From NCBI RefSeq assembly GCF_022352215.1, contig NZ_JAKRWF010000001.1:124001-188000 (forward strand): 64,000 nucleotides of DNA, in the 5' to 3' direction. The DNA is from Flavihumibacter cheonanensis (GTDB lineage Bacteria; Bacteroidota; Bacteroidia; Chitinophagales; Chitinophagaceae). Made by a program: the position numbers and the translations under genes. The stretch's first letter is position 1, and every line of letters starts with the position of its first letter. A model generated the notes under the pieces. That model made no database searches, was not told the DNA's origin, and was given only the letters and a program-made list of their open reading frames with translations. This document shows, piece after piece, positions 1-64,000 of the stretch.

Positions 1-1
1 C

Positions 2-1621
2 ACGAATCCCGAGGTTATTTATAATATAAGTCCGGAGGAACAATTCACAAATGGTGCTATTGCACTATTTGATGCTGACTTTGAGTATTACTATGACTAC
101 TACAGAATAATGATGCCATGGATGCAGTACTTTACTCCTCAGAACGGGAATTCTGTTACGTTTATGACGGATATAGGTAATTTCAACCAGCGCAGAGGTT
201 ATTTTTATTCAAGAGTAGGAAATGTACTGACTGATGTATTGGAGATAATCAAAAAATTACCTGAATCAGAGCAGGCTAACAGGCAGCATCAGGTTGCGAT
301 TACTAAAATCCTGATGACATACTATGCACTGTACACAACTGAAACAAATGGTAGCATTCCATATACTGAAGCATTCAGAGCTCGTTATGGTGGAACAGTA
401 ACTCCAAAGTATGATACCCAGGAAGAACTGTTCAATATATTTGATGCTGACTTAAAAGCTGCTATCGCAACTTTAAAAGCAGGAGGCTCTGAACAGATCA
501 GTTTTGGTAGTGCAGATCTTTACTACAATGGTGATCCAGCTAAATGGGCTAAAGCTGCTAATGCTTTGCGTCTTCGTTTGGCAATGCGCTGGGGAAAAAG
601 AAATGCTGCAAAACAACAGGAAATCGTAAATGAAGTACTGGCTGGAGATTTACTAACCAGTAATTCAGATAACCTGGAGTTTGTTTCATCTTCTTCCCAT
701 GCAGGTGCAGGTGGCAACTGGGATCCCAGTGGTGCTCTTTTTAAAGGAAGCAAATCATTGGTAGATTTTATGTATACAACCAATGATCCTAGAATTCGTA
801 TCTTCTTTCAGAAGAACGCATTCTCACAGGAGAATGTAGATTTGGCAAAAGATCAGGGTATTTTACCTGCCACTGCTGTAGCCAGTTCAAAAAGGTATAT
901 TGGTGGCTTCGCTTCTCCAGATGCTGCAGTTGATCCGGCGAATGCTAAGTACTATAATAACAACCGGATATTCAGAAACATCAATGGTACCAATCAGCCT
1001 TTGGATACATTATCTCGGATTCAATACAGGTTATTCTGCCCGGGTATAGCCAACCCTGTGGTAGCCAACCCTTCACCAGGTACTGGTTTGATTACATTCC
1101 CAATGTTGACATATTCAGAGCAATTATTCTTTAGAGCTGAACTAGCCGCAAAAGGAATTACTGGTGAAAATGCAGCTCAATTATATGAAGCAGCTGTTAA
1201 AGCATCTATGAGATACTATGATGTGATGGGTAATCGCGCACAGGTTTTCGATTATACACCACTCACCGACGAAGAAGTAGATGCAGCTTATGAGCACCCG
1301 CTTGTAAAATTTGATGCTTCTAAAGCATTGGATCAGATCGCTTCCCAATCGTATATCCATTTCTTCAAACAGGCAAATGAAGGATGGGCTTTGTACAAGA
1401 GAACTGGTATGCCAAATACGAATACTGTTCTGGCATTTGAGCAAATTCTTGCTAATGGTGTTGCTCAAAATATGCCGAGAAGACCACTGATCAACCTGCC
1501 ATTAACTTCAGACAGAAACTTTGCAAATGCAAAAGCAGCCATTGACCAAATGGCATCTGATCCTGAATTTGGAGCGGGACCTGGTGATATCTTTGGACGC
1601 ATCTGGTGGGATAAACAATAA
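2..1621 (+). CDS. SusD/RagB-like nutrient-binding outer-membrane lipoprotein, 5' end missing
   Basis: The frame is open from the first bases of the window, so the N-terminus with its lipoprotein signal lies upstream; 539 residues are visible. The sequence resembles the SusD-like_2 group: a helical N-terminal part with the stretch QHQVAITKILMTYYAL, the segment SIPYTEAF followed by a TPKYDTQEELF-type linker, and a C-terminal half ending in a WWDKQ-like tail. These proteins sit on the outer surface and hand nutrients to a SusC-type TonB-dependent channel, whose gene is expected just upstream, outside the window. The substrate cannot be told. An internal ATG at 110 would only give a truncated protein. 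A strong terminator follows at once, so this gene probably ends its operon. Confidence 0.85.
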   Translation, partial: TNPEVIYNISPEEQFTNGAIALFDADFEYYYDYYRIMMPWMQYFTPQNGNSVTFMTDIGNFNQRRGYFYSRVGNVLTDVLEIIKKLPESEQANRQHQVAITKILMTYYALYTTETNGSIPYTEAFRARYGGTVTPKYDTQEELFNIFDADLKAAIATLKAGGSEQISFGSADLYYNGDPAKWAKAANALRLRLAMRWGKRNAAKQQEIVNEVLAGDLLTSNSDNLEFVSSSSHAGAGGNWDPSGALFKGSKSLVDFMYTTNDPRIRIFFQKNAFSQENVDLAKDQGILPATAVASSKRYIGGFASPDAAVDPANAKYYNNNRIFRNINGTNQPLDTLSRIQYRLFCPGIANPVVANPSPGTGLITFPMLTYSEQLFFRAELAAKGITGENAAQLYEAAVKASMRYYDVMGNRAQVFDYTPLTDEEVDAAYEHPLVKFDASKALDQIASQSYIHFFKQANEGWALYKRTGMPNTNTVLAFEQILANGVAQNMPRRPLINLPLTSDRNFANAKAAIDQMASDPEFGAGPGDIFGRIWWDKQ

Positions 1622-1634
1622 GTATTCTTCCCAT

Positions 1635-1669
1635 AATAAAACCCCGGCAGTTTTTGCCGGGGTTTTATC
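1635..1669 (+). terminator. Intrinsic terminator after the SusD-like gene
   Basis: The stem CCCCGGCA / TGCCGGGG is flanked by A and T runs, giving a hairpin with a T tract about 15 bases after the stop codon. The symmetrical A/T flanks could let it work in both directions, but only the + strand has a gene to terminate. Confidence 0.9.
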
Positions 1670-1710
1670 CATTTATGACCTGTATGATATAAAGTTTGTA
1701 ATTTGACGCC

Positions 1711-2304
1711 ATGTGGAGGTTACTCATTATTTTCCTGATTGGGTGTTGCTCTGAAAAGCTGGCAGCACAAATGGTTAAAGATCCATTTGACAATACCATG
1801 CTGCATTCTTTTTTTGATAAACAAACTCCCATCAACATAAAAAAGAAGTTAAAGGGAACCGATGATGCTACCTACCAACTCCTAGTGTTTCTCTCTCCTG
1901 AATGCCCCCTGAGTCAGAATTATTCGGTAGTACTACAGCAACTCTCCAATGAATTTGAAGATGTTATTCAGGTGTATGGAATTGTTCCAGGTTCAACTGT
2001 AACCAAAAAAGAAATACGGCATTTTGCAAACAAATATAAAATTTTGTTTCCCCTCTATTCGGATAAGTCAATGACTACCGTAAAAACGGTTCATGCAACT
2101 ACAACGCCAGAAGTTGTTTTACTGGATAAGGGAGGAAAGCTTGTCTACAGGGGTGCAATTGATGACTGGGCGGTAGAGCTAGGAAAAAAGAAAAGTAAAG
2201 CATCCAATGAATACCTGAGAAATGCCCTTTTGCAAGTGAGAAGTGGCCTACCGGTTCAAATTGTTATGAAAGAACCCGTTGGATGCCTGATTAACGATTT
2301 TTAA
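1711..2304 (+). CDS. Exported thioredoxin-fold (redoxin-like) protein
   Basis: A 197-residue protein with a signal peptide at about 1-20 and an AhpC/TSA-type redoxin fold. The usual CxxC site is represented by SPECPLSQ with a single cysteine at C65; a second cysteine, C192, lies in the tail motif VGCLI. In larger proteins of other bacteria, as I recall them, a redoxin domain with a similar GC-I tail is fused directly to the cytochrome c/copper monooxygenase module. Here that module is the next gene, starting straight after this stop codon. The pair therefore looks like a split version of one protein. A role in redox handling or metal delivery for the next gene is inference. First gene of the 1711-8322 unit. 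Confidence 0.7.
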   Translation: MWRLLIIFLIGCCSEKLAAQMVKDPFDNTMLHSFFDKQTPINIKKKLKGTDDATYQLLVFLSPECPLSQNYSVVLQQLSNEFEDVIQVYGIVPGSTVTKKEIRHFANKYKILFPLYSDKSMTTVKTVHATTTPEVVLLDKGGKLVYRGAIDDWAVELGKKKSKASNEYLRNALLQVRSGLPVQIVMKEPVGCLINDF

Positions 2305-2319
2305 ATGCTGTCGTACATT

Positions 2320-3642
2320 ATGAGATTCCGTATACTTTTTACTTTATTGCTGCTTTCGACCACTGGTAATTATCTGATTGCTCAACAATATACCTATACC
2401 ACAGATATTGAACCTATCATTACGCAAAACTGCACACCCTGCCACAAACCTGGTGAAGCCGGTCCTTTTACCTTAACCTCTTATCAGGATGTGGCAAAAC
2501 GTGCCAAATTTATAAAAGAAGTTGTTCAGAGTGGTTACATGCCACCCTGGAAAGCAGATAACGAATATGTTCATTTTGCCAACGACCGTTCCTTATCTGA
2601 GACAGATAAGAACAAAATCATTTCATGGATTGATAATGGAGCACCTCAGGGAAACCCTTCTAAAGCAGCTGAAAAATCCAAAGAGGCTTTAATACTGGGA
2701 ACAGTTTACCATCGCAAGCCCGACCTCACATTAAAAATGGAAGAAAACTTTACGGTTATTGGTGGGAATATTGAGCAATTTGTAATTTTCAAGCTTCCAT
2801 TTGAATTGTCAGATTCTTTTAATATTGAAGCCATTGAATTTGTAGCGAATAACAAGAAACTGGTGCATCATGTCAATTATGCAATTCATGCTGTTCCAGA
2901 TGAAAGAATAGATATTCAGCGTACTGATAAAATGATCAATCTGACGTTTGATGATCGTAGAAAATTTGATCAATATCAGCCTTATCGTAAATCAATTACT
3001 TACTACGGCGGTTGGATTCCTGGTGCAAGGTATGAAGCTTATCCTGGTGATTTCGGTTGGGTTCTCCCAAAACGCGGTGTTATTTTAATGACAGTACACT
3101 TCAGTCCCATTGGAGTGGATGAAGTTTTCAAAGGAGGCGTTAACCTCTTCTTCAAAAAGACTCCCGTTAAACGCCCGGTAAAAGTAGTGAGCTTTGGCTC
3201 AGGTGGTATTGGCGAACGTCAGATTGAACCCATCTTTTACATTAAAGCCAACGAGAAACAAAAATTTACACTGGAAGTTACCAACCCCAGCGAAGATCAG
3301 TCTATCCTTCACGTTTGGCCCCATATGCACCTGATTGGTAAATCCTTTAAAGCCTATGCCATCGCGCCAGGAGGAGATACCATTCGCCTTGTTCATATTC
3401 CGGACTGGGATTTTCGCTGGCAGGAAATCTACCAGTTTAAATCACCGGTAAAAATTCCAAAGGGTTCAATCGTTCGACTTGAATGCGAATATGACAATAC
3501 AGCTGATAACCCTTTCAATCCGAATAGCCCCCCGAAGAATATTTTCTCTATGGGCGATATGAAAACCACCGACGAAATGATGACCCTGATGATGATCTTC
3601 GCCCCCTATAAACCCGGTGATGAAAAACTAAAACTTGATTAA
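2320..3642 (+). CDS. Cytochrome c domain fused to copper type II monooxygenase (PHM)-like domain
   Basis: The chosen start, ATG at 2320, gives a clean signal peptide (MRFRILFTLLLLS...). ATG 2305, directly after the previous TAA, is the alternative. Residues about 25-115 form a c-type haem domain with CTPCH (C38, C41, H42) and the MPPW motif. The C-terminal 300 residues resemble the peptidylglycine monooxygenase core: paired histidines at 183-184, a VHFSP segment, HMH at 335-337 and a methionine-rich end (MGDM...DEMMTLMM) that could supply the methionine ligand. All copper-ligand classes appear present. The protein is probably periplasmic or surface-exposed. Its substrate is unknown. The neighbouring haloperoxidase and redoxin genes suggest an oxidative pathway. 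Confidence 0.75.
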   Translation: MRFRILFTLLLLSTTGNYLIAQQYTYTTDIEPIITQNCTPCHKPGEAGPFTLTSYQDVAKRAKFIKEVVQSGYMPPWKADNEYVHFANDRSLSETDKNKIISWIDNGAPQGNPSKAAEKSKEALILGTVYHRKPDLTLKMEENFTVIGGNIEQFVIFKLPFELSDSFNIEAIEFVANNKKLVHHVNYAIHAVPDERIDIQRTDKMINLTFDDRRKFDQYQPYRKSITYYGGWIPGARYEAYPGDFGWVLPKRGVILMTVHFSPIGVDEVFKGGVNLFFKKTPVKRPVKVVSFGSGGIGERQIEPIFYIKANEKQKFTLEVTNPSEDQSILHVWPHMHLIGKSFKAYAIAPGGDTIRLVHIPDWDFRWQEIYQFKSPVKIPKGSIVRLECEYDNTADNPFNPNSPPKNIFSMGDMKTTDEMMTLMMIFAPYKPGDEKLKLD

Positions 3643-3652
3643 CTGCTGAATC

Positions 3653-6600
3653 GTGAACTGCTATTTTCGTTTGTTACTTTTCGTTAGTATGCTGCTTTTC
3701 AACCGATCCGTTGCGCAGCAGCACGGCTCTCTCTTCAAAGAGAAGGATCCGAAACAATCCGGATTGCAGTTTACCAACCAGGTCACCGAAACAGACAGCC
3801 TGCATGTATTCCGTTATGAATACCTGTACAATGGTTCCGGGGTGGGAGTGGGAGATTTCAACAACGACGGACTCGAAGACCTGTTCTTCTCCGGTAACCA
3901 GGTTCCTAACAAACTATTTCTTAATAAAGGTGGGCTTCAGTTTGAAGATATTACATTATCCGCAGGCGTTTCTGGAAACAGCACCTGGTCAACCGGAGTA
4001 ACTATCGCAGATGTTAATGGTGATGGCAAGTTGGATATTTATGTCTGCCATTCGGGAAAGTACAGCGACTCCCTTCAACTGCGCAACGAACTTTTTATCA
4101 ATGAAGGAGTTCAGCAGGGTAAACCTGTTTTTAAGGAAAGAGCAGTGGAATATGGACTGGATGCAGCAGGAACCCAATCTACACATGCTGTATTCTTTGA
4201 CTACGACCTTGATGGCGATCTGGATATGTTCCTGCTCAATCACTCCAATCATACCTACAACCCCTTTCTGAATACACGTAAAACAAGGGCCACCCCCAAC
4301 ATGGCTTTTGGAAACCGCTTATTCCGCAATACTGGTAATAATAAGTTTGAAGATGTTACCCTAAAAGCAGGTATCATTAATCACGCGCTGAATTTTGGCC
4401 TGAGTGTTACCGTCAGTGACCTGAATAACGATGGCTGGCCGGATCTTTATACTACCAGTGATTACACTGAAAAGGATTGCCTCTATATCAACAACCGCAA
4501 CGGAACTTTCTCCGAGCAGGTGGAGAAATCCATGGGGCATATTTCCAAGTATTCCATGGGCGCAGATATTGCAGATATAAACAATGATGGCTGGGCAGAT
4601 ATTTTTACCCTCGATATGCTGCCAGAAGATAACCACCGGCAGAAAATGCTGAAAGGACCGGATGAATACGATCAGTATAACCTGTTGCGCGACAGCGGTT
4701 ATTTCAAACAACAGATGCGTAACATGCTGCAACTAAATCGGGGTGTAGATCAGGATGGCCAACTTCGGTTTTCAGAAATAGGCCAGCTAGCCGGACTCTC
4801 CAATACCGATTGGAGCTGGTCAGGTTTGCTCGCAGATTTTGACCTCGATGGATGGAAAGATGCTTTTGTCACCAATGGCTACCTGCGTGATTATACGGAT
4901 ATGGATTTTATGAAATATACAGTGGCTGAAGCAAGGATAGAAGCAGCTAAAGAAGGTCACCAGGTATTTCAAACACACTCACTCGTTAAAAAAATGCCTT
5001 CCAACAAACTGAAGAACTACCTGTTCCGAAACAATGGCGGTATCAGTTTTACGAATACATCGCAAACCTGGGGCATGGACTCAGAAAGAATTTCTAACGC
5101 TGCCGTTTATGCGGATCTGGATAATGATGGCGATCTGGATCTGGTGGTGGTTAACAATAACGATCCTGTTCAACTCTTTGAAAATACTACAAGAAATTTG
5201 CAACCATCTGGTAATTACCTGGCTATTGAGTTAAAAGGCAATGCATCTAATCCCTATGCTATTGGAACTAAACTGGAATTGATAACTTCGGATGGCAGTA
5301 AACAGATCCAGGAACTTTTCCCGGTTCGCGGTTATCAGTCTTCACAATCTTACCGTATCCATTTTGGTATGCCGGCCACTACCAAAATAGATACTCTTAC
5401 CATTCGTTGGCCCGATCGTTCAGTTAGCATTCACACCAATCTGCAAGTAAATCAACTGCTTCAGTTTAACCAGCCCAGCTCTAAGAATAACTCCGCAGCA
5501 ACTATACCGCTTCCTAAAAAAACATGGTTACAGGATATCACAGAACTATCGCGTATTAAATTCCAACACCAGGAAAATGATTTCATCGACTTTAAAGATG
5601 AAACCCTTCTGCCTTATATGTTATCGCGTATGGGGCCAGCACTGGCTTCCGGAGATGTCAACGGAGACGGGCTGGATGATATTTTCATTGGAACACCCAT
5701 AGGTCAGGTTGCTGCCCTATTTGTTCAGAAGGCTAATTACATATTTGAATTGGTCCCTGGTCCCTGGATCGCTGATAAGGAATCAGAAGATGTACAGGCT
5801 GCCTTCCTGGATGCAGATGGCGATGGCGACCTTGATCTCTATGTAGTGAGTGGTGGTAATGAATACGCCCCGGAGTCTCCGGAATACCAGGATCGGTTAT
5901 ACATCAACGATGGTAAAGGAGGATTCACCAAACCGGCTACAGCTTTACCAACTATGCTAAGCCCCAAACAAGCGCTGGCCATTGCGGATTTTGACAAAGA
6001 TGGCGACCCTGATATCTGGGTAGGAGGGATGTACCAGCCGGGATTTTTCCCTATGGCAGATCGATCCTACCTGCTCAGAAATGACACTAAGAATGGTGCA
6101 GTGAAATTCACAGATATCACACCTGAATTTGCTTTTCTTTTGCAACCCGGTGCTGTAACTGCCGCCCAATGGACAGATACTAACAGTGATGGATATCCTG
6201 AATTGCTCCTGGCTGGCGACTGGATGCAGGTTCAGTTAATCGCCAATCAAAATGGGAAACTGACCCCGGCTAAAATTCAACTGCCGGATCATCTTTCCGG
6301 CTGGTGGCGTTCGATTACTCCTGCAGATCTGGATGGCGACGGAGATATGGACTTTATCCTGGGCAATGCCGGAACCAATCTGCAAATCCGTGCCAGTAAA
6401 ACCGAACCGGTCGAGTTGTTCACTACCGACCTGGATCAGAATGGTACCCTTGATCCCATTCTCACTCATTACATAAATGGGCAGTCTTATCCCATCGCAT
6501 CAAGAGATGAATTACTGGAACAGGTAGTGCCTATGCGCAAAAAATTCGTGTACTACAAAGACTATGCTGATGTAAAACTGGATGGTATCGTACCTGCTTC

Positions 6601-7012
6601 CCAAAAGAAAAAATTGCATCGCCTGGAAGTCAACAATTTTTCATCCGGCATTCTATGGAATGAAGGATCGCAACCCTGGCAGTTCACAGCCCTTCCGGAA
6701 CTGGCACAGATTTCATCCCTTCAGGCAGCCATCGTACTCGACTGGAATAAAGATGGTCGCCCGGATATCTACCTCGGAGGAAATTTTGAAGGCTACCGCG
6801 TACAATTTGGTCAGTCAGATGCCAGTTTTGGTCAGCTGCTGGAAAATGCTGGTAACAGAAGTTTTAAAGCCATTTCACCAATGGAAACAGGGGTGTTTCT
6901 AAAAGGAGAACTGAGGCAAATGAAAGTATTGAATGCAGGAGCCGCAAATCCAATCCTGGTGACTGCTTCCAATAATGGTTCCGTTCAGCTTGTAAAAATC
7001 AATGCACCATGA
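3653..7012 (+). CDS. Giant secreted VCBS/FG-GAP repeat protein with ASPIC/UnbV domain (CRTAC1-like)
   Basis: 1119 residues with a GTG start and a signal peptide at about 1-21. Many FG-GAP/VCBS blades carry calcium-loop motifs of the form D-x-N-x-DG-x-x-D, for example DFNNDGLED, DVNGDGKLD and DLDNDGDLD, predicting one or two beta-propellers. An ASPIC/UnbV segment with IRWPDRS lies near residues 583-608, between two groups of blades. The family is common in Bacteroidota and Planctomycetota as large exported proteins of unclear function, possibly binding surfaces or partner proteins. The stop codon overlaps the next start (ATGA), so translation is probably coupled to the haloperoxidase gene. Confidence 0.85.
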   Translation: MNCYFRLLLFVSMLLFNRSVAQQHGSLFKEKDPKQSGLQFTNQVTETDSLHVFRYEYLYNGSGVGVGDFNNDGLEDLFFSGNQVPNKLFLNKGGLQFEDITLSAGVSGNSTWSTGVTIADVNGDGKLDIYVCHSGKYSDSLQLRNELFINEGVQQGKPVFKERAVEYGLDAAGTQSTHAVFFDYDLDGDLDMFLLNHSNHTYNPFLNTRKTRATPNMAFGNRLFRNTGNNKFEDVTLKAGIINHALNFGLSVTVSDLNNDGWPDLYTTSDYTEKDCLYINNRNGTFSEQVEKSMGHISKYSMGADIADINNDGWADIFTLDMLPEDNHRQKMLKGPDEYDQYNLLRDSGYFKQQMRNMLQLNRGVDQDGQLRFSEIGQLAGLSNTDWSWSGLLADFDLDGWKDAFVTNGYLRDYTDMDFMKYTVAEARIEAAKEGHQVFQTHSLVKKMPSNKLKNYLFRNNGGISFTNTSQTWGMDSERISNAAVYADLDNDGDLDLVVVNNNDPVQLFENTTRNLQPSGNYLAIELKGNASNPYAIGTKLELITSDGSKQIQELFPVRGYQSSQSYRIHFGMPATTKIDTLTIRWPDRSVSIHTNLQVNQLLQFNQPSSKNNSAATIPLPKKTWLQDITELSRIKFQHQENDFIDFKDETLLPYMLSRMGPALASGDVNGDGLDDIFIGTPIGQVAALFVQKANYIFELVPGPWIADKESEDVQAAFLDADGDGDLDLYVVSGGNEYAPESPEYQDRLYINDGKGGFTKPATALPTMLSPKQALAIADFDKDGDPDIWVGGMYQPGFFPMADRSYLLRNDTKNGAVKFTDITPEFAFLLQPGAVTAAQWTDTNSDGYPELLLAGDWMQVQLIANQNGKLTPAKIQLPDHLSGWWRSITPADLDGDGDMDFILGNAGTNLQIRASKTEPVELFTTDLDQNGTLDPILTHYINGQSYPIASRDELLEQVVPMRKKFVYYKDYADVKLDGIVPASQKKKLHRLEVNNFSSGILWNEGSQPWQFTALPELAQISSLQAAIVLDWNKDGRPDIYLGGNFEGYRVQFGQSDASFGQLLENAGNRSFKAISPMETGVFLKGELRQMKVLNAGAANPILVTASNNGSVQLVKINAP

Positions 7013-8322
7013 GGAAGCCTTTAGTTTTACTGTTATTCATCCTCTTCACCGGATTTGCCAGCTTTACGCAAAGCAACAAAACCGGTGATGCAGCAGCTTT
7101 GCATAAAGCACAGGATTATCTTACAGAAGTAATTGTTCACGATATTTTTTCTCCTCCTGTTGCAAGCCGGATCTATCTCTATCCGCATCTTGCTGTCTAT
7201 GAAACACTGGTTGCAACAGGCACCAACAAAGGGGCTTCCTTTTTTGGTAGGCTACCGGCTTTTCCTGCCATCTCAAAAATCAAAGGAACCATAGATCCTA
7301 TTATTGCCAGCCTGGAAGCCTTTCGGATTACCGGCCGGCAGTTTCTGTTTTCGGAAGAACGTTTTTCAGATTCCATGCAGGTGTTGATACAGGCTCAGCT
7401 TAAAGTACGGAAAGCAGATAAGCTCCTGAATGCCTCTCTTCAGGCCGGCAAACAGGTAGCTGACAGTATCCTGGTCTGGGCATCAAAAGACAGGTATAAA
7501 GAAACCCGGGCCATCCGCCGTTACCAGTTGAAGAAAACGCCCGGTTCCTGGCTCCCCACACCACCCGGTTATATCGCAGCCATTGAACCCCACTGGAAGC
7601 AGATCCGTTGCCTGACCCTCGACAGCGCAGCTGTTTTTCGTCCAAAAGCAGCCACTGAATTCTCTGTTGAGCCCGGAACCCCCTTTCACAAAGAAGCCCT
7701 GGAGGTTTACACCGTCTGCACTTCTTTAACCGATGAACAAAAAGCGATTGCTGCCTTCTGGGACTGCAACCCCTTCCACATTACCATGCAGGGGCACCTG
7801 AATTTTGCTACCAAGAAGATTAGTCCGGGTGGCCACTGGATGCAAATTGCCGGCCTGGTCAGCCGGATGAAATCCGAATCTATCAATGAAGCTTCCCAAG
7901 CCTACGCACTTACCGCCATCGCCATCTTTGATGCCTTTATCAGTTGCTGGGAAGAAAAATACAATAGCCAGCTAATCCGCCCCGAAACCTATATTAATAG
8001 TCATATTGATGAAAGCTGGCGTCCTATGCTTCAGACTCCTCCCTTCCCCGAATACCCTAGCGGGCATAGTGTAGTATCAGGAGCTGCAGCCACGGTTCTG
8101 ACAAAATTATATGGTGATAATTTTTCATTTGTGGATGATACCGAACGACCTTATGGATTGCCTGACAGAACCTTTCCCTCCTTTCACAAAGCAAGTGAAG
8201 AAGCAGCCATTTCCCGGTTGTATGGAGGCATCCATTACCGGCCAGCTATTGAAAATGGCCTGGAGCAGGGAAGAAAGGTGGGGCAACAGGTGGTAAAAAA
8301 ACTCGGACCTTTTGGCTTTTGA
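7009..8322 (+). CDS. Vanadium-dependent haloperoxidase-like PAP2 family protein
   Basis: 437 residues with a signal peptide (to about residue 21) and a PAP2/VHPO fold. The three vanadate/phosphate-binding motifs are visible: K317...R324-P325 (KYNSQLIRP), S351-G352-H353 inside EYPSGHS, and R403...H409 (RLYGGIHYR). With vanadate this fold oxidises halides using hydrogen peroxide; with water it can be an acid phosphatase. Sequence alone does not decide. It is the last gene of the 1711-8322 unit, overlapping the ASPIC gene by four bases. Its 3' end contains the -33 box of the rpoB promoter. A related gene lies at 54563. Confidence 0.85.
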   Translation: MRKPLVLLLFILFTGFASFTQSNKTGDAAALHKAQDYLTEVIVHDIFSPPVASRIYLYPHLAVYETLVATGTNKGASFFGRLPAFPAISKIKGTIDPIIASLEAFRITGRQFLFSEERFSDSMQVLIQAQLKVRKADKLLNASLQAGKQVADSILVWASKDRYKETRAIRRYQLKKTPGSWLPTPPGYIAAIEPHWKQIRCLTLDSAAVFRPKAATEFSVEPGTPFHKEALEVYTVCTSLTDEQKAIAAFWDCNPFHITMQGHLNFATKKISPGGHWMQIAGLVSRMKSESINEASQAYALTAIAIFDAFISCWEEKYNSQLIRPETYINSHIDESWRPMLQTPPFPEYPSGHSVVSGAAATVLTKLYGDNFSFVDDTERPYGLPDRTFPSFHKASEEAAISRLYGGIHYRPAIENGLEQGRKVGQQVVKKLGPFGF

Positions 8323-8341
8323 ATTAAATAAGCTACCTTTG
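8311..8341 (+). promoter_or_regulatory. Bacteroidetes-type promoter of rpoB
   Basis: A TTTG box at 8311-8314 is separated by 19 bp from TACCTTTG at 8334-8341, matching the known Bacteroidetes consensus TTTG-N19-21-TAnnTTTG. It begins inside the end of the haloperoxidase gene and would leave a 5' leader of about 105 bases before rpoB. The same -7 box, TACCTTTGCC, precedes rpoC. Confidence 0.7.
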
Positions 8342-8453
8342 CCGTCCGTTTTACTATATTCGGATAGCTATCTGGGAATTCTACAATATGGCCATTAAGT
8401 TGTAAATTCCTAATTATCAGTGCATAAGACTTTAAAACCGGTTTAAAATACAT

Positions 8454-11400
8454 ATGTCTTCAACTAAACAGAACACCAGGATCAACTTTGGTAAGATCAA
8501 ACACCTCGCTGAAGCTCCTGACCTGCTGGAAGTGCAGATTCAATCGTTTAAAGACTTCTTTCAATTAGAAACCACTCCCGACAAACGTAACAACGAAGGC
8601 CTGTTTAAGGTGTTCAAGGAGAACTTCCCGATCACCGACACCAGGAATATTTTCGTGCTGGAGTTTCTGGATTATTTCATTGATCCTCCCCGTTACACTA
8701 TTGAAGAGTGTATGGAACGCGGACTTACCTACGCTGTTCCCCTGAAAGCCAAGTTGCGTCTAAGTTGTAATGACGAAGAGCACGTGGACTTCCAGACCAT
8801 CGTACAGGATGTATTCCTCGGAAACATTCCTTACATGACCCCCCGCGGTACCTTTGTGATCAATGGTGCTGAGCGTGTAGTTGTATCCCAGCTGCATCGT
8901 TCCCCAGGTGTATTCTTCGGGCAGTCCATTCACCCGAATGGTACCAAGATCTATTCTGCACGGGTTATTCCTTTCAAAGGAGCCTGGATGGAATTTGCTA
9001 CCGACATCAACAATGTGATGTATGCCTATATCGATCGTAAGAAGAAGTTCCCTGTAACTACTCTTCTGCGTTCTATCGGCTTCGAAACAGATAAAGATAT
9101 CCTGGAACTCTTCGGTATGGCCGATGAAGTGAAAGGAGAGAAGAAAGCCCTGGAAAAATACCTGGGTAAAAAACTCGCTGCCCGCGTACTGCGTACCTGG
9201 GTTGAAGATTTCGTTGATGAAGATACCGGTGAGGTAGTTTCCATCGAAAGAAATGAAGTTGTAATGGAGCGTGATACCATCCTGGATGAAGAAGCAATCG
9301 ACGTGATTGTTGACATGGATGTGAAGAGTGTATTCCTGCAGAGGGAAGATGTTGGTGGTGATTATGCCATCATCTACAACACCCTTAATAAGGACACTTC
9401 CAACAGTGAACTGGAAGCGGTTCAGCATATCTACCGCCAGTTGCGTGGTGCGGACGCTCCGGATGATGAAACTGCACGCGGTATCATCGACAAACTCTTC
9501 TTCTCAGACAAGCGTTATGACCTGGGAGAAGTAGGTCGTTATAAAATCAACCGCAAACTGAATCTCAATTATCCACTTGATCATAAAGTATTGACCAAGG
9601 AAGATATCATTGAGATCATCAAATACCTGGTACGCCTCACTAACGGTAAAGCAGAAATCGATGATATCGATCACCTGAGTAACCGTCGTGTTCGTACTGT
9701 GGGTGAACAATTGTATGCGCAGTTCGGTGTAGGTCTGGCTCGTATGGCCCGTACCATCCGGGAGCGTATGAATGTTCGCGATAATGAAGTATTTACGCCT
9801 GTTGATCTGATCAATGCGCGTACCCTTTCTTCAGTTATCAACTCCTTCTTCGGAACCAGCCAGCTGTCTCAGTTCCTTGACCAGACCAACCCGCTGTCTG
9901 AGATCACGCACAAGCGTCGTATCTCTGCACTCGGACCAGGTGGTTTAAGCCGGGAGCGTGCGGGCTTTGAGGTTCGTGACGTACACTATTCTCACTATGG
10001 TCGTCTTTGTACTATTGAAACTCCGGAAGGACCAAACATTGGTCTGATCTCTACTCTTTGCGTTCACGCGAAGATCAACGAGATGGGCTTTATTGAAACG
10101 CCTTACCGCAAAGTAGAGAATGGTAAAGTGAACATGAAGGAACTGACCTTCCTGAGTGCTGAAGAAGAAGATACTGCCAAGATCGCCCAGGCGAATACAC
10201 CTCTGGCTGAAAATGGTGAATTTGTTGATGAGAAAATTACCAGTCGCGAAACCGGTGATTTCCCCATCCTTGATAAAACGGATGTAGAGTTCATGGACGT
10301 AGCCCCCAACCAGATTGTGGGTCTGTCCGCCTCTCTGATTCCTTTCCTTGAGCATGATGATGCCAACCGTGCCCTGATGGGATCAAACATGCAACGTCAG
10401 GCTGTACCGCTGATCAAACCTCAGGTTCCTATCGTAGGTACCGGTCTGGAAGCAAAAGCTGCCCGTGATGCACGTGTTCAGATTCTTGCTGAAGGTAATG
10501 GTGTGGTTGAGTATGTTGACGGTAATGAAATTCATATTCGTTACGATCGCAATGATGAGCAGCGTCTCGTTAGCTTTGAGGAAGACCTGATTGTATACCG
10601 CTTAACCAAATACCAGAAGACTAACCAGGAAACTTCGATCACACTGAAGCCGGCTGTGAAAAAAGGACAGCAGGTAAAAGAAGGTGATTTCCTTACAGAA
10701 GGATACGCTGTACAGGGTGGTGAAATCGCACTGGGACGTAACCTGAAAGTGGCTTTCATGCCATGGAAAGGATACAACTTTGAGGATGCGATTGTAATCA
10801 ATGAAAAAGTAGTTCGTGAAGACCTGTTTACTTCCATTCACATTTCTGAATATGAACTGGAAGTGCGTGATACCAAACTCGGTGAAGAAGAACTGACTCC
10901 GGATATTCCAAACGTTTCTGAAGAAGCAACCAAAGACCTCGATGAGAATGGTATCATTCGTGTCGGTGCCCAGGTGAAGGAAGGTGATATCCTGATCGGT
11001 AAGATCACTCCGAAAGGAGAATCTGATCCTACACCGGAAGAAAAACTGCTCCGTGCGATCTTCGGTGATAAAGCTGGTGACGCGAAAGATGCTTCCCTGA
11101 AAGCACCAAATGGTGTGGAAGGTGTGGTAATCGACAAGAAACTGTTCCAGCGCGCGAAGAAAGATAAGAATGCAAAAGTTCGTGAGAAGGCTGCTTTGGA
11201 AAAAGTAGAAAAAGTTCACGAGAAGAATACAGCAGATCTCCAGGAAGTATTGCTGAGCAAATTGCAGACCCTGTTGAAAGAAAAGCCTTCTGCAGGTGTT
11301 AGCAACAACTTCGGTGAAGTACAGATTGGTAAGGGTGCGAAGTTTACTGCCAAGAACCTGGCGGGACTTGACTTCCTGAACATCAATCCGCTTGGCTGGA

Positions 11401-12257
11401 CTGGCGATGAAAAAATCGATAGCCAGATCAACATTCTGTTGCACAACTACAGCATCAAGTACAACGAAGAGCTGGGTCGTTATAAGCGTGAGAAGTTCAA
11501 CATCAGCATCGGTGATGAATTACCTGCAGGTGTATTGAAACTCGCGAAAGTGTACCTCGCTGTTAAGCGTAAGCTGAAAGTGGGTGATAAAATGGCCGGT
11601 CGCCACGGTAACAAAGGTATCGTTGCTAAAATCGTACGTGCAGAAGATATGCCATTCCTCGAAAATGGCGAGCCGGTGGATATTGTACTGAACCCGCTGG
11701 GTGTACCTTCCCGTATGAACCTTGGACAGATTTATGAAACGGTACTTGGCTGGTGCGGTGAGCAGTTGAATGTTCGTTTCGCTACTCCGATCTTCGATGG
11801 TGCAAGCACTGATGAAATCGAGCAGTACTGCCAGGATGCAAACATTCCGATGATGGGTCACACCTACCTGTATGATGGTGAAACCGGTGATCGCTTCCAC
11901 CAGAAAGCAACCGTAGGTATAATCTACATGATCAAACTTCACCACATGGTGGATGATAAGATGCACGCCCGTTCTATCGGACCATACTCTCTCATTACAC
12001 AGCAGCCTCTGGGTGGTAAAGCCCAGTTCGGTGGTCAGCGTTTCGGTGAGATGGAAGTATGGGCACTGGAAGCCTATGGCGCATCTAACATCCTGCAGGA
12101 ATTGTTAACCATTAAGTCAGATGATATCATTGGTCGCGCTAAGACCTATGAGGCCATCGTTAAAGGTGACAACATTCCAAGAGCAGGTGTACCGGAATCA
12201 TTCAATGTATTGATTCATGAATTAAGAGGTCTGGGACTTGATTTGAAATTTGATTAA
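8454..12257 (+). CDS. rpoB: DNA-directed RNA polymerase subunit beta
   Basis: 1267 residues, full length, forming with RpoC the catalytic centre of RNA polymerase. Conserved blocks are intact: the rifampicin pocket near residues 465-510 ([24 protein letters not shown], all wild-type-like), [17 protein letters not shown] and the C-terminal [17 protein letters not shown]. It is not flanked by rplKAJL or rpoC as in most bacteria. Upstream is a haloperoxidase operon, and downstream are a terminator and an antiporter gene. It is therefore transcribed alone from its own promoter. rpoC lies 47.5 kb downstream on the same strand. Confidence 0.99.
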
Positions 12258-12279
12258 TCAAATCTTTTTATAAGTAGTA

Positions 12280-12310
12280 AGAGGGTGCCAGTCGGTACCC
12301 TCTTTTTTTT
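12280..12310 (+). terminator. Intrinsic terminator after rpoB
   Basis: GAGGGTGCC - AGTC - GGTACCCTC followed by eight or more T, 24 bases after the rpoB stop. It shows that rpoB transcription ends here and does not run into another polymerase gene. Confidence 0.9.
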
Positions 12311-12333
12311 ATCTTACAACAAAGTACACAGGT

Positions 12334-13419
12334 ATGAGCGTAATAACTAAAGTTGTCAGAAGATGGACAGAGATAGTACCTTTTTTATCCTTGTTACTTT
12401 ATTTTTTGAAACCAACCGATAGTCCGGGCTGGTACAATGTAGTTCTGATTGGTGGTCTGATCAGCGCCGTGCTGGTAGCTGTGCATCATGCAGAAGTGGT
12501 AGCACATAAAGTTGGAGAACCTTATGGTACTCTTGTGCTGGCAATAGCAGTTACTACCATTGAAGTGGCATTGATTGTTTCCCTTATGTTAGCAGGGGGA
12601 CCCGGAACTGAAACCCTCGCACGGGATACCATATTTGCAGCTATAATGATCATTTTAAACGCTATTACAGGCATTTGTTTGTTGGTTGGAGGGTTACGTC
12701 ACCGGGAACAGACATTTGGTCTGGATGGGATCAGTGCAGCACTGGTGGCGCTGCTGGCTATCGCGTTTTTAACCATGGTACTGCCTAATTTTACGACCAC
12801 CCAGGTTGGGCCTTCTTATTCCAATTCACAATTGTTATTCGTTGGCATTGTAACGCTGGTCATCTATCTCAGTTTTGTATTTATTCAGACCATCCGGCAT
12901 CGCGATTATTTCTTACCCGAAGTAGGAGAGGAGAATAGTGAAGTACATGCTGCTCCTCCAACTACCAAAGTCTTTGTGATGTCCCTGGTATTGCTGGTAC
13001 TGGCATTGGTTGCTGTTGTATTATTAGGTAAGTCGCTTTCACCGGTGATAGAATTAGGAATTGAGAGCATTGGTGCACCCAAAACCCTCGTGGGTATTAT
13101 CATTGCGATGGTGGTCTTGTTGCCGGAAGGATTGGCGGCTTATCGGGCCGCAAAAAATAACCGGCTGCAAAACAGTTTAAACCTGGCACTTGGATCTGCA
13201 CTGGCAAGTATTGGCTTAACCATACCCGTTGTAGCCGGAGTAAGTATTCTGATGGGATTTGATCTGTTATTGGGAATTGATTCCAAGTCTTCAGTACTCT
13301 TATTGATTTCACTGCTGGTAGTGATGATGTCTTTAAGAACCGGAAAAACCAACATCCTGCAGGGCATTATACTGGTGCTTTTATTTTTTGTTTATTTATT
13401 TGTTACCATTATTCCATAG
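12334..13419 (+). CDS. chaA: ChaA-type calcium/cation:proton antiporter
   Basis: 361 residues and about 10-11 membrane helices in two halves joined by a charged loop near residues 190-210. The CaCA-family motif is clear: HHAEVVAHKVGEPYGT at about 51-66, followed by TTIEVALIVSLML with E77 in the ion-binding helix. The second half carries PEGLAAYRAAKNNRLQNSLNLALGSALAS, the matching alpha-repeat. The family exports Ca2+ or Na+/K+ in exchange for protons at the inner membrane; the ion preference cannot be read from sequence. It sits 24 bases after the rpoB terminator and probably has its own promoter. Confidence 0.85.
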   Translation: MSVITKVVRRWTEIVPFLSLLLYFLKPTDSPGWYNVVLIGGLISAVLVAVHHAEVVAHKVGEPYGTLVLAIAVTTIEVALIVSLMLAGGPGTETLARDTIFAAIMIILNAITGICLLVGGLRHREQTFGLDGISAALVALLAIAFLTMVLPNFTTTQVGPSYSNSQLLFVGIVTLVIYLSFVFIQTIRHRDYFLPEVGEENSEVHAAPPTTKVFVMSLVLLVLALVAVVLLGKSLSPVIELGIESIGAPKTLVGIIIAMVVLLPEGLAAYRAAKNNRLQNSLNLALGSALASIGLTIPVVAGVSILMGFDLLLGIDSKSSVLLLISLLVVMMSLRTGKTNILQGIILVLLFFVYLFVTIIP

Positions 13420-13452
13420 GCAATTCGTAAATTCCTGTTTTCCAAATTACAT

Positions 13453-15429
13453 ATGAAACAGGTTATAACTCTGCTTATTGGGATAGGCTCCCTCACAAAT
13501 GTAGAAGCGCAATCAAAAAGAGCGCTTCAGCCAGAAGATATTTACCGAATGAAAACGGTTTCTTCTCCCCAGGTATCACCTGACGGGAACTGGGTCGTTT
13601 ACCAGGTTCGTTCAATTGATAGTGCTAAAGACAAGTCCAGCTCTGATTTGTGGATGATGAGCTGGGATGGCAAAGAAAACTGGCAATTAACGTATGATGC
13701 AGCCGGTGAATCTGCTCCTAAATGGAGCCCGGATGGAAAGTTTATTTCGTTTTTATCAACCCGAACTGGTGATAAAAACAGCCAGGTTTATGCGCTTCCA
13801 ACCAAAGGAGGAGAGCCGAAAAGAATAACCAATATTAAAGGTTCCATCAATGAATACCTGTGGGCACCTGATGGAAAAAAACTGGTACTTAGTATTTCTG
13901 ATCCTGACTATTCAGATACGGCTGCCAGCAAGATCAGGAAGCCTTATGTAATCAATCGGTATCAATTCAAGCAAGACCGGGAAGGATACCTGGACAGCAC
14001 AGGAACGCATCTCTATTTGTTTGATATTCCCTCCGGCAAACTGGACACACTAACTTCCGGGGTATATTCAGAAACACAGCCTGCCATTTCACCGGATGGC
14101 AATCTATTGGCTTTTGTGAGTAACCGAACTGCGGTTCCCGATAAAAATGATAATTCAGATATCTTCCTGATGGAACTTAAAAAAGGAGCAGTTCCCCAGC
14201 CAGTTACCAGTTGGAAAGGAAGTGATAGCAGACCCGTTTTTAGTCCCGATGGCAAACAGCTTGCCTATCTGCAAAGCTCTAGCCAGGATGATTTTACCAT
14301 GTACGGGCACTCCATATTGGGGGTTATTTCAATAGCCGATAAAAAGTCCCGTTTGCTTAGTTCTCAACTGGATCGTCCGGTTCAGAATATTCGTTGGGAA
14401 GCAGATGGGCAGGGTTTGCTCGCATTAATGGAAGACGATCGCAGGGTACAGGTGATCCGGGTAAATGCCGGAACAGGGGCTCATGAAACTATTACCAGCG
14501 GAGATCATAGTTTTTATGGAATGGAGCTTAATACGGCAAAGAAATCATGGGTCGGATTAAGAAGTACACCTACGCTGCCAGCAGAACTGTTTGCATTTGA
14601 ATCCGGGCAATTGCGTCAGATGACACATCACCAGGATAGTTTCCTTGCTCCGCTTCAATTGCCCCTGGTGGAAGGCTTTCAATCAACCAGTAAAGATGGC
14701 ACCAAAGTATCCGGAATTCTTTATAAGCCACATACCTACCAGGCTGGCCAAAAACTGCCCTTGGTTATTTTCATTCACGGTGGACCGGTTGCGCAGGATG
14801 AGTTTGATTTTGATATGACACGAATGGTATATGCGGCTGCAGGGTATGCAGTAGCTGCCGTGAATTACAGGGGCAGCAGTGGAAGGGGAGTTGCTTATAT
14901 CCGGTCTATCTATGGCGATTGGGGTAATAAAGAAGTTATGGACGTGGTTGGAGTAGCCAATCACCTGGTTGCTGCAGGTGTTGCAGATCCCGCTCGTATG
15001 GGCCTGGGAGGCTGGAGTTATGGTGGTATCACTACCAACTATACCATTGCAACCGATACCCGATTTAAAGCAGCTGTGAGTGGTGCTGGTAGTTCACTTC
15101 AGTTAAGTCTTTATGGCAGTGATCAATATATCGCACAATATGAATATGAATTAGGGGTGCCCTGGAAAAACCGCGACAAATGGCTGGCGCTTTCCTATCC
15201 GTTTTTCAAAGTAGACAAAATAAAAACGCCCACGCTGTTTATGGCAAGCGAGAGCGATTTTAATGTTCCGGTAGCCGGAGCTGAACAAATGTACCAGGCA
15301 TTTAAGTCGGTGGGTATACCAACAGAACTGGTCATTTATCCAAAGCAATACCATGGTATTTCAGTTCCCAGTTACCAGGTCGACCGGCTGAAACGTCATA
15401 TTGCCTGGTATAATAAATACCTCAAATAA
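13453..15429 (+). CDS. S9 family prolyl oligopeptidase, secreted
   Basis: 658 residues with a signal peptide ending near VEAQ (residue 19). An N-terminal WD40/PD40-like beta-propeller has repeated SPDGxxxxF/Y motifs, followed by an alpha/beta-hydrolase domain. Catalytic triad: S522 in GGWSYGG, D602 in ASESDFNVP and H634 in KQYHG. Enzymes of this family cleave short peptides, often after proline, or remove acyl-amino acids in the periplasm. The gene ends flush against the convergent bestrophin gene with no spacer. Confidence 0.88.
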   Translation: MKQVITLLIGIGSLTNVEAQSKRALQPEDIYRMKTVSSPQVSPDGNWVVYQVRSIDSAKDKSSSDLWMMSWDGKENWQLTYDAAGESAPKWSPDGKFISFLSTRTGDKNSQVYALPTKGGEPKRITNIKGSINEYLWAPDGKKLVLSISDPDYSDTAASKIRKPYVINRYQFKQDREGYLDSTGTHLYLFDIPSGKLDTLTSGVYSETQPAISPDGNLLAFVSNRTAVPDKNDNSDIFLMELKKGAVPQPVTSWKGSDSRPVFSPDGKQLAYLQSSSQDDFTMYGHSILGVISIADKKSRLLSSQLDRPVQNIRWEADGQGLLALMEDDRRVQVIRVNAGTGAHETITSGDHSFYGMELNTAKKSWVGLRSTPTLPAELFAFESGQLRQMTHHQDSFLAPLQLPLVEGFQSTSKDGTKVSGILYKPHTYQAGQKLPLVIFIHGGPVAQDEFDFDMTRMVYAAAGYAVAAVNYRGSSGRGVAYIRSIYGDWGNKEVMDVVGVANHLVAAGVADPARMGLGGWSYGGITTNYTIATDTRFKAAVSGAGSSLQLSLYGSDQYIAQYEYELGVPWKNRDKWLALSYPFFKVDKIKTPTLFMASESDFNVPVAGAEQMYQAFKSVGIPTELVIYPKQYHGISVPSYQVDRLKRHIAWYNKYLK

Positions 15430-16341
15430 TCACATCATATAATAAGCCTTTTCAGGTACCAGTTCCTGTTCCGGTGTTTCCTCGGCCAGCATCTGCTTCA
15501 GGTTTTTCTCAATTCCTGAAGCTATGCTGGTCATTGGAGTATCTGTAGGCTTGTTTTCAAATGGATCCTGCAAATGAATCGCCATCTTTTCAATCAGTAA
15601 AAAAGATGCGGAAATAGCAACCACCAGGGGCACTTCAAACATCCCGAAATACTGAATTACACCAAAGGGCAGGAGAGCGATAAATAGCAATAAAGCAAAG
15701 TGGATATACAAACTATAGGTAACAGGGAATACCGTGTTTTTTATTCGCTCACATTTTCCCATGCTGTCGCACAAACGACTCAAGGTACGATCCAGCTCTA
15801 CATGCTGATAGGTATTGATCCAGCCCTTGTCGAGGGCAAGTTTAATATCTCTTGCATGTAGGTCCAACAATGCGGTTGGAACATTGTCAAAAGCTTCCAC
15901 ATATTCAAAGTCCTTTTTGGAAAGTCTTTTTTCCAGTCCTTTTAAGGCTGACTTTTTTCTGAGAGATTGTCCGAGGGCATAATTCCAGGCTATCTGGCGG
16001 TTAATGAGTCGTTGCCTGAAGCGGATAATATTCTCATCTTCATACAAGTTGCTGGTAAAACTGATCACCTGCCTAGCAAGGGTTCTGGAATCATTCACAA
16101 TAGCTCCCCAGATATGACGGGCTTCCCACCACCTGTCATATGCCTGGTTGCTTCTGAAACCAAGTAAAAGTGAAATAATCGTTCCAAGAATCGTGGGTAC
16201 TGCAATAGGTATGGAAATCCGGGTAATATGATAGTTTTCATATAAAACCGCGATCACAATAGCATACAGCGTGATGAGCAGTAACTCGGTTTTTATTTTC
16301 CCGAAAATATAGGCAAACGGGATGTGGTTTTTTAATAGCAT
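15430..16341 (-). CDS. Bestrophin-family channel protein
   Basis: 303 residues from ATG 16341; a TTG six codons earlier is possible but less likely. It shows the bestrophin/YneE pattern: an N-terminal membrane pair (ELLLITLYAIVIAVLYE; ISIPIAVPTILGTIISLLLGFRSNQAYDRWWEAR), a long helical cytoplasmic part and a second membrane pair near 210-250. FRSNQAYDRWWEAR is the signature segment. Bacterial members form pentameric ion channels. It lies about 20 bases after the Usp-like gene on the same strand, so the two are probably cotranscribed. Confidence 0.85.
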   Translation of the reverse strand: MLLKNHIPFAYIFGKIKTELLLITLYAIVIAVLYENYHITRISIPIAVPTILGTIISLLLGFRSNQAYDRWWEARHIWGAIVNDSRTLARQVISFTSNLYEDENIIRFRQRLINRQIAWNYALGQSLRKKSALKGLEKRLSKKDFEYVEAFDNVPTALLDLHARDIKLALDKGWINTYQHVELDRTLSRLCDSMGKCERIKNTVFPVTYSLYIHFALLLFIALLPFGVIQYFGMFEVPLVVAISASFLLIEKMAIHLQDPFENKPTDTPMTSIASGIEKNLKQMLAEETPEQELVPEKAYYMM

Positions 16342-16360
16342 GTGATCGGGTTGAGACAAG

Positions 16361-16846
16361 TTAATAAGCCGCAGTTAGTTCTCTCTTCTGTGTAACAACC
16401 TGTTTGGATTTTTGGGCGGGAGCAACAGGAACTTCTCTGATCACTTTCACCGGTGCGGCATTGATAAAAGAACCGGGATTAATGAAACGTTGATGAGGTT
16501 GAATCAATGTATATGCTTCCGGAAAGAATATCTCATCAATATCATTGAATTCCAGGTGGTTTTTGAATAATTTCTGTGTATTTCCATACATGTATTTGTA
16601 GTACATGTTGCCGATTTTTTCAGCATATTTTTCCTTCAGGCGTTTGCATCCTTTCCTGAATTCTTCATTCATAACCTGGAGGTGAGGTTTATTGTCTGAC
16701 CCAATCACGTCCTGTTCTGAGTCGGGCATTTCAAATGCAGCGAACAATACGATGGTGTTTTTATAGGTGGAATTGTTTTTTATATACAGCTCCAAAACAC
16801 TGAGAGATTGCGTGGTAAAATCAGTTGGGAATAAAATGTTTTTCAT
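16361..16846 (-). CDS. Small protein with a universal-stress-protein-like start
   Basis: 161 residues from ATG 16846 (MKNILFPTDFT). The opening beta strand and the loop ILFPTDF-T-S resemble UspA proteins, but the ATP-binding GxxGxxxS motif near the end is absent and the C-terminal 30 residues are rich in K, Q and A. I would call it a divergent Usp-fold protein of unknown function. It lies between a two-component system and a bestrophin gene on the same strand. Confidence 0.5.
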   Translation of the reverse strand: MKNILFPTDFTTQSLSVLELYIKNNSTYKNTIVLFAAFEMPDSEQDVIGSDNKPHLQVMNEEFRKGCKRLKEKYAEKIGNMYYKYMYGNTQKLFKNHLEFNDIDEIFFPEAYTLIQPHQRFINPGSFINAAPVKVIREVPVAPAQKSKQVVTQKRELTAAY

Positions 16847-16964
16847 TATCATCATTTTATGTAAAGCTCTTGATTGCCTCTTAGAAACGGGTAAGCCTCA
16901 CATAAAACTTTCTTTAGATGATCATAAGAAAATTATAAGAATATTAGATAGCGTTTAAAATTGT

Positions 16965-18338
16965 TTAAGCTCCACTGTATATTGGCAGTGTTATTATTAC
17001 ACTTGTTCCTTTCGACTCAACAGAGTTTACTTCAATGTTTCCATTGTGGATCCGGATGATATTTTGGGCCAGTGGTAGCCCAACTCCATAGCCCTCGAAA
17101 GAGCGAGTATTACTTCCCCGGAAAAAAGGCTCAAATACGCGTGAGACCTCGTTTGCAGGGATTCCAATTCCTTTGTCTGTAATGGTGATAGAAATTGTTG
17201 TTCCCAGTTTTTTTACCTGGATATTCACTGTTTTCTGGCTGGAATATTTGGCGCCATTGGCGATGATATTACCAAGTGCCAGTTTTAATAAGGTTCTAAT
17301 TCCATTAATTGTCAGCTTTTCATTGGAGAGGATTTCTTCGTCAATGGAAAGGTTGAGCTGGGTTCCTTTGATCAGGTTTTTTACAGAAAATGCAGATTCT
17401 TCAACCAGTTCATATACCCCGATTTCTTCCCATTCCTGTTGCTGCCCATTGAAACTGATCTGCGACATGGTCAGCAGTTCAGAAGTTATTTTGTTTAGCT
17501 GATCCGCATGTTGTTGAATGGAACTGATCGACTGCTGATACTCTTCCACTGTTCTCGGACGGGTTAATGCCCAATCGGCTTCCCCAATAATATTGGTTAG
17601 TGGAGTACGTAATTCATGCGAGGCATTGCTGATGAAATTGTTCTGCGTTTCAAAGGATGTCTGGAGCCGGTCCAGCATGTTATTGAATGTTTTTGAGAGC
17701 TCCGCGATTTCATCTCCTCCTCCTTTATCTTCCAATCGCAATCCAAGATTATACGCACTGATGTTTTTTGTTTTCTCGATGATATCCCGCACTGGTTGAA
17801 AGGTCTTGCGGGAGAAGAAAATACTGGTTGTATAAACGATAATTACTGCCAGGATGAAAGTGGCAATTTTAATATTGCGCAGGTTCTGTAACGTGGTTAT
17901 ACCATACTCATTTACGGCAGATTTTATAACAATATATTCGCCAGTTTCATCGGGGTAATACAACCCTGCAAAGTCAATATTCCCTTTGTTGAAATAAACA
18001 GGTGTGCCTTTGAGTGCAACTATATTTTGCAGATAGGAGTAGGGAATAAAACTTTTTCTCTCTTTCAGCCGATCCAGGGTATCCACTTTGAAAACATACT
18101 CTTTTTCCTGTGTCAGCGTTTCCAGGTATTTTTTTCGAAGGTCTTCATAGGTGGAAGTGGCAATATGATCCTGTTCAAATAATACTTTCGTGGCAACGAT
18201 CACCCTGATTTCAAGCCGCTTGAAAAAATCCCGGCTAACAAAACTCTGCGTAATGAAATAGGATGTCCAGCTGATGATCAGGATGATGGTAGCTGTTATG
18301 ACAGTGAAAAGAATTCCGGTTTTGGTCTGGACTTTCAT
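16965..18338 (-). CDS. Sensor histidine kinase, membrane-bound
   Basis: 457 residues: transmembrane helix 9-31, periplasmic sensor region of about 125 residues, second helix 157-176, HAMP linker to about 230, HisKA domain with phospho-acceptor H241 in SHELRTPLTN, and a HATPase domain with NIIANGAKYS, DKGIGIP and GYGVGLPLAQNI. It starts two bases after the response regulator stop. The signal is unknown. The target genes may include the neighbouring bestrophin/Usp pair (inference from position only). Confidence 0.93.
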   Translation of the reverse strand: MKVQTKTGILFTVITATIILIISWTSYFITQSFVSRDFFKRLEIRVIVATKVLFEQDHIATSTYEDLRKKYLETLTQEKEYVFKVDTLDRLKERKSFIPYSYLQNIVALKGTPVYFNKGNIDFAGLYYPDETGEYIVIKSAVNEYGITTLQNLRNIKIATFILAVIIVYTTSIFFSRKTFQPVRDIIEKTKNISAYNLGLRLEDKGGGDEIAELSKTFNNMLDRLQTSFETQNNFISNASHELRTPLTNIIGEADWALTRPRTVEEYQQSISSIQQHADQLNKITSELLTMSQISFNGQQQEWEEIGVYELVEESAFSVKNLIKGTQLNLSIDEEILSNEKLTINGIRTLLKLALGNIIANGAKYSSQKTVNIQVKKLGTTISITITDKGIGIPANEVSRVFEPFFRGSNTRSFEGYGVGLPLAQNIIRIHNGNIEVNSVESKGTSVIITLPIYSGA

Positions 18339-18339
18339 A

Positions 18340-19023
18340 TCAGGAATCCTTTATTACATATCCCATTCCTACTACTGTGTGTAACAGCTTCCGGTCGAAT
18401 GAACTCTCAATTTTCTTACGTACATAGTTGATATAAACATCTACCACATTCGTGCTGATGTTAAAATCGATTCCCCACACATTTTCAAGAATGGTCATCC
18501 TGGATAGCACCTTACCTTTGTTTTTCATCAGGAATTCCAGCAGTCTGAATTCAGTGGAAGTAAGACTGATTCTTTTTCCATTTCGTGTTACGGTTTTACT
18601 ATCCGGGTTCATTTCCAGATCCGCTACCCGCAATACATTGGTTTCCTCTGTTTGCATGGGGTTTTTGCGCCTTGCAAGGGAACGGATGCGGGCTTCCAGT
18701 TCTGCAAACTTGAATGGCTTGGTTATATAATCATCAGCTCCACTATCGAGCCCGGTTACAATATTCTCGGTACTGCTTAATGCAGTTAACATCAGAATGG
18801 GTGTATCAATTTTATTGTTTCTTAGCCGCTTGCATAATTCCAGTCCGTTCATACCTGGCAACATGATGTCCAGGATCATAATATCAAATTCATTTTTGGT
18901 GGCCATTTCATAGCCAATGTCACCATCCGGGGCAATACTGATTTTATATCCTCTTTCAGACAATCCCTTATTAATCAGGTTGCCTACTGAAATCTCGTCC
19001 TCAACCAGCAATACACTGAGCAT
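18340..19023 (-). CDS. OmpR/PhoB-type response regulator
   Basis: 227 residues. The receiver domain has an acidic pocket at E8-D9-E10 (VEDE), phospho-acceptor D52 (ILDIMLPG), conserved T near 80 and K near 102 (TKPF). A winged-helix DNA-binding domain (about 130-225) has TSTEFRLLEFLMKNKGKVLSR and the wing VDVYINYVRKK. It is the first gene of the pair with the downstream kinase. Confidence 0.94.
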   Translation of the reverse strand: MLSVLLVEDEISVGNLINKGLSERGYKISIAPDGDIGYEMATKNEFDIMILDIMLPGMNGLELCKRLRNNKIDTPILMLTALSSTENIVTGLDSGADDYITKPFKFAELEARIRSLARRKNPMQTEETNVLRVADLEMNPDSKTVTRNGKRISLTSTEFRLLEFLMKNKGKVLSRMTILENVWGIDFNISTNVVDVYINYVRKKIESSFDRKLLHTVVGMGYVIKDS

Positions 19024-19098
19024 AAATGTGTTTTAAAACGGGGATTTGTCCCTTTAGCGAAACTAAACGGTTCTGCACTTAGAAAGTTTAAAACCGGA

Positions 19099-20403
19099 TT
19101 AGAAAGGATTAGAATTTACTAAATAGTCCTTCAATTTGCTATAGTCCGCCTCAATCTGTGTAGCATTTTTAGTTTTCGTTAACGTTTCTTCAATGCTTGC
19201 TGGTACCGGTACAGGTTGGCCAATTACGGGCTCTACCACATCCAGGAATTTAATCGGGTGGGCAGTTTCCAGTACGATCCCTTTTTGACCGGGATGTTGC
19301 TGGATCCAGTCGGCCAGGGCATCAAACCCTACTGCTCCATGCGGGTCGGGCAGGTAAGCATGCTGTTGGTACATAGACCGGATGAGCTCCCTGGTGCGTT
19401 GATCGCTGGTGCGATAACTTGACAGCATGGTCTTTAGTTGTTCCCGTTCTTTTCCAAACAGTTCCAGGATGCGTACAAAATTGCTGGGATCTCCCACATC
19501 CATGGCATTTGAAATAGTCGGGATTGCTTTTCGGGGTTCATAGTCTCCTGTTTCCAGGAACCTTGGTACTACATCATTGGCATTGCAGGCTGCTATAAAA
19601 TGAGCTACCGGCAACCCAGCTTTCCAGGCCATCATCCCGGCACAGATATTTCCAAAATTGCCACTTGGTACGCTAAATACCGGTGGCTGCTTTTCTTTCC
19701 ATTGTTGCAGCGCAAAGAAATAGTAAAACTGCTGGGGCAACCAGCGGGCAACATTGATGGAATTGGCCGAGGTAAGAAAGAGTTGGCTGGTCAGTTCGGT
19801 ATCTTTAAATGCTCTTTTAACCAGTTGCTGGCAATCATCAAAATTGCCGTCTACCTCAAGCGCATGAATATTATCACCAAAAGTGGTTAACTGTTTTTCC
19901 TGAACCGAACTTACTTTCCCGGAAGGATAGAGGATCACCACACGTACTCCTTCCACCTTATGAAAACCACTTGCAACAGCTCCCCCGGTATCACCGGAAG
20001 TAGCTACCAATACAGTAATCGGCTGTTTTTCATCGCGGGCAAAATAGCCCAGGCAGCGACTCATAAATCTGGCTCCGATATCTTTAAAAGCTAGTGTGGG
20101 ACCGTGAAATAATTCCAGGGAATACACCCCATCATACACCTGTTTGAGCGGTATAGGAAAATCAATGGTTTCAGCTACTATCCTGCGTAATTCATCCTGC
20201 GGAATCGTATCACCAACAAAAGGACGAATCACTTCATAGGCAAGCGCTTCTCTCGATAATCCGGCTAAGTTGTTCAGGATGGTTGCCGGCAATTGCGGAA
20301 TGCTTTCCGGAAAATACAAGCCCCCATCCGGTGCCTGTCCCTGTATAGTAGCCGACCTGAAATCAACCTTCGGCGCTTTATGCTGTAAACTATAGTATTG
20401 CAA
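19099..20403 (-). CDS. thrC: Threonine synthase
   Basis: 434 residues. Converts O-phosphohomoserine to threonine using PLP. The Schiff-base lysine is K107 in PTLAFKDIGARF. ATSGDTGGAVASGF and SVPSGNFGNICAG are the phosphate-binding and family segments. The start is a TTG at 20403, because the conserved N-terminus MQYYS... begins exactly there and no in-frame ATG lies nearby. Last gene of the thrABC operon. The 69-base gap to thrB is filled by an intergenic repeat. Confidence 0.96.
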   Translation of the reverse strand: MQYYSLQHKAPKVDFRSATIQGQAPDGGLYFPESIPQLPATILNNLAGLSREALAYEVIRPFVGDTIPQDELRRIVAETIDFPIPLKQVYDGVYSLELFHGPTLAFKDIGARFMSRCLGYFARDEKQPITVLVATSGDTGGAVASGFHKVEGVRVVILYPSGKVSSVQEKQLTTFGDNIHALEVDGNFDDCQQLVKRAFKDTELTSQLFLTSANSINVARWLPQQFYYFFALQQWKEKQPPVFSVPSGNFGNICAGMMAWKAGLPVAHFIAACNANDVVPRFLETGDYEPRKAIPTISNAMDVGDPSNFVRILELFGKEREQLKTMLSSYRTSDQRTRELIRSMYQQHAYLPDPHGAVGFDALADWIQQHPGQKGIVLETAHPIKFLDVVEPVIGQPVPVPASIEETLTKTKNATQIEADYSKLKDYLVNSNPF

Positions 20404-20480
20404 GAATTATGAATTTAGAATTATGAATTATGAATTGTCTCAGGTCCCCTCTTCCATTCCTCCTTTCTTCCATTACTCCC
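20404..20480 (-). repeat. Purine-rich intergenic repeat, copy 1 (thrB/thrC)
   Basis: On the coding (-) strand the thrB stop codon TAA lies in GGGAGTAATGGAAGAAAGG, followed by GGAATGGAAGAGGGG and then GAGACAATTCATAATTC with further ATAATTC units. It shares the ATGGAAGAAAGGAGG-type module with the copies after pepC, gltB and ilvB. Confidence 0.7.
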
Positions 20481-21432
20481 TCTTACGTACCTCACAGCCC
20501 ATTGAATTAATTGAGGTAACATATACTTTGGATTCAATTCCTAACTGAGTATATATCTGCTTCATGATCTCTGCAATACTGCGGGCAGTAGCTTCTTCTT
20601 TGCTTAGCATGAAAATAGAAGGACCCGAACCACTAATTCCGCCTCCCAATGCACCGGCAGCCTTAGAGCGTTGTTTTACCTCGTCAAAGCCAGGTATCAG
20701 GATGCTGCGAACCGGTTCAATGATCACATCTTCCAGCGATCTTCCAATCAACTCATAATCTTCTTTTAAAAAGCCTGCTACCAGTCCTGCTATGTTGCCC
20801 CACTGCCGGATAGCATCTTTCAGTAAGACCTCTTTTCTAAGAATTTGCCTGGCATCGGAGGTACGCACTTCTATCTGGGGATGCACCACAGTAACCTGCA
20901 GGGGCGGAGCTGATAGACGAATAATATCTAATGGGAAAATGGAACGAATCAGGGTCACCCCTCCCAGGATACAGGGCGTGATATTGTCGGCATGTTTCAC
21001 ACCACTGGCTACCTTTTCACCCGCCATGGCAAAACGTACCAGGTCTTCATCTGAGAATGGTTTACCCAGCAGATAGTTCGCGCCTACCACTGCTCCGGCA
21101 GCACTGGCAGCACTGGAACCCAGCCCACTGCCGGGTTTAATTTCTTTGGTGATCCTGATCTCAATTCCAACAGGTTCCGGAAGGGCCTGTAACAAATCAA
21201 GCAACGCAGCACCGGCTACATTCTGTGCCGGTTCAGTTGGCAACTTGTATTCATCGGTGTGCTGAATCCGGATACCCGGTTCCTTGCTGAGCTTCATCCT
21301 GATGCGGTCCGAAGGATCTTGTAAGGCCATACCAAGGATATCAAATCCACATACCAGGTTAGCTACAGTAGCCGGACAAAGCACTTCAATTTCCGTATCA
21401 AAAAGCGGTTGTATGTTGAGGTTAGTTTGCAT
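20473..21432 (-). CDS. thrB: Homoserine kinase
   Basis: 319 residues, GHMP kinase family. Phosphorylates homoserine with ATP. The ATP loop PGSGLGSSAA is at residues 100-109; CPATVANLVCGFD near the N-terminus and GGGISGSGPSIF near 265 are the other GHMP motifs. It starts 13 bases after the thrA stop, in operon with thrA and thrC, in the same gene order as the enterobacterial thr operon. Confidence 0.96.
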   Translation of the reverse strand: MQTNLNIQPLFDTEIEVLCPATVANLVCGFDILGMALQDPSDRIRMKLSKEPGIRIQHTDEYKLPTEPAQNVAGAALLDLLQALPEPVGIEIRITKEIKPGSGLGSSAASAAGAVVGANYLLGKPFSDEDLVRFAMAGEKVASGVKHADNITPCILGGVTLIRSIFPLDIIRLSAPPLQVTVVHPQIEVRTSDARQILRKEVLLKDAIRQWGNIAGLVAGFLKEDYELIGRSLEDVIIEPVRSILIPGFDEVKQRSKAAGALGGGISGSGPSIFMLSKEEATARSIAEIMKQIYTQLGIESKVYVTSINSMGCEVRKRE

Positions 21433-21445
21433 CAGAATTGATTTC

Positions 21446-23890
21446 TCAGGTTAGGGTAGCTCTTAAAATATCAGCAAATACACCGGAGGCAGTTACATCT
21501 GCACCTGCTCCCGCGCCTTTAATCACCATCGGTTGCTCCGGGTATCTTTCGGTATAGAATAATACGATGTTATCCTTGCCATAGAGGTGGTATAAATCAT
21601 GACCCGGACTTATCTGCTGCAAACCCACTTCCGCTTTGCCATTGTGAAAGGCAGCTACAAACTTGAGTTTGTTGCCATTTCGATTCGCTTCCTCATAAAT
21701 GTCACGGAAATGATCTTCTTCCTTTAACATACTGGCATAAAAATCTTCAACAGAACCTTCCATACATGAAGCCGGCAGGAAACGATGATTGGTAATCGCA
21801 TCCATTTCCAGTTGTTCACCTGCTTCTCTTGCAAGGATCATGATCTTACGCATCACATCGGTTCCACTTAAGTCAAGACGCGGATCAGGTTCAGTATAAC
21901 CTTCATGTTGTGCCTGACGAACTACTTCTGCAAAAGGTCTCGATCCGTCATAATGATTGAAAACATAATTCAACGTACCACTCAGCACTGCCTCAATCCG
22001 TTTGATTTTATCACCGCTTCTCACCAGGTCGTTCAGTGTACCAATTACCGGTAAACCTGCGCCCACATTGGTTTCAAAAAGAAATCCGGTATTGTTTACT
22101 CTTGCTTTTTCCTTCAACTCACGGTAATATACATACGGAGAGGAGCAGGCTATTTTGTTGCAGGCTACTACCGCACAGCTCTTTTCTAACAGCCTGGAAT
22201 AAACGCCCGCCACTTCCTGGCTGGCAGTGATATCTACAAATACAGTATTTCTCAGGTTACGTTCCAATATACCATCTACAAATTCATGGATACTTGCTTC
22301 TTTGCCATTATCCAAAAATTCTTTCCAGTTGGATAAGTCAATCGCCTCTTCGCTAAACGCGATTTTTTTACTATTGGCCAACCCAACTACTCTTAATTGC
22401 AGCCGGTTATGATGCAGCAGATATTGTTGTTGCTGTTGTAATTGTTGCAGCAATCGACTGCCCACATTTCCAACCCCACTGATGAAGAGATTCACCTGCT
22501 TTAGACTGGTTTCAAAGAATTCTTCATGTAAGAGGTTGATGGCTTTCTTCACATCGGATGTTGCAATCACCGCCGATATATTGCGTTCGGAAGAACCCTG
22601 TGCAATGGCTCTAACATTCACTCCATTGCGACCTAGTGCGCCAAATAGTTTGCCACTGATACCAGGATGACTCTTCATTTGTTCACCCACCAGTGCAACG
22701 ATGGATAATCCTTTTTCAATTTCAAGCGGATCCACTTTCTGCAAACTGATTTCCGGCGCAAAGGCCGCATCCACAGCTTCTTTTGCCAGTTCTGCAGCGG
22801 CTTCATCTACTCCCACGCAAATGGAATGTTCAGAGGAGCCTTGCGTTATCAGAATCACATTGATTTGATGTGCCGACAAAGCTTCAAACAACCTGCGGGA
22901 AAAGCCAGGTACACCCACCATGCCGCTTCCTTCCAGGCTTAATAAGGCTAATTTGCTGATGCTTGATATGCCTCTTACAGGTGAGCCATTGCGGTAGCCT
23001 TCCTGTTGTATCAGGGTTCCTGTATCAGCTGCTGCAAACGTATTTTTAATCCAGATCGGGATCTGTTTGTTCATTACCGGCTGGATAGTAGGCGGATAAA
23101 TCACCTTCGCGCCGAAATGAGATAATTCCATGGCTTCCTGGTAAGAGATGGTTGGTATCACCCGCGCATTGGGTACCCAGCGCGGATCAGCTGTCATCAT
23201 GCCACTTACATCTGTCCAGATTTCAAGTGATTCCGCATCCAGGCAGGCTGCTGCAATAGCAGCTGTATAATCCGATCCTCCTCTGCCCAGGGTAGTGGTT
23301 ACCCCTTCTGCACTGGAGGCGATAAATCCTGGCATCACGATATGATTGCCGCTTACTGCTTCTGCTGCAGTTTTCAATTGTGCTTCTGTTGTTTTGAAAT
23401 CAACAATCGCATTTCCATATTGTGCATTGGTACGAATCAGTTTTCGGCTATCCCACCAGGTGGTTGCTATTCCTGCTGCCTGGAATGCTGCCGTGATAAT
23501 TTGGGAAGAGATGAGTTCACCATAACTGACCAGTTTGTCTTTGGTGCGGGCAGTGGTTTCTTCCAATAGAAAAATTCCATTACAAAGATCTTCTACTTCA
23601 TTGCAGCTCTTTTTTACAGCACTCAGGTAACTGCTTTGTTGCTGAACCGGTATGAGTTGTTTCACCGCATCCAGATGCCGGGAGGTGATTTTCTGGATCA
23701 GTTCCTTGTAAGCCTCATCCCCGCTTGCTGCCAGTTGCCCGCATTGCAGGAGCAGGTCTGTGGTTCCACCAAAAGCAGATACAACCGTGATTACTTTATT
23801 CTTTTTGATTTTTTCTGAGACGATGGAGATAACATTCTGAATTGCTTCCGGACTGCCAACAGAAGTGCCGCCGAATTTTAATACCTGCAT
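21446..23890 (-). CDS. thrA: Bifunctional aspartokinase / homoserine dehydrogenase
   Basis: 814 residues from ATG 23890, chosen because the conserved aspartokinase start MQVLKFGGTSVGS begins there; a 32-residue upstream extension of the frame overlaps the leader hairpins and looks noncoding. The N-terminal kinase (1-280) is followed by paired ACT domains (about 300-460, with SSEHSICV and SSERNISAV repeats) and a homoserine dehydrogenase with the NAD(P) loop SGVGNVGS near 470 and NVGAGLPVIGTL. It commits aspartate to the threonine branch. The ACT pair suggests feedback by threonine. Expression is probably attenuated by the leader peptide just upstream. Confidence 0.97.
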   Translation of the reverse strand: MQVLKFGGTSVGSPEAIQNVISIVSEKIKKNKVITVVSAFGGTTDLLLQCGQLAASGDEAYKELIQKITSRHLDAVKQLIPVQQQSSYLSAVKKSCNEVEDLCNGIFLLEETTARTKDKLVSYGELISSQIITAAFQAAGIATTWWDSRKLIRTNAQYGNAIVDFKTTEAQLKTAAEAVSGNHIVMPGFIASSAEGVTTTLGRGGSDYTAAIAAACLDAESLEIWTDVSGMMTADPRWVPNARVIPTISYQEAMELSHFGAKVIYPPTIQPVMNKQIPIWIKNTFAAADTGTLIQQEGYRNGSPVRGISSISKLALLSLEGSGMVGVPGFSRRLFEALSAHQINVILITQGSSEHSICVGVDEAAAELAKEAVDAAFAPEISLQKVDPLEIEKGLSIVALVGEQMKSHPGISGKLFGALGRNGVNVRAIAQGSSERNISAVIATSDVKKAINLLHEEFFETSLKQVNLFISGVGNVGSRLLQQLQQQQQYLLHHNRLQLRVVGLANSKKIAFSEEAIDLSNWKEFLDNGKEASIHEFVDGILERNLRNTVFVDITASQEVAGVYSRLLEKSCAVVACNKIACSSPYVYYRELKEKARVNNTGFLFETNVGAGLPVIGTLNDLVRSGDKIKRIEAVLSGTLNYVFNHYDGSRPFAEVVRQAQHEGYTEPDPRLDLSGTDVMRKIMILAREAGEQLEMDAITNHRFLPASCMEGSVEDFYASMLKEEDHFRDIYEEANRNGNKLKFVAAFHNGKAEVGLQQISPGHDLYHLYGKDNIVLFYTERYPEQPMVIKGAGAGADVTASGVFADILRATLT

Positions 23891-23940
23891 AAAATGGATA
23901 ATGATGATAAAGAATCTGAATAATTGAACGAATAATTCCT

Positions 23941-23962
23941 GGTGAAAACAGCCCGAAGGCCC
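23941..23962 (-). terminator. Putative attenuator hairpin of the thr leader
   Basis: On the - strand GGCC-TTCG-GGCT forms a short stem capped by a cUUCGg tetraloop, an unusually stable loop, followed by TGTTTTC. It sits between the leader peptide and thrA, where an attenuator terminator is expected. The stem is short and the T tract interrupted, so this call is tentative. Confidence 0.5.
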
Positions 23963-23981
23963 ATGGCATAATATGGTAATG

Positions 23982-24002
23982 TACAACCCTTAGCGGGTTG
24001 TA
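23982..24002 (-). promoter_or_regulatory. Hairpin at the end of the thr leader peptide
   Basis: TACAACCC - loop GCTAA - GGGTTGTA is a perfect 8-bp stem spanning the last codons and the stop codon of the leader peptide. A ribosome reaching the stop would melt it; one stalled on the Thr codons would not. It could therefore be the switch part of the attenuator. A CCCG in this stem could also pair with CGGG of the downstream hairpin. Confidence 0.6.
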
Positions 24003-24043
24003 ATAGTAGTGGTAGTAGTTGTGTATGTAGAAACGAATGCCAT
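23990..24043 (-). CDS. thrL: thr operon leader peptide
   Basis: A 17-codon ORF, MAFVSTYTTTTTTITTR, with nine Thr and one Ile, 99 bases upstream of thrA on the same strand. The composition, with seven Thr codons in the last ten positions, is what is known for ribosome-stalling leaders of threonine operons; the peptide itself is unrelated to E. coli ThrL beyond this. Hairpins overlap its end and follow it. Role as a sensor of charged threonyl-tRNA is inference from position and composition. Confidence 0.85.
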   Translation of the reverse strand: MAFVSTYTTTTTTITTR

Positions 24044-24192
24044 GAATCGGGCATGAAATTACCACAGCCCTTTTTTATAACAAGCGTTAGTTTTAATTTT
24101 TTTTTGATCTGTTTTACCAGCGGTCAAAGTGCAACTGTTTTGGTATATTCATGGCCCGATTGCTGCCCTTAACAACGACTAAATTACCCCAT

Positions 24193-26778
24193 ATGGCCAA
24201 AATTGACCCGGCAGCCCTTCAACAATTTAAAAGTGAAGTTGCGCTGAAGTTTCAATTGTACAACAGTCTCTTTACTTCATTGCCGTTTCACCGGATTGAA
24301 AAGACCGGCATCCTGCTTTCGGTGTTGCTGAATGTTTGCGAAGAAGGGTACAAAAAGAAGAAAACGCCGTTGCAGATTCTGGATGATTTTTTTGCCAGTC
24401 ACACCAGTTTCAGAACCGAACAGGAAAAAGCGGATTTACTGTTTCGCTTTGTGCAGTATGTGGAAAGACAGGTGGTGCTTTTTGATGCGCTGGAAGATGC
24501 CGCATTCAGTAAGATCAATGATTTTTCCGGTCCGGGTACACTGAAACAACTCGCTTCTTTTTTACAACAGCCGGATCTGGATACCAGTCAGCTGGAAAAA
24601 AATCCGTTCTGTGTGCGCATGGTATTAACCGCCCATCCAACACAGTTTTATCCGGGTTCTGTTCTTGGAATTATCCATGATCTCTCGAAAGCCTTACAGG
24701 AAAATAATACCTCTCTCGTAAATAGTTACCTGCAGCAATTGGGGAAAACCCCCTTCTTTAAAAAGCAGAAACCCACTCCGTTTGATGAGGCGATGAGCCT
24801 GGTCTGGTACCTGGATAATGTGTTTTATCCGGCTGTCGGAAAAATTCTTTCTTATGCCGATAGTGAATTGGCTGGCAAGGTGAATAATAAGCAGCCCTTG
24901 CTTCAAATGGGTTTCTGGCCAGGTGGAGATCGTGATGGGAACCCATTTGTTACGGCAGATACTACCATCCAGGTAGCTGCCGCCCTTCGTTCGAGTATCA
25001 TCAAACAATATTACCTGGATGTAAGGCGACTGAAACGAAGACTCACCTTTAAAGAAACCGATCAGTTGATCGCGGATCTGGAAAAGCAATTATACAACGA
25101 GGTTTTTGGTGAACAACCTACGCGTAGTCTGAGTGCAGATTCGATGATCCGTCAATTACAACAAGTGAGGGATACCATCGTGTTACAACACAATGGTTTG
25201 TTCGCCGACCGGATTGATAACCTCATTCAGAAGATCCGGGCCTTTGGTTTATTCTATGCATCACTAGATGTTCGTCAGGATAGCTCTGTACATGAATCCT
25301 TTTTTGAAGTGATTTCCCAATCCGGCAACATCTTCTCTGGCTTGTATAGTAGTCTCAGTCCTGAGCAACGCCTGGATCAACTCAGCAAACTGCCCGCATT
25401 GGCAACTGATCCAACCTTTAAGGAAGCTGTACATGCCGATACGCTTGCTTCTGTAAAAGCGATAGCCCGCATTCAGCAGGAGAATGGTGAAATAGGTTGC
25501 CATCGTTATATCATCAGTCATTGTACCAGCGCTGCCAATGTGATGGAAGTATTCGGATTGTTTTTACTTGGTGGTTGGAAAAAAGAAGAATTGACAGTGG
25601 ATATTGTTCCGCTCTTTGAAACCATTGAAGATTTGAGGCAGGCAGGAGCCATCATGGATACTTTATACCAGCTTCCGGTTTATCGCGAACACCTGAAAAG
25701 GAGGGGAGATAAACAAACCATCATGCTTGGTTTTTCGGATGGCACCAAAGATGGCGGATACCTGATGGCCAACTTCAGCATACTACAGGCGAAAAAAGAA
25801 CTGACTGCTTTATCTGCACAATACGGATTGGATGTGTTGTTCTTTGATGGCAGAGGTGGTCCGCCTGCGCGGGGTGGTGGCAAAACGCATAAGTTCTATG
25901 CTTCGATGGGCAAGGATGTTTCCAGTAAGGAAATTCAGTTGACTATACAGGGACAAACCATCAGTTCCAATTTCGGTACCATTGATGCGGCCCAGTTTAA
26001 TATGGAGCAATTACTGAATGCCGGACTATCGGCTGCCGCCAAACATTCCACCCGGGCAACCCTGGACCAGGGACAGGAAACATTGTTATTGCAGCTTGCC
26101 AATGATGGATTTAATGCATATTCGGCTTTGAAGAATCATCCGACATTCCTGGAATATCTTTCACATGCGAGTGCCTTGCGCTTTTATGCTGCTACCAATA
26201 TAGGATCCAGGCCTGCCAAACGGGGTTCTGCAACCCGGCTGAATTTAAGTGATCTGCGTGCCATTCCTTTTGTAGGTGCCTGGAGTCAGCTGAAACAAAA
26301 TGTAACAGGATATTACGGAGTCGGTACTGCCCTGAAGCTGGCTGAAGAACGCGGCGAATGGAAGAAGGTGAAAGAGATGTACCAGCACTCCCTGTTCTTC
26401 AAAACGCTTATTGATAACTGTGAGATGGCTATGTTGAAATGTTATTTCCCGCTAACCAGTCACCTTGCTGATCATAAAGTGTTCGGAGAGATCTGGCATA
26501 TGATCTACAGCGAATACGAACTCACCCGAAAATATGTGCTGCTTCTATCAGGCAATACGGAACTGATGGCTGATTATCCGGTGGAACAATTATCGGTTTC
26601 CATGCGGGAACGAATTGTTTTACCACTTACTACCATCCAGCAATATGCGATTACTCGTGTGCGTGAGTTGGAAGCCGGCAGTCCGCATGATCCTGCTGCA
26701 GGCATGAAAACAACCTATGAAAAGCTGGTGATGCGTTGTTCCTTTGGAATTATTAATGCGGGAAGAAATTCGGCGTGA
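24193..26778 (+). CDS. ppc: Phosphoenolpyruvate carboxylase
   Basis: 861 residues from ATG 24193; an in-frame ATG at 24151 would add 14 residues with no family match. Carboxylates PEP to oxaloacetate, replenishing the TCA cycle and giving aspartate for the divergent thr operon. Catalytic H148 lies in VLTAHPTQ; the glycine/arginine loop FDGRGGPPARGGG is near residue 555, with TIQGQTISSNFGT after it; the end MRCSFGIINAGRNSA is PEPC-like. The stop codon TGA is the first copy of the GTGAGAAGGTGAAAGG repeat. The gene is divergent from thrABC. Confidence 0.95.
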   Translation: MAKIDPAALQQFKSEVALKFQLYNSLFTSLPFHRIEKTGILLSVLLNVCEEGYKKKKTPLQILDDFFASHTSFRTEQEKADLLFRFVQYVERQVVLFDALEDAAFSKINDFSGPGTLKQLASFLQQPDLDTSQLEKNPFCVRMVLTAHPTQFYPGSVLGIIHDLSKALQENNTSLVNSYLQQLGKTPFFKKQKPTPFDEAMSLVWYLDNVFYPAVGKILSYADSELAGKVNNKQPLLQMGFWPGGDRDGNPFVTADTTIQVAAALRSSIIKQYYLDVRRLKRRLTFKETDQLIADLEKQLYNEVFGEQPTRSLSADSMIRQLQQVRDTIVLQHNGLFADRIDNLIQKIRAFGLFYASLDVRQDSSVHESFFEVISQSGNIFSGLYSSLSPEQRLDQLSKLPALATDPTFKEAVHADTLASVKAIARIQQENGEIGCHRYIISHCTSAANVMEVFGLFLLGGWKKEELTVDIVPLFETIEDLRQAGAIMDTLYQLPVYREHLKRRGDKQTIMLGFSDGTKDGGYLMANFSILQAKKELTALSAQYGLDVLFFDGRGGPPARGGGKTHKFYASMGKDVSSKEIQLTIQGQTISSNFGTIDAAQFNMEQLLNAGLSAAAKHSTRATLDQGQETLLLQLANDGFNAYSALKNHPTFLEYLSHASALRFYAATNIGSRPAKRGSATRLNLSDLRAIPFVGAWSQLKQNVTGYYGVGTALKLAEERGEWKKVKEMYQHSLFFKTLIDNCEMAMLKCYFPLTSHLADHKVFGEIWHMIYSEYELTRKYVLLLSGNTELMADYPVEQLSVSMRERIVLPLTTIQQYAITRVRELEAGSPHDPAAGMKTTYEKLVMRCSFGIINAGRNSA

Positions 26779-26908
26779 GAAGGTGAAAGGTGAAAGGTGA
26801 GAAGTGAAAAATGTGAAAGGTGAAAAGTGAAAACATGGAAGGGGAGGAAGGGAAGAGGAGACAAGGGAGAAGGGAAGATGGAGGAATGGAGAATGGAGCA
26901 GGGAATGG
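26774..26908 (+). repeat. Purine-rich intergenic repeat, copy 2 (after ppc)
   Basis: Part A: many GTGAAAGG/GTGAGAAG units beginning at the ppc stop codon. Part B: GGAAGAGGAGACAAGGGAG then AAGGGAAGATGGAGGAATGG. Part B is almost the same as the sequence after gltB (copy 4). The strand with purines is the coding strand of ppc. Apparent ORFs here are low-complexity shadows. Confidence 0.8.
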
Positions 26909-27078
26909 ACTGACATAGATTCCTGGGAAGTATGTTTGAACGATTGCGGAACAATTCACCGACGGTTCACGGACGTATCAAAAACAGTGAAACAATAGTG
27001 CGGGAGCGGTCGTAATTGACTGACTGGTTAGATGAAAGCAGCCGAATGGATGGAGAAAAGTGCCCGAAAGGCAAAAAA

Positions 27079-27134
27079 GTGAGATGTCAGACCTGAGACG
27101 TGAAACGAAGGCGACAAAGGAGAAGGGAGAGGGG
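27079..27134 (+). repeat. Purine-rich intergenic repeat, copy 3
   Basis: Part A: GTGAGATGTCAGACCTGAGA then CGTGAAAC. Part B: GGCGACAAAGGAGAAGGGAG. The A-then-B order is the same as in copies 2 and 4. This copy is about 300 bases from any stop codon, unlike the others. Confidence 0.65.
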
Positions 27135-27145
27135 AAAAAAGTTTA

Positions 27146-27189
27146 AAATGGAGCCAACCACCCCAAAACTGGGGTCTTGTGCTCCATTT
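27146..27189. other. Two-storey stem-loop
   Basis: AAATGGAGC pairs with GCTCCATTT (9 bp); inside it ACCCC pairs with GGGGT around the loop AAAACT, with 5-base internal loops on both sides. It could be a weak bidirectional terminator or part of a small RNA; no T tract settles it. Confidence 0.5.
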
Positions 27190-27331
27190 GTTCGTTACAC
27201 TATTTGCAGAGAGATGCTAGAATAGTTAATCCTTTTCTCCCCTTCCATACAATCAGGACAGAACGGGATGGCTTGCCCGCAGGAAAGCAGTAATTTCTCA
27301 CACGATAATCTGATAAAACCGTTGCTGCCAA

Positions 27332-29650
27332 ATGCTCCTGAGAAGAAATGTTTTCATTCCGGTCCTGTTGTTTTTGCTGGTTGGAGGGTTGCTGTATTCC
27401 TGTGATAACACTGGCATGCAAACCGCTTCCGTAGTTCCGGATTCCGTTAGCTATAATTTCGATGTGAGACCTATACTGTCTGATAAATGCTTTAGTTGTC
27501 ACGGCCCGGATGCCAATAAAAGAGAAGCCGGATTACGACTGGATATTGCTGACAGTGCGTTTAAGGCACTCCAGGACAATCCAACTGCACATGCCTGGGT
27601 GCCAGGAAAACCGGAGGAATCCGATGCTTTTTTGAGAATATCCACGCAGGATACTTCCCTGTTAATGCCTCCCTTGTATTCCAACCTGAGTTTGACCAGC
27701 CAGGAAATTGCTATCATAAAAAAATGGATTCAGCAAGGCGCCCGCTATGAAGATCACTGGGCCTTTGTTGCTCCGCGCAAGCAGGCCCCGCCTGCCATTA
27801 AAAAGTCCGCCTGGCCGATTAATGAAATTGATTTTTTCACTCTGGCCGCAATGGAGGCAAAGGGACTTACCCCAAACGATCCGGCCGACAAAGAAAGACT
27901 GCTTAAAAGGCTTTGCCTGGATCTCACCGGTCTTCCACCCAGCATTGAACAGATGGATGCATTTCTCGCAGACAGCAGACCGGATGCCTATGAGCGGATG
28001 GTAGATCAGTTACTGGCGCTTCCTGCTTATGGTGAAAAAATGGCCCTGCACTGGCTCGACCTTGCACGGTATGCTGATTCACATGGATACCAGGATGATG
28101 GGTATCGAACCCAATGGCCCTGGCGCGATTGGGTGATCCATGCGTTCAATGAAAACAAACCCTATAATGAATTTGTCACCTGGCAACTGGCCGGAGATCT
28201 GCTGCCCGATGCCAGCATGGAACAACTGCTTGCTACTGCATTCAATCGCAATCATAAGATTACCGAAGAAGGGGGTGTAATCCCGGAAGAATACAGGGTG
28301 ATGTATGTTAGCGATCGTACTGATTTAATTGGTAAAGGCATTCTTGGTGTAACTATGGAATGTGCCCGCTGCCATGATCATAAATACGACCCCTTTTCCC
28401 AAAAGGAATACTTTCAGCTCTATTCCTTTTTCAACAATATCCGGGAAGAAGGAATTGAGTCGGTGATAGGTGGACCAGAAACCTATGCCAAGAAACCCAT
28501 GATGCAAATCACCAATGCGGATGTTGCCAACATGCTCCGGTTCATCAACAAAACAGATACGGGTAAAATGATCGTTTCTGTGATGGGCGAACTGGATACC
28601 ATACGCCCAACTTTTGTATTGCATCGCGGAGAGTATGATGCTCCTGGTGAAAAAGTAGCGCCTGCAACTCCGGTATCCATTCTTCCATTTGATAACAGCT
28701 ACCCCAAAAACAGACTGGGCCTAGCTAAGTGGCTATTTGATCCAAAGCATCCGCTTACGGCAAGAGTCTATGTTAACCTCTTGTGGCAGGAGTTTTTTGG
28801 AAGAGGAATTGTCAAAACCTCCGGTGATTTTGGAATGCAGGGAGAGTTGCCTTCTCATCCTGCATTGCTGGATTGGCTGGCGGTGGATTTCAGGGAACAT
28901 AACTGGGATATTAAAAGACTGGTGAAGCTGATGGTAACATCTGCCACGTATTGTCAATCTGCAACAGTGTCTAAAGAGAAGCTGGCTACAGACCCGGAGA
29001 ATATCTATCTCTCCCGTGGGCCCAGGTACAGAATACATGCTGAATTCATCCGCGACCTGGTATTGTCGAGCAGTGGGTTGCTGAATCCTGAAATAGGCGG
29101 ACCAAGTGTGAAACCTTATCAGCCTGCAGGATTGTGGGAAGGGGCTACATCCGGTCGTGGTTTGCTTTCCATTTACACACAGGATCATGGTGCGGCACTC
29201 TACAGGAGAGGGATGTATACACTGATCAAACGTACAGTACCTCCTCCTGCCTTGTCTATTTTTGATGCGAGCAACCGGGATATCTGCGAGGTAAAAAGGC
29301 TTCGCACCAACACTCCGCTGCAGGCATTGGTCATGTTGAATGACCCAACCGTATTGGAGGCTGCCAGGGTGCTTGCAACTAAACTGCAACAGGGATCCGG
29401 AGCACCCGAGGAAAAAATCAGGCAGGCTTTCAGAAGAATTGTATGCCGGAATCCGGATGCAAAAGAAATTGAGGTGCTCTCGAATTATTATCAGCAGGAG
29501 CGAACAACAATGGACAAATCAACTGCTCAGAAAATGATCCGGGTGGGAGAAAGTCCCCTTCCGCAGCAAGCCGATATGCTCGAGATCGCTTCCCTGATGC
29601 GGGTTATAACAGCTATCTATAACCTGGAAGAAACCATAACAAAATCCTGA
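27332..29650 (+). CDS. DUF1549/DUF1553 protein with planctomycete-type cytochrome c domain
   Basis: 772 residues. The lipoprotein signal MLLRRNVFIPVLLFLLVGG ends in LLYSC. A PSCyt1 haem domain follows with C53-F-S-C56-H57 and GPDANKREAGLRLD, then DUF1549 (about 165-370, with LTGLPP and HWLDLARYADS) and DUF1553 (about 450-720, with NRLGLAKWLFDPKHPLTARV and TNTPLQALVMLND). The family is known mainly from Planctomycetota and Verrucomicrobiota and is almost always next to a DUF1501 gene, as here. Function is not established. Exported electron transfer or polysaccharide breakdown have been suggested for such sets. First of three genes. Confidence 0.88.
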   Translation: MLLRRNVFIPVLLFLLVGGLLYSCDNTGMQTASVVPDSVSYNFDVRPILSDKCFSCHGPDANKREAGLRLDIADSAFKALQDNPTAHAWVPGKPEESDAFLRISTQDTSLLMPPLYSNLSLTSQEIAIIKKWIQQGARYEDHWAFVAPRKQAPPAIKKSAWPINEIDFFTLAAMEAKGLTPNDPADKERLLKRLCLDLTGLPPSIEQMDAFLADSRPDAYERMVDQLLALPAYGEKMALHWLDLARYADSHGYQDDGYRTQWPWRDWVIHAFNENKPYNEFVTWQLAGDLLPDASMEQLLATAFNRNHKITEEGGVIPEEYRVMYVSDRTDLIGKGILGVTMECARCHDHKYDPFSQKEYFQLYSFFNNIREEGIESVIGGPETYAKKPMMQITNADVANMLRFINKTDTGKMIVSVMGELDTIRPTFVLHRGEYDAPGEKVAPATPVSILPFDNSYPKNRLGLAKWLFDPKHPLTARVYVNLLWQEFFGRGIVKTSGDFGMQGELPSHPALLDWLAVDFREHNWDIKRLVKLMVTSATYCQSATVSKEKLATDPENIYLSRGPRYRIHAEFIRDLVLSSSGLLNPEIGGPSVKPYQPAGLWEGATSGRGLLSIYTQDHGAALYRRGMYTLIKRTVPPPALSIFDASNRDICEVKRLRTNTPLQALVMLNDPTVLEAARVLATKLQQGSGAPEEKIRQAFRRIVCRNPDAKEIEVLSNYYQQERTTMDKSTAQKMIRVGESPLPQQADMLEIASLMRVITAIYNLEETITKS

Positions 29651-29674
29651 TTTGAAGAGAATCAAAATTGCGAA

Positions 29675-31126
29675 ATGGATAAAGAAATCATAGAACATGG
29701 GTTCAGTTGGAACAGGCGGCGGTTTTTATCTGCCATGAGTATTGGTGTTGGTAGTATGGCACTGGGCTCGCTGCTCATGCCTGATTTGTTCTCAGGAACT
29801 GGTATGGAGGAAGGATGGGCACCAGGGGTTCCGCATTTTGCTCCAAAAGCAAAACGGATTATCTATTTGTTTCAGAATGGAGCACCCTCGCAGCAGGAAC
29901 TGTTCGACTACAAGCCTAAGCTGCGTGAAATGCATGGACAGGAGATTCCTCCTTCTGTAAGGGGTAAACAGCGCCTGACCGGTATGACAGCCAACCAGTC
30001 ATCTTTTCCGTTGGTTGGTTCCTTTGTAGACTTTAAACAATATGGTCAATCAGGTGCCTGGATTAGTGACCTGATGCCCTATACTGCAAAGATTGCAGCC
30101 GAGTTGTGTATCATCAAATCGATGTATACCGAAGCCATCAATCACGATCCTGCGCTAACCTTTTTGCAAACTGGTGCGCAGCAGGGGAATCGTCCTAGTA
30201 TGGGGGCCTGGTTAAGTTATGGATTGGGGAATGAAAACAACAACCTGCCTGCTTTTACTGTATTGCTATCCCGTGGCGTGGGCAATGGTCAGGGTGTGTA
30301 TTCCAAATTGTGGTCCAATGGATTTCTCGATTCTGTGCACCAGGGAGTGCAATTCAGCAAAGGGGAGGATCCGGTATTGTATCTGCGCGACCAGGATGGT
30401 ATGAGCAGGGAATCCAGGCGTATCATGCTGGATCAGATAGCAGCATTGAATGAAAAATCCTACCTGGAATTTGGTGATCCTGAAATCGCCAGTCGCATTC
30501 AGCAATATGAAATGGCTTACCGGATGCAAACGGCTATTCCTGAAGTGATGGATATCTCAAAAGAGCCGGAGAGTATTGTTAAGCTTTATGGCCCTGATTG
30601 CCTGGTACCCGGAACCTTTGCTGCGAATTGCCTTCTGGCGCGCAAACTTTCAGAGAATGGAGTTCGCTTTGTTCAGCTGTATCACCAGGGATGGGATCAG
30701 CATGGCAATCTTCCCTACGAAATTGCACAACAGGCCAAAGATGTAGATCAGGCATCTGCTGCGCTGGTGATGGATTTAAAACAAAGGGGATTGCTGGATG
30801 AGACCCTGGTGATTTGGGGTGGCGAATTTGGTCGAACCAGTTATACCCAGGGAGAACTGACAAAGGATAATTATGGCCGTGATCACCATCCTCGTTGCTT
30901 CACTGTCTGGATGGCAGGGGGTGGTATTAAACCAGGTATTGTTTATGGTGAAACAGATGAACTTGGTTACAACATCATTAAAGATCCGGTTCACGTCCAT
31001 GATTTTCAGGCAACCGTGCTGAACCAGATGGGCCTCGATCATAAAAAACTCATCTTTAAACATCTTGGTCGCCGGTACCGCTTAACCGATATTTCCGGAG
31101 AAGTAGTTCGAAACATCATCAGTTAA
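29675..31126 (+). CDS. DUF1501 family protein with Tat-like signal
   Basis: 483 residues with a twin-arginine-like N-terminus (NRRRFLSAMSIGVGSMALG), consistent with export of a folded protein. DUF1501 is distantly related to the sulfatase/alkaline phosphatase fold; segments QNGAPSQQELFDYKP, GAWISDLMPY and WGGEFGRTSYTQG are typical, as is GRDHHPRCFTVWMAGGGIK near 400. It begins 24 bases after the DUF1549 gene and works with it by family association. Activity is unknown. Confidence 0.88.
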   Translation: MDKEIIEHGFSWNRRRFLSAMSIGVGSMALGSLLMPDLFSGTGMEEGWAPGVPHFAPKAKRIIYLFQNGAPSQQELFDYKPKLREMHGQEIPPSVRGKQRLTGMTANQSSFPLVGSFVDFKQYGQSGAWISDLMPYTAKIAAELCIIKSMYTEAINHDPALTFLQTGAQQGNRPSMGAWLSYGLGNENNNLPAFTVLLSRGVGNGQGVYSKLWSNGFLDSVHQGVQFSKGEDPVLYLRDQDGMSRESRRIMLDQIAALNEKSYLEFGDPEIASRIQQYEMAYRMQTAIPEVMDISKEPESIVKLYGPDCLVPGTFAANCLLARKLSENGVRFVQLYHQGWDQHGNLPYEIAQQAKDVDQASAALVMDLKQRGLLDETLVIWGGEFGRTSYTQGELTKDNYGRDHHPRCFTVWMAGGGIKPGIVYGETDELGYNIIKDPVHVHDFQATVLNQMGLDHKKLIFKHLGRRYRLTDISGEVVRNIIS

Positions 31127-31134
31127 TCCTCCTT

Positions 31135-33270
31135 ATGCAGTGGTACTCAAAAATCAGGCTGGTAACCGAACAATGTTTGCTGGCGATTCTACTTCTTGTC
31201 AGCTTTCTGTTGTTGTTTGAACAATACCTGGTGATTCCATATTGGTTGCAGCCGCTTGGCAGGATGCATCCCATGCTTTTACATTTTCCAATCGTGCTAC
31301 TGGTGGTTGCATTGCTGCTATTTTGGATGTCCCGTAGTCTTGATATGGCCCAGTGGTTCTTATTATGGGGCAGCCTGCTTTCCGGTATAACCGTGATCAT
31401 GGGATTGTTTTTATCAAAAGAAGAAGGGTATGAAGGAGAAGCCATCAACTGGCATAAATGGAGTGGTGCTATATTGTTTTACAGTGGTGCCGCTTTGTAC
31501 TGGTTGAGTACAAGGCAGCAAAAACCACTTGTTACAAAATGGCTTGGTTCTATAATTATAGTGCCGGCTCTTTGGATAACCGGGCATTATGGTGCTAACC
31601 TCTCGCATGGTGAAAATTTTATTCTGGAACCGATACTTGCACAAAAGAAAGCGGCTCCCGTTAAATTAGAAGAGGCTATTGTTTATGCGCATGTCATTCA
31701 GCCTATTCTGCAACAAAAATGTGCAAGTTGCCATAGTCTGCAAAAGATGAAGGGTGCGTTGAATCTCACTGATACCCTGGCTATGCTGAAAGGTGGAAAG
31801 TCGGGCCGGCTTTTTATTCCTGGCAATTCAGCACTTAGTTTATTATTGGAGCGGGTTCATCTTCCACTGGAAGAAAAAAAACACATGCCACCTCAGGGCA
31901 AGCCGCAATTGACAGCAGTAGAAGTTGAGTTGTTAAGCAGGTGGATTGATGGCGATGCCAGTTTTCATAGCAGACTGATGGAACTTCCGGAGACTGATTC
32001 ATTACGCATATTGGCTCAGTCAATTTTACAGCCATCCGGTCAATTAGCAGAAGAATTTGATTTTGCAGCTGCGGATGAGAACACCATCAGGCAACTTAAT
32101 AATTTTGACCGCTCAATAAAACCAGTTGATCGGGAATCTCCTGCTTTGGAAGTTGCCTTGTACAATCGGAACAAGTATACAGTAAAACACCTGGAGGAAT
32201 TATCCACTATTCGCAAGCAGGTAATTTCCATCAGTCTCAATAAACTTCCGGTAAAAGATGCCGATCTGTCTTCCTTACAACAGTTTCAAAATCTTCGCAA
32301 GCTGGATTTGAATTTTACAGATATAACAGATGCGGGATTGGCAACACTGGTTGCATTGCCACAGTTGCGTTCATTAGCAATATCCGGAACAAAGATCAGC
32401 CATACAGCGCTTACCAATTATCTTCCTGGATTCAAAGCATTGCAATCTATTGCTATCTGGAATACAGCAGTAAATCCGGAAGAGGTGATCAGTCTGAAGA
32501 AAAACTTTCCAACAATCAACATAGTAGAAGGGTTTATTGATACAGGTGCGGATACGTTAAAGTTAAATCCGCCCCAGGTCAGGAATCAGGAGATGGTTTT
32601 CCCTAATGCATTACCGTTAGAGTTGTATCATCCGGTAAAAGGAGTAACAATTCGTTATACCCAGGATGGCTCAGAGCCCGACAGTATCCACTCTCCTGTA
32701 TTTGATGGAAATACAATGCTCGAACAACATACAACGATAAAAGCAAAAGCATTCAAGCCCGGATGGTATTCCAGTGAGGTGGTAACCTTTGATTTTTTGA
32801 AGAATTCATTTATACCGGATAGTGTTCGTTTACTTACTAAACTGAATGATGTTCACCAGGCAGAGGGTGCAGCAACTTTTTTTAACCGTAAACTGGGAGC
32901 GATTGGTGCAAATAATCCTGCCTGGGCAAATTACTGGGCGGGTGTACGAAACAATGATATGGTGCTGGAAGCCAGGTTTGATAAAAGCATACCATTGACT
33001 TCGGTTGGATTACATTATATGGTGGAAGAAGCAACCGGAATTTTCCCTCCGGTAGTTGTAGAAGTATGGGGCGCTGCGGGTTCCGAATCTCCACAACTGT
33101 TGGGGAAACTTACAGCTCCTTTACCACGCAAAGGAGAAAAGCCGTCTTTGAAATTGATACAAAAAGAACTGCCAATGAAGCAGGTTTCTTACCTTAAGAT
33201 TATTGCCCGGCCTTATCAAAAAGGAAAGAACCGGTATCTTTTATTGGTAGATGAAATGTTTCTCAACTAG
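31135..33270 (+). CDS. Membrane-anchored composite: DUF2231-like helices, cytochrome c domain, LRR-like and chitobiase-like C-terminal domains
   Basis: 711 residues. Four to five N-terminal membrane helices (to about 165) resemble DUF2231, including GRMHPMLLHFPIVLLV. A PSCyt1-type haem domain follows with C196-A-S-C199-H200. Residues about 350-450 show leucine-rich-repeat-like units (LRKLDLNFTDITDAGLATLVALPQLRSLAISGTKIS). Residues about 480-560 look like a chitobiase/FN3-like module (VTIRYTQDGSEPDSIHSPVFDG), and the last 150 residues are beta-rich. It could anchor the two exported partner proteins to the inner membrane and link them to electron transfer (inference). Last gene of the three. 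Confidence 0.75.
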   Translation: MQWYSKIRLVTEQCLLAILLLVSFLLLFEQYLVIPYWLQPLGRMHPMLLHFPIVLLVVALLLFWMSRSLDMAQWFLLWGSLLSGITVIMGLFLSKEEGYEGEAINWHKWSGAILFYSGAALYWLSTRQQKPLVTKWLGSIIIVPALWITGHYGANLSHGENFILEPILAQKKAAPVKLEEAIVYAHVIQPILQQKCASCHSLQKMKGALNLTDTLAMLKGGKSGRLFIPGNSALSLLLERVHLPLEEKKHMPPQGKPQLTAVEVELLSRWIDGDASFHSRLMELPETDSLRILAQSILQPSGQLAEEFDFAAADENTIRQLNNFDRSIKPVDRESPALEVALYNRNKYTVKHLEELSTIRKQVISISLNKLPVKDADLSSLQQFQNLRKLDLNFTDITDAGLATLVALPQLRSLAISGTKISHTALTNYLPGFKALQSIAIWNTAVNPEEVISLKKNFPTINIVEGFIDTGADTLKLNPPQVRNQEMVFPNALPLELYHPVKGVTIRYTQDGSEPDSIHSPVFDGNTMLEQHTTIKAKAFKPGWYSSEVVTFDFLKNSFIPDSVRLLTKLNDVHQAEGAATFFNRKLGAIGANNPAWANYWAGVRNNDMVLEARFDKSIPLTSVGLHYMVEEATGIFPPVVVEVWGAAGSESPQLLGKLTAPLPRKGEKPSLKLIQKELPMKQVSYLKIIARPYQKGKNRYLLLVDEMFLN

Positions 33271-33274
33271 ATGC

Positions 33275-33306
33275 AAAAAAAGAGTCCCCCGTAGAAACGG
33301 GGGACG
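33275..33306 (-). terminator. Intrinsic terminator after the beta-barrel gene
   Basis: On the - strand GTCCCCCGT - TTCT - ACGGGGGAC is followed by TCTTTTTTT. It serves the - strand gene ending at 33340. The + strand gene ending at 33270 meets the same hairpin but without a T tract. Confidence 0.88.
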
Positions 33307-33339
33307 ATCAACGATTGCTTGCCATATGTGAAACAGTTG

Positions 33340-34452
33340 TTAGAAACTATAGATAGCGGCCAGCAGAAAACTGCCTGCTGATTTTTTACCGGTACCATTC
33401 GCGTCTGCATAAATTTCTTCTGAAGCGTTTTCAACCCGGAATTCTGGAATGAATGTCAGTCCGCCTACTTTGAAATTGGCTGATAGGGTAGTGGCAAATA
33501 AACTTGCACCATCCGGACCTGCAGTTGGAATCTTGAACTGATTTTTATCACTGAAATATTCACCTCTCAACGTCAGGCCAAACCAGGGTTTAGGGTCGAG
33601 GTTTAAATAGAGGGCGGATCCCCACCAGGATTTGCCGGATTCATTTTTAGCGCCATCCCAGGTTTTGGTAGTATTAACCGTACCATTGTAACCGATGCTG
33701 AAGGCGTCCGAAATACTGGCTGTCATCACAAGGTCGAATTGGCTGGTTTTTGAGGTGTCCGGGTTTTTACCACCTACATAGTTTAAGTAAAATTTCAGGT
33801 TATCACTTGCAGCGAAACTATACTGGGCAAGGATGAATTTCCGGTTGATTTGGTCAGTTGGAGGAATGCGATAATCTGTTGCATTGGAGATACCAAGCAT
33901 GAATCCGCTTTTACCTTTTGATACTTCTGCTTTCAAACCGGTATGAGAGAAAGGTCCGTTGGAAAACATATAAGACATGCTGTAGTTCCGGTTCAATTGT
34001 GGGTCAACGAGTTCATATCCGACATGGGTTGCCCAGGTACCTGCAGTAAACTTTAACCAGTCAGTGGGAGCATAGCTAACATAGAGCTGTTTTATGGCCT
34101 GGGTAATACCTTCGTCTGCATAGGTGAATTCCTTGGCACGCGGACCAAAGCCAAGATCCAGCACAACACCAATTTTGTCGCCCTGGTGTTCAGCTTTCAG
34201 GCTGGCCATTCCAAGTGCGAAACTGTTATGTGTGTTGGTAAAACTGGTCCGATTGTTTCCAGCCTGTTTTCCAAAGTCGTAGCGGTAGTAAACATCCGCG
34301 GAACCGGAAAAGCTGATCAATGGTTTTTTTTCTTCGGGTGGAGTGGCAGCCGCTTCCGCGGTGCTGGTTGTTGGGGTTGATTCAGCAGTCTGGGCATGGC
34401 TAATTGTTATACAGGATAGCGCAATGCCTGTTGCCAATAATTTTTGTAACAT
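33340..34452 (-). CDS. Outer-membrane beta-barrel protein (porin-2/OmpL-like)
   Basis: 370 residues with a signal peptide ending near SHA (residue 20), a short low-complexity linker rich in T, A and E, then a beta-barrel with alternating aromatic strands (FSGSADVYYRYDFG, WLKFTAGTWATHVGYELVD) and an end with an aromatic last residue (AIYSF) typical of barrels. It lies 133 bases downstream of the ammonium transporter on the same strand, suggesting an outer-membrane pore serving nitrogen uptake (inference from neighbour only). Confidence 0.8.
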   Translation of the reverse strand: MLQKLLATGIALSCITISHAQTAESTPTTSTAEAAATPPEEKKPLISFSGSADVYYRYDFGKQAGNNRTSFTNTHNSFALGMASLKAEHQGDKIGVVLDLGFGPRAKEFTYADEGITQAIKQLYVSYAPTDWLKFTAGTWATHVGYELVDPQLNRNYSMSYMFSNGPFSHTGLKAEVSKGKSGFMLGISNATDYRIPPTDQINRKFILAQYSFAASDNLKFYLNYVGGKNPDTSKTSQFDLVMTASISDAFSIGYNGTVNTTKTWDGAKNESGKSWWGSALYLNLDPKPWFGLTLRGEYFSDKNQFKIPTAGPDGASLFATTLSANFKVGGLTFIPEFRVENASEEIYADANGTGKKSAGSFLLAAIYSF

Positions 34453-34585
34453 TGTGTAACATTTTAAGTGTTAAGGGAAAGGGTACGGCGATAAACTTGT
34501 ATCAGAAGTTTGTCAATATGCTGTACCTTTTTCTCGTTTACTGCCTGGCCCAAAAGTGGAGAGTGCAGTTAGTTTTGGTTGTTTA

Positions 34586-35968
34586 TTAAATTTCAGAGAG
34601 TTCTTCTTCTTTCAATTTGCCATTATTGTGTACCAGCAAAGTTCCCTGGAGGTATTTTTCATTGTGCTGGGTTTCATCCAGTCCGAGTTCTTCTTCTTCT
34701 GAACTAACCCGCAATGGCAACAGGAAATTGATGAATTTGAATATCGCATAAGAAACTACAAAGCTGTACCCAACTGCGATCAGCATGGCTTTCAACTGAG
34801 TCAGGAAGAAGGTTGCATTTCCGTAGAATAGACCATCCTGGCCTGCGCCATTAACTGCTGTGGTAGCGAAAATACCTGTCATCAGCATACCTACCATACC
34901 GCCAATACCGTGACAAGGGAATACATCCAGTGTATCATCCAGGGATGATTTTTGCTTGTAATAAACAGCCAGATTTGAAATGAGGGCTGCTACCACACCA
35001 ATGAAAATGCTTTGTGGAATAGCTACAAATCCGGCAGCGGGCGTAATAGCAACCAGACCAACCACTGCACCAATACAGAAACCGATAACAGATGGTTTTT
35101 TGCCGCGCATTACATCAAAGAACATCCAGCTACAACCGGCTGCGCCTGCTGCAACATTTGTTGTAATGAAAGCAGAAACTGCCAGCGCATTGGCGCCCAG
35201 TGCAGAACCTGCATTGAAACCAAACCAGCCGAACCACAGCAAACCGGTTCCGATTAATACATAAGGGATGTTTGCCGGGGGAATTTCTTTATGTTCCATA
35301 TGTACCTGGCGACGCTTTAATACCAGTGCGCCTGCCAATGCTGCGCAACCTGCAGAAATATGTACAACGGTACCACCTGCAAAGTCAAGTGCTCCCATTT
35401 TCAGGAGGAACCCATCTGCATGCCAGCTCATGTGAGCCAGGGGCGCGTATACTAAAACGGCAAATAATACAATGAATAAAATATAGGAAGTGAAGCGGAT
35501 TCTTTCAGCTACTGCGCCTACTACGAGTCCCGGCGTGATGATAGCAAACATCAGTTGGAATACCGCAAAGAGGGATTTTGGGATACCACCAACCGGTTCA
35601 CCACTATTAACGCCTTTCCAGAACAGATGGGTGAATGGATTACCAATAAAACCTCCGATTGATTCTCCAAAACAAAGGCTGTATCCAAAAAACACCCACA
35701 AAACACTCACCACACCGGCTGCTACCACACTTTTAATCATGGTGGAGATTACATTCTTCCTGTGCACCATTCCTCCATAAAAAAAGGCAAGTCCGGGTGT
35801 CATAAGAAATACCAGGGCTGAGGCTACCAGGATCCAGGCAATATCGGCCCCATTATAAACCTTATCGGGGTCAGCAAAATCTGCAACGGTTGGGGCAAAG
35901 AGCGCCGCTACAGAAACAGCAGCCAAAATCAGAAAGGGGGCTACCTGTTTGATCGTCAGTTTACTCAT
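34586..35968 (-). CDS. amtB: Ammonium transporter, Amt family
   Basis: 460 residues from ATG 35968 (MSKLTIKQ...); an ATG seven codons earlier is possible. Eleven membrane helices are expected. Family marks: AFFYGGMVHRKN near 60-70, the first pore histidine in GGTVVHISAGCAALAGALVLKRR, and the second in the GIGGMVGML region (FPCHGIGGM). The tail (residues about 425-460) is acidic, with EEEELGLDETQHNEKYL. Transports ammonium at the inner membrane. No glnK gene is adjacent, unusual compared with many amt loci. The neighbour upstream is glutamate synthase, which uses the assimilated nitrogen. Confidence 0.95.
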   Translation of the reverse strand: MSKLTIKQVAPFLILAAVSVAALFAPTVADFADPDKVYNGADIAWILVASALVFLMTPGLAFFYGGMVHRKNVISTMIKSVVAAGVVSVLWVFFGYSLCFGESIGGFIGNPFTHLFWKGVNSGEPVGGIPKSLFAVFQLMFAIITPGLVVGAVAERIRFTSYILFIVLFAVLVYAPLAHMSWHADGFLLKMGALDFAGGTVVHISAGCAALAGALVLKRRQVHMEHKEIPPANIPYVLIGTGLLWFGWFGFNAGSALGANALAVSAFITTNVAAGAAGCSWMFFDVMRGKKPSVIGFCIGAVVGLVAITPAAGFVAIPQSIFIGVVAALISNLAVYYKQKSSLDDTLDVFPCHGIGGMVGMLMTGIFATTAVNGAGQDGLFYGNATFFLTQLKAMLIAVGYSFVVSYAIFKFINFLLPLRVSSEEEELGLDETQHNEKYLQGTLLVHNNGKLKEEELSEI

Positions 35969-36319
35969 TTCAGTTGGTTTTAATTGCATTAAAAAAATAG
36001 TAACTATAAATTATTTTTCTAAAGTACTGATAAAATTTATTAGAAATGCTCTAATATATACACATATAGAAAAATATAATGTTATATCTGTTCCTTGTAT
36101 AATAAGCTTCAGCATAAAGAATGAAAGAACAGCCTTCGTTAGGAATAATTCTGTTGAATATCAATTATTTATACGGTGTAAAAAGTTTTCCTTAAAATCT
36201 TCTGGATCCGGGTTGATAGAATTTTATCTTTTGGGTTAAATTTTGATTTATTCAGGGAAGAAAATAAAAAAAGCGGCCTAAAGCCGCTTTTTATTAAATA
36301 TGTATAAAAAAATAATATG
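35969..36319. other. AT-rich interval between amtB and gltD
   Basis: About 350 AT-rich bases with a terminator at the gltD end. It must hold the amtB promoter on the - strand, but I find neither a full TTTG/TAnnTTTG pair nor a convincing sigma-54 site. A small + strand ORF here has no coding character. Confidence 0.6.
36266..36293 (-). terminator. Terminator after gltD
   Basis: AAAAAGCGGCTTTAGGCCGC followed by TTTTTT on the - strand, 27 bases after the gltD stop. A and T runs on both sides could make it bidirectional. Confidence 0.85.
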
Positions 36320-37822
36320 TTAGAGTGCCATGGATAACATTGCATCCTTTGTTTCCAGTACAGATTGCCCCATCAGGTATTCATCCACTTTGCGGGCACA
36401 TTCCCTTCCTTCACTGATCGCCCAAACCACCAGGCTTTGTCCCCTGCGCATATCACCCGCCGTGAAAACTTTGGGAATATTGGTTTGGAAGGATTTTTCC
36501 CCAGCCCTAACATTGCCTCTTTCATCCAGGTCAACACCCAACTCTTCCAGTAATCCTTTGTGCTGCGGGTGCAGGAATCCCATTGCGAGGAATGCTCTTT
36601 CACAAGGTATTTCCCGAACACTTCCTGCTACTTCCTTAAACTGTGAGGGGCGACCATCGGCTCCTGAGCTCCATTCCAGGTCAACTATCTGCAAGGCTTT
36701 CAGGTTTCCCTGTTCATCACCAATAAAGGCTTTGGTGGCAATCGCCCAGTGGCGCTCACAACCCTCTTCATGGGAGGTAGAGGTTTTCAACACCATCGGA
36801 TAACTTGGCCAGGGCATAAAATCCGTTCTTTGAGCTGGAGGTTTTGGTAACAGTTCAAATTGTGTTACTGAAACAGCACCCTGGCGATTGGATGTACCTA
36901 CACAGTCACTACCTGTATCTCCACCACCAATTACAACTACATTTTTTCCGGTGGTCAGGATATTTTCTCCAACGACGTTACTCTCAATTTCTTTGAATGC
37001 AAGTGGGTCCGACTGATAATTACGTTTATTCTGCTGCTTCAGAAAGTCCATCGCAAAATGAACGCCTTTTAAATCCCTGCCAGGAATCGCCAAATCACGA
37101 GGCACAGTTGATCCTCCTGCCAGTACAATTGCATGGTACTCTCTCAACAAATCATTCACGCGAACATTCACGCCAACATTGGAATGACATTTAAAAACCA
37201 CTCCTTCTTCCTCCAGTAATGCCACCCGACGTTCCACAACCCATTTCTCCAGTTTAAAATCGGGTATGCCATACCGTAAGAGGCCTCCTGGCTTTTCATC
37301 CCGCTCGTATACAGTTACCTGGTGACCAGCATAATTCAATTGAGCCGCAGCTGCCAGTCCGGCCGGACCAGATCCAATCACTGCAACTTTTTTACCGGTC
37401 CGCAGTGTCGGCTTCTGAGGTTTTACCAGTCCCTTTTCAAATGCGATTTCAATAATATGCTTTTCGATTTCTTCAATCGTGATGGCCGGCTGGTTAATTC
37501 CCAGTACGCAGGCGGTTTCACAAGGAGCCGGACAAATTCTTCCCGTAAACTCCGGGAAATTATTGGTGGACTTCAGAATGTCATAAGCTTCTTCCCAATT
37601 CTTGCGATACACGGCATCATTGAATTCGGGTATTACATTTCCTAAAGGACATCCATTATGACAGAAAGGAATGCCACAGTTCATACATCTTGCAGACTGT
37701 TTATTAAGCTGCTCATCCGAATACCGGTTGATGAATTCGTTGTAATCTTTCACACGTTCTTCTACAGGTCGCTTGCCTGGCAACTCCCGTGTGAATTCCA
37801 TAAATCCGGTTGGCTTACCCAT
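36320..37822 (-). CDS. gltD: Glutamate synthase small subunit
   Basis: 500 residues. Carries electrons from NAD(P)H to the large subunit. The N-terminal cysteine clusters for Fe-S centres are CMNCGIPFCHNGCPLGN and CPAPCETACVLG; the FAD loop GSGPAGLAAA is near 150, the NAD(P)H loop GGGDTGSDCVG near 300, and TAGDMRRGQSLVVWAI near 460. It follows gltB on the same strand, with a 101-base gap containing a repeat. Confidence 0.96.
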   Translation of the reverse strand: MGKPTGFMEFTRELPGKRPVEERVKDYNEFINRYSDEQLNKQSARCMNCGIPFCHNGCPLGNVIPEFNDAVYRKNWEEAYDILKSTNNFPEFTGRICPAPCETACVLGINQPAITIEEIEKHIIEIAFEKGLVKPQKPTLRTGKKVAVIGSGPAGLAAAAQLNYAGHQVTVYERDEKPGGLLRYGIPDFKLEKWVVERRVALLEEEGVVFKCHSNVGVNVRVNDLLREYHAIVLAGGSTVPRDLAIPGRDLKGVHFAMDFLKQQNKRNYQSDPLAFKEIESNVVGENILTTGKNVVVIGGGDTGSDCVGTSNRQGAVSVTQFELLPKPPAQRTDFMPWPSYPMVLKTSTSHEEGCERHWAIATKAFIGDEQGNLKALQIVDLEWSSGADGRPSQFKEVAGSVREIPCERAFLAMGFLHPQHKGLLEELGVDLDERGNVRAGEKSFQTNIPKVFTAGDMRRGQSLVVWAISEGRECARKVDEYLMGQSVLETKDAMLSMAL

Positions 37823-37857
37823 ATTTCTTTCTCAGTTAAATTTTGTTATTAATGTTT

Positions 37858-37945
37858 TTCCTCCTTTCCTCCTTTCTTCCCTTCTCCCTTGTCTCCATTC
37901 TCCTTTGTCTCCTCTTCCATTCCTCACTTCTCACTTTTCACCTCT
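37858..37945 (-). repeat. Purine-rich intergenic repeat, copy 4 (gltB/gltD)
   Basis: On the - strand: GTGAAAAGTGAGAAGTGAGG (part A, containing the gltB stop codon TGA), then GGAATGGAAGAGGAGAC, AAAGGAGAATGGAG and ACAAGGGAGAAGGGAAGAAA (part B). Part B matches copy 2 almost base for base over about 25 positions. Confidence 0.8.
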
Positions 37946-40900
37946 ATGCTCCTGCGCTTCTGCAACACCTTCTTATAATCACTCGGGAATACTTTCACAA
38001 AATTCTTCAGCTGATTCTCAAAATCAGTTAAGATGAATTGCGCTACTGTACTTCCGGTATAGGTATAATGCTGTTGCAATAAATCTTTTAGTTGTGCGAT
38101 ATCTTCCTCCTCAACCGGATCAAGGTCCACCATTTCCTTATTACAGAGATCCGGGAAATTTCCTTTTACATCGTAGATGAAAGCAATTCCTCCACTCATA
38201 CCTGCTGCAAAGTTTCTTCCAGTGTCTCCCAATATCACAACTGTACCTCCGGTCATGTATTCACAACCATGGTCACCAACACCTTCCACTACTGCTGTTG
38301 CGCCTGAATTTCTTACTGCAAATCGCTCACCAGCTTTACCGCGAATGAATGAAATACCAGATGTTGCTCCATAGAACGCTACGTTACCAATGATGATGTT
38401 TTCCTCCGGAACAAAACTTGCATGCAGAGATGGATAAACCACCAGTTTCGCACCGCTTAATCCCTTTCCAAAATAATCATTGGCATCTCCTTCCAGTTCA
38501 AGTGTTACTCCTTTTGTATTGAAAGCACCAAAACTTTGGCCGGCTGTGCCTGTAAACTTGAAATGAATGGTATCATCCGGCAATCCTTCTTCCTTGTACT
38601 TCTTCGAAATCTCATTGGAAAGAATGGTGCCAATGGTACGATCCGTATTCTTCACATCAAATGCGGCAAATACTTTCTGCTGATTTTCCAATGCTGGTTT
38701 AGCAGCTTCCAGTAATTTCCAGTCGAGCACATTACTCAATCCGTGATCCTGCTCTTCCATTTTGTACAAACCTGTGTAACGTGAAGCTGGTTCCTTATAC
38801 AATACAGGAGAAAGATCAAGTCCTTTGTATTTCCAATGTGTTACATCCGTTTTTGCTTCCAGGAAATCTACTTGTCCCACCATTTCATTGATGGTTCTGA
38901 ATCCCAACTCTGCCATGATCTCTCTCAGATCTTCCGTGATAAAGCGGAAGAAATTCACCACATGATCCGCGTTTCCGGTAAAGCGTTTTCTAAGCTCCGG
39001 GTCTTGTGTGGCCACACCAACCGGACAAGTATTCAAATGACACTTACGCATCATGATACAACCTTCCACAACCAGTGCTGCAGTTGCAATGCCCCATTCT
39101 TCTGCACCTAATAAGGTTGCTATCGCGATGTCGCGACCTGTACGCATCTGTCCGTCTGCCTGCAACACCACCCGACTCCTGAGTTTATTTTTCAGCAGGG
39201 TCTGGTGCGATTCAGCCAATCCCAGTTCCCAGGGTAATCCTGCGTGTTTGATGGAACTGATAGGAGAGGCACCGGTTCCGCCATCATGACCAGCAATCAG
39301 AATTACATCTGCTTTTGCTTTCGCTACTCCGGCAGCAATGGTTCCTACTCCTGCTTTACTTACCAGCTTTACACTGATGCGCGCAGTACGGTTGGAATTT
39401 TTCAAATCATATATCAACTGCGCCAGATCTTCAATACTGTAAATATCGTGATGCGGTGGTGGGGAAATCAATCCTACACCCGGAGTAGAATGCCGAACCT
39501 TACCGATCCATTCATCTACTTTATGTCCGGGTAACTGACCACCTTCTCCCGGCTTGGCACCCTGTGCCATTTTAATTTGTAACTCATCCGCCATGGTCAG
39601 ATAATAACTGGTCACACCAAAGCGACCCGATGCTACCTGTTTGATCGCACTGCGCATGGAGTCTCCATTTGCCATGGGCTCATAACGCAATACATCTTCA
39701 CCACCTTCACCGGTATTGGATTTTGCGCCAATACGGTTCATCGCAATCGCCAGGGTGGAATGTGCTTCGTGTGATATCGATCCGAAACTCATTGCCCCAG
39801 TAGCAAATCGTTTCATGATGCTTTCAGCAGGTTCTACTTCATCAATTGAAATAGACGGACGATTGGTTTTAAACTGCAACTGGCTTCTGAGTGTGGCGGC
39901 TTTAACGCTTTGATCATTTACCAGCTTCGCATATTTTTTGTAAGTCGCATAATCATTCATCTTGGTAGAATACTGCAACAAGTGAATGGTTTGCGGATTG
40001 AATAAATGGAATTCGCCTTTACGCTTCCATTGATAAACACCTCCAACCGGCAGGCGATCCACCGGAATTTCTTTTTTACTGAATGCAAGGAAATGTTTGG
40101 CCAATGCTTCTCTTGCGATCTCATCCAGCCCCATTCCTTCAATGCGGGAGGTAGCACCCGTGAAGTATTTATCAACTACTGTTTTATTCAAACCAATGAT
40201 CTCAAAAATCTGTGCACCCTGGTAAGATTGCAGGGTAGAGATTCCCATCTTAGAGAATACTTTTAGCAGTCCTTCATTAACTGCTTTGATATAATTTTTC
40301 TTGAGCTGATCCGGATCCAAACTCGTTTCAAGTTTGCCATTCAGTCGCAGATCACGAATGGTTGATAATGCCAGGTAGGGGTTAATTGCAGTAGCACCAA
40401 ATCCAATCAGACAGGCGAAGTGATGTACTTCCCATACATCGCCTGCTTCTACTACCAACCCTACTTGTCCGCGTAGCCCTTTTCTTATAAGATGATGATG
40501 AATAGCTGCAGTGGCAAGCAAAGAAGGAATGGGTGCGTGATCCGAATCAATCGCACGGTCAGAAAGTATCAATACTTCAAACCCATCCTGTGCAGCATCT
40601 ACTGCATAGCGGCAGATACGATCCAATGCCTTCTGAAGTGATCCGGGTTTGCCATCGGCGCGGAAATAACACTGCAATGTTTTGGCCTGGAAAATTCCCG
40701 TATCAATACTTCTGATTTTCTCCAGTTCATGATTGTTGAGAACCGGATGTTTCAATGCAACACTGTGCGCTGCCAGTGGTTCTTCTGTGAGCAGGTTTCC
40801 ATTGTTGCCAACAAAAGTGGCAAGTGACATAACCAGCCGCTCACGAATTGGATCAATTGGCGGATTGGTTACCTGTGCAAACAATTGTTTGAAATAACTG

Positions 40901-42444
40901 CTAAGGTGTTGTGGCTGATCACTTAAAATTGCAAGTGGAGTATCTGTGCCCATTGAACCTACCGGCTCTTTGCCATCTATTGACATCGGCGCAATGATGG
41001 TTTCAAGATCTTCCGTGGAATAACCAAAAGCTTTCTGGTATTTGAATACCTGGTCATGTTCCAGGTGGGTGAACAATACTCTTGGCTCCGGTAATTCTTC
41101 CAGGCGAATTTTATATTTATTCAACCACTCTCCATAAGGTTTCTGAGAGCAGATTTGTTCTTTTAATTCGGTATCACTGATGATTCGGCCCTGTTCCATA
41201 TCTACCACGAACATCTTTCCTGGCTGCAGGCGACCCTTTTCTATTACGATGGAAGGATCAACTGGCAATGCTCCTGTTTCAGATGCCATGATCACGCGAT
41301 CATCATTGGTAACACAGTAGCGGGAGGGGCGAAGACCATTCCGGTCGAGCGTAGCACCAATAATTTTTCCATCAGTGAAAGAGATAGAAGCGGGACCATC
41401 CCAGGGTTCCATAAAGGAGGCATGGAATTCATAAAATGCTTTTTTAACTGGATCCATACTCTCATTACCATCCCATGCTTCAGGAATCAGCATCATCATT
41501 ACATGTGGTAAAGAACGTCCCGATAAAGTCAACAATTCAATCATGTTATCCAGGCAGGCAGAATCTGATTGTCCATCTGTTACGATGGGGAGCAGCAGAT
41601 CCATTTCCTCCTTGGTAAAATAGGGAGAGGTAAATCCTTTTTCATTGGTGCGAAGCCAGTTCAGGTTGCCCTGTACCGTATTGATTTCACCATTGTGCGC
41701 GATAAAGCGGAAAGGCTGTGCCAGCTTCCAGGAGGGGAAGGTGTTGGTGGCAAAACGGGAGTGTACCAGCCCGAAAGCACTCACCAGTCTTTTGTCATTC
41801 AGGTCGGGGAAATAACCACGTACCTGGTTACTGGTAAGCTGTCCTTTATAAACTACCGTTTTATAGGAAAGCGATGCAATGTAAAATCCGATAGCATCTT
41901 TCTTTACCGTATTGTTGATGGTATGACTGGCATAATTACGCAGGATAAAGAGTTTGCGTTCGAACTCATCAGGGTTGTTGATATGATCCGGACAGGCAAT
42001 GAATACATGCTCCATTTCAGGCTCCACACTCAGGGCAGTAGCACCAATTCCTTCCGTATTCACAGGCACCTTGCGATATCCAATAACTTCTAGTCCGAGT
42101 TTCTCAGCTGCCCGGTTGAAGATATCTCTGCATTCTTCACGCAGTCGGATTTCTCTTGGGAAGAATAAAACACCTACACCATAGCGGCCGAAGGAGGGGA
42201 GATGAAATCCCAGTTTCACACACTCATCAAAATAGAATTCATGTGGTACCTGGATCATGATACCAGCACCATCGCCGGTATTGGCTTCACAGCCGCAGGC
42301 TCCCCGATGCTCCATATTTTCCAATACGGTCAATGCATCCGAAATGATTTGATGAGATTTGTTGCTCTTGATGTTTGCCACAAAACCGATCCCACATGCG
42401 TCGCGCTCAAAAGAGGGATGGTATAAACCCTGGTTGCTTGCCAT
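37924..42444 (-). CDS. gltB: Glutamate synthase large subunit
   Basis: 1506 residues. Makes two glutamates from glutamine and 2-oxoglutarate. The nucleophile C17 (ERDACGIGF) becomes N-terminal after removal of a 16-residue propeptide. The order is glutamine amidotransferase domain, central domain, FMN-binding synthase domain with [10 protein letters not shown] and the 3Fe-4S cluster site [13 protein letters not shown], and the C-terminal beta-helix with GXXG repeats ([21 protein letters not shown]). The last three codons and the stop lie within repeat copy 4. First gene of the gltBD operon. Confidence 0.97.
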
Positions 42445-42551
42445 CGTTGATAATGCAGTTTAGAAAATTTTCAATAAAAAATACCTTCTGTTAGACAGAA
42501 TTAATTATATGCAGCAAGCAAGGCTATGAATATACAACAAATTATGAATAT

Positions 42552-43865
42552 TCAGACGAGGTATCCAAAAAGATTATCGTCTTTATTCAATTCTGTGTAA
42601 TTGATATGGTACTGCTGCATATTTTTCAGCAGGATATGGTAATCTGTCGGGCTTTTGAGTTCTATTCCTACCAATGCGGGTCCGGTTTCCTTGTTGTGTT
42701 TCTGGATGTATTCGAACCGGGTGATATCGTCTGATGGTCCCAGGATAAAATTTACAAATTCTTTCAATGCGCCGGGGCGCTGTGCAAAACGGATGAGGAA
42801 ATAATGTTTGAGTCCCTCGTATTGAAGGGCTCTCTCCTTAATTTCCTGCATTCTGTCAATATCGTTGTTGCTGCCGGATACAATGCACACTACTTTTTTT
42901 CCCTGTATCTGGTCGGTATATTGGTCCAGCGCAGCAATGGAAAGGGCCCCGGCAGGTTCTACCACGATGGCATCCTCGTTATAAAGTTTCAGGATTTCCG
43001 CGCAAACCCTTCCTTCCGGCACCAGCAGCATATCTGATAATACTTCCCGGCAGATAGGGAAGGTCTTTTCACCTACCCGTTTAACCGCTGCACCATCTAC
43101 AAATCGTTCAATATTGTCCAGAGTTACAGGTTCGCCTGCTTTAAGTGCCTGGTACATGGAGGGAGCTCCTTCCGGCTCTACCCCGATAATTTGGGTAGCG
43201 GGGGCATAAATTTGGAGATACTTGCCTACTCCGGCAGAAAGACCGCCACCACCAACGGGGATAAAAACATAATCAGGATCGTTTAGCTCTTCGAGGATTT
43301 CAACGCCTACTGTTCCCTGTCCCTCTATGATGCGCTCATCATCAAAGGGTGGAATAAATACCATTTCATTGGCCTCGGTATAGGCTTTGGCCGCTGCTGC
43401 ACAGTCGTCGAAGGTATCTCCGGTCAAGCGTACTTCGATCCAGTCTTCCCCAAACATTTTTGTCTGGCTGACTTTCTGATTGGGGGTTATGATGGGCATG
43501 AAAACCACACCCTTTACTTTTAGCTGTTTGCAACTGAATGCAAATCCCTGGGCATGGTTGCCGGCACTGGCACAAACCACTCCTTTGCGAAGTTGTTCCT
43601 GCGGCAGGCTGCTCATCATGTTGAAAGCTCCTCTCAACTTATAACTTCTCACTACCTGCAGGTCCTCCCTTTTCAGGTAGACATGACAGTTATACCGCCT
43701 CGATAAATTGGCGTTATAGGTCAGCGGTGTTTTTTTTATCACCTTCTTCAGGCGATGCGCTGCTTTGTGAAAGTCGAGTATGGAGTTAACTTGAATGACT
43801 TTGAGTTTTAAGGTGAGATGTGAGATGTGAGACGTGAGAAGTGAGAAGTGAGAAAATTGTCTCAC
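42552..43865 (-). CDS. ilvA: Threonine dehydratase (biosynthetic)
   Basis: 437 residues as drawn. Deaminates threonine to 2-oxobutyrate for isoleucine. PLP lysine K76 in SYKLRGAFN; GGGGLSAGVG phosphate loop; a single ACT-like C-terminal domain (HYFLIRFAQRPGALKEFVNF). The start is uncertain: conserved sequence begins near residue 26, but no in-frame ATG or TTG lies between there and the stop codon upstream. The only standard start is the GTG at 43865, inside repeat copy 5, so the first 20 residues would be repeat-encoded. ATT at 43796 is the non-standard alternative. Last gene of the ilv operon. Confidence 0.93.
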   Translation of the reverse strand: MRQFSHFSLLTSHISHLTLKLKVIQVNSILDFHKAAHRLKKVIKKTPLTYNANLSRRYNCHVYLKREDLQVVRSYKLRGAFNMMSSLPQEQLRKGVVCASAGNHAQGFAFSCKQLKVKGVVFMPIITPNQKVSQTKMFGEDWIEVRLTGDTFDDCAAAAKAYTEANEMVFIPPFDDERIIEGQGTVGVEILEELNDPDYVFIPVGGGGLSAGVGKYLQIYAPATQIIGVEPEGAPSMYQALKAGEPVTLDNIERFVDGAAVKRVGEKTFPICREVLSDMLLVPEGRVCAEILKLYNEDAIVVEPAGALSIAALDQYTDQIQGKKVVCIVSGSNNDIDRMQEIKERALQYEGLKHYFLIRFAQRPGALKEFVNFILGPSDDITRFEYIQKHNKETGPALVGIELKSPTDYHILLKNMQQYHINYTELNKDDNLFGYLV

Positions 43866-43890
43866 GTCTCACGTCTGATGTCCCACGTAT
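43811..43890 (-). repeat. Repeat copy 5, inverted pair (ilvC/ilvA)
   Basis: On the - strand GACGTGAGACGTGAGAC is followed by its inverted complement TCTCACTTCTCACGTCTCAC, giving a potential hairpin between ilvC and ilvA. It contains the likely GTG start of ilvA. Confidence 0.75.
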
Positions 43891-43891
43891 G

Positions 43892-44944
43892 TTACTTCGC
43901 TTGGTTTTCAGGACGCAGACTCCTTACAGTCTTACCAGCCTGCCACATTTCACTTTCGCGAAGTTCTTTCAGTTCTTCTTCCAGTTTCTCGCGATAGTCG
44001 GGCTGACTGTTGGAATCAATAGAACGCTGTGATTCTTTTCCGGTAGCCACGCTCTCGTACAGTTCTTTGAATACAGGTGCTGTTGCATCTCTGAATTTTT
44101 TCCACCAATCGAGTGCACCACGTTGTGCAGTAGTAGAACAGTTGGCATACATCCAGTCCATTCCATTTTCTGCAACCAGCGGCATCAGTGATTGTGTCAA
44201 CTCTTCTACTGTTTCATTGAATGCTTCAGAAGGAGTATGACCTTTATCACGTAATACCTGGTACTGTGCTGCAAAGATTCCCTGGATGGCTCCCATTAGG
44301 GTTCCTCTTTCACCAGTCAGATCAGAGTACACTTCTTTTTTGAAATCTGTTTCAAACAGGTAACCGCTTCCTACAGCAATACCCAGTGCTATTACACGGT
44401 CTTTTGCTTTACCGGTTGCATCCTGGTAGATAGCATAAGAGCTGTTCAAACCACGACCCTGCAGGAACATACGACGCAGTGATGTGCCACTTCCTTTCGG
44501 AGCCACCAGGAAAACGTCTACATCAGCAGGAGGAATAATTCCGGTCTGCTCATTAAATGTAATTCCGAAGCCGTGAGAGAAGTAAAGGGCTTTGCCTGGA
44601 GTCAGGTGTTTTTTTACCGTCGGCCACAAAGCAATCTGTGCTGCATCACTCAGCAGGTAACAGATGATGGTGCCACGCTCCAGCGCTTCTTCAATTTCAA
44701 ATAAGGTTTCACCAGGAACAAATCCATCGGCGATTGCCTTATCCCAGGTCTTGGAGTTCTTACGCTGACCAACAATCACATTGATGCCATTGTCGCGCTG
44801 GTTCAATGCCTGACCAGGACCCTGTACACCGTATCCAATTACTGCTACGGTTTCATTTTTCAATACTTCCTGTGCTTTTGACAGGGGAAACTCTTCCCTC
44901 GTTACTACATTCTCCTCAACACCTCCGAAATTTAATTTTGCCAT
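43892..44944 (-). CDS. ilvC: Ketol-acid reductoisomerase
   Basis: 350 residues. Converts acetolactate and acetohydroxybutyrate to dihydroxy acids with NAD(P)H and Mg2+. The nucleotide loop reads VIGYGVQGPGQ, where the usual form is GYGSQG-A, followed by VGQRKNSKTW in the cofactor-specificity loop. Metal-site regions include DLTGERGTLMGAIQG and ETVEELTQ. Length and loop agree with a Bacteroidetes-type class I enzyme as I recall it. Third enzyme of the Ile/Val pathway. Confidence 0.94.
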   Translation of the reverse strand: MAKLNFGGVEENVVTREEFPLSKAQEVLKNETVAVIGYGVQGPGQALNQRDNGINVIVGQRKNSKTWDKAIADGFVPGETLFEIEEALERGTIICYLLSDAAQIALWPTVKKHLTPGKALYFSHGFGITFNEQTGIIPPADVDVFLVAPKGSGTSLRRMFLQGRGLNSSYAIYQDATGKAKDRVIALGIAVGSGYLFETDFKKEVYSDLTGERGTLMGAIQGIFAAQYQVLRDKGHTPSEAFNETVEELTQSLMPLVAENGMDWMYANCSTTAQRGALDWWKKFRDATAPVFKELYESVATGKESQRSIDSNSQPDYREKLEEELKELRESEMWQAGKTVRSLRPENQAK

Positions 44945-44994
44945 GATTTAAATTGATTAAGAAATTTTACGGTTGCTTGTTATATGTTAGTTGT

Positions 44995-45027
44995 TTTTCT
45001 CACGTTTCACGTCTGACGTCTCACATT
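44995..45027 (-). repeat. Repeat copy 6 (ilvN/ilvC)
   Basis: On the - strand ATGTGAGACGTCAGACGTGA then AACGTGAG begins at the ilvN stop codon TGA. It is a part A module only. Confidence 0.7.
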
Positions 45028-45611
45028 GTAAACACCTCATCCTGCTTATCCAGATACTCATTCTCCACCACTTCCTCACTTGGTTCCTGGGCTTCAAATT
45101 CTCTCAGCTTTTCATGGAACCCACTGCTTGCTTTTATAATCGCTACACGCGCACTTCTCACAAACTCTATTAAGCCATATGGTTCCAGCACGTTGATAAG
45201 TTTGTCCGTTTCTTCACGGTGACCAGTAGTTTCAAATACAGTATAGTCTTTCCGGATTACTACTGCACGTGCGCCATATTCTCTTAGGAGTCTTTCCACT
45301 TTTACCTTTTCAGCAATCTCATCTGTTGACACTTTATACAGTGCCAGTTCCTGCCAGATCAGTTCTTCATTCGTATTGTAGTAAGCCTTCAATACTTCCA
45401 CCTGCTTTTCAATCTGGCGCACCAGTTTTTTCACCACATCTTCCGTTTCATGAATGACAATCGTAAAGCGATGAATTCCCTCCACTTCAGATGGCGAAGT
45501 ATTCAGGCTCTCTACATTGATTTTTCTCCTGGAGAACATTATCGCGATCCGGTTCAGCAACCCGATCTGATTCTCCGTATAAACCGTTATAGTATATTCC
45601 TGCTTGTTCAT
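45021..45611 (-). CDS. ilvN: Acetolactate synthase small (regulatory) subunit
   Basis: 196 residues from ATG 45611 (MNKQEYTITVYTENQIGLLNRIA). The frame is open 20 codons further upstream, but that part is repeat sequence (copy 7) and has no family match. N-terminal ACT domain with NRIAIMFSRRKINVESL, then a second regulatory domain (about 80-165) with REYGARAVVIRKDYTVFETTG. It binds valine and stimulates IlvB. Its stop codon TGA is the start of repeat copy 6. Confidence 0.94.
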   Translation of the reverse strand: MNKQEYTITVYTENQIGLLNRIAIMFSRRKINVESLNTSPSEVEGIHRFTIVIHETEDVVKKLVRQIEKQVEVLKAYYNTNEELIWQELALYKVSTDEIAEKVKVERLLREYGARAVVIRKDYTVFETTGHREETDKLINVLEPYGLIEFVRSARVAIIKASSGFHEKLREFEAQEPSEEVVENEYLDKQDEVFTM

Positions 45612-45640
45612 GTTTAAATGTTTTAATAATCCATTTATCT

Positions 45641-45687
45641 CTCTTCCTTTTCCCATCTTCCTTTCCTCCATTCTTCCATGCTCACTT
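45641..45687 (-). repeat. Repeat copy 7 (ilvB/ilvN)
   Basis: On the - strand AAGTGAGCATGGAAGAATGG then AGGAAAGGAAGATGGGAA. The ilvB stop codon TGA lies in its first bases. It is a short A part followed by a B-type part. Confidence 0.7.
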
Positions 45688-47421
45688 CAACCTTATCTCC
45701 GCCACACTACATCCCTGCGGTACCATCGGGAACACATTATTTTCCTTACCTACCATTACTTCCAGCAGGTATGCTCCTTTATGATTCAGCATGGTTGACA
45801 ATGCTTCGCGGAGGTCTTTTCTTTCACGAACACTATTTCCATCAATGTGATATCCTTTGGCTACCTGTACAAAATCCGGACTCGTAATATTCACAAAGGA
45901 ATACCGGCGATCATGGAAAAGCTGTTGCCACTGGCGCACCATTCCCAGGAACTCATTGTTCAGGATCAGGATTTTTACATCCACATCAAACTGCATGATG
46001 GTTCCCAATTCCTGCAGCGTCATCTGGAAACCGCCATCACCGATCACTGCCACTACGGTTCGTTTAGGATCACCATATTTTGCTCCAATGGCAGCGGGCA
46101 ATGCAAAGCCCATCGTTCCCAATCCACCCGAGGTTACATTGCTCTTGGTTTGATTATAGTTGGCATATCTGCAGGCTACCATCTGGTGCTGACCAACATC
46201 TGTTACAATGATAGCATCACCACCCGTTAATTCATTCAGGGTATTGATCACCTCACCCATTGTTAATACCTCTCCGGTTGGATGCAATTCAGGCTCGATA
46301 CACTGTTCCTGCTCCTGTTGCGCATAGTCACGGAAACGCTGTAACCATTGAGGATATACTTTGGGTTCAATCAACTCCGTAAGCATGGGTAGTGTCTCTT
46401 TGCAATCTCCCCACACCGGAACAGTTGTCTTCACGTTTTTATCTATCTCCGCCGGATCAATATCCAGGTGAATCACTTTTGCCTGCTTGGCATATTTATC
46501 CAATCGGCCCGTTACCCGATCATCAAAGCGCATACCCACGGCTATCAATACATCGCACTCATTGGTCAGTACATTCGGACCATAATTTCCATGCATTCCC
46601 AGCATGCCAACTCCCAGCGGATGATCTGTTGGAATAGCACTCATACCCATGATGGTCCAGGCAGATGGTATTCCCGCTTTTTCAATAAAAGAAATAAATT
46701 CTTTCTCCGCTTTACCAAGTATCACTCCCTGTCCAAAGATCACAAAGGGCTGCTTTGCTTCATTGATCAAAGCTGCAGCCTGCTCAACATATTCTTTCCG
46801 CACATTGGGTTTCGGACGATAGCTACGGATATGATCACATTTTTTGTAGCCTTCATATTCGAAGAGCTGTAATTGTGCATTCTTGGTGATATCAATCAAA
46901 ACCGGACCAGGACGACCTGTTCTCGCGATGTAAAATGCTTTGGCCATTACTGCAGGTATCTCCGCAGCATCCGTTACCTGGTAATTCCATTTGGTTACCG
47001 GTGTAGTAATATTGATTACATCTGTTTCCTGGAAAGCATCCGTTCCCAGCAAGTGTGCAAATACCTGTCCGGTTATTGCTACCACAGGTGTAGAATCAAT
47101 CATAGCATCTGCCAATCCGGTTACGAGATTCGTTGCACCCGGACCGCTGGTTGCAAATACCACACCTACATCACCGGATGTACGTGCATATCCCTGGGCA
47201 GCATGTATACCTCCCTGCTCGTGACGAACCAGGATATGTTCTAGTTGTTCACTATAATCATATAGCGCATCGTAAATGGGCATGATGGCACCACCGGGAT
47301 AACCAAAAATGGTTTTCACTCCTTCCGCAATCAATGCTTCCAGTACTGCTTTCGATCCACTGATGGTCTCAGTCTTCGTCGGTAACGCAGCCTTCTGCGG
47401 CTGACTTAACGTGCTTTGCAT
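45682..47421 (-). CDS. ilvB: Acetolactate synthase large (catalytic) subunit
   Basis: 579 residues. Thiamine-diphosphate enzyme joining pyruvate with pyruvate or 2-oxobutyrate. Catalytic glutamate in the ARHEQGG-type motif (here [15 protein letters not shown], near 65), FAD-region [10 protein letters not shown], and ThDP motif [29 protein letters not shown]. Its start overlaps the ilvD end by 53 bases, so translation is probably coupled. IlvN is next downstream. Confidence 0.97.
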
Positions 47422-49054
47422 ATTTGTAAAGAATTCCTTTAGTTACTTTTAATGAGGGTTTTTTCCAGTTCGCTTTTCGCTGATCAATCACGCCCTTGTC
47501 TACTTTCAGATTGATGGTATTATTCGTTGCATCCAGTTCAATGATATCATCATCCTGAACCAGTCCGATTAATCCGCCATCATAAGCTTCAGGCGTGATG
47601 TGACCGACGACGAATCCATGTGTTCCACCACTGAAACGACCATCTGTAATCAGTGCAACTGATTTGCCTAAACCCGCACCAATAATGGCAGATGTGGGTT
47701 TCAACATTTCCGGCATACCAGGTGCACCTTTAGGCCCTACATTTCTGATCACCACAACATCTCCTGCTTTCACGCGACCACTGCTAATGCCATTGATTAA
47801 TTCAAATTCACCATCAAATACTCTTGCCGGTCCAACAAATTTTTCTCCTTCCTTACCACTGATCTTGGCTACACTTCCTCCTTCAGCGAGATTGCCATAA
47901 AGGATCTGAAGATGTCCGGTTGATTTCAATGGCGCTTCCAACGGATAGATGATCTTCTGTGTTTCAAAATCCAGATCCGGAACTTCCGCCAGGTTTTCTG
48001 CAATTGTTTTACCAGTTACTGTCAAACAATCACCATGTAATAAACCTTTGCTCAATAAATATTTCATTACTGCAGGTACACCGCCATATTGGTGCAGATC
48101 CTGCATCAGGTATTTTCCACTTGGTTTGAAATCTGCCAGTACCGGTGTTTTGTCACTGATGGCCTGGATATCATCTTGTGTAAGCGGTACATCCACACTT
48201 TTAGCCATTGCAATCAAATGCAGCACCGCATTGGTTGATCCACCCAATACCATGATCACCGTAATTGCATTTTCAAATGCTTTGCGCGTCATGATATCAC
48301 TGGGTTTAATATCTTTTTCCAACAATAAGCGGATAGCTTTTCCCGCAGCCTTGCACTCATCCTGTTTTTCCTGGCTTAATGCAGGGTTAGAAGAAGAGTA
48401 GGGCAGACTCATACCGAGTGCCTCAATCGCAGATGCCATGGTGTTGGCTGTATACATGCCTCCGCAGGCACCGGCACCCGGACAAGCATGCTGCACAATT
48501 CCTTTGAAATCCGCTTCCGATAACTGCCCTGCGATTTTTTGTCCCAGTGCCTCAAATGCAGATACAATATTCAGATCCTGTCCTTTATAATGTCCAGGTG
48601 CGATGGTACCACCATACACCATAATAGACGGGCGATTTAAACGTCCCATCGCAATGATGGAACCCGGCATGTTTTTATCACAACCCGGAACGGTAATCAG
48701 GCCATCATAATACTGTGCACCACATACCGCTTCAATGGAGTCTGCAATGATATCCCGGCTAACCAATGAATAGCGCATGCCATCTGTTCCATTGCTCATG
48801 CCATCACTTACGCCAATCGTATTGAAAATGAGTCCGACCAGGTTTTCCTGCCAAATACTTTCCTTGATAATTTTCGACAGATCATTCAGGTGCATGTTAC
48901 AGGTATTGCCATCGTAACCCATACTGGCAACACCCACCTGTGCTTTCGCGAGATCTTCATCTGTTAGTCCGATTCCGTACAACATTGCCTGTGCAGCAGG
49001 TTGTGTTGGGTCCTGTGTAATTGTTCTGGAGAACTTGTTTAACACGTGCGACAT
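47369..49054 (-). CDS. ilvD: Dihydroxy-acid dehydratase
   Basis: 561 residues from ATG 49054 ([14 protein letters not shown]); a TTG two codons earlier is less likely. Fe-S enzyme that dehydrates dihydroxy acids to keto acids of Val/Ile. Motifs: GCDKNMPGS with a cluster cysteine, [16 protein letters not shown] with another, and [20 protein letters not shown] near the end. First gene of ilvDBNCA, behind the Ile/Val leader peptide and terminator. Confidence 0.97.
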
Positions 49055-49092
49055 GTGCAAATCTGTTTTTAAATATGTTGGTTGTTTCAGGG

Positions 49093-49129
49093 CAAAAAAA
49101 AACGACCCGCCTTTTGGAGGCGGATCGTT
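49093..49129 (-). terminator. Attenuator terminator of the ilv operon
   Basis: On the - strand AACGATCCGCCT and AGGCGGGTCGTT pair as a 12-bp stem (one G-U pair) followed by eight T, ending about 39 bases before the ilvD start. Its 5' arm, CCGCCTCC, can instead pair with GGAGGTGG inside the leader, so terminator and antiterminator exclude each other. Confidence 0.92.
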
Positions 49130-49152
49130 TGCAATTCTTTTATGAAACCAGA

Positions 49153-49257
49153 TTACATACTGTTACCACCTCCTGATATGACAGGAATAATCACCACCAC
49201 CACAATAATGACTGCAGTGAAAAGGCGAATAATAGATGTGATAGTAACGTTGTTCAT
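49153..49257 (-). CDS. ilvL: ilv operon leader peptide
   Basis: A 34-codon ORF upstream of ilvD. It begins [13 protein letters not shown], has a core [13 protein letters not shown], and ends SGGGNSM; 8 Ile and 7 Val of 34. Four GTG codons in a row and two ATT pairs would stall a ribosome short of charged Val- or Ile-tRNA. In the RNA, TCCTG (49182-49186) pairs with CAGGA (49171-49175) as stem 1:2, GGAGGTGG (49166-49173) pairs with CCGCCTCC (49116-49123) as antiterminator 2:3, and 3:4 is the terminator. This is the classical attenuation layout. Expression is not shown. Confidence 0.9.
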
Positions 49258-49322
49258 CGGTTCAATGATAAACGAATGTACTAACTACATCCAAACTAAA
49301 AAAAGAACTGTTGATTATTTTT

Positions 49323-50438
49323 TTAAATAATCGTTGACTTCCGCAATTCAATGTTCTCAGGATGCAGCTCAGTTGGGATCTTGTCCTGAACCAAATCCGC
49401 TACCAGTTCACCAATCGTGGAAGTGAAATAAAAATTCATCGGGTCAATGTCCTTGGTTACAAAACCATTGTCTAGTGTCCACTGTACGGCTAACCTCACT
49501 TTTGTTGCTTCTTCCTTCAATCCAAAATGTTCCAGCATCATGGCTGCGGATAAGATGGAACCCAATGGATTGGCAATGTCTTTTCCTGCTGCTGCCGGAT
49601 AAGAACCATGAATGGGTTCAAACAAAGCTCCTCCATTTCCAATGGAAGCAGAAGGCAATAGTCCCAATGAGCCGGTTAATACACTGGCTTCATCACTCAG
49701 GATATCACCAAACATGTTCTCTGTCAGGATCACATCAAATTGCGCCGGGTTCAGAATAAGCTGCATGGCAGCATTGTCAACAAAAAGAAAATCGACGGAT
49801 ACATCCGGGTACTGCGCTTGCATTTCACGCACCAGCTTTCTCCAGAGTCTTGAGGTTTCCAGGACATTGGCCTTATCTACCAGGGTTAATTTCTTTTTAC
49901 GCTGGCGGGCTGCCTGAAATGCGAGATGGGCGATCCGTTCGATTTCATTCTTCGTATAGGCGCAATCATCAGAGGCCATATTGCCATCGGCTGACAATGT
50001 CTTGTTTCCAAAATAGATACCGCCGGTTAATTCACGATAGATAATAAAATCTACTCCCTCCAGAATCTTTGCTTTGACAGGTGTCAGATGCTGGAGTGCA
50101 GCATAGGTGGTAACCGGACGCATATTAGCGAAAAGTTGTAAGGATTTGCGCAGCTTCAGTAAGCCCTGTTCCGGACGTACTTTGGCATCAGGATCATTAT
50201 CATATTTGGGGTGGCCAATGGCTCCAAATAAAATAGCATCACTATTCAGGCATAATTCGATGGTGGCATCTGGGAGAGGATTGCCGGTTTTATCGATTGC
50301 ATCTGCCCCCATCAATCCATATTCATAATGAAAATGATGATGGAACTGGGATGCTACGGCATTCAATACATGAATGGCCTGCCGGGTTACTTCCGGACCG
50401 ATTCCATCTCCTGTTATAACGGCTATTCTCTTCTCCAT
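49323..50438 (-). CDS. leuB: 3-isopropylmalate dehydrogenase
   Basis: 371 residues. Oxidises and decarboxylates 3-isopropylmalate with NAD+ in leucine synthesis. Motifs: GDGIGPEV at the N-terminus, the substrate loop with IYRELTGGIYFG, VDNAAMQL and the Mg site region TENMFGDILSDEASVLTGSLGLLPSAS, then EPIHGSYPAAAGKDIANP. It starts 13 bases after leuA. The enzymes between LeuA and LeuB (LeuC, LeuD) are not in this window. Downstream is the ilv leader. Confidence 0.97.
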   Translation of the reverse strand: MEKRIAVITGDGIGPEVTRQAIHVLNAVASQFHHHFHYEYGLMGADAIDKTGNPLPDATIELCLNSDAILFGAIGHPKYDNDPDAKVRPEQGLLKLRKSLQLFANMRPVTTYAALQHLTPVKAKILEGVDFIIYRELTGGIYFGNKTLSADGNMASDDCAYTKNEIERIAHLAFQAARQRKKKLTLVDKANVLETSRLWRKLVREMQAQYPDVSVDFLFVDNAAMQLILNPAQFDVILTENMFGDILSDEASVLTGSLGLLPSASIGNGGALFEPIHGSYPAAAGKDIANPLGSILSAAMMLEHFGLKEEATKVRLAVQWTLDNGFVTKDIDPMNFYFTSTIGELVADLVQDKIPTELHPENIELRKSTII

Positions 50439-50451
50439 TTATTGTTGCTGC

Positions 50452-51612
50452 TTATGAAACTGCCAGTGTATGAGCTTTTGCCAACGTATTCAGGTCCTCA
50501 TCGCTTACTTCTTTTTTCGTATCGGCGATTTCAAGGAAACGGGCATAGAGTTCATCAATATCGTTGCGGTTGAACTGGTGACCGAGTTTCTGAAAGCGAT
50601 AGGCCAGGGCACTGCGACCGCTGCGGGCAGTCAATACAATCTTGGAACTATCTGCGCCTACTTCTTCCGGTGCAATAATTTCATAGGTAGTGGTGTCTTT
50701 CAGGAACCCGTCCTGGTGGATACCGGAAGAGTGTGAGAACGCATTTGCTCCAACAATGGCTTTATTAGGCTGAACCGGCATGCGCATGGTATCTGCTACT
50801 TTGCGGCTCATCGGGTTGAGTTGGGTAGCATTGATATCGGTATAGAATCCCAGACTGCTGTGTTGTTTGATGATCATCACCACTTCTTCCAGAGAGGTAT
50901 TACCTGCTCTTTCACCAAGACCATTAATTGTACATTCGATCTGACGAGCTCCGGCAATTATACCTGCAATGGAATTGGCAGTGGCTAGGCCCAGGTCATT
51001 ATGACAATGGCAGCTCAACACTGCTTTGTCCACATTGGGAACATTATTAATCAGGTAAGCGATCTTCTCTCCGTATTGGTGAGGGAGGCAATAACCCGTT
51101 GTATCAGGAATGTTGACGGTAGTAGCTCCTGCAGCAATAACAGCTTCTACTACGCGAGCCAGGTATTCATTATCTGTTCTGCCTGCATCTTCTGCATAAA
51201 ACTCAACATCATCTGTAAAGTTGCGGGCCCATTTTACACACTGGATGGCACGCTGCAGGATATCTTCCCGGTTGCTATTGAATTTGGATTTGATATGGAA
51301 ATCAGATGTGCCGATCCCGGTATGAATTCTTTTGCGGGCGGCTGGTTTCAAGGCTTCAGCAGCTACTTCAATATCTTTCTGCACAGCGCGACTCAAACCG
51401 CATACCACTGTCTTCTTCAGCAGGCGGGCGATTTCATGAACCGCCTCAAAATCTCCGGGAGAGGAGATAGGGAAACCTGCTTCAAGTATGTCCACGCCCA
51501 TTGCTTCAAGTTGGAGGGCCAGCTCAATTTTTTCAGCTTTATTGAGTTTGCATCCGGGAACTTGTTCGCCATCTCGAAGGGTGGTGTCGAAAATGAAGAT
51601 TTTTTGATCCAT
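50452..51612 (-). CDS. leuA: 2-isopropylmalate synthase, short form
   Basis: 386 residues. Condenses 2-oxoisovalerate with acetyl-CoA, the committed step of leucine synthesis. TIM barrel with the start [13 protein letters not shown], the metal motif [12 protein letters not shown] and [15 protein letters not shown]; subdomain with [12 protein letters not shown]. Typical LeuA is about 510 residues with a C-terminal leucine-binding domain; here the protein ends after the accessory helices, so the allosteric domain is missing. Homocitrate or citramalate synthase are possible alternatives, but the leuB partner favours LeuA. Control may rest on the structured 5' leader. Confidence 0.9.
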
Positions 51613-51632
51613 AAATCGCGTGTGTTTTAGGT

Positions 51633-51692
51633 AAAAAGGCAGGCACCGTAAGCGGGTTTTGCTTGCTATAAAACAGCATTACGGCCACCTGC
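51633..51692 (-). promoter_or_regulatory. Terminator-like structured leader of leuA
   Basis: On the - strand GCAGG pairs with CCTGC and, just inside, CCGTAA with TTACGG; a small inner hairpin TGCT/AGCA lies in the loop. TTTTT follows, ending about 20 bases before the leuA start. The geometry is that of an attenuator terminator. Confidence 0.6.
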
Positions 51693-51717
51693 TTCCCGAA
51701 AGTACCGATAGGGGCAT
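51679..51717 (-). CDS. Possible short leader ORF before leuA
   Basis: A 12-codon ORF, MPLSVLSGSRWP, whose stop TAA lies in the stem of the leuA leader hairpin. It has two Leu codons (CTA and CTT) and one Val, a weak signal compared with the thr and ilv leaders, so it may be chance. Confidence 0.3.
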   Translation of the reverse strand: MPLSVLSGSRWP

Positions 51718-51764
51718 GCGAAAAGAAATCAAAATGCCTCGTATATTACAGCGCTTAATGCCCC
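51711..51764 (-). promoter_or_regulatory. Second hairpin in the leuA/51818 intergenic region
   Basis: GGGGCAT and ATGCCCC form a 7-bp stem about 40 bases apart. On the - strand it precedes the terminator-like hairpin of leuA. It may be part of the leuA leader RNA or an operator between the divergent genes. Confidence 0.4.
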
Positions 51765-51817
51765 ATAAAACGGCTGAAACCCACGCCAGATAAGGATTTT
51801 AATTTAGATTAATTACG

Positions 51818-53368
51818 ATGCCCAACAGATCCATAGATCCGCTGTTTCAACTGATCAAAACGTTGGAAAAGTCTGAAAAACGGAATTTTAAGCTCTATGT
51901 GACCCGGAATACCTCCTCAGACAACCTGAAAATCATTGAATTATTCGATGCACTGGACAAGCTGTCAGAATACGATGAAGCGCAACTGCTGAAAAAAACG
52001 CCAGGTATCAAAAAACAGCAGTTAAGCAACCTGAAAGCCCATTTATACAAGTCGGTTTTATCCAGTTTAAGGCTGATAAAAGACGATCAAAACATTGATA
52101 TTCAATTACATGAGCAGATGGGTTATGCCCGGGTGCTCTACAATAAGGGATTGTATCACCAGAGCCTGAAGATCCTGGATAAAATGAAGGACCTGGCCCG
52201 GCAACATCACCAGGTAAGTTTCCTGGTTCAGGCCCTGTTTTTCGAGAAAAAGATCGAGGCCCTTCATATTACCCGAAGCAGTGAGTACCGGGCACAAAGC
52301 CTGGTTAAGGAATCGGAGGAAGTGGTAAGCCGGATCAAGGCCATCAACGACAGTTCGAATCTCTCCCTGCTGTTGTACGACTGGTATATCCGGCATGGGC
52401 ATGCCCGGAACCAGCAGGACACGGAAGAACTGAATGCCTTCTTTGAGCAGCATATGCCCGAGAGGGTTCGTCAGTTCAAGGGATTTTATGAAGAGCTCTA
52501 TGTGAACCAGAGTTATTGCTGGTATGCTTTCATCCGGCAGGATTTCTTACAGTATTACCGGTATACTTCCAAGTGGGTAGAATTGTTCCAGCGGCATCCG
52601 GATATGATCAAGGTGGAAACCCTGCAATACATCAAAGGATTGCACAACCTGCTGAGTGCCCATTTTGATTTAAAAAATGAAGAAGGGTTTACCAAAACAC
52701 TGAAGTTATTTGAGGAACTGGAACAGAGTGAATGGGTACAGCATAATGATAATAACCGGATTCAGGCATTCGTGTACCTGCAACAGGGCAAGATCAACCA
52801 GTACTTCATGACGGGCAGGTTTACTGAAGGGTTATCTATAGTGCCAAACCTGGAAGAAAAACTGCAGGAATACCAGTTGCAGCTGGACCGGCACCGAATC
52901 CTTGTTTTTTACTATAAAATTGCCTGTCTGTATTTTGGTAGTGGCGATAATGAAAAAGCTATTGATTACCTGCAGAAAATCATCAACTGGAAACTGGACC
53001 TGCGCACCGATTTACAATGTTATGCGCGTCTCCTGCATTTGATCGCACATTATGAACTGGGTAATTTCGACTTGCTGGAATACCTTGTGAAATCTGTGTA
53101 TCGTTTCATGGCAAAGATGGGCAGCCTGAGTATTGTGGAAGAAGAGATGTTTAGCTTCATCCGGAAATCTTTCCAGTTTGCCGCGGGCGATGAACGGCCT
53201 GCATTTCAACACTTGCTGGATCGTATCAAGCCTTACGAAAATGATCCCCGCGAAACAAGAACCTTCTCCTACCTGGATGTGATCTCCTGGCTGGAAAGTA
53301 AAATTGAAGGGGTACCGGTGCAGGAAGTAATCAGAAGAAAATACCTGGCAAGTAAGCGTAAGAAATGA
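51818..53368 (+). CDS. Helical TPR-like hypothetical protein
   Basis: 516 residues with no signal peptide. Almost wholly alpha-helical, rich in K, E, Q, L and Y, with paired-helix spacing like tetratricopeptide repeats (for example RVLYNKGLYHQSLKILDKMKDLAR near 105 and ACLYFGSGDNEKAIDYLQKII near 370). I do not recognise a named family or catalytic motif. Similar proteins of about this length occur in Bacteroidota as conserved hypotheticals, as I recall. It is divergent from leuA and convergent with the desaturase gene, ending two bases from it. Confidence 0.7.
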   Translation: MPNRSIDPLFQLIKTLEKSEKRNFKLYVTRNTSSDNLKIIELFDALDKLSEYDEAQLLKKTPGIKKQQLSNLKAHLYKSVLSSLRLIKDDQNIDIQLHEQMGYARVLYNKGLYHQSLKILDKMKDLARQHHQVSFLVQALFFEKKIEALHITRSSEYRAQSLVKESEEVVSRIKAINDSSNLSLLLYDWYIRHGHARNQQDTEELNAFFEQHMPERVRQFKGFYEELYVNQSYCWYAFIRQDFLQYYRYTSKWVELFQRHPDMIKVETLQYIKGLHNLLSAHFDLKNEEGFTKTLKLFEELEQSEWVQHNDNNRIQAFVYLQQGKINQYFMTGRFTEGLSIVPNLEEKLQEYQLQLDRHRILVFYYKIACLYFGSGDNEKAIDYLQKIINWKLDLRTDLQCYARLLHLIAHYELGNFDLLEYLVKSVYRFMAKMGSLSIVEEEMFSFIRKSFQFAAGDERPAFQHLLDRIKPYENDPRETRTFSYLDVISWLESKIEGVPVQEVIRRKYLASKRKK

Positions 53369-53370
53369 GG

Positions 53371-54429
53371 CTATTGCTGTCCAAGTTTTTTCAGCAGACC
53401 GAAATGATCTTTCAATGCCGTAGCAAAATCAGTTTCCTGGTAAGGAACTCCCTCTAACCGGAGTGTATCTTTTAAGCGTTTCGTTAATTCCCGGTAGTGT
53501 ATATGGCAAATATTGGGAAACAAGTGATGCACCAGGTGCGTGTTCAATCCACCACTGAGGTAGTTTAATACTGCGCTGTTGGTGGATGCATCAACTGTAG
53601 AATAGATTTGCCACAATGCCCAATCGTCCTGATTTTTTAAAGGAGTAGGAGTTCCTGCAACAGATGCTGTTTCATTGATATGAGGAACAATCAATACAAG
53701 CAGCATCAGGGCTCCGCAAATGGCCATGCACGTGACACAAAGTAACAATACGATCCACCATTTGTAAGGAAGAATAACCAAAGGAATCAGATAACTGATA
53801 ATCAGAAATTGCAGTTTAATGTAGATAAGTCGCGGCAGATAAATGTGGGATGTTTTTGCACTGATACCAACCTGCTTTCGCAATTGTACATACAGTACGA
53901 AATCTTTTATATACACGATGTAAATACCAAACAATCCATACAGGATGGGTGCATACAAATGCTGAAACCGGTAATGCTTTCGTTGCGGATAATCGGCATG
54001 TAATCTTAACAAGGGACTTTCTGCAATATCAGCATCCTGGTGAGGAATATTGGTATATATATGATGGGAGTGGTGATGTTTGATTTCCCAGATAGTTTTA
54101 CTGATGCCCAGCAAATTCCAGGAATAGCTGAGCAGTTTATTGATTGTTGCATTGGGGGAGATCGCCTTGTGGGAAGCGTCATGTCCGAGGTTAACTACCA
54201 GCAGCGTCGTACCCAAAATGAAAAGGAAATAAAACAGGAAAGCCAGTCCGATTGACAGGGATCCCCAAACTAACAGGGCCGTATAGCCGCCAATCATCAA
54301 CGTTCCCATTAGAGCAATTTTGATCCAGTACTTTCTGTTGGCATATCGGGTGGTTTTATTTTCTTCAAAAAACTCCCGGACAGTTGTTTTCAGGATACGG
54401 TATATATGAATAGTGTGGTAGGTAATCAT
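53371..54429 (-). CDS. Membrane fatty-acid desaturase
   Basis: 352 residues, a di-iron membrane desaturase. Three histidine boxes: HDASH (83-87), HHHSHH (118-123) and HLVHH near 300. Two pairs of membrane helices are near 37-80 and 205-245. It introduces a double bond into acyl chains, probably to adjust membrane fluidity. The first half (NLGHDASHKAISPN) resembles front-end/linoleoyl-type enzymes but no cytochrome b5 domain is present. The position of the double bond cannot be told. Confidence 0.88.
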   Translation of the reverse strand: MITYHTIHIYRILKTTVREFFEENKTTRYANRKYWIKIALMGTLMIGGYTALLVWGSLSIGLAFLFYFLFILGTTLLVVNLGHDASHKAISPNATINKLLSYSWNLLGISKTIWEIKHHHSHHIYTNIPHQDADIAESPLLRLHADYPQRKHYRFQHLYAPILYGLFGIYIVYIKDFVLYVQLRKQVGISAKTSHIYLPRLIYIKLQFLIISYLIPLVILPYKWWIVLLLCVTCMAICGALMLLVLIVPHINETASVAGTPTPLKNQDDWALWQIYSTVDASTNSAVLNYLSGGLNTHLVHHLFPNICHIHYRELTKRLKDTLRLEGVPYQETDFATALKDHFGLLKKLGQQ

Positions 54430-54512
54430 AATGCCGGTTTATTGAGTAACAGGAATTGATTTAGGAATTGCTATTAAAAGTTATGAAATACTTTGAATGA
54501 TTGTATAAAATT

Positions 54513-54542
54513 AAAGAGGCCTTCATGATTGAAGACCTCTTT
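54513..54542 (-). terminator. Terminator after the second haloperoxidase-like gene
   Basis: AAAGAGG-CTTCA pairs with TGAAG-CCTCTTT around a short loop, 20 bases after the stop at 54563, followed on the - strand by AATTTTAT. The A/T ends make it possible in both directions. Confidence 0.75.
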
Positions 54543-54562
54543 ACCTGGAATGTGGTTGTTGC

Positions 54563-55888
54563 TTATTCCGGGAAATAGTTTTGCTTTTTCAAATGGTTGT
54601 CTACAATTGCCGCCGTATTTCTTCCCAGCTCTAAACCTTGCTCAATAGAGCGCCGGTAATGTATTCCCCCGAACAAACGGGATAAGCCGGCCTCTTTTGC
54701 AGCATCCGAAATGCTATTGAATTTTCTGGGTGCCATGCTGAGATGATCATAGGTATGATCTGTAAACGAATACTGGTCGCCGAAGGATTTTTCCAGGGCA
54801 TATGCGGCCGAACCGGAAAGGGTTGCGTGGGCCGCAACATATTCCGGATGAGGTGGAGTACCAATAAAGGAATTCCAATTCTCAATACCCATATGTTTCC
54901 GGATATAAGTGATGGGGCGTATCAGGTGAAAAGTATACTTTGCTTTCCAGGTTGCAATACCTGCATCATGCATTGTGATACCCAAACGTAAATAAGCTTC
55001 AACTGCTTTTCCCAGGGGTGGCCTTTCACTTCTGAGTAGTTGTCTGAAAATACTGAACCAATGCCCAAACACGCTCACATATTTTCCATTTGGAGCATCA
55101 TCCCAGAAATTGGCAATGGCTTTTTGCTCATCTGTTAATGATTGCGACACATCGTACACTTCCCTTACCATAGTATAAAATGCTGTTCCGGTTTCTTTGG
55201 AAAATGGAACCGGGGCAGGTGGCATCGTACTGGTACTTCCAGGAATGAATGCTCGCACATTTACCCAGCCTGGCACATTCGCCGCCGCATAGGCCGCGGG
55301 GGTTGGCTCCCAATAGCCTTCTCCCTTCGTTTCATAGAGAAGATTGATATGGTCGGCACCATCGGATTTACTCCACGCTGTAACAGCAAGGGCTACTTGT
55401 TTTCCATAAGCCTGGGACTGATTGAGCAGGTTCAATTGCTTCACCTGGTTTTTGTATTTATTGAAATAGAGTTGTTCAAGTGAATCAATGCTGAAAACCA
55501 ACGGTGCTTTATCTGCATAAAAAAAACGCAGGGTTTCCGCAATAGCTGCATTGGCAGCAACTGGTCTGAATAGCGGCTTTCCTGCTGGATGGGATGGCAA
55601 ATCAAATTGGCCGTTTAGCTTGCCTGCCAAACTTTTGAATGGTGAATCTCCTGCTGCAAATGATTCGTATAATGCAATACCGGTATAAGCAAAATGCCTC
55701 GAGTAAGCAATATGAGTTACACCCGTATTTCTTTTAACGAGTAAAAGCTGAAGTGAAATCCAGTCTTCCAACAACTCGGAATTATGAAATTTTAAAGGAT
55801 CCGGCTGAGGATACTGCGGATGTTTTGTTTTTTGACAGGCTGTCAATAGACTGATTAATAGGAGTAAACCTGTGAATATATTTTTCAT
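54563..55888 (-). CDS. Haloperoxidase-like PAP2 lipoprotein
   Basis: 441 residues from ATG 55888, which gives a lipoprotein signal (MKNIFTGLLLLISLLTAC); the frame is open further upstream but without sense. Same fold as the protein at 7009. K...RP is present (KYTFHLIRP) and so is R...H (SRLFGGIHYRR). The middle motif, PSGH in the first protein, here reads VAAHAT, so the histidine is kept while Ser-Gly is replaced by Ala-Ala. This could alter anion binding. Probably on the periplasmic or outer surface. It overlaps no neighbour and lies 34 bases after the methyltransferase. Confidence 0.8.
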   Translation of the reverse strand: MKNIFTGLLLLISLLTACQKTKHPQYPQPDPLKFHNSELLEDWISLQLLLVKRNTGVTHIAYSRHFAYTGIALYESFAAGDSPFKSLAGKLNGQFDLPSHPAGKPLFRPVAANAAIAETLRFFYADKAPLVFSIDSLEQLYFNKYKNQVKQLNLLNQSQAYGKQVALAVTAWSKSDGADHINLLYETKGEGYWEPTPAAYAAANVPGWVNVRAFIPGSTSTMPPAPVPFSKETGTAFYTMVREVYDVSQSLTDEQKAIANFWDDAPNGKYVSVFGHWFSIFRQLLRSERPPLGKAVEAYLRLGITMHDAGIATWKAKYTFHLIRPITYIRKHMGIENWNSFIGTPPHPEYVAAHATLSGSAAYALEKSFGDQYSFTDHTYDHLSMAPRKFNSISDAAKEAGLSRLFGGIHYRRSIEQGLELGRNTAAIVDNHLKKQNYFPE

Positions 55889-55922
55889 GATAAGATTGAT
55901 ATTTGTTTGAATGAATCTGTGA

Positions 55923-56705
55923 TTATTTTTTTGCAATGAAGAGCAAAAAACTGTTTTGCTGGAAGTAGATATCATCCACAATGCGATACGGCTGTAAAGC
56001 AGCAGCTATCGTTTCTTCCACTTGTTTTTTGTCTGCATAGTTCAAGACTGCTGCAGCCGGACCAGTACCCATAAAGCTTCTGATGCCATTGCCCAGACTT
56101 TGATAAATAAAGGGACAACTGATTTGAATGCTGTTGATCAGATTAAATCCGGTTTCCTTCAGATACTCTTCCATCTTACCATCTTCTGATAAGGAAAAGG
56201 GACCGGGTGTTCCAGGAAGGGGAGGAGGAAGCAGGGTGCTGATCGCTTTTAATACGTCCGTGCCGTCACTGTTTGCTGGTTTATCCCATATTGCCAGCAC
56301 CAGTGTTCCTCCTGGTTTCAGCACTCTGTGAGCTTCCGAAAGTGCCTGCCGGAAATTTCCTGCATACTGGAAGGAATTAAATCCGGTTACCACATGAAAG
56401 CTGTTACTGGCAAAGGGCATTGCTTCCAGGTCCTCTTCCATGAAATTGTTTTGAGGATTCCGTTGCCTGGCAAGTTCCAGTAAGCCCGGAGCAGCATCTA
56501 TGCCGATTACCTGGGCGCCGGCATCAATTGCCATACTACTGAACATACCGGATCCACAACCGGCATCCAGCAACATGGTATCCGGACTGATCTCCAACTC
56601 CTGTAAAGCTTTTTTGTAAAGCGGTAAAAAATAAAGTTCGAAATGGGTGGACCAATTTTGGGGTGAGATACTCCACAATTTTCCCTGCACTGTTTTTGTG
56701 CTCAT
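55923..56705 (-). CDS. Class I SAM-dependent methyltransferase
   Basis: 260 residues. SAM loop LLDAGCGSGMFSS at 45-57; acidic strand end GIDAAPGLLELAR; motif GFNSFQYAG and AHRVLKPGGTLVLAIW, typical of Methyltransf_11. The substrate is not evident; small molecules such as quinones are common for the fold. It lies on the same strand as the AraC-type gene upstream (about 100-base gap). Confidence 0.85.
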   Translation of the reverse strand: MSTKTVQGKLWSISPQNWSTHFELYFLPLYKKALQELEISPDTMLLDAGCGSGMFSSMAIDAGAQVIGIDAAPGLLELARQRNPQNNFMEEDLEAMPFASNSFHVVTGFNSFQYAGNFRQALSEAHRVLKPGGTLVLAIWDKPANSDGTDVLKAISTLLPPPLPGTPGPFSLSEDGKMEEYLKETGFNLINSIQISCPFIYQSLGNGIRSFMGTGPAAAVLNYADKKQVEETIAAALQPYRIVDDIYFQQNSFLLFIAKK

Positions 56706-56806
56706 GATGAAAAGGTTTAATGATTAATGATAAATGACAGAAACAAAGCTAACTGCTCTGATCATGGAGAGGATTGCTTTAAAGTCCAGATTGCTGTCTA
56801 AAAAGT

Positions 56807-57670
56807 TCAGTTGGAAACCTGCTTCTTCCTGGAGGTGGGAGTAATGCCGAATTGCAGTTTAAATGCACGACTAAAATGGGTAGGATTTTCAAATCCACTT
56901 TCAAATGCCACTTCACCAATGGTTTTGTCTGTATGTGTGAGCAGGTGCATGGAATGATGCAGTCTTTTATCCATCAGCCATTTACCCGGTGTAGTTCCAA
57001 ACTGTTTTTGAAAATCACGTTTAAAGGCGGAAAGGCTTCTGTTGGAAAGCTTCGCAAATTCTTCCAGTTTTAAATTGTAGCAGTAATTATCCTCCATCAC
57101 TCGTTGCAAGGAAACAGCAACGGGTTCTTTGAGTAAGGAACAGAAATAGGATAACAGTTCGTAGTTGTTGGGATTATCTGCTATGGTTAGAATCAGTTCT
57201 CTGAATTTCAATTCCAGCAGGGAAGGATCGGGCTGCCGTTCACTTTCAAAATAGGGAATCATGGAATGAAAAAAAGAATGAACACCCGGATTATTGGTTA
57301 TGGAAATGATAGGTTCAAATTTGATTGCCGGTTTGCTTAAAGGGTAGGTTTTTGTTTTGAGGACATCGCGTATAAAATCATCTGGAATAAAAAATACCAT
57401 GAGACAAAAAGGGGTATCAAAAAACTGTTCTACAAGACAACCTCCTTTTCGAACAAATACACAACTTCCTTTTTGAAGATCATACGAACCATGTGCCGTA
57501 TGCCATATTTTCCGACCTTCAATTACATAAACAATGTAGTTGTGATGACTCCAGGTATCTTCCACTTTGTTTTCAAGCGGACAGTTGTAGAGTGTAATTA
57601 AGTTTTCACCGCATTTTAATTGCCGGTATTGCTGGGGATGGTTTACTATGGCATTGTACAGGTTAAACAC
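56807..57670 (-). CDS. AraC-family transcriptional regulator
   Basis: 287 residues with a GTG start; no closer ATG exists. N-terminal cupin-like sensing domain (about 1-150, with YVIEGRKIWHTAHGSYDLQKGSCVFVRKGG), and two helix-turn-helix motifs in the last 100 residues (LEEFAKLSNRSLSAFKRDFQKQFGTTPGKW and IGEVAFESGFENPTHFSRAFKLQFGITP). It probably controls the adjacent methyltransferase and/or the divergent esterase gene, whose start is 63 bases away. Confidence 0.9.
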   Translation of the reverse strand: MFNLYNAIVNHPQQYRQLKCGENLITLYNCPLENKVEDTWSHHNYIVYVIEGRKIWHTAHGSYDLQKGSCVFVRKGGCLVEQFFDTPFCLMVFFIPDDFIRDVLKTKTYPLSKPAIKFEPIISITNNPGVHSFFHSMIPYFESERQPDPSLLELKFRELILTIADNPNNYELLSYFCSLLKEPVAVSLQRVMEDNYCYNLKLEEFAKLSNRSLSAFKRDFQKQFGTTPGKWLMDKRLHHSMHLLTHTDKTIGEVAFESGFENPTHFSRAFKLQFGITPTSRKKQVSN

Positions 57671-57733
57671 CGTACCTTATTTTGGCAAAGCTAGGATAAG
57701 TAATTCTACCTTCAATAATTAAATCAATCTGAA

Positions 57734-58804
57734 ATGAAAAGGTCAGCAGCACTTCTGCTATTCAGTTTATTCATCTTTTCTTTACATGGACAGGGGCAGG
57801 GCAAATTGGAAAGGAAGGAGTTCAAATCAGGATCCTTAGTGAACAACCCTGCTGGTGAATCTTCCAACCGGATGGTTTCGGTGTATTTACCACCAGGATA
57901 CGATAAAACCAGCCAACGTTATCCGGTGATTTATTTTTTACACGGATTTTCAACTACTGATAAAGACATGACCGACTGGTTTCAAATCCAGACCCTGATG
58001 GACAGTGCGATTGCCGCAGGCCATATTCGTCCGGTTATAGTAGTATTTCCAAACAGTGATACCAAATACAGAGGTAGTTTTTATACGAACTCGTCAATGG
58101 GAAATTGGGCCGATTTTATTACAAAGGATCTGGTAAACTGGGTGGATCAGCAATACCGTACACTGGCATCCGCTTCCAACAGGGTTTTAACAGGGCATTC
58201 AATGGGCGGTAATGGCAGCCTGAAATTAGCTATGCAAAATCCGGATGTGTTTTCAATGGTATATGCACTAAGTCCTGCAGTATTAAACTGGCATGGCGAC
58301 TTCAATTTGAATAATCCAACCTTTAAACGGTTATACAAATTGCAGGCAGATCCAAACTTGAAAAATGCGGTGGATAGTATTTATAAAGAAGACAATTGGC
58401 AGTCTTTTTATTCGGGCGTATATGCAGCAATGGGAATCGCTTACACACCTGATCCGTCTAGAAAAGCATTTCCGGTTGCATTGCCGGTAACCTATATTGG
58501 CGACAGTGCGGTCTATCATCCGGATCGGATTCAAAAATGGGAGGATAATTTTCCCTATTTCATGATTGACAATCATCTTGTTCAACTAAAAAAGCTGAAA
58601 GCCATCAAACTGGATTGGGGCCGTAATGAAGATTTTTCTCATATTCCGGTTACTGCACTGGCTTTCAGTAAGAAGCTGGAAGCCTATGGTATTGAACATG
58701 AGGCCGAGGAATACATCGGAGATCATGGCAATAAGATTGGCGGATTCCAGGGACGATTCTTTACAGAAGTGCTTCCTTTTTTTGAGAGAAACTGGTCGCA
58801 GTAA
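57734..58804 (+). CDS. Secreted alpha/beta-hydrolase esterase
   Basis: 356 residues with a signal peptide to about residue 19 (LHGQGQG). Putative esterase fold of the Fes/esterase-D kind: SVYLPPGYDKTSQRYPVIYFLHGFS, nucleophile S156 in TGHSMGGNGSLKLA, and the histidine near 335 in GDHGNKIGGF. It would cleave esters of sugars, siderophores or xylan side chains outside the cytoplasm. Divergent from the AraC gene. A weak promoter candidate (TTTG 57681, TACCTTCA 57707) lies upstream. Confidence 0.85.
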   Translation: MKRSAALLLFSLFIFSLHGQGQGKLERKEFKSGSLVNNPAGESSNRMVSVYLPPGYDKTSQRYPVIYFLHGFSTTDKDMTDWFQIQTLMDSAIAAGHIRPVIVVFPNSDTKYRGSFYTNSSMGNWADFITKDLVNWVDQQYRTLASASNRVLTGHSMGGNGSLKLAMQNPDVFSMVYALSPAVLNWHGDFNLNNPTFKRLYKLQADPNLKNAVDSIYKEDNWQSFYSGVYAAMGIAYTPDPSRKAFPVALPVTYIGDSAVYHPDRIQKWEDNFPYFMIDNHLVQLKKLKAIKLDWGRNEDFSHIPVTALAFSKKLEAYGIEHEAEEYIGDHGNKIGGFQGRFFTEVLPFFERNWSQ

Positions 58805-59079
58805 TCAATTCTTACTAAAAAGTTCCAGTTTTACGTGAGCCGATTGAGCCGATTAATGGGTTCCTAAGCGGTTGATAATAGGTTCATTAGTGTAGGATGC
58901 TCGTAGGAAGCTCGAAGGAACGCTGTAGGATGAGTTAATGAACAGTATAATTTAAATATTATTTGAGGGTATTGTGGTAATATTAATATAAATTATAACA
59001 AAAACTACTATAACAAGTAGTAAACGATCGGCTCAAATAGTAAAAAAATCGGCTCAAACTTCAAATAATCGGCTCAAAA
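58805..59079. repeat. Cluster of short repeats around TGAGCCGAT
   Basis: The motif TGAGCCGAT occurs at 58836 and 58845 on the + strand and three times inverted as ATCGGCTCAAA at 59027, 59048 and 59068, spaced 21 and 20 bases, about two helix turns. Between the groups, GTTCATTA (58882) and TAATGAAC (58936) enclose near-repeats of GTAGGATG/GTAGGAAG. No gene is visible. The array ends directly at the stop codon of the 59080 gene. Confidence 0.8.
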
Positions 59080-59526
59080 CTAGACCTCAGTTTTCAATCG
59101 CGCGTACTTCAGTTCCTCATCCTCCAGCCAGAACTCCCAGTGCGGGTTCATGAAATCATCGGTTTCATGGATCCAGCGGCCACCGCCAAGAGGAGCTATC
59201 AATTCCTTCAGGAAAGATTTGATTTCCGATTTGCGCACCTGAAAGGCAGCTTTCCGATCCTGCAGGGCTGTTAACTCATCATGTACCTGCTTGATGGCCA
59301 GGATTTCGGAATCGGTATAGGTTTTGTCGGATTTTCGCAATATCAGTTGATGATAGCGGGCTTTTACATTCTTAATATCCTTGTCTAAGGACCCAGCCAG
59401 CTTGTCCTGCTCAAACAGTTCCTGGACCAACACTTTTAAATCAACCGGCTGGGCAGGAGAGGAAACAGGAGCAGGGTAAATCATTGAGGCGGGATGGGAA
59501 CTGGCAATTTTCAGGGCTTCAGACAT
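59080..59526 (-). CDS. Unknown small protein upstream of rpoC
   Basis: 148 residues, not recognised. The first 30 residues are rich in A, P and S; residues about 30-110 form a charged helix-rich, coiled-coil-like stretch (DKLAGSLDKDIKNVKARYHQL, AFQVRKSEIKSFLKEL), and the end is compact and aromatic (GGGRWIHETDDFMNPHWEFWLEDEELKYAR). No signal peptide or membrane helix. Both flanks are unusual: a perfect palindrome about 20 bases before the start and a repeat array right after the stop. It is divergent from rpoC. Confidence 0.6.
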   Translation of the reverse strand: MSEALKIASSHPASMIYPAPVSSPAQPVDLKVLVQELFEQDKLAGSLDKDIKNVKARYHQLILRKSDKTYTDSEILAIKQVHDELTALQDRKAAFQVRKSEIKSFLKELIAPLGGGRWIHETDDFMNPHWEFWLEDEELKYARLKTEV

Positions 59527-59545
59527 AGGTTTGGATATTATGCCA

Positions 59546-59559
59546 TTTGAACGTTCAAA
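59546..59559. promoter_or_regulatory. 14-bp perfect palindrome, possible operator
   Basis: TTTGAACGTTCAAA lies 20 bases upstream of the 59080-59526 gene start and about 50 bases upstream of the rpoC -33 region. Dyad symmetry is what a dimeric repressor site would show. No matching regulator is in the window. Confidence 0.45.
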
Positions 59560-59609
59560 AATCCGGCTTGGTATCCTGGCCCCGGTCCATTCATCGATTA
59601 ATTTTATAA

Positions 59610-59641
59610 ATTGTCTTTATTGGATACATTCCTTACCTTTG
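59610..59641 (+). promoter_or_regulatory. Bacteroidetes-type promoter of rpoC
   Basis: ATTG (59610-59613) is 20 bp before TACCTTTG (59634-59641), the same -7 box and next bases (CC) as at rpoB. It would leave a 5' leader of about 160 bases that shows no strong terminator-like hairpin. Confidence 0.65.
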
Positions 59642-59803
59642 CCCACTATTTAAGTTGGGAAAAATCGGTGCATTTCATATAACGTGTTGAAAATCATTCT
59701 GTTTCGTTTGGCCGGAAAAGGGCTCTGAACGAACGGAATCTTGTATGTAATACCGTCAGTACCAACCGGGTAGTATCCATAAAACACAATCTGTAGTATA
59801 TAT

Positions 59804-62800
59804 ATGGCTATCAAAAAAGAAAATCGTCCCAGGTCCAGTTTCTCCAAAATCACCATTGGACTGGCTTCACCCGATTCCATTCTGGAAAAAAGTTACGGTG
59901 AAGTGTTGAAGCCTGAAACCATCAACTATCGTACGTACAAGCCTGAAAGAGACGGTCTGTTCTGCGAGCGCATCTTTGGTCCGGTTAAGGATTACGAATG
60001 TGCCTGCGGAAAGTATAAGCGGATCCGTTATAAGGGTATTGTCTGCGACCGTTGCGGTGTGGAGGTTACGGAGAAGAAGGTTCGTCGCGAGCGCATGGGA
60101 CATATCAAGCTGGTAGTTCCAGTAGTGCATATCTGGTATTTCAAGAGTCTGCCGAACAAAATCGGTTACCTCCTTGGTATGAGCTCCAAGAAACTGGAAA
60201 GCATTATTTATTACGAAAGATTTGTGGTTATCCAGCCGGGTATCCGTGCGGATAAAGGACAAAACGTAGGAGATCTCCTCACTGAAGAAGAATACCTGGA
60301 TCTGCTGGAAACCCTTCCAAAAGACAACCAGTACCTGCCGGATGAAGATCCCAACAAGTTCATCGCCAAAATGGGTGCTGAAGCGGTTCATGATTTGCTG
60401 GCCCGTATCGATCTGGATCAGTTGAGTTATGACCTGCGGAATGCAGCAGCTACGGAAACTTCTCAGCAGCGTAAGGCAGATGCCCTGAAGCGTCTGAGTG
60501 TTGTTGAAGCCTTCCGTGATGCGAATAGCAGAATCACCAACCGCCCTGAGTGGATGGTTATGCAATATATTCCTGTCATTCCACCAGAACTGCGTCCCTT
60601 GGTTCCCCTGGATGGCGGTCGTTTCGCGTCTTCTGACCTGAACGATCTGTATCGCCGGGTAATTATCCGGAACAACCGTCTGAAGCGTTTGCTGGAAATC
60701 AAAGCACCTGAAGTAATCCTTCGTAACGAAAAAAGGATGCTGCAGGAAGCAATTGACTCCCTGTTTGATAACAGCCGTAAATCCAATGCGGTGAAAGCAG
60801 AAGGCGGACGTGCACTGAAATCTCTTTCTGATGTACTGAAAGGTAAGCAGGGACGTTTCCGTCAGAACCTCCTCGGTAAACGTGTTGACTATTCCGGTCG
60901 TTCTGTAATTGTAGTAGGACCAGAATTGAAAATGCACGAATGTGGTCTGCCGAAAGATATGGCGGCTGAATTGTTCAAGCCATTTATCATCCGCAAACTC
61001 ATAGAGCGCGGTATTGTAAAAACTGTAAAGAGTGCCCGTAAACTGGTTGACAAAAAAGAGCCGGTGATTTGGGACATTCTTGAAAATATTCTGAAGGGGC
61101 ACCCGGTAATGTTGAACCGTGCCCCAACGCTGCACCGTCTTTCTATCCAGGCCTTCCAGCCTAAACTGATTGAAGGTAAAGCAATCCAGTTGCACCCATT
61201 GGTAACTACTGCCTTCAACGCCGACTTTGATGGTGACCAGATGGCGGTACACGTGCCATTGAGTAACGCAGCGATCCTGGAAGCACAGTTGCTGATGCTC
61301 TCTGCTCACAACATTCTGAACCCGCAGAATGGTACACCAATTACCCTGCCTTCGCAGGACATGGTACTCGGACTGTATTACATTACCAAAGGAAAGAAGT
61401 CTACCGAAACGGAGAAGGTTCGTGGTGAGGGCATGAGCTTCTATTCTCCTGAAGAAGTGATTATCGCTTATAATGAAGATCGCATTGATCTGCATGCGCC
61501 GATCAAAGTGAAAGTGAATGTGCGGGATGCTAAAGGTAAACTGGAGAAGAAACTGATCGAAACTACTGTAGGTCGCATACTGTTCAACCAGTTCGTACCT
61601 GCTGAAGTAGGCTATGTGAATGCCCTGTTGACCAAGAAGTCGCTGAGAGATATCATTGGTGATATCATCAATATTACCAACGTTCCTAAGACTGCGAAGT
61701 TCCTGGATGAAATCAAGCAACTAGGATTCCGTATGGCCTTCCGTGGTGGCTTGTCGTTCAACCCGCAGGATCTGATCATTCCGGATGTGAAAGGTCAGTT
61801 GCTGGAGAATGCCAAAGCTGAAGTGGATGAAGTATGGGATAACTATAACATGGGTCTGATCACCAATAACGAACGTTATAACCAGATCGTAGACATCTGG
61901 TCAAGGGTGGATACCCGTATCACGGAGACCCTTATCCGCGAAATGCAGAATGACAAACAGGGCTTTAACTCTGTTTACATGATGCTGGATTCCGGTGCCC
62001 GTGGTTCCAAGCAGCAGGTTAAGCAGCTGGCAGGTATCAGGGGTCTGATGGCCAAGCCGCGTAAGAGTGGATCTACAGGTTCAGAGATCATCGAAAACCC
62101 GATTCTCTCCAACTTTAAAGGAGGATTGAACGTATTGGATTACTTCATATCTACCCACGGTGCGCGTAAAGGTCTGGCGGATACGGCTCTTAAAACAGCG
62201 GATGCCGGTTACCTCACCCGTCGTCTGGTGGATGTTGCCCAGGATGTGGTGATCACTGAAGAAGATTGTGGTACCCTGCGTGGTATTGCAACAACTGCGT
62301 TGAAAGATAATGAAGACATTATCGAACCACTGAAAGACAGAATTGAAGGACGTTACAGTCTGCATGATATTTTCGATCCGATCTCTGAAGAACTGCTGGT
62401 ATCTGCAGGTGAAGAGATCTCTGCCTTCACTGCCCAGCGCATTGATGATTCAGGAATCGAAACAGTTGAAATCCGCTCCGTACTCACTTGTGAAAGCAAG
62501 CGTGGTGTGTGTGTGAAATGTTATGGTAAGAACCTGGCAACCGGTTACACGGCGCAGAAAGGTGATGCAGTAGGTATCATCGCTGCCCAGTCTATCGGTG
62601 AACCTGGTACACAGCTTACCCTGCGTACCTTCCACGTGGGTGGTGTTGCAGGATCTGCTTCTGTTGAATCCAGCCTGCTTGCCAAATTTGATGGCACCAT
62701 GCTGTTCGACGGTCTGCGTACTGTAACAACAGAGAACCAGGAAGGAGAGAAGGTAGAGATCGTAATAGGTCGTACCGGTGAAATCCGTAACATGGATGTG

Positions 62801-64000
62801 GAGAATGATCGCCTGCTGAATGTGGTGAACATTCCTTATGGTGCAACGCTCCAGGTGAAGAATGGTCAGAAAGTGAAGAAAGGAGATGTGATCTGCACCT
62901 GGGACCCCTATAACAACGTTGTGATTGCGGAAATTCCTGGTGTTGTGAAATTCGAGCACGTAATTGAAGGTATCACCTATCGCGAAGAGTCGGATGAACA
63001 AACCGGTCACCGTGAGAAAGTGGTAATCGAAACCAAGGATAAAACCAAGATTCCTTCTATCCTCCTCGAAGGAAAAGAAATCAAATCTTATAACCTCCCG
63101 GTTGGTTCTCATATCATCATGGATGAAGGCGATGAAGTGAAAGCCGGACAGGTATTGGTGAAGATCCCGCGTGTTCTTGGAAAACTGCGCGATATCACAG
63201 GTGGTCTGCCACGTGTAACAGAATTGTTTGAAGCACGTAACCCGGGTAACCCTGCGATCGTTTCTGAAATCGACGGTGTTGTAGCATTTGGTGCTATCAA
63301 GCGTGGTAACCGTGAGATCATTGTAGAAGCCAGAGATGGTGTAACCAAGAAGTACCTGGTACCGCTGACTCGCCAGATCCTGGCTCAGGATGGCGACTTC
63401 GTAAAAGCGGGTGTGGCACTGTCTGATGGTCAGATCGCTCCAAGTGATATCCTCTCCATTAAAGGACCATTTGCAGTACAGGAGTACGTAGTGAATGAGA
63501 TCCAGGAAGTATATCGCTTACAGGGTGTGCGTATCAATGATAAACACATTGAAGTGATCGTTCGCCAGATGATGAAGAAAGTATCCATTGTTGATCCGGG
63601 AGATACCAAGTTCCTGGAAGACGATACAGTTGATAAGTTCGACTTCATCGAGGAGAATGACTGGATCTATGATAAAAAGGTAGTAACTGATCCGGGAGAA
63701 AGCAGCAGAATGCGTGCCGGACAGATTGTGAACCTGCGTGAGCTGCGTGAAGAGAATTCCATCCTGCGTCGTTCTGACAAGAAGCTGGTGGAATATCGCG
63801 ATGCACAATCTGCAACATCTCATCCGTTGTTACTGGGTATTACCAAAGCGTCTCTGGGTGTACAAAGCTGGATTTCTGCAGCTTCCTTCCAGGAAACTAC
63901 AAAAGTGCTGAGTACTGCAGCGATAAATGGTAAAACTGATGACATGATGGGATTGAAGGAAAATGTGATCACTGGTCACCAGATTCCTGCCGGTACCGGA
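59804..64000 (+). CDS. rpoC: DNA-directed RNA polymerase subunit beta', 3' end missing
   Basis: 1399 codons are visible from ATG 59804 ([12 protein letters not shown]) and the frame is open at the window end; perhaps some tens of residues are missing. First zinc site C66, C68, C81, C84; active-site [10 protein letters not shown] at 472-481, whose aspartates bind the catalytic Mg2+; second zinc site C822, C896, C903, C906, with the same spacing as in E. coli. The end GHQIPAGTG is typical of the C-terminal region. Not preceded by rpoB: the neighbour is a divergent unknown gene, and it has its own promoter. Confidence 0.99.

What the first reader, a model, noticed from the sequence alone, without database searches (positions are those of the whole stretch)
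8311..64000. rpoB and rpoC are uncoupled, 47.5 kb apart, with matching separate promoters
In most bacteria rpoB and rpoC are adjacent and cotranscribed behind ribosomal protein genes. Here rpoB (8454-12257) has a haloperoxidase operon upstream and a strong terminator downstream. rpoC starts at 59804 on the same strand, next to an unknown gene. Both have a TTTG-like box and TACCTTTGCC at 19-20 bp spacing, suggesting that balanced expression is kept by twin promoters rather than by an operon. All motifs of both subunits are intact, so this is a rearrangement, not a pseudogene copy.
Basis: partly seen in the sequence, partly recalled or inferred. Interest (0 to 1): 0.75.

Follow-up and report, generated by a model that had tools for sequence, protein, structure and literature searches.

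The report
RNA polymerase operon split by insertion
In this bacterium the genes for the two largest RNA polymerase subunits, normally side by side, lie 47.5 kb apart with amino-acid biosynthesis genes between them, and about a third of the sampled genera of its family show a split, which offers a natural test of why these genes usually stay together.

Summary
rpoB (8454-12257) and rpoC (from 59804) are intact, on one strand, 47,546 bp apart, with one genomic match each. Three more genomes of the genus show it, so it is no misjoin. It is not private: 32 of 98 sampled Chitinophagaceae genera are split, against 0 of 129 placed Bacteroidota genomes outside the family.

The same genes lie between rpoB and rpoC in several other genera, while rpoB and rpoC tend to keep their usual outer neighbours. 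I read this as insertion of chromosomal genes.

Terminator and promoter go with the split: terminator after rpoB in 37 of 47 split loci versus 3 of 90 adjacent; -7 box before rpoC in 34 of 38 versus 4 of 90, the chance level. The 'twin' promoters mostly share the sigma-A consensus.

Open: split and adjacent lineages interleave, and one clade of split lineages is rejected. Repeated insertion, re-joining or lateral exchange is needed. My searches found no printed report.

The parts
7009..8322 (+). PAP2-superfamily gene upstream of rpoB (outside the operon's usual neighbours)
8311..8341 (+). rpoB promoter-like boxes: TTTG, 19 nt, TACCTTTG
   Evidence: box upstream of rpoB in 46 of 46 split and 74 of 85 adjacent family loci
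8454..12257 (+). rpoB, RNA polymerase beta subunit
12279..12312 (+). intrinsic terminator-like hairpin and T run after rpoB
12334..19023 (.). extra genes on the rpoB side (Na/Ca exchanger, S9 peptidase, bestrophin, unknown, two-component pair); the six are found in the same stretch in G008, fewer in G179 and G108
19099..23986 (-). thrC, thrB, thrA-like genes of the shared block
24151..26778 (+). ppc (PEP carboxylase) of the block
27332..33270 (+). PSCyt/DUF1501 cassette inside the block; first two genes not found in the ten relatives compared, third only in G008
33340..35989 (-). porin-like and amtB (ammonium transporter) genes of the block
36320..42444 (-). gltD-like and gltB (glutamate synthase) genes of the block
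42552..49060 (-). ilvA, ilvC, ilvN, ilvB, ilvD genes of the block
49323..51612 (-). leuB-like and leuA-like genes of the block
51818..53368 (+). TPR protein gene; directly before rpoC in several split relatives
53371..59526 (.). extra genes on the rpoC side (desaturase, unknown, methyltransferase, AraC-type regulator, esterase, unknown)
59610..59641 (+). rpoC promoter-like boxes: ATTG, 20 nt, TACCTTTG
59642..59803 (+). presumed rpoC leader
   Evidence: start site not mapped
59804..64000 (+). rpoC, RNA polymerase beta' subunit, running off the window

Best explanation
The ancestral gene row rplKAJL-rpoB-rpoC was opened between rpoB and rpoC by insertion of ordinary chromosomal genes. The core of the insert is a thr-ppc-amtB-glt-ilv-leu amino-acid biosynthesis block in reverse orientation; other genes were added at both ends, and in the window's lineage further genes also separated rpoB from rplKAJL. 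Each RNA polymerase gene became its own transcription unit: rpoB uses a sigma-A type promoter that unsplit family members mostly also have, and now ends in an intrinsic terminator; rpoC has gained its own sigma-A type promoter and leader. Shown by sequence: the shared block between the genes, outer neighbours kept in several relatives, terminator and promoter box tied to the split. Inferred: that insertion (not two separate moves) made it, that the boxes are used, and that beta and beta' amounts are matched by promoter strength, translation and turnover instead of a shared message.
For: All four genomes sampled from the genus have rpoC on the same strand downstream of rpoB, at 32.0, 41.7, 47.6 and 96.8 kb. 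Of 16 block genes of the window, hits lie between rpoB and rpoC for 16 in G008, G179, G108, G061 and G072 (ilvC of G072 at only 24% identity), 14 in the fetched part of G035 (amtB at 30% and out of order; its leuA and TPR lie next to rpoC) and 11 in G039, in the same orientation. Canonical ribosomal-protein genes lie upstream of rpoB in G061 and G035, and canonical genes follow rpoC in G061, G035 and, for the first one, G039. ilvC lies 8-32 kb from rpoC on the opposite strand in 14 of 33 split genomes (29 of the 33 have ilvC); of 34 adjacent genomes with ilvC, 9 have it on the rpoC contig, none nearer than 145 kb. Terminator after rpoB: 37 of 47 split loci (35 of 44 without three contigs that entered twice) versus 3 of 90 adjacent; shuffle means 0.8 and 0.45. 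Box before rpoC: 34 of 38 split versus 4 of 90 adjacent spacers (shuffle mean 5.5) and 0 of 34 outgroup spacers (shuffle mean 1.5).
Against: Split loci were scanned over 300 bp, adjacent spacers have a median of 106 bp, so the box counts must be read against their own shuffles (11.2 of 42 loci including four near-split ones, and 5.5 of 90). Four of 38 split rpoC loci (G013, G043, G047, G154) and ten of 47 rpoB loci lack the motif as scanned. The block is not shown in every split: G010 had hits to none of the 16 genes in the 19.9 kb fetched; G010, G044, G099 and G146 have no ilvC match; in G018, G055, G067, G116 and G141 rpoB, rpoC and ilvC are far apart. G039 has about 7 kb of other ORFs between its rplJ-like gene and rpoB, and G080's 15-kb flanks share no gene family with the canonical ones. 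The IlvD tree does not unite the split lineages. No transcript data.
Confidence: 0.8

Rival explanations
1. History A: the block was exchanged or inserted more than once. Fragments carrying rpoB'-block-rpoC' (or rpoB'-rpoC') recombined in the conserved rpoB and rpoC flanks between lineages, so that the same arrangement appears in lineages that are not each other's closest relatives.
For: One clade of the 18 split rows is rejected on AlaS+GyrA (p-AU 7.7e-89) and on RpoB+RpoC (1.6e-4). G098 and G146 sit differently on RpoB+RpoC than on AlaS+GyrA. IlvD pairs such as G096-G009 and G081-G039 do not follow the other trees.
Against: Trees are quick and partly unresolved, and single-gene trees disagree widely; AlaS seems unreliable. 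Nearest-relative scans of RpoB and RpoC halves gave no clear mosaic. Keeping RpoB+RpoC of G066 and G146 together is not rejected (p 0.24). No donor was identified.
Confidence: 0.4
2. History B: one ancestral insertion, followed by several losses that brought rpoB and rpoC back together in lineages such as G028/G076, G098, G016, G068 and G066/G087.
For: Same block, same orientation and similar ends in many genera argue for one origin; rpoC leaders of several split lineages begin alike. G066 and G087 keep the canonical order on both sides, as a clean deletion would also leave.
Against: Needs several precise re-joinings; the spacers of seven such genomes (99-539 bp) have no promoter box, so the rpoC promoter would have to be lost too. 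Canonical flanks fit never-split lineages equally well.
Confidence: 0.3
3. One reading: a private rearrangement in which matched twin promoters were selected to keep rpoB and rpoC expression balanced.
For: Both genes have TACCTTTGCC at similar spacing and this 9-mer core occurs only at these two places in the window.
Against: The split is shared by many genera; the variable box bases agree only a little more often than in shuffles; rpoB of adjacent genomes mostly has a box as well (74 of 85).
Confidence: 0.07
4. Assembly misjoin, or a second adjacent rpoBC copy elsewhere in the genome.
For: None found; the assembly is in 241 contigs.
Against: One match per gene in the genome; same arrangement in three other genomes of the genus; closed or near-closed family genomes are also split.
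Confidence: 0.01

Closest known systems
[quoted passage not shown] PMC8046335, passages seen)
   Same: Same genes; outer neighbours partly kept in split relatives.
   Different: rpoB and rpoC lie 47.5 kb apart, with own terminator and promoter box. The passages I saw (12 of 16 places) tell of insertions between operons of the cluster and of an rplJL deletion in Haemophilus influenzae, not of a split inside rpoBC; the words Bacteroidetes and Bacteroidota do not occur in its main text.
Fused rpoB-rpoC of Helicobacteraceae and Wolbachia (named in a passage of PMC7483510)
   Same: Another departure from the usual layout of the same gene pair.
   Different: The opposite direction: fusion, not separation.
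Operon break-up with promoter gain (general process; recalled, no call)
   Same: The downstream gene gains a promoter, the upstream gene a terminator.
   Different: Here it concerns one of the most conserved gene pairs, in many genera of one family, often with the same insert.

Membership tests
Canonical rpoBC operon | rpoB and rpoC adjacent | tested here: not met
   47,546 bp apart
Canonical rpoBC operon | rplKAJL directly upstream of rpoB | tested here: not met
   no member of these gene families in 20.4 kb upstream in the window's genome; in L002 some lie 7-10 kb upstream (gene names from size and order, recalled)
Canonical rpoBC operon | usual right-hand neighbours of rpoC kept | tested here: met
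   four gene families found after rpoC in adjacent genomes also follow it here
Bacteroidota sigma-A promoter (TAnnTTTG at -7, TTTG near -33; passages of PMC7366714 and PMC9723704) | -7 box before both genes | tested here: met
   8334-8341 and 59634-59641
Bacteroidota sigma-A promoter (TAnnTTTG at -7, TTTG near -33; passages of PMC7366714 and PMC9723704) | -33 box TTTG | tested here: inconclusive
   TTTG before rpoB, only ATTG before rpoC; the passage of PMC7366714 says the -33 motif was not found in Flavobacterium johnsoniae
Bacteroidota sigma-A promoter (TAnnTTTG at -7, TTTG near -33; passages of PMC7366714 and PMC9723704) | mapped transcription start | not testable with these tools
   no RNA data
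Mobile genetic element insertion | integrase or transposase in the insert | tested here: not met
   31 intervening genes scanned with Pfam, none matched such a family; three had no match at all
Mobile genetic element insertion | tRNA gene at a boundary | tested here: not met
   no tRNA in the window
Mobile genetic element insertion | flanking direct repeats | not tested
   no repeat search was run

The most novel reading that the evidence does not exclude
Chitinophagaceae have lost the constraint that ties rpoB to rpoC: the junction is opened, and perhaps closed again, repeatedly, by recombination of the same amino-acid block in the conserved rpoB and rpoC flanks, and a terminator plus promoter pair comes and goes with it, giving a natural experiment on why this operon exists.
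Probability: 0.35. Interest if true: 0.78.

Novelty: new variant of a known kind. Interest (0 to 1): 0.62.

Why it matters
rpoB-rpoC adjacency is usually taken as fixed and as serving equal supply of beta and beta'. A family in which about a third of sampled genera are split, with one genus (G066 adjacent, G146 split) showing both states, allows a direct comparison of subunit balance, polarity and growth with and without the operon. PMC7483510 (passages) argues that the length and order of the pair make its expression sensitive to limits on translation; split lineages could test that.

Tried and rejected
Misjoin and second copy: rejected. Mobile element: no integrase or transposase by Pfam in 31 genes and no tRNA; flanking repeats were not searched. 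Unrelated independent splits: suggested by 10 changes on the first tree, then put aside for the block-bearing genera because the same block lies between. One ancestral split whose descendants form one clade: rejected by AU tests. Duplication of rpoBC with differential loss: predicts the block beside rpoBC in adjacent genomes; none was seen in the adjacent loci (little flank: often 2 kb upstream and under 1 kb downstream, up to 10 kb in named loci) and no ilvC lies nearer than 145 kb on the same contig; not fully excluded. rpoC promoter already present in adjacent relatives: not supported (4 of 90 spacers, chance 5.5). Mosaic rpoB or rpoC as a sign of transfer: nothing clear. Spacer RNA: no Rfam match in nine loci and the window; the conserved spacer motif proved to be a dispersed repeat. 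Literature: (open-access library only) listed no paper that I recognised as describing this split; listings give 10 or 20 titles of up to 315; one search looked for Flavihumibacter genomes and none was opened; one search was for the promoter consensus.

Full report
Observation. rpoB and rpoC are intact as far as the window shows, on the same strand and 47,546 bp apart. The window's genome (4.84 Mb, 241 contigs; the window is C110:124001-188000 of a 2.1-Mb contig) has one match for the rpoC N-terminal family and one for the rpoB C-terminal family. The closest named RpoB is that of Flavihumibacter stibioxidans, 97%, so the window is probably from Flavihumibacter or a near relative.

How common. 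Of 195 Chitinophagaceae genomes searched, 179 had both genes placed (16 dropped for lack of one or both): 110 adjacent, 26 on one contig but apart, 43 on different contigs. Different contigs can be mere fragmentation: G023 turned out adjacent. With DNA fetched from 109 genomes of 98 genera: 32 genera split (31 with at least 3 kb, mostly 5 kb, of rpoC-free DNA after rpoB, and 1 probable with 0.7 kb), 4 with a 2.1-4.5 kb insert, 1 unresolved, 64 with an adjacent genome; g66 has a split and an adjacent genome, g31 and g56 a near-split and an adjacent one. Outside the family all 129 genomes with both genes placed are adjacent, domain gap 42-423 bp, median 105; of the 138 genomes of that sample 7 were family members and 2 had no match; only 2 are from the same order and 25 from the same class. 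Among the 80 named loci two Saprospiraceae have inserts of 1.8 and 2.4 kb (L042, L044), so small gaps are not confined to the family, and L050, filed as Chitinophagaceae with RpoB 78% identical to the window's, has no rpoC in 10 kb.

What lies between. All 31 genes were scanned with Pfam: they include thrC, thrB, thrA, ppc, a porin, amtB, gltD, gltB, ilvA, ilvC, ilvN, ilvB, ilvD, leuB, leuA and a TPR gene (names inferred from the families). These genes, mostly in the same order and in the same orientation, lie between rpoB and rpoC in G008, G179, G108, G061, G072, G035 and G039 (weak hits and gaps are listed under evidence). leuA and/or TPR lie within 4 kb before rpoC in ten of the 45 rpoC loci fetched from genomes filed as not adjacent (G035, G039, G053, G061, G072, G077, G080, G143, G179, G194), and thrC lies after rpoB in L002, L005, L008, L009, G061, G072, G073, G143, G179 and G194 (L009 and G061 are one contig by length). 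Adjacent genomes usually show a row that I read, from sizes and order and by recall, as tuf, nusG, rplK, rplA, rplJ, rplL, rpoB, rpoC, then a recurring set of genes. Split G061 and G035 keep the left row before rpoB and the right set after rpoC; G039 keeps the left row but with about 7 kb of other ORFs before rpoB, and the first right-hand gene; G080 keeps neither; the window keeps only the right side. I read this as insertion between the two genes, not as a move of rpoC. Away from rpoBC, thrA and ilvC lie 14-22 kb apart on one strand in adjacent G021, G029, G071, G081, G085 and G100, so part of the block probably existed before. G096 has thrA near rpoB on one contig and ilvC near rpoC on another, as if the block was later broken; that the Mb-scale splits are later scattering is inference.

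Regulation. A TAnnTTTG box lies within 300 bp before rpoC in 35 of 42 split or near-split loci (shuffles mean 11.2, largest 19), 34 of 38 without the four near-split ones; adjacent spacers of the family 4 of 90 (shuffles 5.5), outgroup spacers 0 of 34. rpoB has a box in 46 of 46 split, 74 of 85 adjacent family and 8 of 34 outgroup loci, the last near its shuffle mean of 6.7: in the family rpoB seems to have had its own promoter before the split. The stricter two-box pattern was rarer: 14 of 42 before split rpoC (shuffles 2.4) and 0 of 90 in adjacent spacers. The rpoC leaders of many split lineages start alike (judged by eye). The consensus was taken from passages of PMC7366714 and PMC9723704.

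History. On a 128-row RpoB+RpoC tree the two states need at least 10 changes; on 30 genomes 8 (AlaS+GyrA), 6 (RpoB+RpoC) and 7 (all four). G077 had a very long AlaS branch and its gyrA hit was below the cut-off, so it was left out. One clade of all 18 split rows is rejected. Single-gene trees disagree, AlaS most (10 changes), and the IlvD tree is poorly resolved with odd pairings and does not unite the split lineages. I cannot decide between repeated insertion or exchange and insertion followed by re-joining; the first is slightly favoured because several re-joinings would each have to lose the rpoC promoter as well.

Literature. The searches listed no paper that I recognised as describing a split rpoB-rpoC in this family; subscription papers are mostly not in that library. 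PMC8046335, PMC7483510, PMC7366714 and PMC9723704 were seen as passages only. How beta and beta' are kept in balance when split was not tested by anything here.

Noticed in passing
window 1-8453 with L246; L002: rpoB is also cut off from the rplKAJL row: none of those gene families in 20.4 kb upstream; L002 has some of them 7-10 kb upstream of rpoB, with seven genes between that are shared with the window's genome.
   Followed up: partly
L011 13887, L088 4953, L097 4961, L108 5917 and others: An intergenic repeat (ACAAGWGTGYGACGCAAC) occurs in 16 of 365 loci, several in rpoB-rpoC spacers, others in alaS or ilvD loci; a 12-base part of it is not in the window even with one mismatch; no Rfam match in nine loci.
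   Followed up: partly
window 27332-33270: A PSCyt1/DUF1549/DUF1553 - DUF1501 cassette with Planctomycete-named domains lies inside the block; its first two genes were not found in the ten relatives compared.
   Followed up: no
G022, G024, G027, G034, G047, G072, G083, G087: An ilvC frame of about 500 aa with two KARI_C matches replaces the roughly 350-400 aa type in some genera.
   Followed up: no
G066 (L319) and G146 (L326, L327): Two genomes of one genus differ: rpoBC adjacent in G066; in G146 rpoC lies 124 kb upstream of rpoB on the same strand, each with its canonical outer neighbours.
   Followed up: partly
adjacent rpoB-rpoC spacers of the family: 40 of 90 hold a hairpin of at least 6 bp (shuffle mean 11.8), but only 3 of 90 have one with a T run.
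   Followed up: no
G111, G125, G140, G041, L042, L044: Small inserts of 1.8-4.5 kb between rpoB and rpoC, two of them in Saprospiraceae.
   Followed up: no
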